Below are positions 1 through 33,648 of a stretch of 33,648 nucleotides of DNA, one piece after another. Source of the stretch: Burkholderiales bacterium (GTDB lineage: Bacteria; Pseudomonadota; Gammaproteobacteria; Burkholderiales; Casimicrobiaceae); assembly GCA_017989135.1 (NCBI GenBank), contig JAGNQL010000013.1, positions 1 through 33,648 of the forward strand, read 5' to 3'. A model generated the notes under the pieces. The model made no database searches. It was not told the origin of the DNA and saw only the letters and a list, made by a program, of their open reading frames with translations. Positions within the stretch are counted from its first letter, which is position 1, and each line of letters opens with the position of its first letter. Made by a program: the position numbers and the translations under genes.

Positions 1-860
1 TTCTCATGAATCGCGTCGCGCCGGTGACACTTGAAAGCACCGCGCATACGTTGCGGTTCCCGTTCAACAACCACCTCGCCCTCGCGGCATGGCGCGTGCT
101 CTACTTCAAGCCTCGCGCTTATCAGCCCGATGCGACACAGAGCGTTTCGTGGAATCGTGGCGCGTATCTCGTGCAAGGGCTTGCGCACTGCGGCGCTTGT
201 CACAGCACACGCAACGCACTTGGGGCGCCCATCGCCGGACATGCGTACGACGGCGCAATGATGCCGCTTAGCGATTGGTACGCTCCCTCTCTCACCGCGC
301 GCAACGAAGCGAGCGTCGCGGATTGGGAGATAGCACAAATTTCGGCGTGGTTGAAGCACGGCATCTCCGAACGGGGAACGGCACTCGGGCCGATGGCGGA
401 AGTCGTTTACCAAAGCACGCAACATTTGCGCGACGATGATGCGCAAGCGATGGCCACGTATCTGAAGGCTTTAGCGCCTTCCGCGACACTGCTTACGACC
501 AACGCCGCTACGAGCCCCAAGGCCGATGCGCAAAGCGAAAAACTCTACGTTGACCATTGCAGCAAATGTCACGGCGACAAAGGTGAAGGCAAGCCGGGCG
601 CGTTCCCAGCGCTGGCCGGTAATCGCGCCGTAACGATGGCCAACACGACTAACTTAATTCACGTCGTGCTCGCGGGTGGCTTTGCACCGGCGACAACAGG
701 CAACCCGCGACCGCACGGCATGCCGCCTTATTACCATTTGCTCTCGGACGCTGAAATTGCCAAGCTCTTGACGTTCGTCCGGTCGTCGTGGGGCAATAAC
801 GCAGCAGCGGTAACGGACCTCGACATGGTGAAGTACCGGAACGCGCTGCGCACACCGTAG
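1..860 (+). CDS. Multiheme cytochrome c subunit of a membrane dehydrogenase (5' truncated)
   Basis: This is the C-terminal part of a c-type cytochrome that passes electrons from a periplasmic dehydrogenase to the respiratory chain. Counting from the ATG at 6, two covalent heme sites are visible: CGACH at residues 62-66 and CSKCH at 185-189. Candidate axial methionines lie in GPMAEVV (residue 130) and HGMPPY (residue 239). The reading frame is open to the window edge, and the sequence around the ATG resembles the middle of the triheme cytochrome subunits of alcohol, gluconate or aldehyde dehydrogenases (about 400-470 aa). I therefore treat that ATG as internal and expect a first heme site upstream. 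The partner dehydrogenase is not in the window, so the substrate is unknown. The stop lies only three bases from the end of the convergent fabI gene. Confidence 0.85.
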   Translation, partial: LMNRVAPVTLESTAHTLRFPFNNHLALAAWRVLYFKPRAYQPDATQSVSWNRGAYLVQGLAHCGACHSTRNALGAPIAGHAYDGAMMPLSDWYAPSLTARNEASVADWEIAQISAWLKHGISERGTALGPMAEVVYQSTQHLRDDDAQAMATYLKALAPSATLLTTNAATSPKADAQSEKLYVDHCSKCHGDKGEGKPGAFPALAGNRAVTMANTTNLIHVVLAGGFAPATTGNPRPHGMPPYYHLLSDAEIAKLLTFVRSSWGNNAAAVTDLDMVKYRNALRTP

Positions 861-863
861 AAC

Positions 864-1670
864 CTACTCCTTTGGCTTCTCGCCGCCGTCGTCCATGCCG
901 GCCGCAACTTGCGAGTAACCGTTGTCTACGTAAAGAATTTCGCCGGTCATCGCACTCGCCCAATCGGAGAGCAGAAACGCAGCTACGTTTCCTACTTCGT
1001 CCGCGGTAATGTTGCGGCGCAGCGGCGCAGCATTCGCGAAGTTCTTGAGCATCGTTGAAAAACCAGCGATGCCAGACGCTGCGAGTGTCTTGATCGGTCC
1101 CGCGCTAATGCCATTCACGCGCGTGCCCTCAGGACCGAGGGTTGCGGCCATGTAGCGCACGTTCGCTTCAAGAGCCGCCTTAGCCACGCCCATCGTGTTG
1201 TAGTTCGGAACGCTGCGGACAGCGCCCAAATAGGAGAGCGTCAGCAGCGCGCCGTTGCGCCCTTTCATCAGCGGGCGTGCGGCCTTGCCGAGTGCCGCAA
1301 AGCTGTACGCCGAAATATCCATCGCCGTCATAAACGACGACCGCGAGAGACCGTCAAGAAAGTCACCCGTAATCGCGTCGCGCGGCGCGTAGCCAATGGA
1401 GTGCACGACACCGTCCACACCGCCCCATTCCGAGCCAAGCTTAGAAAACACGCCATCTATTTCGTCTTGCTTAGTGACGTCCATGCTCATGATGAGTCCA
1501 CCGCCAAGCTCTGGAGCGAGCTTCTCAACGCGCTCGCGCATGCCCTCACCCGCATAGGTAAACGCCAGCGTCGCGCCTTCGCGCTTGAGTGCTTTACCAA
1601 TACCAAATGCGATGGAGCGATTGGAGAGCAAACCAGTGAGCAGAATTTTTTTGTCTTGAAGGATGGGCAT
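864..1670 (-). CDS. fabI: Enoyl-[acyl-carrier-protein] reductase (NADH) FabI
   Basis: FabI catalyses the last step of each fatty-acid elongation cycle, reducing trans-2-enoyl-ACP to acyl-ACP in the cytoplasm. The 268-residue protein is of normal length for the family. The N-terminal cofactor region reads LLTGLLSNRSIAFGIGKAL. The catalytic core SYLGAVRSVPNYNTMGVAK supplies Tyr147, Tyr157 and Lys164, equivalent to Tyr146/Tyr156/Lys163 of the E. coli enzyme. Gly93 in HSIGYAP, a position where E. coli FabI mutates to triclosan resistance, is the wild-type residue. The start at 1670 is chosen over an upstream in-frame ATG (1691) because MPILQDKKILLTG is the usual FabI beginning and an AAGGAAA ribosome site precedes it. 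The gene appears monocistronic and is divergent from the phosphoesterase gene. Confidence 0.97.
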   Translation of the reverse strand: MPILQDKKILLTGLLSNRSIAFGIGKALKREGATLAFTYAGEGMRERVEKLAPELGGGLIMSMDVTKQDEIDGVFSKLGSEWGGVDGVVHSIGYAPRDAITGDFLDGLSRSSFMTAMDISAYSFAALGKAARPLMKGRNGALLTLSYLGAVRSVPNYNTMGVAKAALEANVRYMAATLGPEGTRVNGISAGPIKTLAASGIAGFSTMLKNFANAAPLRRNITADEVGNVAAFLLSDWASAMTGEILYVDNGYSQVAAGMDDGGEKPKE

Positions 1671-1733
1671 GGTGTTTCCTTGAGGGCGCACTCAGTACGG
1701 GCCGAGCGCTTTCTTGATCGTGATCCTGAACGG

Positions 1734-1739
1734 ATTGTA
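1734..1739 (-). promoter_or_regulatory. Possible -10 element for fabI
   Basis: On the minus strand this hexamer reads TACAAT, one mismatch from the sigma-70 consensus, about 64-69 bases upstream of the fabI start and inside the divergent intergenic region. No good -35 hexamer stands 16-18 bases further upstream, so this is only a weak prediction. Confidence 0.25.
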
Positions 1740-1770
1740 TTGTTAGGGCCCTGCTTTACGGAATTACGAC

Positions 1771-2751
1771 GTGGTTTCTTGGCTTCGTTGGTCTTACTGG
1801 CTATGGGTTTTGCCGCCGTCGATCGCGGCGGCGATTCTGCTTGTCGTTCGCGTACTCCCGCGTGAATACAGGTTGTTTGCTCAACACTTCTTCTTCACGG
1901 AATTGTTTTGGTTAGCGCTGCCCTATGCGCTTTGGGCCATGGTGTGTGCCGTTGCCGCCCTACGCGCACGTCGCTGGCTCTCGTCACTCGGAGCGCTTAT
2001 CGTATTGACGGTCGCTGTCACCGCGCTCTACGCGCGATTTGTGGAACCAGGACAGTTGCACGTTCGCGAAACGTCGTTACGAGTCGGTGCGCCACTCCGA
2101 ATTGCGTTGATAGCGGACCTGCACATTGGATTGTTTCAAGGACGCGAACGCACGCAACAAATCGCCGAGGCGCTCAACCGGCTCGACGTGGAAGTTGTGG
2201 TCATGGCGGGCGACTGGACGTATGAGCCGACGCGTCCACTGGCTGAATTGCTGGCGCCAATGTCACGGGTCAAACACCGCGTGCTCTCGGTGCCAGGCAA
2301 TCACGACGAGGAAATGCCCGGCCCGCCACTTGCTGCTGAACTGCGTGCGGCGCTGATTGCGCATCAAGTAGAGCCGATTGAAGGCAAAGTCGTCGCGATC
2401 AAAGGGGTGCGTTTCGTCGGGATGGGAGACCGCTGGGCACGTAAGGACTTCTTACCGGATCTCGACGACACGTCGACACCGCTCGTGGCTCTGGCACACA
2501 ATCCGGAGTCAATTGATCGACTGCGCGGCACGCCGATTCACACAATGCTCTCGGGCCACACACACGGCGGGCAAATCAATCTACCCGTGCTCACGGCCCA
2601 CGTGCTTAAGGCGGCGACGAAACAGGGCTTCAAGGCGGGGATCTACGCCTTTGATGACAAGCAGGTTTTTGTGACGAGCGGACTCGGAATGATTGGGTTG
2701 CCGCTGCGCCTGTTTCAGCCGCCAGTCATTGATGTGATCACGTTCTACTGA
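1771..2751 (+). CDS. Membrane-anchored calcineurin-like metallophosphoesterase
   Basis: A 326-residue metal-dependent phosphoesterase of the YkuE/YaeI-like type. The N-terminal 90 residues contain about three hydrophobic segments (roughly 10-30, 45-65 and 70-90). The rest is a calcineurin-like fold with the ordered metal-ligand motifs DLH (116-118), GD (147-148), GNHD (176-179), an isolated His in ALAHNPE (243) and GHTHGGQ (262-268). All expected dinuclear-metal ligands are therefore present. Family members act on phosphodiesters or lipid headgroup precursors such as UDP-diacylglucosamine, but nothing here fixes the substrate. Translation starts at a GTG. The gene is 45 bases upstream of hslU on the same strand, in the position usually occupied by hslV. 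Confidence 0.87.
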   Translation: MVSWLRWSYWLWVLPPSIAAAILLVVRVLPREYRLFAQHFFFTELFWLALPYALWAMVCAVAALRARRWLSSLGALIVLTVAVTALYARFVEPGQLHVRETSLRVGAPLRIALIADLHIGLFQGRERTQQIAEALNRLDVEVVVMAGDWTYEPTRPLAELLAPMSRVKHRVLSVPGNHDEEMPGPPLAAELRAALIAHQVEPIEGKVVAIKGVRFVGMGDRWARKDFLPDLDDTSTPLVALAHNPESIDRLRGTPIHTMLSGHTHGGQINLPVLTAHVLKAATKQGFKAGIYAFDDKQVFVTSGLGMIGLPLRLFQPPVIDVITFY

Positions 2752-2796
2752 CGCCACCTAAAATGGCAGACTGTCCATCGCTTCACTGCCCGCAAT

Positions 2797-4128
2797 ATGA
2801 CCACGCCCATGACTCCGAAAGAAATCGTTGCCGAACTTGATCGCCATATTGTGGGTCAGGCGGCGGCGAAGAAGGCGGTGGCGATTGCGCTGCGAAATCG
2901 TTGGCGTCGACAGCAGGTGCAAGATCCGCTGCGGCAGGAAATCACGCCGAAGAACATTTTGATGATCGGGCCAACGGGCGTTGGCAAGACTGAGATTGCT
3001 CGACGACTGGCCAAGCTGGCGAACGCGCCGTTCGTGAAAGTAGAGGCTACAAAATTTACAGAAGTAGGCTACGTCGGCCGCGACGTCGACACAATCATTC
3101 GCGATCTTGTGGATGTCGCCATAAAGCAGACCCGCGAACAAGCGATCAAAGCAGTGCGAGATCGCGCGGCAGATGCTGCGGAAGAGCGTGTGCTCGATGC
3201 GCTGCTGCCGCCGCCCCATGCGGTTAACTTCGACGATCTAAAGCCAACCGACAATGTGACGCGGCAAAAATTTCGCAAGATGCTGCGCGAAGGTGCGCTC
3301 GACGACAAAGAGATTGAAATCGAAGTGGCGCTGCCGTCTGCGCAGATGGAGGTCATGGCACCACCTGGCATGGAAGAGTTGACGCAGCAAATTCAGGGCA
3401 TGTTTTCGAACATGCAGCATGAGCGCAAAAAGTCGAAAAGGATGCGCGTCGACGAGGCGATGAAAGTGCTGCAAGACGAAGAAGCAGCGAAACTCATTAA
3501 CGACGACGAATTGAAAACCAATGCGCTCGAGAACGCTGAACAAAATGGCATCGTGTTCCTCGACGAAATCGACAAGATTGCGACGAGACAGGAAACCAGC
3601 GGATCCGATGTTTCCCGCCAAGGCGTGCAGCGTGACTTGTTACCGCTAGTCGAAGGCACAACGGTGAGCACCAAATACGGCGCCATCAAGACCGATCATA
3701 TTTTGTTCATCGCAAGTGGCGCGTTTCACCTAAGCAAACCGAGCGATCTCATTCCCGAGTTGCAAGGCCGTTTTCCGATTCGCGTGGAACTCTCGGCGCT
3801 GACCGTTGAAGACTTCGAGCGCATTTTGACAAGTACCGACGCGAGCCTGACGCGCCAGTACACAGGCCTTCTCGCCACTGAGCAAGTGACGTTGGATTTC
3901 AAACCTGACGCGATTCATCGTCTTGCGGAAATCGCTTTCACGGTGAATGAGCGACAAGAAAACATCGGCGCGCGACGATTGCACACAGTGATGGAACGTC
4001 TCCTCGAGGACGTGAGCTTCACCGCTGACGGCTTGACCGGCCAAACTATCAACATTGACGCCGCGTTCGTCGACGAGAAGCTCTCTGGCATCGTGCGCGA
4101 CGAGAATCTCTCGCAGTTCATTCTGTGA
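2797..4128 (+). CDS. hslU: ATP-dependent protease ATPase subunit HslU
   Basis: HslU is the AAA+ unfoldase that feeds substrates into the HslV peptidase in the cytoplasm. The protein is 443 residues, the same length as E. coli HslU. It has Walker A GPTGVGKT (58-65), the pore loop GYVG (91-94), an inserted I-domain with the conserved [10 protein letters not shown]-like segment (here [10 protein letters not shown]), Walker B IVFLDEID (251-258), and the sensor region [18 protein letters not shown]. The C-terminus ENLSQFIL matches the tail that docks into HslV, implying a partner exists. The start at 2797 matches the usual N-terminus (MxxMTPxEIV). hslV is not immediately upstream, which is unusual. 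The stop codon overlaps the GTG start of the MFS gene, so the two are probably co-translated. Confidence 0.97.
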
Positions 4129-5396
4129 GCGACGCCAACAACGCGCGCAACACGGCTCGCCTATTCGCGCTCGGTGTTTTCGTTCCATTCGGGGCGGCGT
4201 ACCTGATCAGCTACGCGCTGCGGACGGTAAACGCAGCGATTTCGCCGCAGCTCACGCGCGAGTTTGGGCTGGACGCCGCGGCACTTGGCTTGCTCACCGC
4301 GGCCTATTTTCTGTCGTTCGCGTTCACGCAGGTGCCGCTCGGCGCGTGGCTTGATCGCTACCGACCGCGGCGCGTTGAATCGGTGTTGCTGCTTTCATGC
4401 GCGCTGGGTTGCTTCATCTTCGCTTCGGCGAACACAAGCACGGGCCTCATTGTTGGTCGTGCATTTATCGGAGCGGGCGTAGCAGCGTGTTTGATGGCGA
4501 CGATTCGTACGTTTGGCTTGTGGCTGCCGCCGGAGCGTCTGCCTGCCATGAACGGCTACATGCTGGCCGTCGGCAACGCAGGCGCAATCGCGTCGACCGC
4601 GCCTGCGCTGTGGCTGCTTCAATCGATGAGCTGGCAGCAAATGTTTGTGGGCATTGGCGTGATAACGCTGATGCTCGCGGCGGTGCTTGCGTTCTTGGTG
4701 CCAGACCCACCCGTGACCGCCGACAAAGCCTCTGTCACAAAAGGCTCACCGGCGGCGCCAGCGGGTTGGGGCGCGGTGGTCAAACATCCGCTGTTTTGGG
4801 CGGTTGCGCCGATCACATGTTTCTCAAACGCGGTCGGATTGTCGGTGCAAGGCCTTTGGGCAGGACCCTGGCTGGTGGACGTGGCGAACATGCCGCCGAG
4901 CCAGATCGGCTCGTACCTGCTGCTGATTTCGGCGGGCATGCTGGTCGCCAACATTGCAATGGGCAAAGTGATGACCGCGCTGATCCTGCGCGGCGTTTCC
5001 GGGCCGTGGTTTGCGTCGGTGTGTTGCATCGCTGCGCTACTCGGACAGTTGCCGTTTCTGTTTTCGTGGTCGGCGAATCCGGCGTTGGTGATGATCGCCT
5101 TCGGCCTGACCCACGTTGCGGGAAACTTGGTGTTTGCTGCGTTGTTCCCGATGTTTCCGGCTGAGGTGCGCGGTCGTTTGTCGACTACTCTCAATTTTTT
5201 GATGTTCGGGCTCGGGTTTCTGTTGCAATGGTGCATCGGGCTCGTGGTCAATCGCTTTCCCGCAGGAGCCGTCGGGCGCTACTTGCCACAGGGCTATGAA
5301 ACGGCGTTCGTCATCATGGCGGTTATTCAACTCACAATCATTGCGTGGACGTTTGTCGCGCTCAACAAAGCAGCACCGAGAAAGATCAAAGCATGA
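4125..5396 (+). CDS. Major facilitator superfamily transporter
   Basis: A 423-residue polytopic inner-membrane protein with about 12 hydrophobic segments and an MFS-type loop after the second segment ([11 protein letters not shown]). Helix 1 carries a charged residue in [16 protein letters not shown], as in many anion or drug:H+ carriers. The substrate cannot be read from the sequence. It starts at a GTG that overlaps the hslU stop by four bases (GTGA), and its own stop overlaps the ATG of the next gene (ATGA). The three genes are probably one transcript with translational coupling. A functional link to HslU is not evident. Confidence 0.88.
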
Positions 5397-6274
5397 ACAT
5401 CGCGCTGCGTATCCTTGAAATCGTCCTGCCGGTGCTGGCGATCATCGCGTTCGGCTACTTTATCGGGCGTAGCTGGAAGCCCGACATGCGCGTGGTGAAT
5501 CGACTGAACCTCGATGTGTTCGGGCCATTTCTTGTGCTCGCCTATCTTTCCGATAAAGGGGTCGATCTTGTGTCGTTGTGGCCGCTAGTGGTGGCGTCGA
5601 TTGTGATTGTGCTGGGTTCGGGCATTTTGGCGTGGCCGTTCGCCAAACTCTCGGGGCAAAATCCGCGCACCTTCGTGCCCCCGATGATGTTCAACAACTG
5701 TGGCAACATGGGTCTGCCGCTGGCGTTGTTTGCGTTTGGTGCGCCGGGCGTGGCGGGTATGGTGGCACTTTTCACTACGTCGAACCTGCTGCACTTCACG
5801 CTAGGTTCATTCATCGTGAACAAGCACGCTGACCTGAAAGTGCTACTCAAAAGCCCGATGGTGTGGGCGACCATCGTTGGTGCGTCGCTCGGTTTGAGCG
5901 GGCTGCATTTGCCAGACAGCGTGCACGCACCGTTGAAGATGATCGGGGATTGCACAATTCCGGTGATGCTGCTCTCGCTCGGCGTGCGCATGCTCGACGT
6001 CAAGCGCGAGGATTTCACCAATTCGCTACTCGGGGCAGCGGTCTGTCCGCTCACGGGATTGCTGGTCGCGGGGCTGCTCGCAGTGTGGTTACCCATGAGC
6101 AAAACGCAAATTGGCTTGGTGTATTTGTTTGGCTCGTTGCCGCCGGCGGTACTGAATTTCTTGGTCGCGGACTACTACAAGCAAGAGCCGGAAAAAGTGG
6201 CGTCGATCGTGCTCGTGGGCAATATCGCGAGCATCGTTTTCATTCCGTTTGGGTTGTGGTTTGCGTTGCGGTGA
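5393..6274 (+). CDS. AEC (auxin efflux carrier) family permease
   Basis: A 293-residue inner-membrane transporter of the AEC family, which in bacteria includes malonate and other organic-acid carriers. About 10 hydrophobic segments are visible. The family-typical segment around NNCGNMGLPLALFAFG (the AEC unwound-helix region) and the second-half motif DCTIPVMLLSLGVRM are both present. The start is placed at 5393, where ATG overlaps the MFS stop (ATGA) and gives a normal AEC N-terminus; an upstream in-frame GTG lies inside the MFS gene. Two secondary transporters in one operon suggest related or alternative substrates, but this is inference. Confidence 0.87.
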   Translation: MNIALRILEIVLPVLAIIAFGYFIGRSWKPDMRVVNRLNLDVFGPFLVLAYLSDKGVDLVSLWPLVVASIVIVLGSGILAWPFAKLSGQNPRTFVPPMMFNNCGNMGLPLALFAFGAPGVAGMVALFTTSNLLHFTLGSFIVNKHADLKVLLKSPMVWATIVGASLGLSGLHLPDSVHAPLKMIGDCTIPVMLLSLGVRMLDVKREDFTNSLLGAAVCPLTGLLVAGLLAVWLPMSKTQIGLVYLFGSLPPAVLNFLVADYYKQEPEKVASIVLVGNIASIVFIPFGLWFALR

Positions 6275-6419
6275 GCCGAGGTCGCATTGGCTGGGTTGTC
6301 GCGCGGAAAACGCAAGCAAGGTAGGAGTCATCCTCGCCCTTCGTCAAGCGCAGGTTAAACCGACCTGTGGTCGAGAATGACGCCAAAATATTGAAGAACG
6401 AAATCGTCGGGACACACGC

Positions 6420-7808
6420 ATGAACCTCCACGCCCTCCTAAAACAACGTCAATCCGCTGGCAAGCCAATCCGCGTCGGCCTCATCGGCGCCGGCAAATTT
6501 GGCTCGATGTATCTATCGCAGGCGAAGCACACGCCGGGGATTCATCTCGTCGCGGTGGCAGATCTCTCGCCTGAACGCGCGCGAGCCGCGCTGGTCAACG
6601 TGGGCTGGGACGCGGCGACACTCAACGCATCATCCTTCAAAGACGCGCGCGCTACAGGTCACACTCACATCACAGACGATGCATTCGCAATGATCGCCGC
6701 GCCGGAGCTTGACGTCATCATCGACGCCACGGGTTCGCCCGCACACGGCATCGCGCATGTGCTCGCGTGTTGCGACTCGAAAAAACACATCGTGATGGTG
6801 AACGTCGAAGCGGATGCCCTTGCCGGGCCGCTCCTTGCACGCCGCGCGCGCGACGCGGGCATCGTGTACTCGCTCGCGTACGGTGACCAGCCCGCGCTGG
6901 TGTGCGAGATGGTGGATTGGTGTCGCGCGACGGGCTTTGAAGTGGTTGCTGCGGGCAAAGGCACGAAGTATTTGCCGATGTATCACGAGAGCACGCCCGC
7001 GACGGTGTGGCCGCATTACGGCATCGCGCCGGAAGACGCGGCCAAGGGCGGCATGAATCCGCAGATGTTCAATAGTTTTCTCGACGGAACGAAGAGCGCC
7101 ATCGAGATGGCGTCGATTGCGAACGCGTGCGGTCTCACGCCACCGCGCGGCTTGCTGTTTCCGCCGTGTGGGGTGGATGATTTGGCGCACATTCTGCGGC
7201 CACGCGATGTGGGCGGTTTGCTCGATCAACACGGAATGGTGGAAGTGATTTCGAGCGTCGAGCGCGATGGGCGTCCGGTGTTTCGCGACTTGCGCTGGGG
7301 CGTGTACGTGGTGTTTCGCGCGGGAAGCGATGCGGGGCGCGAATATGTGCGCCGCTGCTTCAAGGAATATGGTCTCGTCACCGACAAGACCGGCGAATAC
7401 ACGGCGATGTACAAACCGTATCACTTGATCGGATTGGAGCTCGGCATCAGCGTCGCGAGCGCGGGTTTGCGCAATGAGCCCACGGGCGCGCCGCTGGCGT
7501 GGTGGCAAGACGGCGCGCTCGATTGGCGCGCGGATGTTGTGGCAACGGCGAAGCGCGCGTTGAACGCCGGAGAAGCGCTCGACGGCGAAGGCGGATTCAC
7601 CGTCTACGGCAAGATCGCACCGGCCAACGAATCGGTCGCAGAAGGCGCGCTGCCGCTCGGTCTCGCGCATGGCTGCACATTGAAGCGCAACATCGCCGCC
7701 CACGAAACGGTGCGCTGGGAAGACGTGCAATTCGCTGCGCAAAACGATGTGCAGCAACGGGCGATTGCGTTCCGACGTGAGATGGAAGCGCTGGCGCGGA
7801 ATGGGTAA
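6420..7808 (+). CDS. NAD(P)-binding oxidoreductase with C-terminal SAF domain
   Basis: A 462-residue cytoplasmic protein. The N-terminal half is a Rossmann fold similar to homoserine dehydrogenase/GFO-IDH-MocA enzymes: VGLIGAGKFGSMY carries the GxGxxG loop (residues 23-28), followed by the NAD-domain segments VAVADLSPERA and DVIIDATGSPAHG. A middle domain follows (AAGKGTKYLPMYHESTP region). The C-terminal 70 residues look like a SAF (antifreeze/flagellar FlgA-like) domain, ending in LPLGLAHGCTLKRNIAAHE. Family members are often annotated as homoserine dehydrogenase-like or SAF-domain oxidoreductases of sugar-acid catabolism. I cannot assign the substrate. It stands alone, 145 bases after the AEC gene. 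Confidence 0.85.
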   Translation: MNLHALLKQRQSAGKPIRVGLIGAGKFGSMYLSQAKHTPGIHLVAVADLSPERARAALVNVGWDAATLNASSFKDARATGHTHITDDAFAMIAAPELDVIIDATGSPAHGIAHVLACCDSKKHIVMVNVEADALAGPLLARRARDAGIVYSLAYGDQPALVCEMVDWCRATGFEVVAAGKGTKYLPMYHESTPATVWPHYGIAPEDAAKGGMNPQMFNSFLDGTKSAIEMASIANACGLTPPRGLLFPPCGVDDLAHILRPRDVGGLLDQHGMVEVISSVERDGRPVFRDLRWGVYVVFRAGSDAGREYVRRCFKEYGLVTDKTGEYTAMYKPYHLIGLELGISVASAGLRNEPTGAPLAWWQDGALDWRADVVATAKRALNAGEALDGEGGFTVYGKIAPANESVAEGALPLGLAHGCTLKRNIAAHETVRWEDVQFAAQNDVQQRAIAFRREMEALARNG

Positions 7809-7819
7809 GTGCGTACAAC

Positions 7820-7937
7820 AGCTTTCTGCATTCAACGACTGCCCGGCGGTCGCTTCAGCCCGTTTTTACCTATAGTCGACTAGCGGAATAATCGGTCTGT
7901 AACGCCCACAAAGCCGTCGATCTACGTGAAAAGCCAT
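7820..7937. repeat. Intergenic repeat family, copy A
   Basis: One of five related intergenic sequences of about 120 bases. It begins CAGCTTTC and ends GAAAAGCCAT (imperfect terminal inversion). The left hairpin CGACTGCC/GGCGGTCG is 8 bp with one T-G pair, the core is ATAGTCGAC, and the right motif CTGTAACGCCC is degenerate. It lies between the SAF oxidoreductase and the S9 peptidase genes, ending about 145 bases before the peptidase start. Confidence 0.65.
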
Positions 7938-8082
7938 ATTCTCGTTAAAGATGTGCGCAGGGGCCGCCACGCCCACGCGACGAGCGCACAAGCGATGCGA
8001 TGATCGCGCCGGCGGAAGCGGTTGCGTCGCTACACTCCCTGTCATGTTGGACGCATCGTCCAGCCCGTTTTGTCGGAGCACT

Positions 8083-10125
8083 ATGTCCACCATCACGCAC
8101 CGCGCGCGCGAGTTCGTTGTAGCACGTTTCCTGCGCATCACGAGCGCCATCAGCTGCGCGCTGACCGTCCTTTCCGTTTCTGCGCAAAGCCCTGCCGCGC
8201 CTGCCGTCGCGACGCCAGCAACCGCAGTTGCGTACAAAACCGCCGCCGACATCCCCGTCGCTGACTTCTTCCGACTGCCGCGTTACTCGCAAATGGCGAT
8301 ATCGCCGGATGGCAAACGGGTGGCCGCGCTCGCGCCGGTGAATGGTCGAGACAACATCGCTGTGATTGATTTGGAAAAACGCAGCGCAGTAGTCATCACC
8401 CGTTTTGATCGCACCGACATCGTCGATCTACTGTGGGTCGACGGCAATCGAATCGTGTTTCGCACCGCCAACCGTGAGCTGGAAACGGGCGTACCGCAGT
8501 TTCAGGCGGCATTCGCAGTCGACGCGGACGGCGCCAACTTACGCAATCTCACGCCGGACAAGCGACAACGAGGGTTTCGAGTTTTCCGTCCGACGCACGA
8601 CGGAACGGGTGACCTGATCATCGGCAGATTCGTAGACAGCCGTACCAGCTCAAGCGTGTTGCGACTTGATACTCGAACAGGGCGCGCAACGTCGCTGACC
8701 TTCAAGAACCCTGGCGAGGTTAGCGGCTGGGCGATCGATAGCAAGAATCAAGTTCGTGGCGCGCTACGCGTCGAGCCGCGCGAATCGGCGGATGCGCCGC
8801 GCAAACGCAGTCTATGGGTTCGTGCAACAGGCGACGGTGACTGGGAAAAAATTCACGAATCCGGCGACGAACTGGAGGCGCTGCTGCCGTTGGCATTTGA
8901 CACCGACGACAAAACGCTGATCGTTTCCAGCCGCGCAGGCGGGGATCGTTCGGCGCTATATCGATTCGACATTGCTACGCGGAAACTCGGTGAAAAACTA
9001 TTTGAGCACCCGTGGCTCGACATCAACGGCGGATTGGTTCGTCATCCCAAAACACAAGCCGTACTCGGAGTTCGCTACAGCGCGGAGGTACCGAGGACGC
9101 ACTGGTTCGACGAGACGTACGCTGCACTGCAAAAGGCCGTGGACAGCGCGCTCACCAGCACCACTAACACCCTTTTTCCCGGCGACGAGTCATCGCGCAC
9201 AGTGGTAGTTTTCGCGCAATCCGCGACTGATGCTGGCACGTACTACTTGCTCAACACGGAAAAGCGTGCGCTCGAACGCGTCGCTGCAACGCGTGAGTGG
9301 TTGCCCAGTACGCTAATGCCCGAGCGCAAATTCGTCGCTTACAAATCTCGTGATGGCATGACGATCCCGGCGTGGCTTACTGTGCCGCGTGGCGTTGAAG
9401 CGAAGAACTTACCGCTCATCGTCCACATTCACGGCGGACCGTGGGCGCGCGGTTATCACGGCGTGCAGTGGGGCCGCTGGCCAAGCGCACAGTTCTTCGC
9501 CTCGCGCGGCTACGCGGTGTTGGAGCCCGAGCCGCGCGCTTCGACCGGCTTTGGTCGGAAACACTACCGTTCAGGATTCAAGCAGTGGGGCTTGACGATG
9601 CAAGACGACATCACCGACGGCGCGCTGCATCTGGCGAAAGAAGGTATCGTGAACAAGGATCGAATGTGCCTTTTTGGGGGAAGTTACGGCGGTTACGCGT
9701 CGCTGCAGGGGCTCGTGAAAGACCCGGACTTATGGCGCTGCGCGAGTTCATACATCGCGGTGACTGACCTAGAACTATTGCAAACCGTCGCGTGGTCGGA
9801 CATCGCGCGAGGCAGCGACTTCTATGAAACGGACTACAAATTTAGAGTGGGCGACTACGAAAAAGATCGCGCGCAGTTCGACGCGACTTCTCCCGCGAAA
9901 AACGCTGCAAAGATCAAGGCTGCCGTAATGCTAACGATGGGCGGGCAGGATCAGCGAGTGCCGCTCATCCACGGCACGGCCATGCGCGACGCCATGGAGA
10001 AGGCCGGGAAGCCGCTGGACTACAAGGTCTACGTCGACGAAGCGCACGGCTTCAACGCGAACGAAAACGTCACCGACTTCTACACGCGAACTGAGGCGTT
10101 TTTTGCGAAGCATTTGAAGCCGTAG
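8083..10125 (+). CDS. Secreted S9-family (prolyl oligopeptidase-like) serine peptidase
   Basis: A 680-residue exported peptidase. The N-terminus has a hydrophobic signal segment ending near SVSAQSPAAPA. It is followed by a roughly 370-residue beta-propeller region (repeats such as SPDGKRVAAL) and an alpha/beta-hydrolase domain. The hydrolase domain contains IHGGPWARGY (oxyanion-hole HGGP motif), the nucleophile elbow GGSYGGY (Ser534), GGQDQRVP (Asp623) and DEAHGF (His655), a complete catalytic triad. Its length fits S9C-type acylaminoacyl or dipeptidyl peptidases acting on short peptides in the periplasm. The start at 8083 is preferred over the longer frame from 7951 because a GGAG site lies four bases upstream and the signal peptide then sits at a normal position. 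A 274-base gap holding repeat copy A precedes it. Confidence 0.92.
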   Translation: MSTITHRAREFVVARFLRITSAISCALTVLSVSAQSPAAPAVATPATAVAYKTAADIPVADFFRLPRYSQMAISPDGKRVAALAPVNGRDNIAVIDLEKRSAVVITRFDRTDIVDLLWVDGNRIVFRTANRELETGVPQFQAAFAVDADGANLRNLTPDKRQRGFRVFRPTHDGTGDLIIGRFVDSRTSSSVLRLDTRTGRATSLTFKNPGEVSGWAIDSKNQVRGALRVEPRESADAPRKRSLWVRATGDGDWEKIHESGDELEALLPLAFDTDDKTLIVSSRAGGDRSALYRFDIATRKLGEKLFEHPWLDINGGLVRHPKTQAVLGVRYSAEVPRTHWFDETYAALQKAVDSALTSTTNTLFPGDESSRTVVVFAQSATDAGTYYLLNTEKRALERVAATREWLPSTLMPERKFVAYKSRDGMTIPAWLTVPRGVEAKNLPLIVHIHGGPWARGYHGVQWGRWPSAQFFASRGYAVLEPEPRASTGFGRKHYRSGFKQWGLTMQDDITDGALHLAKEGIVNKDRMCLFGGSYGGYASLQGLVKDPDLWRCASSYIAVTDLELLQTVAWSDIARGSDFYETDYKFRVGDYEKDRAQFDATSPAKNAAKIKAAVMLTMGGQDQRVPLIHGTAMRDAMEKAGKPLDYKVYVDEAHGFNANENVTDFYTRTEAFFAKHLKP

Positions 10126-10163
10126 GTGTACGCTGCGGTGGACTCATTCATCGGAAAATCACC

Positions 10164-10883
10164 GTGAACAACCAAAGTTTCTTCGCACAGGCGCAGATCA
10201 GCTTGCGTCGCGGCGTCCTGCTCGCGATGGTCGCCGCGATCATGCTTTTGACGTCCGGCTGCGCGGGCACAGTCGTCGTCGAATACTCGCTCGACGCTAG
10301 AGTGCAGCGCACTGCGGGGAACGGCGCGTCGCAACAAGCGACCGCGGATCAGTTTTCGGTGCAGGCCTTGTCGCCGGGCACTTCGGTCGCGTTTCCAGCG
10401 GTGAATTACAAGAGCGATGCGTTCGCGTGGAGCATTGGCACGAGCTCGCTCGGGTTGGGCGGCGCGGTGGAAAACTTCGCGTCGACGCCTCTGTGTTTTC
10501 GTCTCGACCAAGCGACGCTCTCGTCGAACTTTCATCCGCGCGAAGTCCCGCTTCGCGTGGCGACTGTGTTTCACATGATCTACGGCACGCCGCATCGACT
10601 CGGTTCGAATAGACCGTCGGATCGCAAATTATTTGTGCCGCAACCGATTTGCTTCTTGTCGAAGACTCCAGCCAATTTTTCATTCTGGCCCGATCTTTCG
10701 GAACTGTTCCCGAGCGAAAAAATGTTCAACGTTCGATGGCCCGAGGGCGAGACTAACCTCACGGAACGCGGCGTCGGCAATTGGATCAAGCTCACGCTGC
10801 CGATTGAGTACGACGGCAAACGGGAGCGACTAGAACTAACGCTCACAGCAAAAGACAGCAAGGCGCGGCTTTCGTACTACTGA
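10164..10883 (+). CDS. Putative lipoprotein of unknown function
   Basis: A 239-residue protein with a lipoprotein signal peptide: a positively charged start, a hydrophobic stretch, and the lipobox LTSGC with the acylated cysteine at residue 33. The mature part has no domain I recognise. It includes a segment TPLCFRLDQATLSSNFHPREVPL and a likely beta-rich C-terminus (WIKLTLPIEYDGKRERLELTLTA). It starts at a GTG 38 bases after the S9 peptidase stop, so the two may share a transcript. The membrane location is well supported; the role is unknown. Confidence 0.8.
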   Translation: MNNQSFFAQAQISLRRGVLLAMVAAIMLLTSGCAGTVVVEYSLDARVQRTAGNGASQQATADQFSVQALSPGTSVAFPAVNYKSDAFAWSIGTSSLGLGGAVENFASTPLCFRLDQATLSSNFHPREVPLRVATVFHMIYGTPHRLGSNRPSDRKLFVPQPICFLSKTPANFSFWPDLSELFPSEKMFNVRWPEGETNLTERGVGNWIKLTLPIEYDGKRERLELTLTAKDSKARLSYY

Positions 10884-10917
10884 GCCTCATGCGTCTGCAA
10901 TCCCAGTGGATTGTTTA

Positions 10918-11038
10918 AACGGCTTTTCGGCTCTACCGACTAGCCAGCGGTCGTTGCAGCGCGTTTATGACGTAAGTCGACTTACGTTCGAATGAAGCTG
11001 TAACGACCACTAGGCGGTCGCTGAGCGCAAAAAGCCAT
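10918..11038. repeat. Intergenic repeat family, copy B
   Basis: It begins AAACGGCTTTTCGG and ends AAAAAGCCATTC, giving good terminal inversion. The left motif CCGACTAGCCAGCGGTCG and the right hairpin AACGACC...GGTCGCT flank a core of GTAAGTCGACTTAC, itself an even palindrome. It sits between the 3' ends of the lipoprotein gene and the convergent radical SAM gene, so here it is not in a promoter position. Confidence 0.7.
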
Positions 11039-11130
11039 TCCTCACACTTTTAGGCGTCGCCTCAGCCGCGCTTTCGCAAATTGGGCGTGGGTTAGCGCGG
11101 CCGACGCCCCGCTGACCTGGGCCGAAAGCG

Positions 11131-12696
11131 TCAGTCGCTGCTCAACGTTGCGTCGCTCAGATGCCTGCGCTGCCGGGCGGGTGTGGCCTTGCGTGCGCCG
11201 GCGTTGGCGGTGTCATCGGACGCGGTGAAGCCGCGCGTCATGAACGATAGACGGCCTTTGCTGCCGCTGCGTTGATAGTCAGCAAGAATCGCGGCTTGCG
11301 CGGTCTCCACGGCGATCGCGCCATCGCTGATGAGCCAGCGATATACGAGATCAAACAAGCGCTCAAGTGCGATTTGATGTGTCGCGCCGGTTTCGGCGTA
11401 GAGCCAATCCGCGAGCGCGAGAAAGCGAGCGAACGCGCTCGTCGGCACCTCGGCAAGCACCAGCGGCAACGCTTGCGTGAAACGCCCTGAGTTACCAATC
11501 AAATCCCAGAACCGCGCGAAGCGGCTGATGCGCTGGACGTCAGCAAACGAGAGCTCGGTGTTCGAGAGAATGTTGTACGGCGGCTCCGGGTTGTAGCGCA
11601 TCGCGAACGCGTCGGTGTGGCGAATAATCGGTGTGCCGCGCAGCCGCTTCAACACACCGACCTGAATTTCATGCGGCCCCAAGCGCGCGAGCGTGTCGAA
11701 GCCAAGACCAAAACTCTCCAACGTTTCCGACGGCAACCCCGCGATCAAATCAACGTGCATGTGCGCGTGCGAATTTTCGTGCAGCCAGCGAATGTTTTCT
11801 TTCGCCTTGTCATTGTTTTGTTTGCGCGAAATGTGGCCCTGCACTTCGGGGTTCCACGTTTGAATGCCGATCTCAAATTGCAGCGTGCCTGCCGGAAATT
11901 TGGCAATCGTGTCTTTGAGTTTCTCGGGCAGATGGTCGGGCACTAATTCGAAGTGCGCGAAGCACGGGTCGTCGGGATGCGCGTTGATGCGCTCCAAGAA
12001 AAAATCAAGGATGGCGAGTGACGTCTTCACGTTCAAATTAAACGTGCGGTCAACAAACTTAAACGTGCGCGCACCTCGGTCATAGAGTTTCGCCATTTCG
12101 GCAAGAAAGCGCTCGGTGTTGAATGGCTCGGCCGTTTTATCAAGTGCGGACAAACAGAATTCGCACTTGAACGGACAACCGCGCGAGGCCTCCACGTAGA
12201 GATGCCGCCGCGCAATATCTTCGTCGGTGTAGTAGTCGTACGGCAATGCAATATCGTCAAGCTCGAAGGCTTCCCCGACATGCACTTTCATCAGCGGCTT
12301 CGGGCCATGTAACAGCGCCCGCGCGAGCTTGTTAAACGTCACATCGCCTTGCCCAGTCACGACGTAATCGGCGAGCTGATAAATGCGCTGCTCGGCGGTT
12401 TCGTAACTCACTTCCGGCCCGCCGATGACCACTTTAATTTGCGGCGCGACGGCCTTCAGCATCGCAATGAGCTTGGTCGTCTCTTCGACGTTCCAAATGT
12501 AGACGCCGAAGCCAATCGCCTTCGCGTCGAGCGCGAGCAATTGCTCCACGAGGACTTCGGTTTTGCTGCCGATCACAAACTCGACGATCCTCGTCTCGGC
12601 GCGAATGTCTTCGTCGAGATTGGCAAACAAATAGCGAAGCCCAAGCGACGCATGTGCGTAGCGGGCGTTGAGCGTGGAGAGAACGAGTGCGGGCAT
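11131..12696 (-). CDS. B12-binding domain radical SAM protein (DUF4080-type)
   Basis: A 521-residue enzyme with an N-terminal cobalamin-binding-like domain (residues about 1-135; AIGFGVYIWNVEET, VVIGGPEVSYE, YVVTGQGD). The radical SAM core follows, with the iron-sulfur site in SRGCPFKCEFC (Cys174, Cys178, Cys181). The C-terminal section with AIVLDFELIP-like FAHFELVPDHLPEK and FEIGIQTWNPEVQ is typical of this class, and the last roughly 150 residues match the DUF4080-like tail. Members are expected to use SAM, and possibly B12, in the cytoplasm. No reaction is established for this subgroup that I can name. It follows the bug gene on the same strand, but in the reverse order of transcription, with a 30-base gap (12697-12726). 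Confidence 0.87.
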   Translation of the reverse strand: MPALVLSTLNARYAHASLGLRYLFANLDEDIRAETRIVEFVIGSKTEVLVEQLLALDAKAIGFGVYIWNVEETTKLIAMLKAVAPQIKVVIGGPEVSYETAEQRIYQLADYVVTGQGDVTFNKLARALLHGPKPLMKVHVGEAFELDDIALPYDYYTDEDIARRHLYVEASRGCPFKCEFCLSALDKTAEPFNTERFLAEMAKLYDRGARTFKFVDRTFNLNVKTSLAILDFFLERINAHPDDPCFAHFELVPDHLPEKLKDTIAKFPAGTLQFEIGIQTWNPEVQGHISRKQNNDKAKENIRWLHENSHAHMHVDLIAGLPSETLESFGLGFDTLARLGPHEIQVGVLKRLRGTPIIRHTDAFAMRYNPEPPYNILSNTELSFADVQRISRFARFWDLIGNSGRFTQALPLVLAEVPTSAFARFLALADWLYAETGATHQIALERLFDLVYRWLISDGAIAVETAQAAILADYQRSGSKGRLSFMTRGFTASDDTANAGARKATPARQRRHLSDATLSSD

Positions 12697-12726
12697 GGCC
12701 GCAATTATCGGCGACTGCGAAGATTG

Positions 12727-13713
12727 CTACTCTACAGTGATGTTCGCCTGCTTGATCAAGCGCGCGTATTTCGCGAGTTGCGCTTTGGTGGCTACGCCTA
12801 GTTCAGCAGGCGTCGAGCCGCGCGGCGTGAGGCCCTGTGCGATCAAATGATTGCGCACTTCGGGATCGGCAAGCGCTTTGACGAGTTCCGCATTGAGGCG
12901 ATTGACGATGTCCTTCGGAGTGCCAGCGGGCGCCATCACGGCGAACCACGAATTGAATTCGAAGCCCGGCAAACCCGAATCACTGATCGTCGGCACATCA
13001 GGAAATTGTGGCAACGGCTTAGGCGTACTCACGCCGATCAGGCGGACTTTGCCGCCTTTGATCAATCCAAAAACGGTAGCGAGCCCCTGGAACGCGATTG
13101 GCACCTCACCCGAAGCGACGCCCAGTCCAGCCTGCGTTGCGCCTTTGTACGGAACGTGCATGAGCGTAATTCCGGCGCTGGACGCAAAGAGTGCGGCGGC
13201 AATGTGTTGCGGGCTTCCGTTGCCACCGGAGCCGTAGTTGATTTTTCCTGGCGCGGCCTTTGCGGCGGCGATGAGCGTTTCGGCATTTCGGTACGGCGAA
13301 TCGTTGTTCACCACAAGACCCCACTCAACCGTAGCAACCAACGATACGGGCTCGAAATCTTTGAGAATGTCCCACGTCATCTTGGTTTGTAAGTTAGGCA
13401 GCATGGTCATGATGCTGTCGTTGAAGCCACCAATCGTGTAGCCGTCCGGTGCGGCTTTCGCCACGCGATCCGCGCCAATCAACCCTGCTGCGCCGGGCTG
13501 GTTCTCGATCACGATGCCTTGCCCCATGTTTTGTGACATCTTTTGCGTGATGATGCGTGCAGCTGCGTCGACGGCGCTGCCCGCTGCAAGCGGTACGATC
13601 ATGCGGATCGGCTTGCTCGGATATACGGTTTGAGCATGCGCTGGCAGATATGGAGCGAGAGCTAAAAAGCCCATCGTGGCGAGTAAGGCGTAACGACGTG
13701 AGCGTGTGAGCAT
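12727..13713 (-). CDS. Bug-family periplasmic solute-binding protein (tripartite tricarboxylate transporter receptor)
   Basis: A 328-residue exported binding protein. The Sec signal peptide MLTRSRRYALLATMGFLALAPYLPAHA is cleaved before QTVYPSKPIRMIVP, the standard Bug mature start. The ligand-loop motifs PLAAGSAVDAAARI (variant of PFAAGGxxD), PGKINYGSGGNGSPQHIAA and MHVPYKGATQAG are present. Bug proteins capture carboxylates such as tricarboxylates, lactate-like acids or aromatic acids for a TctAB-type permease. No permease is nearby, which is common for the expanded Bug families of Burkholderiales. It lies 28 bases downstream of the Ldh-type dehydrogenase gene on the same strand, so the ligand may be that enzyme's substrate. 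Confidence 0.95.
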   Translation of the reverse strand: MLTRSRRYALLATMGFLALAPYLPAHAQTVYPSKPIRMIVPLAAGSAVDAAARIITQKMSQNMGQGIVIENQPGAAGLIGADRVAKAAPDGYTIGGFNDSIMTMLPNLQTKMTWDILKDFEPVSLVATVEWGLVVNNDSPYRNAETLIAAAKAAPGKINYGSGGNGSPQHIAAALFASSAGITLMHVPYKGATQAGLGVASGEVPIAFQGLATVFGLIKGGKVRLIGVSTPKPLPQFPDVPTISDSGLPGFEFNSWFAVMAPAGTPKDIVNRLNAELVKALADPEVRNHLIAQGLTPRGSTPAELGVATKAQLAKYARLIKQANITVE

Positions 13714-13741
13714 GATGAGTTTCTCGGTGGTGTTTTGATTG

Positions 13742-14791
13742 TTAAGACAAGAGCGGCGAAATGTTCAATTCGGCTGCAAGAGTGTCGAGCTGTTTGACGA
13801 GCGCGGGCGGAAGCGGGATACCGTCCTTCGCGTAGTTCCTGCGGCGCTGTTCGCTTTGCTCGCCGGGCAACCAAATGCGCTCCACGCCGTCGATACGCTC
13901 GCTCGCGCGCAGGTCACGGGCGAGCGTGTCAACACGTTGCTTGAACGCGTCGATATCGCCAAACGCGGAGAGATCAATCATGCATATCGCCTGTCCAGTA
14001 TTGGTGACGCTGGAGTCATCGTGATTGAAATCGATCACGTCTTTGCCCATTGCTGCCCCATTTAAAGTGCCCGCAAGCAATCCGACGATCAGCGCTAGAC
14101 CGTAGCCCTTGTATCCGCCGATTGGCAGCAAAAAACCCTCTTCCGCACGCTTTGGATCGAGCAGCGGCTTGCCTGCACGATCCATCATCCAGCCTTCTGG
14201 CATCATTTCGCCGCGCTGCGCTTTGGCCTTCACTTTGCCGTACGCAGCGACGGTTGTCGCCATGTCGAGCACGATCGGCCCCTCGTTCGCAGCAGGCACC
14301 GCCACCGCGATCGGATTGGTGGACAACAGCATATCCAGCCCGCCCCACGGCGGCAGATGGTTAGCGTTGCCAACAGCGAAATACAAACCGATCATGTCAT
14401 GCGGCAACGCCATGCGTGCATACAGCGACGCCGGCCCTGCGTGGTTGCTGAATTGCGAACCGACCCACGCGATACCTGTGACGCGCGCTTTCGCTGCTGC
14501 GATTTCCGCCGCGCGCTTCATCACCAAGTGGCCCATGCCGTTGTCGCCATTGAGGAGTGCCATGCCAGCGCGCTCTTGTACGACGGTGATACTCGGCTTC
14601 ACGTTGACGCCGCCCGCGCGAATGCGACGCGCGTACGGCACTAGACGAATAACGCCGTGTCCATCGGAGCCTTGCAAATCCGCCTCCGCCATCAACGCTC
14701 CAATGGTGCTCGCGTCGTCTGCTGGCAGGCCAAGCCGTTCGAACGCGCTTGCAATGAACTGTTGTAGGCGGTCAAAGGAAACGGCTTGCAT
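13742..14791 (-). CDS. Ldh family NAD(P)-dependent 2-hydroxyacid/imine oxidoreductase
   Basis: A 349-residue cytoplasmic oxidoreductase of the malate/L-lactate dehydrogenase (Ldh_2) superfamily, which includes sulfolactate, ureidoglycolate and delta-1-piperideine-2-carboxylate/pyrroline-2-carboxylate reductases. The family motif GSDGHGVIRLVPYARR contains the expected catalytic His45. Cofactor-domain segments NPIAVAVPAANEGPIVLDMATT and LLPIGGYKGYGLALIVGLLAG are clear. The family uses a non-Rossmann fold. The substrate cannot be chosen from the sequence alone. It is the first gene of a pair with the bug receptor, suggesting catabolism of an imported 2-hydroxy acid or related compound. Confidence 0.9.
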   Translation of the reverse strand: MQAVSFDRLQQFIASAFERLGLPADDASTIGALMAEADLQGSDGHGVIRLVPYARRIRAGGVNVKPSITVVQERAGMALLNGDNGMGHLVMKRAAEIAAAKARVTGIAWVGSQFSNHAGPASLYARMALPHDMIGLYFAVGNANHLPPWGGLDMLLSTNPIAVAVPAANEGPIVLDMATTVAAYGKVKAKAQRGEMMPEGWMMDRAGKPLLDPKRAEEGFLLPIGGYKGYGLALIVGLLAGTLNGAAMGKDVIDFNHDDSSVTNTGQAICMIDLSAFGDIDAFKQRVDTLARDLRASERIDGVERIWLPGEQSEQRRRNYAKDGIPLPPALVKQLDTLAAELNISPLLS

Positions 14792-14862
14792 GAGGGGCGT
14801 CGAATTTCTAGCTAGGTTCGACGTATTCTCGCAGCCTGCCCGTGCGCCGAACCTGCCGCTGT

Positions 14863-16119
14863 TTACTTTTGCACCAGCGCTGCTGCGGCGCGTAGCTTGT
14901 CTTTCTTGCTCGGTCGAACACCTTTGATGCCACCCGTGCCAGCAGCGGCCTCCACGTTGAGCACCGGTAGTTCTGTAGGCTCAAAGCCTGCAATCTGCTC
15001 GCGCGGCAAGCGCATGTCGTGCCGCTTTTCGATGAGCCGGAAGTGTGCCTCAGTTGCGGCAGTGATGAAGCTCACGGCCTCGCCCTTCATGCCCGCGCGG
15101 CCTGTGCGGCCGATGCGATGCGTGTAGTCGACCGCCGAGCGCGGCAGGTCGAAATTCACGACGACGGGTAGTTGCGCGATGTCGATGCCGCGCGCAGCCA
15201 TGTCGGTCGCTACGACGACCTGAATGGTTTTCGCTTTAAAGTCGTGCAGCACTTGCTCGCGCTTGCCTTGGCTCAGTTCGCCATGAAACGGCTCGGCTTT
15301 TATGTTGCTGCGGCGCAGTTTTTCGGCCACGATTTCAGAGGCGTGTTTGGTAGCAACGAACACCAACACGCGGCTCCACTCAGCATTTAGCAGCAAATGC
15401 TTCAACAGTTGCGTACGTGCGCTTGCATCGACCGCAATTGCGCGTTGCGAAATGTCCGGTTTCGCAACTTCGGTCGGAGCCACCTCGAAACGCAGCGGAT
15501 CGCGCAACAGGTTCGCCGCGAGCGCTTCAATCGCGGGCGGGAATGTCGCTGAGAAAAAGAGCGATTGCCGCTCGGCTGGAAGCATGCGCAGAATGCGTTG
15601 CAACTCATCGCCGAAACCAAGGTCAAGCATGCGATCGGCTTCGTCGAGCACCAGCGTGGACAACGCGGAAATCTGCAATGCGTTGTGATCGATCAAATCG
15701 AGCAAGCGACCGGGTGTTGCGACCACGATATCGGCACCACCGCGCAAACTCATCATTTGCGGGTTGATCGACACACCGCCGAACAACACCGACACTTTGA
15801 TGCGCTTGGTTAGATACGTCGTCAAGCCTTTAAAGGTTTCGCTCACCTGCACGGCGAGTTCACGCGTAGGAACGAGCACTAACACTCGCGTCCGTGTGCG
15901 TTCGTCGCGTTTGGAGGCTGGGGCGTTGATGATTTGCTGCAGCAAAGGCAGCGCGAATGCGGCCGACTTTCCAGACCCCGTTTGCGCGGAAGCGATCACG
16001 TCGTGCCCGGTCAATACCGCCGGGATTGCGGCGCGTTGTATGGGCGTTGGCTCGACGTAGCCCTTTTCGGCAATTGAGCGCAACAGGGCTGGGGCGAGGT
16101 TGAGTGCAGCAAATGACAT
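14863..16119 (-). CDS. rhlE: DEAD-box ATP-dependent RNA helicase, RhlE type
   Basis: A 418-residue cytoplasmic RNA helicase that remodels ribosomal or mRNA structures. All core motifs occur in order: the Q-motif region PTPIQRAAIP, motif I AQTGSGKS (Ser instead of the usual Thr), VPTRELA, TPGRLLD, DEAD within LVLDEADRMLDLGF, SAT in FFSATFP, and the second-domain motifs VFVATKHAS, TDMAARGIDI and HRIGRTGRAG. The C-terminal tail is short (about 50 residues), ending with a basic segment KGVRPSKKDKLRAAA. The start at 16119 (MSFAALNLAPALL) matches the RhlE N-terminus; the open frame runs further upstream to 16236 but that part overlaps the previous gene and is not helicase-like. Confidence 0.94.
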   Translation of the reverse strand: MSFAALNLAPALLRSIAEKGYVEPTPIQRAAIPAVLTGHDVIASAQTGSGKSAAFALPLLQQIINAPASKRDERTRTRVLVLVPTRELAVQVSETFKGLTTYLTKRIKVSVLFGGVSINPQMMSLRGGADIVVATPGRLLDLIDHNALQISALSTLVLDEADRMLDLGFGDELQRILRMLPAERQSLFFSATFPPAIEALAANLLRDPLRFEVAPTEVAKPDISQRAIAVDASARTQLLKHLLLNAEWSRVLVFVATKHASEIVAEKLRRSNIKAEPFHGELSQGKREQVLHDFKAKTIQVVVATDMAARGIDIAQLPVVVNFDLPRSAVDYTHRIGRTGRAGMKGEAVSFITAATEAHFRLIEKRHDMRLPREQIAGFEPTELPVLNVEAAAGTGGIKGVRPSKKDKLRAAAALVQK

Positions 16120-16155
16120 GCTGCGATTATCGGCGACTCGGCCCACGCCCGGAAA

Positions 16156-16176
16156 CTGCTCGCTTCGCGCGAGCAG
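16156..16176 (-). terminator. Hairpin downstream of the P-domain protein gene
   Basis: An 8-bp perfect stem (CTGCTCGC/GCGAGCAG) with a 5-base loop. Read on the minus strand it is followed by TTTCC only, so it is a weak candidate for a Rho-independent terminator. It lies between the end of the 17396-16206 gene and the rhlE start, where it could end the exported-protein operon. Confidence 0.4.
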
Positions 16177-16205
16177 GAATGGTGCGCAGACCGCGTATAC
16201 CGAGA

Positions 16206-17396
16206 TTACGGCGTCGAGGGCGGCACGTAGCCACAACGCTCGAGCATGAACCCCACCACCTTCTTCGTCGTGTTGCGCGGCGCTTGGAAGGCAATGTTGC
16301 TGGCCGCAGCTTGCGGCGTAAACCCCAGCTGCAGGCGAGTAATAAACAAGCCGTCGACCAATGGATTCATTACGCCGTCTCCATCGACGTCGTAGCAGTT
16401 CGGTGGCGGCAAGGCATCGCCACCCGCGCCATCGAGTTGGACGATGATTTGCGCCGGTGTCACGCCCGATGGCTGGGCGGTACAGGTCATCGTTGCGGAT
16501 TTGTTGCCGTTGCTGGATGGGCGGAATTGCACGAGCAGTTGGCCGGTGGTGCCGGGGGCGACACTCAGAGCGTCGGGCACGCGCATGAAGTCGCCGGGAT
16601 TGGTGCCGCTCATGACGCAGGCGTTGGCGGGAAAACCGATATTTTGTGCATTGCTCGCCGGTGCAAACACAACGACGGGGTACGCGTAGCTAGGCGTATT
16701 TGCGGGTATTGTTGGGAAGTGGATAGAGGTCGGTGCGAAGGAGTATTGCAACGGCGGTGCAGACTGCTGCAGCGTGAGCGACGCGGCCGTGATGGCTCCC
16801 GTGTCGATCTCGCAGTTGTCGACCACTTGCAGTGTCCAAGTGCCATTGAGGACACCGGCCGTCGTCAGGCTGCTAAACGCCGCAAGAAAATTGGTGGGGG
16901 TCGGGGGATTGACCACCCCGTCGCCACCGACCGGAGTTGTCGCATAAGTGCCTTCAACAACGTCACCGGTGCCGGCGTTGGTTGCGGCTGTCCAGATGTT
17001 GTTAGTCGTGATTGCCGGATCAACGAACACATACGTCCCGGACAGATTGGCGCTCGTACCCACGCCCGTCGCCGATACCGCACCAATTCGCCCAAAGAGT
17101 GGGAAATTGATGCCGGTAGGGGAGATCAGCGTCGCCGAGATGTCACCACCCCACGCGTGCGCTGTTCCAAAAGTCATACTGACGCGAATATCGGTCAACG
17201 CCGTCGACGTGAGCCCCGTCGCACTGAACGTGATATTGAGCGGTGCGCCCGGCGCCGGGCACGTGGAGTTCGTGCCGTCGGCAATGGCACCCACGCCAGA
17301 ACCCGTAAACGTGGCGGAGTAACTCGCCATTGCAAGAGTGATCGCGCCGATTGTCGCGATCAGGCGAGTCGCGAACGTGTAGGTTGTGAGTCTCAT
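16206..17396 (-). CDS. Secreted protein with P-domain-like region, Ig-like domain and C-terminal dockerin-like module
   Basis: A 396-residue exported protein. A signal peptide ends near LAMASYSA. Residues about 25-195 resemble the proprotein-convertase P-domain seen alone in many bacterial surface proteins (LTDIRVSMTFGTAHAWGGDISATLISPTG, then GTWTLQVVDNCEIDTGAI). Residues about 200-310 look like an ASPM/choice-of-anchor-D Ig-like domain (SIHFPTIPANT, VAPGTTGQLLVQFRP). The last 64 residues begin CYDVDGDGVMNPLVDGLF and end LERCGYVPPSTP. This tail resembles the C-termini of the delta-60 proteins at 28922 and 30825. No protease catalytic domain is present, so the P-domain is probably structural or adhesive. 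It is the third gene of a minus-strand unit, 26 bases after the previous stop. Confidence 0.85.
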   Translation of the reverse strand: MRLTTYTFATRLIATIGAITLAMASYSATFTGSGVGAIADGTNSTCPAPGAPLNITFSATGLTSTALTDIRVSMTFGTAHAWGGDISATLISPTGINFPLFGRIGAVSATGVGTSANLSGTYVFVDPAITTNNIWTAATNAGTGDVVEGTYATTPVGGDGVVNPPTPTNFLAAFSSLTTAGVLNGTWTLQVVDNCEIDTGAITAASLTLQQSAPPLQYSFAPTSIHFPTIPANTPSYAYPVVVFAPASNAQNIGFPANACVMSGTNPGDFMRVPDALSVAPGTTGQLLVQFRPSSNGNKSATMTCTAQPSGVTPAQIIVQLDGAGGDALPPPNCYDVDGDGVMNPLVDGLFITRLQLGFTPQAAASNIAFQAPRNTTKKVVGFMLERCGYVPPSTP

Positions 17397-17422
17397 GATT
17401 TTTCTTCGCTCTTAGTGTGAAA

Positions 17423-18313
17423 TCAGTTAACAATGCTGCCAGCCGGAATCCATTTTTCCAGCTTCTTCTTGCCTTCAAAGCGTATGAACAGCCAGCCGTA
17501 TTCGGTTTTGTCACCGTCACGCGACGGCCGATAGTCGAGTAGCGTGACGGTGTCGCCTTTGATCAGATACATGCCGGTGCGCGCCGCCGAATTCGGTTGT
17601 TCATGCAACCACACTTTAGCGTCGCCAATTTTGGCCGTGGCGCTCGGCAGAGTCTCCGGTGCGACATTCGTCGGTGCTTCGGCAGAGATGATGCGACTGT
17701 CGGTCACCTTGCCACTGTCGGGCGGATAAATCGTCAGTTGATCAAGTGGCGCATTCAGCCAGCGCAGGGCATTTTGCTCGCGAACAACGGCGGTTGAGAG
17801 CACGCCATTACGCACGCGATACTCGGTGCTCGTCCACTGCGGACCATCACGCTCCCAAGTGATCACGGCTTTGCGCGACGGCTCGAGCATTGGGTTACCG
17901 AGGATGCTGGAGAACTTCTTGAACTTGCGCTCAGTCGGCTCCCACAGATGCAGCCAGTATGTTGTCATCGCGCCGCCATAGCCAACCCCTGCTAGCACGG
18001 CAATGTCGTCATAACCATCGTAGTTAAAGTCCGCGACCAAAAGCGGCGCGGCGGCTCCGCGTTCGCCGTCTTCGAGCGCCTCGCCAAGAGCCTGTGTCCC
18101 GCCGCCGGGAAGCTTCACTTGCCACATGTCCTTTAAGACATCAACAACAACAACAACAACGACGTGGCCCCGTTGCGGCGAATAGCTATGTGGGAGGCGG
18201 GTCACGTGCTTCGCGTCCGCTGCAATCGATGCCGTGTTCAGCGCAAGGCACGCTCCGAGCAACGCAAATGCTCGGCAGGGGATCGACGCACGGGCAGTAA
18301 AGCGATCGATCAT
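17423..18313 (-). CDS. Exported XAC2610-like protein with FG-GAP-like and SH3-like regions
   Basis: A 296-residue protein with a Sec signal (MIDRFTARASIPCRAFALLGACLALNTASIAADA). An FG-GAP/VCBS-like Ca-binding segment LLVADFNYDGYDDIAVLAG lies near residue 95, the mark of XAC2610-type exported proteins. The C-terminal 65 residues, from KVWLHEQPNSAARTGMYLIKGDTV to GWLFIRFEGKKKLEKWIPAGSIVN, resemble a bacterial SH3 domain, which often binds peptidoglycan or other proteins. A run of seven valines (coded by GTC plus six GTT) stands just before the FG-GAP-like part. Its ATG at 18313 overlaps the stop of the upstream gene by four bases, so the two are translationally coupled. Longer frames to 18409 are rejected for this reason. 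Confidence 0.78.
   Translation of the reverse strand: MIDRFTARASIPCRAFALLGACLALNTASIAADAKHVTRLPHSYSPQRGHVVVVVVVDVLKDMWQVKLPGGGTQALGEALEDGERGAAAPLLVADFNYDGYDDIAVLAGVGYGGAMTTYWLHLWEPTERKFKKFSSILGNPMLEPSRKAVITWERDGPQWTSTEYRVRNGVLSTAVVREQNALRWLNAPLDQLTIYPPDSGKVTDSRIISAEAPTNVAPETLPSATAKIGDAKVWLHEQPNSAARTGMYLIKGDTVTLLDYRPSRDGDKTEYGWLFIRFEGKKKLEKWIPAGSIVN
18142..18160 (-). repeat. Trinucleotide microsatellite, (GTT)6 on the coding strand
   Basis: Six perfect CAA units on the plus strand (GTT on the coding strand) lie in frame within the XAC2610-like gene and encode a valine run. Changes of unit number would lengthen or shorten the run without a frameshift. Confidence 0.9.
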
Positions 18314-19206
18314 GGGTTCGGCGCGTTGTCTTTCAGAAACTTGGCCTCGGCCGGCCGTTTCGCGTAGACAGCGTTGAGCGCAGCGAATCGCTGTTTGGCA
18401 TCGCCGCATTCGCGCTTCACTGCCGCGGCGAGAAATTTTTGCCGCGCCGCGTCGGTAATTTCTTCACCCTCGAAGTGTTCGCAGCGTTCGCGTGCATTCA
18501 GAAACGCTCGAACCTCAACGGGGAGCGCACCTTGTGGCCACTTTCCTTGCATCGGCGGGAGTTGCGTGCGCACATAAGCGAGTTCTGGCGAGAAGTCCGG
18601 CGGCGCCACGTCCTCCTGACGCAACCAGCCTGTCGTGGCGACTTTGTCGTCGAGATATTGTGCCCGCGCGAATGCGGGCGTCTCGCGCAGTACCGCAACG
18701 GCATCCCACCTCACCACGTACGCGCGCTGCTTGGTGCTGTCGCGTGCGTCGCTATGAAAGTATGCGCGCTTGGCGTTGATCAGACGGATGCTTTGCCAGT
18801 CGGCTTTGTACTGCAGGCGGTATTTGAGTTTGGCAAGATCGGGGGCCGCATTTTTGCAGCCCGGCAGCGTGGCGACATTCAATTGAACGATTGGCGTGTC
18901 GCCGTCGTAGGTCAGCAGGAGTTCGCCGTAACTCGCGAAATTGGCGTCTGCGGCGTTAGCCACGGCGATCTGAAAAATCTCACCCTTGGGGAGACCGTGG
19001 AAGTACAAGCGACAGGTCTTATCGAGGGTCACAAAGTAACCCGTAACTCGACCCTTATCAAGCGGTGCAACGGCCAACTTGAGTTCGGCGCCATAGGCAC
19101 CGGATTTGAGGTTGGACGCCCCCGCCCAAGCGGGCGAAGGAAACTCGGCGAGGGCAAGCGCGCTCAGGCTAAGCGTGGCGCAAATCGTGCGTAGAAGCGT
19201 CGGCAT
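18310..19206 (-). CDS. Exported hypothetical protein with SH3-like segment
   Basis: A 298-residue protein with an N-terminal signal peptide (MPTLLRTICATLSLSALALAEFPSPAWAG). The first mature half (GAYGAELKLAVAP, GYFVTLDKTCRLYFHG, LLLTYDGDTPIVQLN, with Cys in the order expected for an exported disulfide) is probably beta-rich. The middle RAYFHSDARDSTKQRAYVVRWDAVAVL...TTGWLRQEDV is the pattern of exported SH3-like modules. The end (CEHFEGEEITDAARQKFLAAAVKREC) is a Cys-paired helical segment found in such hypothetical proteins. The function is not known. It is the first gene of a three-gene unit; its stop overlaps the next start. No good ribosome site precedes the chosen ATG at 19206, so the in-frame start upstream (19266) remains possible. 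Confidence 0.72.
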   Translation of the reverse strand: MPTLLRTICATLSLSALALAEFPSPAWAGASNLKSGAYGAELKLAVAPLDKGRVTGYFVTLDKTCRLYFHGLPKGEIFQIAVANAADANFASYGELLLTYDGDTPIVQLNVATLPGCKNAAPDLAKLKYRLQYKADWQSIRLINAKRAYFHSDARDSTKQRAYVVRWDAVAVLRETPAFARAQYLDDKVATTGWLRQEDVAPPDFSPELAYVRTQLPPMQGKWPQGALPVEVRAFLNARERCEHFEGEEITDAARQKFLAAAVKRECGDAKQRFAALNAVYAKRPAEAKFLKDNAPNP

Positions 19207-19329
19207 ACAAACAATGGTGGTGGGAGGCACAGTAACGGGCGTCAACCCCAAAAGTGAGGGCGTCACCGTTCGTGAGGATCTCTGAGCAAAAGCGAGACGA
19301 ACGATGACGCCGTGACGTCTGGAGTGCGC

Positions 19330-19358
19330 GCCGTGAGAACGCTACGCGTTCTCACGGG
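19330..19358. other. Perfect 12-bp inverted repeat (hairpin)
   Basis: CCGTGAGAACGC and GCGTTCTCACGG face each other across a three-base loop (TAC), the centre at 19344. There is no T-run on either side, so it is not a standard Rho-independent terminator. It stands just beyond the 3' end of the small exported basic protein gene (19376) and upstream of the 19206 gene, and could separate the two transcripts or serve as a processing or binding site. Confidence 0.6.
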
Positions 19359-19375
19359 CACATCAAGCCGAGCGA

Positions 19376-19702
19376 CTATTTACGATTGCCGTCGTGCTTT
19401 TGGCGGGCGATGCGGCGGCTTTGTTGATTTTGCTCGCGTTTAATTGCCGTGCGCTCTGCGCGCGTCACTTTGCCGTCGGCTTTCGCAGCAACTTTCATTC
19501 CAGCTACTTTGGCTTGGCCCGCCTTCAGACGCGCGGCCTCGCGCTTGGAGAGCTGGCCTGTCGCTTCGCCCTTGGCGATGCGCGCGGACTGGTTGGCCTG
19601 CGTTTGGTTGATATTCGGTGTTGCCTGTGCGGACGCAACCGTTGACGCGGTCATCGCGGTAACGCCGAGGACAAGTGCTGCTAGCGCAGTAGTAATTTTC
19701 AT
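19376..19702 (-). CDS. Small exported basic protein of unknown function
   Basis: A 108-residue protein with a clear Sec signal peptide (MKITTALAALVLGVTAMTASTVASAQA). The mature part is about 80 residues, rich in Gln, Arg, Lys and Ala, with two related helical halves: SARIAKGEATGQLSKREAARL and AAKADGKVTRAERTAIKREQ. The second resembles an EF-hand-like pattern (ADGKVTRAE) but lacks the full set of acidic ligands. This layout (RI.kGxxxGxLt..E) is common in small proteobacterial periplasmic proteins without a known role. A strong AGGAG ribosome site stands eight bases before the ATG at 19702. The open frame runs upstream to 19972 but that part is intergenic. The gene is divergent from the response regulator operon. 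Confidence 0.75.
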   Translation of the reverse strand: MKITTALAALVLGVTAMTASTVASAQATPNINQTQANQSARIAKGEATGQLSKREAARLKAGQAKVAGMKVAAKADGKVTRAERTAIKREQNQQSRRIARQKHDGNRK

Positions 19703-19973
19703 GTGATGCTCCTTGTGTTGTGTTGAGAATAAACGGTGGGTTAAATGTCCGTGTTCTAGCAAAGACGAGGTATCTGTAATCTTCACGCCATCCGATGGCT
19801 TTGCAATGTGTAATGAGTTGTAACTTTCTTTGGCGTCATCGTGACGATCGTAGCGAAAAAGCAAGTACCGCAAAGCTGAACCTATTGCAAGCGTAGCCCC
19901 GATCGATTCCAGTCGACATCGCATAACCATGCGACCCCCGGCCGTAGTGAACACGCTTAAACTGACGGGCACG
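19703..19973. promoter_or_regulatory. Divergent intergenic region
   Basis: This 271-base gap lies between two divergently transcribed genes and should contain both their promoters. It is richer in A+T than its surroundings. I could not identify a convincing -35/-10 pair or operator in it. Confidence 0.35.
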
Positions 19974-20681
19974 ATGGATCAAGTCTTACTCGTTGAAGAC
20001 GACGTGCCGACCAGAGAGTGGCTCGTCTCGCTGCTCACCGCCACAGGCGAGCCGCAGCTCGCGCACGCCTGCGGCACTGTCAGCGAAGCGCTGGAGTGGT
20101 TACGCAGCGGAAAGCCAGCCGACGTAGTGCTTACAGACCTAGGCCTGCCCGACGGTAGCGGGCTTGACGTGATCCGAGAAGCTTGCCGCACGCCAGGCCG
20201 CGAGGTGCTGGTTCTCTCCATTTTCGGCGACGAAAACAACGTACTCTCTGCCATTGATGCCGGAGCGGGCGGGTATTTGCTCAAGGACGGCAGCATCGAA
20301 TCGATTCGCGAACATCTGCGTTGTCTACGCAGCGGCGGCTCTCCGCTGTCACCGCGTATTGCGCGAACACTCATACGACGCACACGCGAGGCACAGATGC
20401 CAAACATGTCCGTGGCACACGACGGCGTACCGTTAGGTGCCGGCAACGCACCGTCATCCGGCGAACGCAATTTTCTGTCGGATCGGGAGCGGGATGTACT
20501 CACGGGTATCGGCAAAGGATTCAGCTATGTCGAAGTGGCAGATGCGTTGAAAATCACCACCAACACGGTGCGCACACACGTTCGTCACATCTACGAGAAG
20601 CTGTCAGTCAACTCGCGTGCGGAAGCGCTTTATGAATACAACCGACGCATGGCCGAACAGGGTCGCCCGCAAATTCGTTGA
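19974..20681 (+). CDS. NarL/LuxR-type two-component response regulator
   Basis: A 235-residue DNA-binding regulator. The receiver domain has the acidic pair in LLVEDD (Glu8, Asp9, Asp10), the phosphoacceptor Asp55 in VLTDLGLPDGSG, a Ser in VLVLSIFGD and Lys in GGYLLKDGS. After a linker of about 30 residues a LuxR-type helix-turn-helix follows: LSDRERDVLTGIGKGFSYVEVADAL and TTNTVRTHVRHIYEKLSV. The start at 19974 gives the standard receiver N-terminus, though an upstream in-frame ATG at 19929 cannot be excluded because neither has a strong ribosome site. The kinase gene begins inside its stop (TGATG), so regulator and kinase are a cognate pair. Confidence 0.93.
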   Translation: MDQVLLVEDDVPTREWLVSLLTATGEPQLAHACGTVSEALEWLRSGKPADVVLTDLGLPDGSGLDVIREACRTPGREVLVLSIFGDENNVLSAIDAGAGGYLLKDGSIESIREHLRCLRSGGSPLSPRIARTLIRRTREAQMPNMSVAHDGVPLGAGNAPSSGERNFLSDRERDVLTGIGKGFSYVEVADALKITTNTVRTHVRHIYEKLSVNSRAEALYEYNRRMAEQGRPQIR

Positions 20682-22606
20682 TGGATGCGCTGCGAACTGA
20701 GATGGTAAGGGTTAAATGGGCGCTCGCGGCGTCCGTGGCCTTTGTCTGTGGCGTCATTGCAGTGACACGCCTCCACCTTAAATCTGAAGTCGTCGCGCCA
20801 ACGGCATCGGTCGTTGCGAGTGCGTTTGCCACCGAGGCCGGGCCGTCGTACCCCACCAACTTACCTATCGAGAGTGCCTGGAAGCCCACTGCGTTACCCG
20901 ACAATTGGGATGGGCGGCGTCCCGACTATGTGGGCTACGTTTGGTACCGTTTACCCGCCCCCGATGCGCTCACCCGTTGGGCACGGCCCGCTGTGTACTT
21001 GCCAGCGGCGGGAATGAACGCAGAAGTCTGGCTTAACGGACAGCGGGTGGGTGGCGCGGGTCGAATGCAATGGCCGGTATCGCGGCACTTCTATACGCCA
21101 CAACTCATTGAAATCGCACCAAGCTTGGTGCGACGCGATGCAACGAACAACGAAATCTGGGTGCTGGTCGCCGGTCACCCCGGATACCGAAGCGGACTTG
21201 CGCCCGTTTGGATCGGAGAACATGACGACCTGTTCGGAGCTTGGCGAGCGCGCCGCTTTTGGCAAATTGAAGGCAACGCCGCGACCATCGTCATCAATCT
21301 AACGATTGCGATTTTCGTGCTCTTCATTGGTTGGCGGGATCGCGCCCACTCGGCGTATTTGTGGTTCGGCGCAGCAACTGTAGTGTGGGCGTTGCGCAAT
21401 TTGAATTATTGGGTAACCAATCCGGCAATACCCGACCTACTGTTTGCAGAATTGTGTGTGAGCGGTTCGGCGTGGTTTGTGGCGCTGTTCTCGATTTTCT
21501 CCATGCGATTTGCCGAAGACAATCAGCCTGGCTACGTTGGCCCGCGCTGGTTAAAGGGTGCCGCGCTGGCCTATGCATCGCTCGCGACACTGTACTTCCT
21601 TTCTGCTACTGATTACGCGCGCGCAAACGCGGGCTTTGCGCTGTTTGCCGCAATCGGAGTCGGCTTTAGCATCTGGAGCATGCTTCGGTTGGTGCGGCTG
21701 GCGTTCGCACGACCAACGGGCGACATGATCGCTGTGGCCTGCGGCGCGGTTGTTTATCTGGCGCTACTGCTGAACGATTACGCCATTGGCGTAGAAACCG
21801 CGACGCTAGGTGAGATTTTTATGCGGCAATACGCGTCTTTGCCGCTCTTTGTGGCGGTCACAGCGACGCTCGCACGGCGCTACATGGAGGCACAAGAGCG
21901 CACTCGGCAGCTGGCATCTTCTTTGCAACGCGAGGTGGCAGCGCAACGCGCGCAGCTCGAGCAAAGTTTTGCGCAACTACGCGAAGCCGAACGCGAGCAG
22001 GCGCGCATGCAGGAGCGCACGCGCGTGATGGGCGACTTACATGACGGCCTAGGTATGCATCTGGCTACGGCTCTGCGGCAGTCGCGCAGCGCGGCACATA
22101 ACGATCCGTTGCTGACCGAAACACTGCTTGACTGCATGGATGAATTGCGGATCGCGGTTGACTCGTTGGACGAGCATGAGCGCGACCCGCTGTCACTGCT
22201 CGGGACCCTGCGCTTTCGTATGGCGCCGCGCTTTGAATCGCTAGGCGTACGGCTCGATTGGCATGTCGCAGACGAGCTTGGCGATTTACCAACGCTAGAC
22301 CCCTCGGCAGCCCTAAATTTGCTGCGCATCGTGCAAGAAGCGCTGAGCAATGCCCTCAAACACAGCGGGGCTAGCGTCGTCACGCTTGCGCTAAAGCGCG
22401 CCGAGCACGGCGTGTGCATCCAAGTAGCCGACAACGGTTGTGGCTTTGATCCCGCCACGGTAGCGCGGGGTCACGGCATTGGGCAGCTGCAAAGCCGCGC
22501 CTCCCGCATCGGTGCCTCCATTGCGTGGCGTCGTGAAACCAACGGTATGACGCTCGAAGTCACGCTACCGCAGGTCCCCAGTCCATCTTCGAGGACAACG
22601 CCATGA
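20681..22606 (+). CDS. 7TM sensor histidine kinase (HisKA_3/HATPase)
   Basis: A 641-residue membrane kinase that should phosphorylate the preceding regulator. After one N-terminal membrane segment comes an extracytoplasmic domain (about residues 60-190) with a jelly-roll/carbohydrate-binding look (YVWYRLPAPD, AGMNAEVWLNGQRVGGAG, NEIWVLVAGHPGYR). Seven predicted membrane helices span about residues 195-405, followed by a coiled coil rich in Glu, Gln and Arg. The dimerisation/phosphoacceptor helix RTRVMGDLHDGLGMHL carries His454. The ATPase domain has the N-box EALSNALKHSG, DNGCGF and GHGIGQLQSRA. The architecture matches 7TMR-DISM-like sensor kinases; the ligand is unknown. The start is placed at the ATG 20681; a TTG at 20678 is also possible. 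The third gene of the operon overlaps its stop. Confidence 0.92.
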   Translation: MDALRTEMVRVKWALAASVAFVCGVIAVTRLHLKSEVVAPTASVVASAFATEAGPSYPTNLPIESAWKPTALPDNWDGRRPDYVGYVWYRLPAPDALTRWARPAVYLPAAGMNAEVWLNGQRVGGAGRMQWPVSRHFYTPQLIEIAPSLVRRDATNNEIWVLVAGHPGYRSGLAPVWIGEHDDLFGAWRARRFWQIEGNAATIVINLTIAIFVLFIGWRDRAHSAYLWFGAATVVWALRNLNYWVTNPAIPDLLFAELCVSGSAWFVALFSIFSMRFAEDNQPGYVGPRWLKGAALAYASLATLYFLSATDYARANAGFALFAAIGVGFSIWSMLRLVRLAFARPTGDMIAVACGAVVYLALLLNDYAIGVETATLGEIFMRQYASLPLFVAVTATLARRYMEAQERTRQLASSLQREVAAQRAQLEQSFAQLREAEREQARMQERTRVMGDLHDGLGMHLATALRQSRSAAHNDPLLTETLLDCMDELRIAVDSLDEHERDPLSLLGTLRFRMAPRFESLGVRLDWHVADELGDLPTLDPSAALNLLRIVQEALSNALKHSGASVVTLALKRAEHGVCIQVADNGCGFDPATVARGHGIGQLQSRASRIGASIAWRRETNGMTLEVTLPQVPSPSSRTTP

Positions 22607-23694
22607 ACTTCCCGTGTCTCGATTCATGGCGATTCGCGGTGATTGCTATTGGCGTGTCGCTTAGTGCTCCAACGCCAGCAGCCACGATTGACGACGTGTT
22701 TCCAAGGACGACTGGTGCATGCTGGGGGCGCGTTTACGATGAGGCACATCTTGCAAAAAACGCAGCGCAGTCGGTGCGTGCGATCTATGTCAGCACCATT
22801 GATCGGGGCAAGAACCTCGAACGGTCGGCGGAAGACGCGGCAGCGGTGGAGGATAACTCGATGCCCCGCACAGTCGTGCCGCAGATCTATGTCGAGTCTC
22901 GCTCGGGTGCGCTTATCGCTGGCGACACAGACTGCCGCAATGCGGCGCAGGGCATTGGATGTCTTAGCCGACATAGCGCAACCCAAGGGGACGAGCGGAC
23001 AGCCTTTCACCTTGAGCACGTTGGCGAGCGTTTGCAGTTAACGGCACAAGCGGCGGCGTGGCCGTTACGTTCATTCTCCGAACTCACTTCACGCATAGAT
23101 GAGCGCAGCACGAGACCAACGCCCATTGGCGCGGAGGATCGCGACTTTAGGCTCGACCGGCTGCCCACTGCGCGCTGCGCTGAGGTGGAGCACCGCTATG
23201 TGGGCGCATTTACCGACGTGAAACAGCCCTCCATTCTTTCGCGAGTAAAGCGAGCCGCGTCCAGTCGTGGAGCTGACGGACGAAAGCTGTGTTTACAAAG
23301 CGTTGACGATTCTGGCGCTGGAGCGGTAACAAAACCCTCGTTGCAGCTGTTTCTAGACACAGGGAAATACGACTGGCCCGTAGAAGTCGACGAGTTCACT
23401 TTTCGCGTGACACAAACATTGGGCGAGTCACGCACTGTCAGTAGCCTGAGCTGCACCGCACGCACTTACGCGTGGCGGTGCGAGTGGCGAACAACCGACG
23501 AGGACCGCGAGCAAAAAGCCAATCGTCTCGCGAATCGGATACCCCAACGAGAAGAAACGGGGCTCCTGTTGCGCGGTGCTAACGGCGCCGTCCTGAGAGG
23601 ATTTTCGTGTCTCACTGGACGTTGCGAGCGTAACGACGCTCGTGATATCGCGCTCACTTGGAGCGCGCCCGGCGCATGCGAAGTCGCTCCATAG
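22603..23694 (+). CDS. Exported hypothetical protein encoded with the two-component system
   Basis: A 363-residue protein I do not recognise. The N-terminus MNFPCLDSWRFAVIAIGVSLSAPTPAA looks like a signal peptide cleaved near APTPAA. The mature protein has about ten cysteines, several spaced like disulfide pairs (GDTDCRNAAQGIGCLSRH; SSLSCTARTYAWRCEWR; RGFSCLTGRCERN), and a beta-rich C-terminal half. No enzymatic motif or membrane anchor is visible. Its ATG overlaps the kinase stop (ATGA), so it is translated with the kinase and could be an accessory periplasmic factor or a target of the system. This is inferred from gene order only. Confidence 0.75.
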   Translation: MNFPCLDSWRFAVIAIGVSLSAPTPAATIDDVFPRTTGACWGRVYDEAHLAKNAAQSVRAIYVSTIDRGKNLERSAEDAAAVEDNSMPRTVVPQIYVESRSGALIAGDTDCRNAAQGIGCLSRHSATQGDERTAFHLEHVGERLQLTAQAAAWPLRSFSELTSRIDERSTRPTPIGAEDRDFRLDRLPTARCAEVEHRYVGAFTDVKQPSILSRVKRAASSRGADGRKLCLQSVDDSGAGAVTKPSLQLFLDTGKYDWPVEVDEFTFRVTQTLGESRTVSSLSCTARTYAWRCEWRTTDEDREQKANRLANRIPQREETGLLLRGANGAVLRGFSCLTGRCERNDARDIALTWSAPGACEVAP

Positions 23695-23833
23695 GTGCTT
23701 GTTTAATCGCGGCGATTTCACTAGGATTTGAATCAACGCACCACCTTCCCGCACGCAGCGCTGGATAATCCGTAACAATCTCATTTCTTAGGGTGGGTCC
23801 CACGCCGGCGCGTTGGGACTCTCATTTCCGCTC

Positions 23834-25420
23834 ATGACGTTTAACTACACCCGTCCCTATCAAGGTGGCCGCTCGCCACTGATGACTCGCAATGTGGTGT
23901 CGACCACGCACCCGTTGGCCTCGCAAGCCGGGCTTTCGATGATTCGCGCGGGCGGCAATGCCATCGACGCCATCATCGCGACAGCGGCGGTACTGACCGT
24001 GGTCGAGCCTTGCAGCAACGGTCTAGGCAGCGATTTGTTTGCGCTGATATGGAGTCCTGAAGACAAAGCTTTGCACGGCTTGAACTCCTCGGGCCGTTCG
24101 CCGCAAGCATGGTCGCCGGACACGTTCAAAGGCATGCAAACCGTGCCGATGCGGGGCTGGATGAGCGTGTCGGTGCCGGGCGCAATCGCTGGCTGGGTGG
24201 CGCTATCGAAACGCTACGGCAAATTGCCATTTGCCGATTTGCTTGCGCCCGCCATTGACATCGCCGAACGCGGCTTCATGGTGACGCCGATCATTGCCGG
24301 CCAGTGGGCGCGCGCCGTGCCGGAACTGCACACGCAGCCGGGCTATGCCGAGCATTTCATGCCGCGCGGCCGCGCGCCGTTGGCCGGTGAACTTTTCCGC
24401 AATCCGGCGCAAGCCGAAGCGCTGCGCTTGATCGCGGAAAGCGAAGGCGAATCCTTTTACCGCGGACAGCTTGCGTCACGCATCGTGGCGCACTCGAAAG
24501 CCAACGGCGGCTTAATGACTGGCATTGATTTGGCCGCGCATGTGGCCGATTGGGTGGAGCCGATTCGCGTTGGCTATCGTGGTTATGAAGTCTGCGAAAT
24601 TCCGCCGAATGGCCAAGGCATTGCGGCGCTCATGGCGCTCGGAATGCTGGAAGACTTTGATCTGAAGTCGCTCGGACCGAATCATCCTGACTACTGGCAC
24701 TTATCGATTGAGGCGATGAAACTCGCGTTCCGTGATGTGCATGCGCAAGTGGCTGACCCTGCACACATGCGTGTGACCGCTGAACAGATGTTGGATCGTG
24801 CATTCCTGAAAGATCGCGCCAAGCTCATCGACATGAGTCGCGCGCAAGATTTTTCGCCGAGCGCCAAGCTCAACGGCGGCACGGTGTATCTCAACGCCGC
24901 TGATGAAAGCGGCATGATGGTGTCGCTCATTCAATCGAACTATCACGGCTTTGGTTCGGGCGTGGTGGTTGACGGCATTTCGCTACAGAACCGCGCGTAT
25001 GGTTTCTCGCTCAACCCCGATCATCCGAACTGTGTGGAGGGGGGCAAGCGTCCGTTCCACACCATCATTCCGGGCTTCATCATGAAAGACGGACAGCCGC
25101 AGAGCGCGTTCGGCGTGATGGGTGGCCACATGCAGCCACAGGGCCACATGCAAACGGCGATTCGTCTCATCGACTTTGACGAGAACCCACAAGCCGCGCT
25201 CGACGGCCCACGCTTTCGCGCCGAGCAAGGATTGGAAGTGGATCTGGAGCCGTGGACGCCCGCAGCCGTGCGCGAATCACTCGCGGCACGCGGACACAAG
25301 CTCAAGCAAAACGCCGACAGCTACATGGATTTCGGCTCCGGCCAAATCATCTGGAAAACGCCAGACGGTTACATCACGGGCAGCGACTGCCGACGCGACG
25401 GTGGCGCGGTGGGCTTCTAG
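23834..25420 (+). CDS. Gamma-glutamyltransferase family protein (YwrD-like)
   Basis: A 528-residue Ntn-hydrolase of the gamma-glutamyltranspeptidase family, which self-cleaves at a Thr and hydrolyses or transfers gamma-glutamyl groups. The N-terminal part has NVVSTTHPLASQAGLSMIRAGGNAIDA, the family signature. The probable nucleophile is Thr350 in LNGGTVYLNAADESG, followed by SLIQSNYHGFGSGVVV, and the C-terminal part includes FGVMGGHMQPQGHMQ. No signal peptide is visible, unlike periplasmic GGT; this fits the cytoplasmic YwrD-like branch. The start at 23834 is taken over a TTG at 23813. The downstream lrgA gene follows after 15 bases, so the three genes may form one operon. Confidence 0.93.
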   Translation: MTFNYTRPYQGGRSPLMTRNVVSTTHPLASQAGLSMIRAGGNAIDAIIATAAVLTVVEPCSNGLGSDLFALIWSPEDKALHGLNSSGRSPQAWSPDTFKGMQTVPMRGWMSVSVPGAIAGWVALSKRYGKLPFADLLAPAIDIAERGFMVTPIIAGQWARAVPELHTQPGYAEHFMPRGRAPLAGELFRNPAQAEALRLIAESEGESFYRGQLASRIVAHSKANGGLMTGIDLAAHVADWVEPIRVGYRGYEVCEIPPNGQGIAALMALGMLEDFDLKSLGPNHPDYWHLSIEAMKLAFRDVHAQVADPAHMRVTAEQMLDRAFLKDRAKLIDMSRAQDFSPSAKLNGGTVYLNAADESGMMVSLIQSNYHGFGSGVVVDGISLQNRAYGFSLNPDHPNCVEGGKRPFHTIIPGFIMKDGQPQSAFGVMGGHMQPQGHMQTAIRLIDFDENPQAALDGPRFRAEQGLEVDLEPWTPAAVRESLAARGHKLKQNADSYMDFGSGQIIWKTPDGYITGSDCRRDGGAVGF

Positions 25421-25435
25421 GCGCATCCGAACGCA

Positions 25436-25783
25436 ATGGATTCGCTCAAGGGATTTGCGTGGCTCCTTGCCGCGCAGTCGCTTGGCGAAGGCATCGCGCG
25501 GCTTACGCATGCGCCATTGCCCGGCCCAGTCATCGGACTGGTCATCCTGTTGCTAGCGCTCAACTTTTCGTTCGTACAAGCGCCGGTTCATGCGGCGGCC
25601 GAAGCGCTGCTGACACACCTGTCGCTGCTCTTTGTGCCAGTCGGCGTTGGCGTAATGGTGCACACAGGACTCATCGCCGAGTACGGCGTGCGCATGCTGG
25701 TGGTCATCGTGCTTGCGACGTGGATTGGCCTCGCAGTCACGGCACTTGCGCTGCGTGCGTTCACACCTACTGACAGAGACTGA
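25436..25783 (+). CDS. lrgA: CidA/LrgA family holin-like membrane protein
   Basis: A 115-residue membrane protein with about four hydrophobic segments and the family motifs LPGPVIGLVILLLAL and HLSLLFVPVGVGVMVHTGLI. CidA/LrgA proteins act with an LrgB/CidB partner in the inner membrane, in control of murein hydrolase activity and, in some species, pyruvate uptake. The next gene is exactly that partner, nine bases downstream. It follows the GGT-like gene closely and is probably co-transcribed. Confidence 0.92.
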   Translation: MDSLKGFAWLLAAQSLGEGIARLTHAPLPGPVIGLVILLLALNFSFVQAPVHAAAEALLTHLSLLFVPVGVGVMVHTGLIAEYGVRMLVVIVLATWIGLAVTALALRAFTPTDRD

Positions 25784-25792
25784 GCGCGAACG

Positions 25793-26506
25793 ATGCAGAA
25801 CTTTGTTGAACTCTGGGTTTATCTCTCCGCGACACCGCTTTTTGGACTGACCGCGACGATCGTGACCTACGTGCTTGCACAGACCGTCTACCTGCGGCTC
25901 AATCAAGCGCCGTGGGCGAATCCGGTGTTGTGGACGGTGCTGGTGTTGGCAGCGCTCCTAACCGTGAGTGGCACGCCATACCCGACGTACTTTGCGGGTG
26001 CGCAGTTCATCCACTTCTTGCTTGGTCCGGCGGTAGTCGCGTTGGCGTGGCCGCTGTGGCAGCGACGATTTGAGGTTCGTCGACGCGCAGTAGCGATCCT
26101 GCTCGCCGCCCTGCTCGGCGGAACGGTCGCAGCGTTGAGCGCCGTGGGCATCGGCTACGCGCTTGGGCTGCCGACGGAAGTGATCATGTCGCTCGCGCCG
26201 AAATCCGTGACGGCACCTGTTGCGATGGGTGTCGCCGAAAAGATCGGCGGAATTCCGGCGTTGGCTGCGGTGTTTGCTGTGCTAACCGGACTCGTTGGCG
26301 CGGTGAGTGGCAAGTATCTGTTTGACGCGCTCGGCATCCATTCCCTCGCAACACGCGGCTTCGCACTCGGCACGGCGGCGCATGGAATCGGTGCCGCTCG
26401 TGCACTTCAAGTCAATGCAGACGCGGGCGCGTACGCCGGATTAGCGCTGGGCTTACAAGTGCTTTTGGCTTCGTTTCTCATGCCATTGGCGTATCGATTG
26501 TTTTAG
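25793..26506 (+). CDS. lrgB: LrgB family membrane protein
   Basis: A 237-residue inner-membrane protein with six or seven hydrophobic segments. Typical LrgB/CidB segments are FAGAQFIHFLLGPAVVALAWPLW, SLAPKSVTAPVAMGVAEKIGG and ATRGFALGTAAHGIGAARA. It is the partner of the preceding LrgA. Length is normal for the family. Confidence 0.95.
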   Translation: MQNFVELWVYLSATPLFGLTATIVTYVLAQTVYLRLNQAPWANPVLWTVLVLAALLTVSGTPYPTYFAGAQFIHFLLGPAVVALAWPLWQRRFEVRRRAVAILLAALLGGTVAALSAVGIGYALGLPTEVIMSLAPKSVTAPVAMGVAEKIGGIPALAAVFAVLTGLVGAVSGKYLFDALGIHSLATRGFALGTAAHGIGAARALQVNADAGAYAGLALGLQVLLASFLMPLAYRLF

Positions 26507-26554
26507 CGGCGGCGCGGCGGGGGTTTTGCCCGTAATTACAGACGAATCTTAGGA

Positions 26555-26650
26555 ATATTCACGAGGGGTTACAGCAACAATATGCTTTTGCCTTCCGCTG
26601 TAAGTAAGCCCGACGAAACCGGGCTCGTAGCGACGAATCCCCGTGAATAT
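26555..26650 (+). promoter_or_regulatory. Leader inverted repeat covering the diguanylate cyclase start
   Basis: ATATTCACG (26555-26563) pairs exactly with CGTGAATAT (26642-26650), and after one bulged A a GGG at 26565-26567 pairs with CCC at 26639-26641, giving 12 pairs. Inside the loop, AGCCCG (26607-26612) and CGGGCT (26620-26625) form a second hairpin. The right arm contains the GTG at 26643 and overlaps the ATG at 26649, so a folded transcript would hide the translation start. It does not match the c-di-GMP-I or -II riboswitch consensus that I know. Confidence 0.45.
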
Positions 26651-27752
26651 GAATCGTCCGCTCTCCCCCTCCCTCCTACCCGGCTCGCAGCTCCGACGCG
26701 CCAGCGACAGGCCGTCGGCGAGACACTGGCGCGTGGACGTGTTTCGTTTGCTGGTGCCCATCGGCATCATCGCCTGCGTCGACGACGCCATCATGGCACC
26801 GACCAGCGGCATGCGTATCGCGCCGCTCGTGTCAGCAGCATTTTTGCTTGTGCTTTGGGTTGCTTCCTTACTGCCGGGCGTGTCGGCGAATCGACGAATG
26901 GCGCGCTTCGGTGACACCATGGTCTTGTGCGCCTTACTGGCTGCGGTTGCGGTGTACGCGTGGATGCTCGTGGTCGAACGAGACACCGCGGCATTGAAAG
27001 GCATGCAGCGCATGGCGCTATGGACGCCGTTGCTTGCGCTCTATTCGAGCTTGATGCTTGGCCGCCGACCGCGGCTCGGCATTCTCGCCGTCGTCGGTTT
27101 GATCGCGTTGATATTGGCGTTTCACGCCTACGCCATGCAATCGTTTGGTCTACCCATACTGCCCGATACGGTCATCAATTTCGTGGCGATGACCATCACC
27201 ACGGCCGGCACGGCAATGATCTTCGAACGCTACCGCAGAGGCGTGTCGGACACGTTCGCGCGGCTGCAAGTGGCGGAAGCGCAATCGATGACCGACGCGC
27301 TCACCGCGTTGCCGAACCGCCGGAAGTTTCGGCTCGACAGCGCGAGTCGAGTCATCGGTTCACGCCCACATTGTTTGATCGTGCTCGACCTTGATGAATT
27401 CAAGCGCGTCAACGACTCGCTCGGACATCAGGCGGGCGACCATATTCTGAAAGCATTCGGTGACGCCGTCGCCGATCAGCTGCCGGACGCGGCGACGCTG
27501 TACCGCTGGGGCGGCGAAGAATTTGCGATTCTGGCCTTCATGCAGCGCACCGACGCGAAGGTCCTCGCCGAGTCGTTGCGCCGACATATCGAAAAGATGG
27601 TGCTGCCGCTGGATGTGCACATCACCGCGAGCTTCGGCGTAACCGAAATCCTGCCAGAGGAATCGGTGGACGCGGCATTTCAACGTGCTGACGCGGCGCT
27701 CTACGAAGCCAAGCACGCGGGCCGCAATCGTTCGGTGTTTCGCGCGCCGTAG
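26649..27752 (+). CDS. Membrane-bound diguanylate cyclase (GGDEF)
   Basis: A 367-residue enzyme that makes c-di-GMP from two GTP. The N-terminal part (about 30-195) has six hydrophobic segments and a short periplasmic loop, an MASE-like sensor region. The GGDEF domain starts at MTDALTALPNRRKF and contains DLDEFKRVNDSLGHQAGDH and the active-site GGEEF (residues 288-292), a catalytically competent variant. The inhibitory I-site position (RxxD, five residues before GGEEF) reads PDAA, so product feedback through that site is not expected. The start is ATG 26649 or the GTG two codons upstream; neither has a clear ribosome site. Confidence 0.93.
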   Translation: MNRPLSPSLLPGSQLRRASDRPSARHWRVDVFRLLVPIGIIACVDDAIMAPTSGMRIAPLVSAAFLLVLWVASLLPGVSANRRMARFGDTMVLCALLAAVAVYAWMLVVERDTAALKGMQRMALWTPLLALYSSLMLGRRPRLGILAVVGLIALILAFHAYAMQSFGLPILPDTVINFVAMTITTAGTAMIFERYRRGVSDTFARLQVAEAQSMTDALTALPNRRKFRLDSASRVIGSRPHCLIVLDLDEFKRVNDSLGHQAGDHILKAFGDAVADQLPDAATLYRWGGEEFAILAFMQRTDAKVLAESLRRHIEKMVLPLDVHITASFGVTEILPEESVDAAFQRADAALYEAKHAGRNRSVFRAP

Positions 27753-27765
27753 TTAAACGACGGGT

Positions 27766-27872
27766 GTTGTAGGCGACGACTTGGCGTCGCTTGGTGGCTT
27801 ACATGAGTTGTAGGCGCAGACTCGGCCGAGCTTATTCGTTGCGCTGAGCGACGCCAAGTCGTCGCCTACAAC
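27766..27872. repeat. Inverted repeat element with 26-bp perfect arms
   Basis: Left arm 27766-27791 and right arm 27847-27872 are exact reverse complements over 26 bases, separated by 55 bases. Each arm is itself a small hairpin (GCGACG/CGTCGC). The spacer holds a third related unit: GTTGTAGGCG is repeated at 27807 and followed by the palindrome CTCGGCCGAG. It sits between the diguanylate cyclase and nitroreductase genes and may serve as a terminator or as a small mobile repeat. Confidence 0.8.
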
Positions 27873-27970
27873 CGGAACATCGTGCCGTTTCTGATTGCAA
27901 AACTAATGACGCCCCGCGCGAGGCATGATGGAATGCACACCACTTGTCTCATTCTTCTCAGGATTCCCGC

Positions 27971-28696
27971 GTGACCGTCAATCAAGTCAACACCGTCATT
28001 CAAGACCCCGCCAGCGTCGATGCGGCCATCGAGAGCCGCTTCTCGGCGCGCGCGTTTCTCCCAACGCCCGTACCGCGCGACACCATAGCGCACATCCTTA
28101 AGGTCGCCGCGCGCGCGCCGAGCGGAACCAATACACAGCCGTGGCGCGTGTATGTCGTGCAAGGCGCAGCACGCAATCAGATCGTCACCGAAGTCTGCGC
28201 CGCGCACGACGCAATTCGCGCGAACCCCGCGCTCGCGAGTGAGTACAGCGAAAGCTACGACTACTACCCCGAAAAATGGGTGAGCCCGTTCATTGATCGC
28301 CGCCGCGAAAACGGCTGGAGTTTGTACGGTCTGCTCGGCATTACGAAGGGCGACAAAGACGCGATGCACGCGCAGCATCAGCGCAATTTCAAATTCTTCG
28401 ACGCGCCGGTCGGCCTCTTCTTCACCATCGATCGCGTGATGGGCCGCGGCAGCCTCGTCGACTGCGGCATGCTCATCGAAAACGTCATGGTCGCCGCCCG
28501 CGCGCAAGGCCTACACACCTGCCCGCAAGCCGCGTGGAACGGCTTCTCGAAAATCATCGCCCCGATCATCGGCGCAGGCGACAACGAACTCATGGTCTGC
28601 GGAATGTCCCTAGGCTTCGCCGATACCAGCGCCGTCGTCAACACATTCCACACGCCGCGCGTGGCGGTCGAGGACTTTACGCGCTGGGTCGGGTAA
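27971..28696 (+). CDS. Nitroreductase family protein (FMN-dependent)
   Basis: A 241-residue flavin enzyme that reduces nitroaromatics, quinones or similar acceptors with NAD(P)H. The N-terminal signature SRFSARAFLPTPVPRDTI is followed by the FMN-contact motif RAPSGTNTQPWRVYVV. The C-terminal part has AARAQGLHTCPQAAW and NELMVCGMSLGFAD, as in the family. The true substrate is unknown. The GTG at 27971 is chosen because an AGGA site stands seven bases upstream; a longer frame from a TTG at 27944 is less likely. The gene is alone on its strand and is followed by repeat copy C. Confidence 0.9.
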   Translation: MTVNQVNTVIQDPASVDAAIESRFSARAFLPTPVPRDTIAHILKVAARAPSGTNTQPWRVYVVQGAARNQIVTEVCAAHDAIRANPALASEYSESYDYYPEKWVSPFIDRRRENGWSLYGLLGITKGDKDAMHAQHQRNFKFFDAPVGLFFTIDRVMGRGSLVDCGMLIENVMVAARAQGLHTCPQAAWNGFSKIIAPIIGAGDNELMVCGMSLGFADTSAVVNTFHTPRVAVEDFTRWVG

Positions 28697-28715
28697 GCGC
28701 CTGACGTGACGGTTA

Positions 28716-28842
28716 ATGGCTTTTTAGCGCTAACGACCGGTGGGTGGCGCTTTTAGCGATTTTTACCGCTTAGTCAATAAACTACAAAATCGCGCTGCAA
28801 CGACCGCCCGCTGGTCGTTTAGACTAAAAAGGTGCAAAGCCA
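28716..28842. repeat. Intergenic repeat family, copy C
   Basis: It starts ATGGCTTTTTAGCGC and ends TGCAAAGCCA. The left motif TAACGACC is followed by a degenerate right half; the core TTAGTCAATAAAC is A+T-rich; the right hairpin AACGACC/GGTCGTT has a perfect 7-bp stem. It closely resembles copy E (shared ATGGCTTTT, GCTTAGTCAATAAAC and CAACGACCGCCCGCTGGTCG blocks). It lies about 80 bases upstream of the first delta-60 gene. Confidence 0.75.
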
Positions 28843-28921
28843 CATGCGCTTCGTTTAGGCACATCGCGCGACCGCGCTCAGTTCGCGGCACAATGCCTCA
28901 TTCGCTCGCTGAACACGAACT

Positions 28922-30586
28922 ATGTCAAAGCCCGCTCTCGCCAAGTTACGTGCGCCATGCTCCGGCAGCTACGCTATTGCCCTACTGAGACGCTGCGCCG
29001 CCCTCGCGGTTTGCCGCTTTCGACAAGCCGCCTCCGCCCTGACATGTGTCGTCGCGGTCTCAGCCGCGCAAGCGCAAGACCCGATTCCAGGTAGTTTGGA
29101 TCTCAGTTTTGGGGGTGGCACGGGCAGGATCGCCAATCTTGCCATCGGTACGGGAAATGACGCCGTCCGCGCACTCGGGCTTCAACCCGACGGCAAAATC
29201 GTGCTCGCGGGTGAGTGTCTCGATGGGAACTACCACATCTGCGTTGCCCGCCTCAACGACGATGGCACTCTCGACACGAGCTTTGATGGACCGGACGGCA
29301 ACGGCAACGGCAAGTTCATTTTGCGCATCAGCGCAAACGGTGGCGGTGCACGCACGGTGGTTCTGCAACCCGACGGCAAGATCGTGCTTGCCGGGTATTG
29401 CATCGAGGAGAACTATCACTTCTGCATAGCCCGCCTCAACGTCGATGGCACATTCGACCTCAGCTTCAATGGACCGGCTGGCAACGGCGGTGGCAGGTTC
29501 GTCTTGCCGATGACTGTTTACGGTGACGTCGCCGCCGCCGTCGCGCTGCAGCCCGATGGCAAAATTCTGTTGACCGGTCAGTGCACTGGAAGCACGAATC
29601 AAGACTTCTGCGCCGCCCGACTCAGACCTGACGGCACGCTCGACAAGAGCTTCGCTGGTCCAAGTGGCGATGGCGGTGGCAAATTTCTGTGGTCCGTCGG
29701 CACAGGTTATGACTACGCTACCGCGCTAGCGCTGCAACCGGATGGCAAGATCGTGCTAGCGGGTTATTGTGGCGCAAGCACCAATGCAGACTTCTGCTTG
29801 ACCCGCCTCAGTACTGACGGGACACTAGACACAAGCTTTCAAGGCCCGGGCGGCACAGGCGACGGCAAGTTTCTACTTCCCATCGGTACGGGCAACGGGT
29901 ACGCCACAGCCATCGCGATGCAACCCGATGGAAAGATCATGCTTGCGGGATATTGCGGCGACGGAATCGTTCACTTCTGTGTTGCCCGTCTCAGGTCGGA
30001 CGGCTCGCTCGACACAAGCTTCGGTGGTCCAAGTGGCAATGGCGACGGCAGGTTTCTGCTCCCCATCGGTACGGGCAACGGGTACGCCACAGCCATCTCA
30101 CTGCAATCCGATGGAAAGATCGTGTCGGCGGGGGAGTGTCTCTCGAACGGCAAAAGCTACTTTTGCACAGCTCGCCTCAACACTGACGGGTCGCTCGACA
30201 CAAGCTTTGATGGCTCGAGCGGCTCCGCTAACGGCGGCTTCCTCTTGCCCATTGGCCCTTACATGGACCGTGGCACCACCATAGCAGTCCAGCCCGACGG
30301 TAAGATCGTGGTGGCGGGTGAATGCGGGAACGGCACCAACAACGATTTCTGCGTCGCCCGCCTCCACGGCGGACCGTTTGGCGCGAAGCAATGTTCGCTT
30401 GACATTGACGGCGACGGCAAGGTGTCGGCGGGCACGGACATGTTGATCGGCACCCGCGTGGCGCTTGGTATGACGGGCAGCGCTGTACTCAGCGGGATCG
30501 TGTTCGCGCCGCACGCGACGCGCACGACGTGGCCTGACATTCGCACGTACCTCGTGAGTCAGTGCGGAATGGTAATCAGACCTTGA
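28922..30586 (+). CDS. Secreted delta-60 repeat beta-propeller protein with C-terminal dockerin-like module (paralog 1)
   Basis: A 554-residue exported protein. An unusually long signal region (about 50 residues) ends VVAVSAAQA before the mature start QDPIPGSLDLSFGGG. Seven delta-60 type repeats follow, each of 55-62 residues: a core LQPDGKIVLAG, a cysteine right after the AG (such as AGEC or AGYC), a second cysteine in the next strand (FCVARL), then DGTLDTSF and a Gly/Asn-rich turn. Seven repeats and split terminal strands fit a seven-bladed propeller. The C-terminal 65 residues (490-554) begin CSLDIDGDGKVSAGTDML, one dockerin-like Ca loop, and end SQCGMVIRP. The ligand is unknown; delta-60 proteins are often surface or extracellular. 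It is the first of three paralogs in a row. Confidence 0.9.
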   Translation: MSKPALAKLRAPCSGSYAIALLRRCAALAVCRFRQAASALTCVVAVSAAQAQDPIPGSLDLSFGGGTGRIANLAIGTGNDAVRALGLQPDGKIVLAGECLDGNYHICVARLNDDGTLDTSFDGPDGNGNGKFILRISANGGGARTVVLQPDGKIVLAGYCIEENYHFCIARLNVDGTFDLSFNGPAGNGGGRFVLPMTVYGDVAAAVALQPDGKILLTGQCTGSTNQDFCAARLRPDGTLDKSFAGPSGDGGGKFLWSVGTGYDYATALALQPDGKIVLAGYCGASTNADFCLTRLSTDGTLDTSFQGPGGTGDGKFLLPIGTGNGYATAIAMQPDGKIMLAGYCGDGIVHFCVARLRSDGSLDTSFGGPSGNGDGRFLLPIGTGNGYATAISLQSDGKIVSAGECLSNGKSYFCTARLNTDGSLDTSFDGSSGSANGGFLLPIGPYMDRGTTIAVQPDGKIVVAGECGNGTNNDFCVARLHGGPFGAKQCSLDIDGDGKVSAGTDMLIGTRVALGMTGSAVLSGIVFAPHATRTTWPDIRTYLVSQCGMVIRP

Positions 30587-30612
30587 TGCGCTCGGTGTTA
30601 GCCGTGAACACA

Positions 30613-30732
30613 CAGCAACTTTTCGTCGCGAACGACCGTCGGACGGTCGGCATCGCGCATTCTTCTCAGAGTCAACGTATGAATTTCTTGCGCTGTAATG
30701 ACCGCTTGGCGGTCGCTGGCATGCAAAAGCCA
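30613..30732. repeat. Intergenic repeat family, copy D
   Basis: The ends are CAGCAACTTTTCG and GCAAAAGCCA. Two clean hairpins are present: CGACCGT/ACGGTCG with a 3-base loop and GACCGC/GCGGTC with a 3-base loop. The core is AGAGTCAACG. Stem bases differ from other copies but pair, which supports selection for, or descent from, a folded form. It ends about 90 bases upstream of the second delta-60 gene. Confidence 0.72.
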
Positions 30733-30824
30733 ATCCAGTCCGTGCGCGATACTGTCAACACAACGGCAGCTCGCGCCACAATGCACACAATTTCTCTAAG
30801 ACGTAGAACAAGCGTTAGTCCCTC

Positions 30825-32471
30825 ATGAAAAAGCACACACACCAATCCGACGCAAATGCTCATAGCGTCGCATCAGGCCACGCCACGACGCGCAGGCTGC
30901 GCCAGATTCGACGAGGTCTTGGTGCGCTGTTTCTCGCCGCCGTTGCTGCCACGCTCACCCACGCGCAAGACCCAATTCCGGGGAGTTTCGATCTCAGTTT
31001 TGGTGGCGGCACCGGCAAGATCGGCAACCTTGCGGTCGGGACCAGTCATGACAGTGGCCGCGCAGTCGCGTTGCAGCCGGATGGCAAGATCGTATTAACA
31101 GGCGATTGCCGCGACGGAACGCGCGTTGACTTCTGCGTCGCCCGCCTCAATGCTGACGGCACACTCGACGCTACGTTCAATGGACCGAGTGGCACTAACG
31201 GCAATGGCAAATTTCTCTTGCCTATCGGCGTGCAGAATGACTACGCCTACACACTCGCTCTACAGCCCGACGGCAAAATCGTGCTGGGGGGCGGTTGCTC
31301 CAACATCTTAGACTTCGATTTCTGCATCACGCGGCTTAACACCGACGGGTCGTTTGATGCGAGCTTTGTCGGACCGAATGGCAACGGCAAATTCCTGTTA
31401 CCGATTGGCACGAACGATGATGTTGTGGGTGCCATCGCTCTGCAACCCGACGGCAAGATCGTGTTGGCGGGGACTTGTTCGACCAGCAGCGTTAGCAATT
31501 TCTGCGTCGCCCGCTTGAACGCCGATGGCACACCTGACACTAGCTTTAGCGGTCCTGACGGCAATGGCAGCGGTCGATTTCTCTTACCGAGCAGCAACAT
31601 TTCCGAATCCGCTCGCGCGCTCGCGCTGCAAGCTGACGGCAAGATCGTAATCGCCGGAGATTGCGGCGATGGCATCAACCAAGACTTTTGCGTCGTGCGG
31701 TTGAATGCCGATGGCACTCTTGACTTGGACTTTGATGGTCCCAGCGGCATCGGTAATGGCAAGTTCTCGCTTGCAATTGGCACTGGGAGCGACTCGGTGC
31801 GAGCCGTCACACTACAACCCGACAGTAAGATCGTATTGGTGGGAGGCTGTCAAAACGCTGCGAACGGCACGAATGACTTTTGCGTGGCTCGGCTAAACCC
31901 TAACGGCGCACTCGACGCAACCTTTGGCGGAGCGAGCGCTAACGGTACGCTTCTGTTGCCAGTTAGCGCGGGCTATGACTACGCTTACGCTGTCGCGTTG
32001 CAAGCTGACGGCAAGATACTACTCGCGGGGGACTGCGAGAGCGATTTTTGCGCCGCTCGCCTTAACCCGGACGGCTCGCTTGACACGAGTTTCGATGGCC
32101 CCACTGGCATCGGCAACGGCAAGGTCGTCCTGCCGATTGGCACAGGGCTCGACCTTGGACGAAGCGTGGCGATACAGCCAAACGGCATGATTGTGTTAGC
32201 CGGCCAATGCTCCAACGGTGCCAACATCGATTTCTGCGTCGCCCGCCTCCACGGCGGCCCATTTGGCGCGAAGCAATGTTCGTTTGATCTAGACGGCGAC
32301 GGCAAGGTATTTGCCACGACCGACATGTTGATCGGAACACGGGTGGCGCTTGGGATGACGGGTAGCACTGTTTTGAACGGCATCACCTTTGCGGCGCACG
32401 CAGCACGCAAAACGTGGCCGGAGATTCGCACGTTTCTGGTGAGCCAGTGCGGGATGGCTATCGCACCGTAG
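30825..32471 (+). CDS. Secreted delta-60 repeat beta-propeller protein with C-terminal dockerin-like module (paralog 2)
   Basis: A 548-residue paralog of the previous gene. The signal region is again long with a basic start (MKKHTHQSDANAHSV, then RRLRQIRRGLGALFLAAVA) and ends THAQ before DPIPGSFDLSFGGG. Seven delta-60 repeats carry the QPDGKIVL core; variants QADGKIV, QPDSKIV and QPNGMIV occur in repeats 4-7. Every repeat has a cysteine pair, spaced by 4 to 10 residues (from GDCESDFC to GGCQNAANGTNDFC). The C-terminal 65 residues are almost the same as in paralog 1 (CSFDLDGDGKVFATTDML to SQCGMAIAP), and the FCVARLHGGPFGAKQC junction is identical, while the repeats differ more. This points to conservation or gene conversion of the end module. 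Confidence 0.9.
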   Translation: MKKHTHQSDANAHSVASGHATTRRLRQIRRGLGALFLAAVAATLTHAQDPIPGSFDLSFGGGTGKIGNLAVGTSHDSGRAVALQPDGKIVLTGDCRDGTRVDFCVARLNADGTLDATFNGPSGTNGNGKFLLPIGVQNDYAYTLALQPDGKIVLGGGCSNILDFDFCITRLNTDGSFDASFVGPNGNGKFLLPIGTNDDVVGAIALQPDGKIVLAGTCSTSSVSNFCVARLNADGTPDTSFSGPDGNGSGRFLLPSSNISESARALALQADGKIVIAGDCGDGINQDFCVVRLNADGTLDLDFDGPSGIGNGKFSLAIGTGSDSVRAVTLQPDSKIVLVGGCQNAANGTNDFCVARLNPNGALDATFGGASANGTLLLPVSAGYDYAYAVALQADGKILLAGDCESDFCAARLNPDGSLDTSFDGPTGIGNGKVVLPIGTGLDLGRSVAIQPNGMIVLAGQCSNGANIDFCVARLHGGPFGAKQCSFDLDGDGKVFATTDMLIGTRVALGMTGSTVLNGITFAAHAARKTWPEIRTFLVSQCGMAIAP

Positions 32472-32482
32472 CGGGGGATCTC

Positions 32483-32511
32483 GGGTTGCAGTGATGCTGG
32501 TTTTGCAACCC
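32483..32511 (+). terminator. Hairpin after the second delta-60 gene
   Basis: GGGTTGCA and TGCAACCC form a perfect 8-bp stem with a 13-base loop, 12 bases after the stop at 32471. No T-run follows, so it is only a possible transcript end or 3' stabilising hairpin. Confidence 0.35.
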
Positions 32512-32639
32512 AGCCTAGCTTGCTTGCCGCTCGCCTCGAACAGCTGGCAGAGTACAAGCCAGCCGCGACATTCACGCCGCGCACCCCGACCGAGCCGCTA
32601 CATTTGCGATATGCCGCATGTCGTGGCTTGGGAAGTACG

Positions 32640-33092
32640 ATGATCATCAAGAAGAATCTGGTGCAAGCCGAACGGGCCGAGCGCGAGTCCTTTGGCGTTT
32701 CGGACACCGTGCGGTTGTCGGAGGTGGGTGGGCTTTCGCAGTTTGGCGCCTACGTGCAGACGCTGCATCCCGGCGCGCGATCTTCCAACAATCACTGGCA
32801 TGAGAATGAGGACGAGTTCTTGCTCGTGCTGTCCGGTGAGGTGACCGTTACCGAGGGGGCCGATGTTCAGGTGTTGCACGCGGGTGATTCGGCCTGCTGG
32901 CCTGCGGGCGTGCCGAACGCACATCACGTGTCCAATCGGTCAAGCGAGCCGTGCTCGTACGTGATCGTCGGCACGCGCGTGAACCAAGACGTTTGCCACT
33001 ATCCGGATACCGGGCGAACGCTGCACACGGACGGCGCGGCTTGGCGTCTGCTGGAGGCCGATGGGCAACTGTTCAAGTCCGGCGTATTTTGA
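32640..33092 (+). CDS. Cupin domain protein
   Basis: A 150-residue single-cupin protein. Motif 1 reads NHWHENEDEFLLVLSGEVTV, giving the metal ligands His-x-His and Glu, and motif 2 is GDSACWPAGVPNAHHVSN, with His as the last ligand. It probably binds a divalent metal. Cupins of this small type include sugar-isomerase-like and dioxygenase-like members, and the activity cannot be read here. The ATG at 32640 is preferred, with GGGAAG upstream, over a longer frame from 32520. It interrupts the row of delta-60 paralogs on the same strand. Confidence 0.83.
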   Translation: MIIKKNLVQAERAERESFGVSDTVRLSEVGGLSQFGAYVQTLHPGARSSNNHWHENEDEFLLVLSGEVTVTEGADVQVLHAGDSACWPAGVPNAHHVSNRSSEPCSYVIVGTRVNQDVCHYPDTGRTLHTDGAAWRLLEADGQLFKSGVF

Positions 33093-33412
33093 ATTCGGCA
33101 CGACCGATGCCTAAGCATTCATTCAACCGGACGCACTGCTGCGGCGGTGCGGTTCGCCTCTCGGACACTTCCGTGTGTGCGTTAATGGCTTTTAAGCGCT
33201 AACGACAGCTGGGCGGCGGTTGCAGCCACTTTCACGGCTTAGTCAATAAACGACAAAATCTCGCTACAACGACCGCCCGCTGGTCGGTCAGGCATAAAAG
33301 TCGTATCGGGCGTCAAGACAATATTTTTACGACTTGGCGATGTTTCGCCGTACATCTCGTTTCTCAAGACACAACACACCCACTCGGTACAGCGCAACCA
33401 CCGGAGACACTC
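33093..33412. other. Intergenic region holding repeat copy E
   Basis: A 320-base non-coding gap between the cupin gene and the third delta-60 gene. Repeat copy E occupies its centre. The last 100 bases are A+T-richer (CAATATTTTTACG) and should contain the promoter of the third delta-60 gene, but I see no convincing hexamer pair. Confidence 0.6.
33185..33303. repeat. Intergenic repeat family, copy E
   Basis: It starts ATGGCTTTTAAGCGCTAACGAC, like copy C, and ends GGCATAAAAGTCG, a weaker end. The core is GGCTTAGTCAATAAACGAC and the right hairpin is CGACC/GGTCG. It ends about 110 bases upstream of the third delta-60 gene. Confidence 0.72.
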
Positions 33413-33648
33413 ATGAAGTCACAGACGCAGTACCTCGTCACGGAACCCACCGCGCGGCCACATCAAGCCCCGCGCGCGGTGAGCCAACTAAGACGGCGCC
33501 TCGCCGCAGTCGTCTGCTGCGCCGTCGCAGCATTTGCGCACGCGCAAGACCCGATTCCCGGCAGTTTGCACACTACGCCGTTTCCGGGCTTCGCCTCGGG
33601 CAACGGCAAAATCACTAACCTCGCCATCGGCGCTTCCGATGACTTCGG
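33413..33648 (+). CDS. Third delta-60 repeat protein paralog (3' truncated by window end)
   Basis: An open frame from ATG 33413 to the window edge (78 codons), with GGAG seven bases upstream. The 45-residue signal region has the same plan as in the two neighbours: a polar start, then RRRLAAVVCCAVAAFAHAQ, followed by DPIPGSLHTTPF and NGKITNLAIGASDDFG. The last part matches the start of the first propeller strand (GKIGNLAVGTSHD in paralog 2). The repeats and C-terminus lie beyond the window. Confidence 0.85.
   Translation, partial: MKSQTQYLVTEPTARPHQAPRAVSQLRRRLAAVVCCAVAAFAHAQDPIPGSLHTTPFPGFASGNGKITNLAIGASDDF

Follow-up and report, generated by a model that had tools for sequence, protein, structure and literature searches.

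Dispersed ~118-bp dyad elements between the genes of a Burkholderiales bacterium and its relatives: candidate composite protein-binding sites

The locus and its five copies

The window, i.e. the whole stretch of 33,648 nucleotides that was analysed, belongs to an assembly of a Burkholderiales bacterium (GCA_017989135.1, hereafter G000; 331 contigs, 79.66% complete, 3.35 Mb assembled) and holds 29 called genes. An earlier note, made from the letters alone, had placed in it five copies of an intergenic repeat, all of which are present, with model-based cores of 117-118 bp:

Copy A: 7819..7936, plus strand; inner motifs 7834-7854 and 7901-7921; centre 7874-7881; profile score 76 bits
Copy B: 10920..11037, minus strand; inner motifs 10935-10955 and 11002-11022; centre 10975-10982; profile score 87 bits
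Copy C: 28717..28834, plus strand; inner motifs 28732-28752 and 28799-28819; centre 28772-28779; profile score 92 bits
Copy D: 30616..30732, plus strand; inner motifs 30631-30651 and 30697-30717; centre 30670-30677; profile score 65 bits
Copy E: 33186..33303, plus strand; inner motifs 33201-33221 and 33268-33288; centre 33241-33248; profile score 82 bits

Copy A starts 10 bp past a gene whose stop is at 7808; copy B sits between convergent genes and fits the model best in the opposite orientation; copies C and E, both beside similar DUF5122 genes, are 82-84% identical and form the only close pair found. The window had been described as free of transposases, and a Pfam scan (E 0.001) of 28 of its 29 called genes, all but the one truncated at the right-hand edge, gave no transposase match.

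Anatomy of the element and its variants

The sequence features of the family were derived from an alignment (A2) of 43 copies taken from 46, a partial copy in L022 and two insertion-bearing copies in L032 having been left out; the search model R1 was built from A2. The length of the element is nearly fixed, mostly 116-118 bp, and A2 is nearly gap-free across its 118 columns. The element is mirror-symmetric, two arms being arranged around a shared palindromic centre, AGTCGACT; each arm consists of an end, CAGCTTT (mirror AAAGCTG), followed by an inner motif, which in the G000 species is a 21-bp palindrome, AACGACCGCC-n-GGCGGTCGTT. Motif columns of A2 reach 2.0 bits, several being invariant, and linker columns fall to 0.02-0.2 bits; the linkers are saturated and free in sequence, and the spacing of the motifs is nearly fixed. 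The 'right' arm is the stronger one in A2, partly because each row had been turned to its better-scoring orientation. Conservation runs about 3 bases outward, to TAA..TTA, in G000 and about 2 bases in a related species, G012.

A strict search for the frame, based on ends, centre and spacing only, recovered same-frame elements in four further genomes (G015, G001, G011 and G005); reversed sequence yielded none, nor did 400 kb of G002 and G007. Ends and centre are common to all of them, whereas the inner motifs mostly differ: the G015 consensus is built around TGCATAGGGGCTAG plus its mirror, and G005 and G011 carry GGGCT plus its mirror together with the shared ends and a GTCGA centre. G011 is mixed, some of its copies having the G000-type inner motif, and G005 also gives a few strong R1 matches. 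Ranked by over-representation among intergenic 8-mers, the centre, AGTCGACT, comes first in G005, G011 and G012 and fifth in G000.

Copy number and distribution

That the repeat is a dispersed palindromic family, as the earlier note had supposed, and has many more copies in the genome, was borne out by every search of G000. Blastn returned 39 matches with copy C and 48 with copy B, totals in which some copies count once per strand, and R1 gave at least 150 strand-matches, all of those listed with E below 4e-19. In 395 kb of G000 the 43-copy profile found 44 copies scoring more than 25 bits, far above chance, since its reversed-sequence control, run on the full 795-kb sample, gave one match, of 10.7 bits. 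Extrapolation to the assembled 3.35 Mb yields ~373 copies, a figure somewhat inflated by the choice of contigs; the family is thus estimated at a few hundred similar ~118-bp sites. The same reserve applies to all copy densities, as the sampled contigs were mostly long ones already known to hold a copy (the start of G005 likewise), G001, with 88 kb, being the most affected.

Among 40 genomes searched (G000 and 39 relatives), R1-type matches at E 0.001 were obtained in 10, all within one genus of uncultured Burkholderiales, i.e. in 10 of its 17 genomes, several of them with matches that are few and weak; the 23 genomes outside it gave none, with a model that derives from the G000-species type and would miss distant variants there. 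A strict pattern scan of genome contigs, which may omit records near the window's genome, pointed to two assemblies only, JAEUPL01 (Burkholderiales bacterium MAG-224) and JAKPSO01 (Pseudomonadota JPNA_metabat.25). A phage or plasmid origin was also considered and gave no sign: the strict pattern found no match in viral contigs, and copy C none in plasmids.

Placement relative to genes

The copies are dispersed between chromosomal genes, mostly a short way past a gene's end; attC sites of integrons would instead be expected in a tandem array of cassettes with an intI gene. When 164 of them were mapped in six species against genes called with a simple custom script, only 9 overlapped a called gene, by 27 bp at most; 84 copies lie between tandem genes, 50 between convergent and 27 between divergent ones, with 3 at contig edges. 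Convergent boundaries are enriched (50 of 247 carry a copy versus 111 of 1423 others; odds ratio 3.0, p 3e-8). Of the 84 copies between tandem genes, 68 lie closer to the stop of the upstream gene. There is no avoidance of divergent boundaries, 27 of 246 of which carry a copy versus 84 of 1177 tandem ones (operon-internal boundaries included); in G000 alone the count is 3 copies among 45 divergent boundaries. As divergent boundaries carry copies, and at a higher rate than tandem ones, gene ends are a preference and not a rule. Spacing along the chromosome is more even than random intergenic placement in G012 (CV 0.66 versus 0.94, P 0.0012). Regular spacing is not claimed for the family, because G000 is no more even than random (CV 0.88 versus 0.90, P 0.47).

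Folding and covariation

Short dispersed palindromes are usually interpreted as mobile hairpins or as RNA structures. A 3'-UTR element of the latter kind, i.e. a hairpin stabilising or terminating transcripts, would account for copies placed after stop codons and between convergent genes, and also for their folding: transcripts fold better than mononucleotide shuffles, with a mean z of -4.1 in G000 and between -1.2 and -3.1 in four further species. Against dinucleotide shuffles, window copies B (z -6.2), C (-3.5) and E (-2.7) fold clearly better, the effect being weak in D (-1.4) and absent in A (+0.6). However, this excess would arise from conserved symmetric motifs alone, and the 27 of 161 copies that lie between divergent genes speak against a 3'-UTR role.

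The covariation tests point the same way. The earlier note had offered a conserved RNA structure as one possible explanation, describing two small hairpins whose stem bases vary and yet pair in several copies. The minimum-energy structure of each of the five copies is instead one long imperfect hairpin, and the arms of a copy pair with each other as they do with the arms of other copies: over 43 copies, 1483 of 2534 own-arm positions pair, as against 1477.3 (sd 18.2) when the arms are shuffled between copies (z 0.31). Taken alone, the small hairpins gave z -0.02 and 1.11, and G012 and G015 gave z 0.79 and 1.00, i.e. no covariation; the three-species test was made on copies of modal ungapped length only (26, 24 and 12), and as a positive control artificial complementary pairs introduced at 10% were detected at z 4.8. 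The covariation term of RNAalifold was -0.02, and no Rfam family matched the window at its gathering score. To judge from the consensus, the inner motif of G015 lacks self-complementarity, although the frame is preserved. With no compensatory changes in three species, a conserved RNA structure is not upheld, and an element acting at the RNA level is held to be improbable. The intrinsic terminator was tried as a specific candidate and rejected, a scan of two stretches giving 8 versus 7.3 and 6 versus 5.4 expected, without excess; the only terminators at element edges were two minus-strand sites.

Mobility and comparison with known repeat families

REPINs, inverted REP doublets moved by RAYT transposases, lend their name to a second alternative: the copies would form a REPIN- or MITE-like population of non-autonomous mobile elements, which an enzyme supplied in trans duplicates only on rare occasions. 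The motifs would then be kept since only copies with enzyme sites spread, and the inner motifs would track the enzyme. This explanation is a real, if doubtful, contender. It is favoured by the near-fixed inverted doublet, with conserved arms and a free spacer, by the many extragenic copies, the species-specific types and the turnover of occupancy, as well as by the edges, which in G000 extend to TAA..TTA. REPIN populations are described as behaving similarly (PMC3116915, PMC8049555). On the other hand, three defining features of REPINs fail in the dyad family as tested, its resemblance to them being one of population behaviour: the GTAG tag is missing (judged by eye in the alignment, the arms end in CAGCTTT/AAAGCTG), compensatory changes, which PMC3116915 presents as common in REPINs, are absent, and copies show no excess near Y1 transposases. 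The family also differs in having a conserved centre.

The last of the three features was assessed at 30 loci, those available among the 44 listed Y1 matches. Three of the 30 have a copy within ~1.5 kb, the base rate for any called gene being 24-49% across the six species. In G000, Y1 matches lie 186 bp (L312) and ~1.2 kb (L284 and contig C38, the latter additional to the 30 loci) from copies, which is in keeping with mobility, and three of four judgeable matches are within ~1.3 kb of a copy (C254, C90 and C38, not C39); given a base rate of 42%, this proximity is not taken as a link, and RAYT-linked REPINs were rejected as a candidate. An IS630-related MITE was likewise rejected: IS630 (DDE_3) was absent from the element-bearing G000, G003, G012, G005 and G011, and where it is present (G015, G001 and G006, among others) copies lie close to 2 of 8 loci (L317 and L319), which again matches the base rate, and target-site duplications are lacking. 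An enzyme other than these could be responsible for mobility.

The MITE that the earlier note offered as one possibility is not demonstrated. Target-site duplications of 2-9 bp, sought at three offsets in two species, gave a largest z of 2.06 in 42 tests, a bare TA duplication being indistinguishable from the conserved edge of the element. No transposase gene with the same ends emerged from the half-element, Y1 and IS630 searches: 1.94 Mb of six species contains no isolated intergenic half-element, the single match, of 11.5 bits, being inside a gene. Nor has recent spread been seen in the G000 and G012 samples. The 72 distinct G000 copies compared have a median identity of 68% to their nearest neighbour, with only the pair C/E above 74%, and among 48 G012 copies the maximum is 0.68 (copies of at least 110 bp and at least 40 bits, from 86 G000 detections, which include overlapping loci, and from 53 in G012); whole-assembly searches with B and C gave matches over at least 95 bases of at most 75% identity, C/E excepted.

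Other known families differ in comparable ways. (i) The GTAG-tagged REP/BIME elements likewise have palindromic motifs in inverted pairs after genes, but carry a tag that the ~118-bp dyad family does not; the description as BIME-like holds for the layout only, and the GTAG-tagged REP pair that the window does contain, at 27766-27872, is separate from the five copies. (ii) ERIC (IRU, RU-1), the 127-bp enterobacterial repeat, is an imperfect palindrome of similar size, multi-copy and intergenic. It is described as having a target-site duplication and TA termini (PMC2229807); in this comparison, made from descriptions, the dyad family differs in that no such duplication is seen. (iii) Correia/NEMIS and other short MITEs are similarly short, inverted-repeat, multi-copy and intergenic, but for the dyad family neither a target-site duplication nor a matching insertion sequence was found, nor, in the sample, any recent copies. 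No description of a ~118-bp dyad family was found in a literature search that covered subscription journals thinly.

Persistence and turnover of sites

In G003, the closest relative, the element is in the same place at all seven readable orthologous sites. Across these seven pairs, compared with gaps allowed, 239 of 294 motif columns (81%) but only 76 of 180 linker columns (42%) are identical (p 3.5e-18). Motif retention in place is not predicted by mobility alone. It also weighs against the copies being neutral fossils of one old insertion burst, without a present role, in which decay would have erased the motifs as fast as the linkers; saturated linkers and the decay of individual copies (in the G003 orthologue of copy C, one of the seven, the inner motifs have decayed and ends and centre are kept) would fit such fossils, an explanation considered very improbable.

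Five further sites were not counted in G003: copy A, only a few bases of which are reached before the contig ends; C82:121588, with a 77% flank and a partial copy at a contig end; C4:63472, with a 69-bp flank and a copy present; C82:114383, with a 67% flank and no copy; and C47:7915, which has a repeat as its flank. The right flank of C82:83557 was found further along the G003 contig.

At longer range occupancy differs. Gene adjacencies compared between G000 and G012 gave two shared sites and two present in G000 only, a stricter set leaving two shared and none unshared; with looser flank matches many G012 places were without a copy, and adjacencies without a copy do exist there, with flanks too diverged for exact boundaries. 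At four places shared by the two species, 143 of 168 motif columns and 29 of 104 linker columns agree, the latter being the linker level of unrelated copies; independent insertion in the same intergenic region may have occurred there. G000 and G015 have one site in common, and each has two that the other lacks. It follows that sites are gained and lost between species; taken together, the comparisons indicate persistence of sites over close divergence, with selection acting on the motifs in place, and turnover at longer range.

Proposed composite binding sites and changing inner motifs

As motifs are kept locus by locus, linkers are randomised and paired positions do not covary, the symmetry is apparently recognised at the level of double-stranded DNA. 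If it is, the family offers a natural series of related genomes whose elements combine one frame with different inner motifs, and how hundreds of sites follow a changing binding specificity would become directly testable. The copies are best regarded, with a confidence that we put at about even, as genus-wide ~118-bp dyad DNA elements acting as composite binding sites for a protein or complex. Such a protein would bind the double-stranded motifs symmetrically, and its inner-site preference would have changed between species; its role at gene ends might lie, e.g., in chromosome organisation, supercoil handling or termination. The sites are probably of mobile origin, a putative enzyme having brought about the founding spread and the rare gain of sites by transposition, and are probably now maintained between genes, preferentially at gene ends. 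What stands against composite binding sites is the turnover of occupancy and the fact that the orthologous pairs are just seven, one of them without inner motifs in G003. The switching of the inner motif at hundreds of sites, too, is hard to reconcile with a static regulator; a mobile family following its transposase would achieve it more easily.

A bolder form of the binding-site explanation, which we regard as unlikely, sees the copies as a chromosome-wide network of several hundred dyad sites in which the inner half-site preference of the protein has switched between species, with ends, centre and spacing nearly fixed. In line with such a switch is the site at the radical-SAM gene adjoining copy B, where the element stays after the same gene with another inner motif: a copy follows this gene in G000, at the same place in G003 and after the same gene in G012, and an element of the same frame with a different inner motif follows it in G015 and, as judged by eye and a weak score, in G001.

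Copies among DUF5122 genes

Two adjoining DUF5122 genes lie in the window, and a third DUF5122-like start, recognized as a repeat near position 33536, stands close to the window's end:

28922-30586, DUF5122 beta-propeller gene
30825-32471, DUF5122 beta-propeller gene

Copies C, D and E of the ~118-bp dyad family alternate with these genes. C and E are the sole close pair found among the family copies, which suggests that the dyad element was carried along in a local duplication.

Distribution and spacing

A full-length copy matching the profile built for relative G011 (56.8 bits) indicates that relative G013 also has the family; an IS630 fragment with a stop lies ~340 bp away:

L317 (sampled locus of G013) 1048-1162, full-length family copy

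Along contigs C15, C18 and C33 of relative G012, copies are spaced more evenly than under random intergenic placement (CV 0.66 versus 0.94, P 0.0012); in the window's own assembly, G000, no such evenness was seen.

Other repeat families

The window also holds a GTAG-tagged REP pair, GTAGGCGACGACTTGGCGTCGC, which is a REP/BIME family separate from the dyad family, with seven matches in the 361 kb of G000 searched (up to three mismatches allowed):

27766-27791 and 27847-27872, GTAG-tagged REP pair, 26-bp perfect inverted repeat
27807-27833, related copy

Elsewhere in G000, a ~62-bp repeat (L085 4880-4942; C82 104880-104942) has ~10 matches at 82-95% identity in G003, the closest relative; this high identity contrasts with the low identity within the dyad family, and the repeat looks the more recent. 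A ~270-bp repeat (L084 4262-4530; C82 84262-84530) has several matches in both G003 and G012. In relatives G002 and G007, where the dyad family was not found, intergenic 8-mers are over-represented, namely ATCTGTGT in G002 (L205-L214) and ATTGGGCG and GGGCGATA in G007 (L215-L224), and these genomes may thus have other repeat families.
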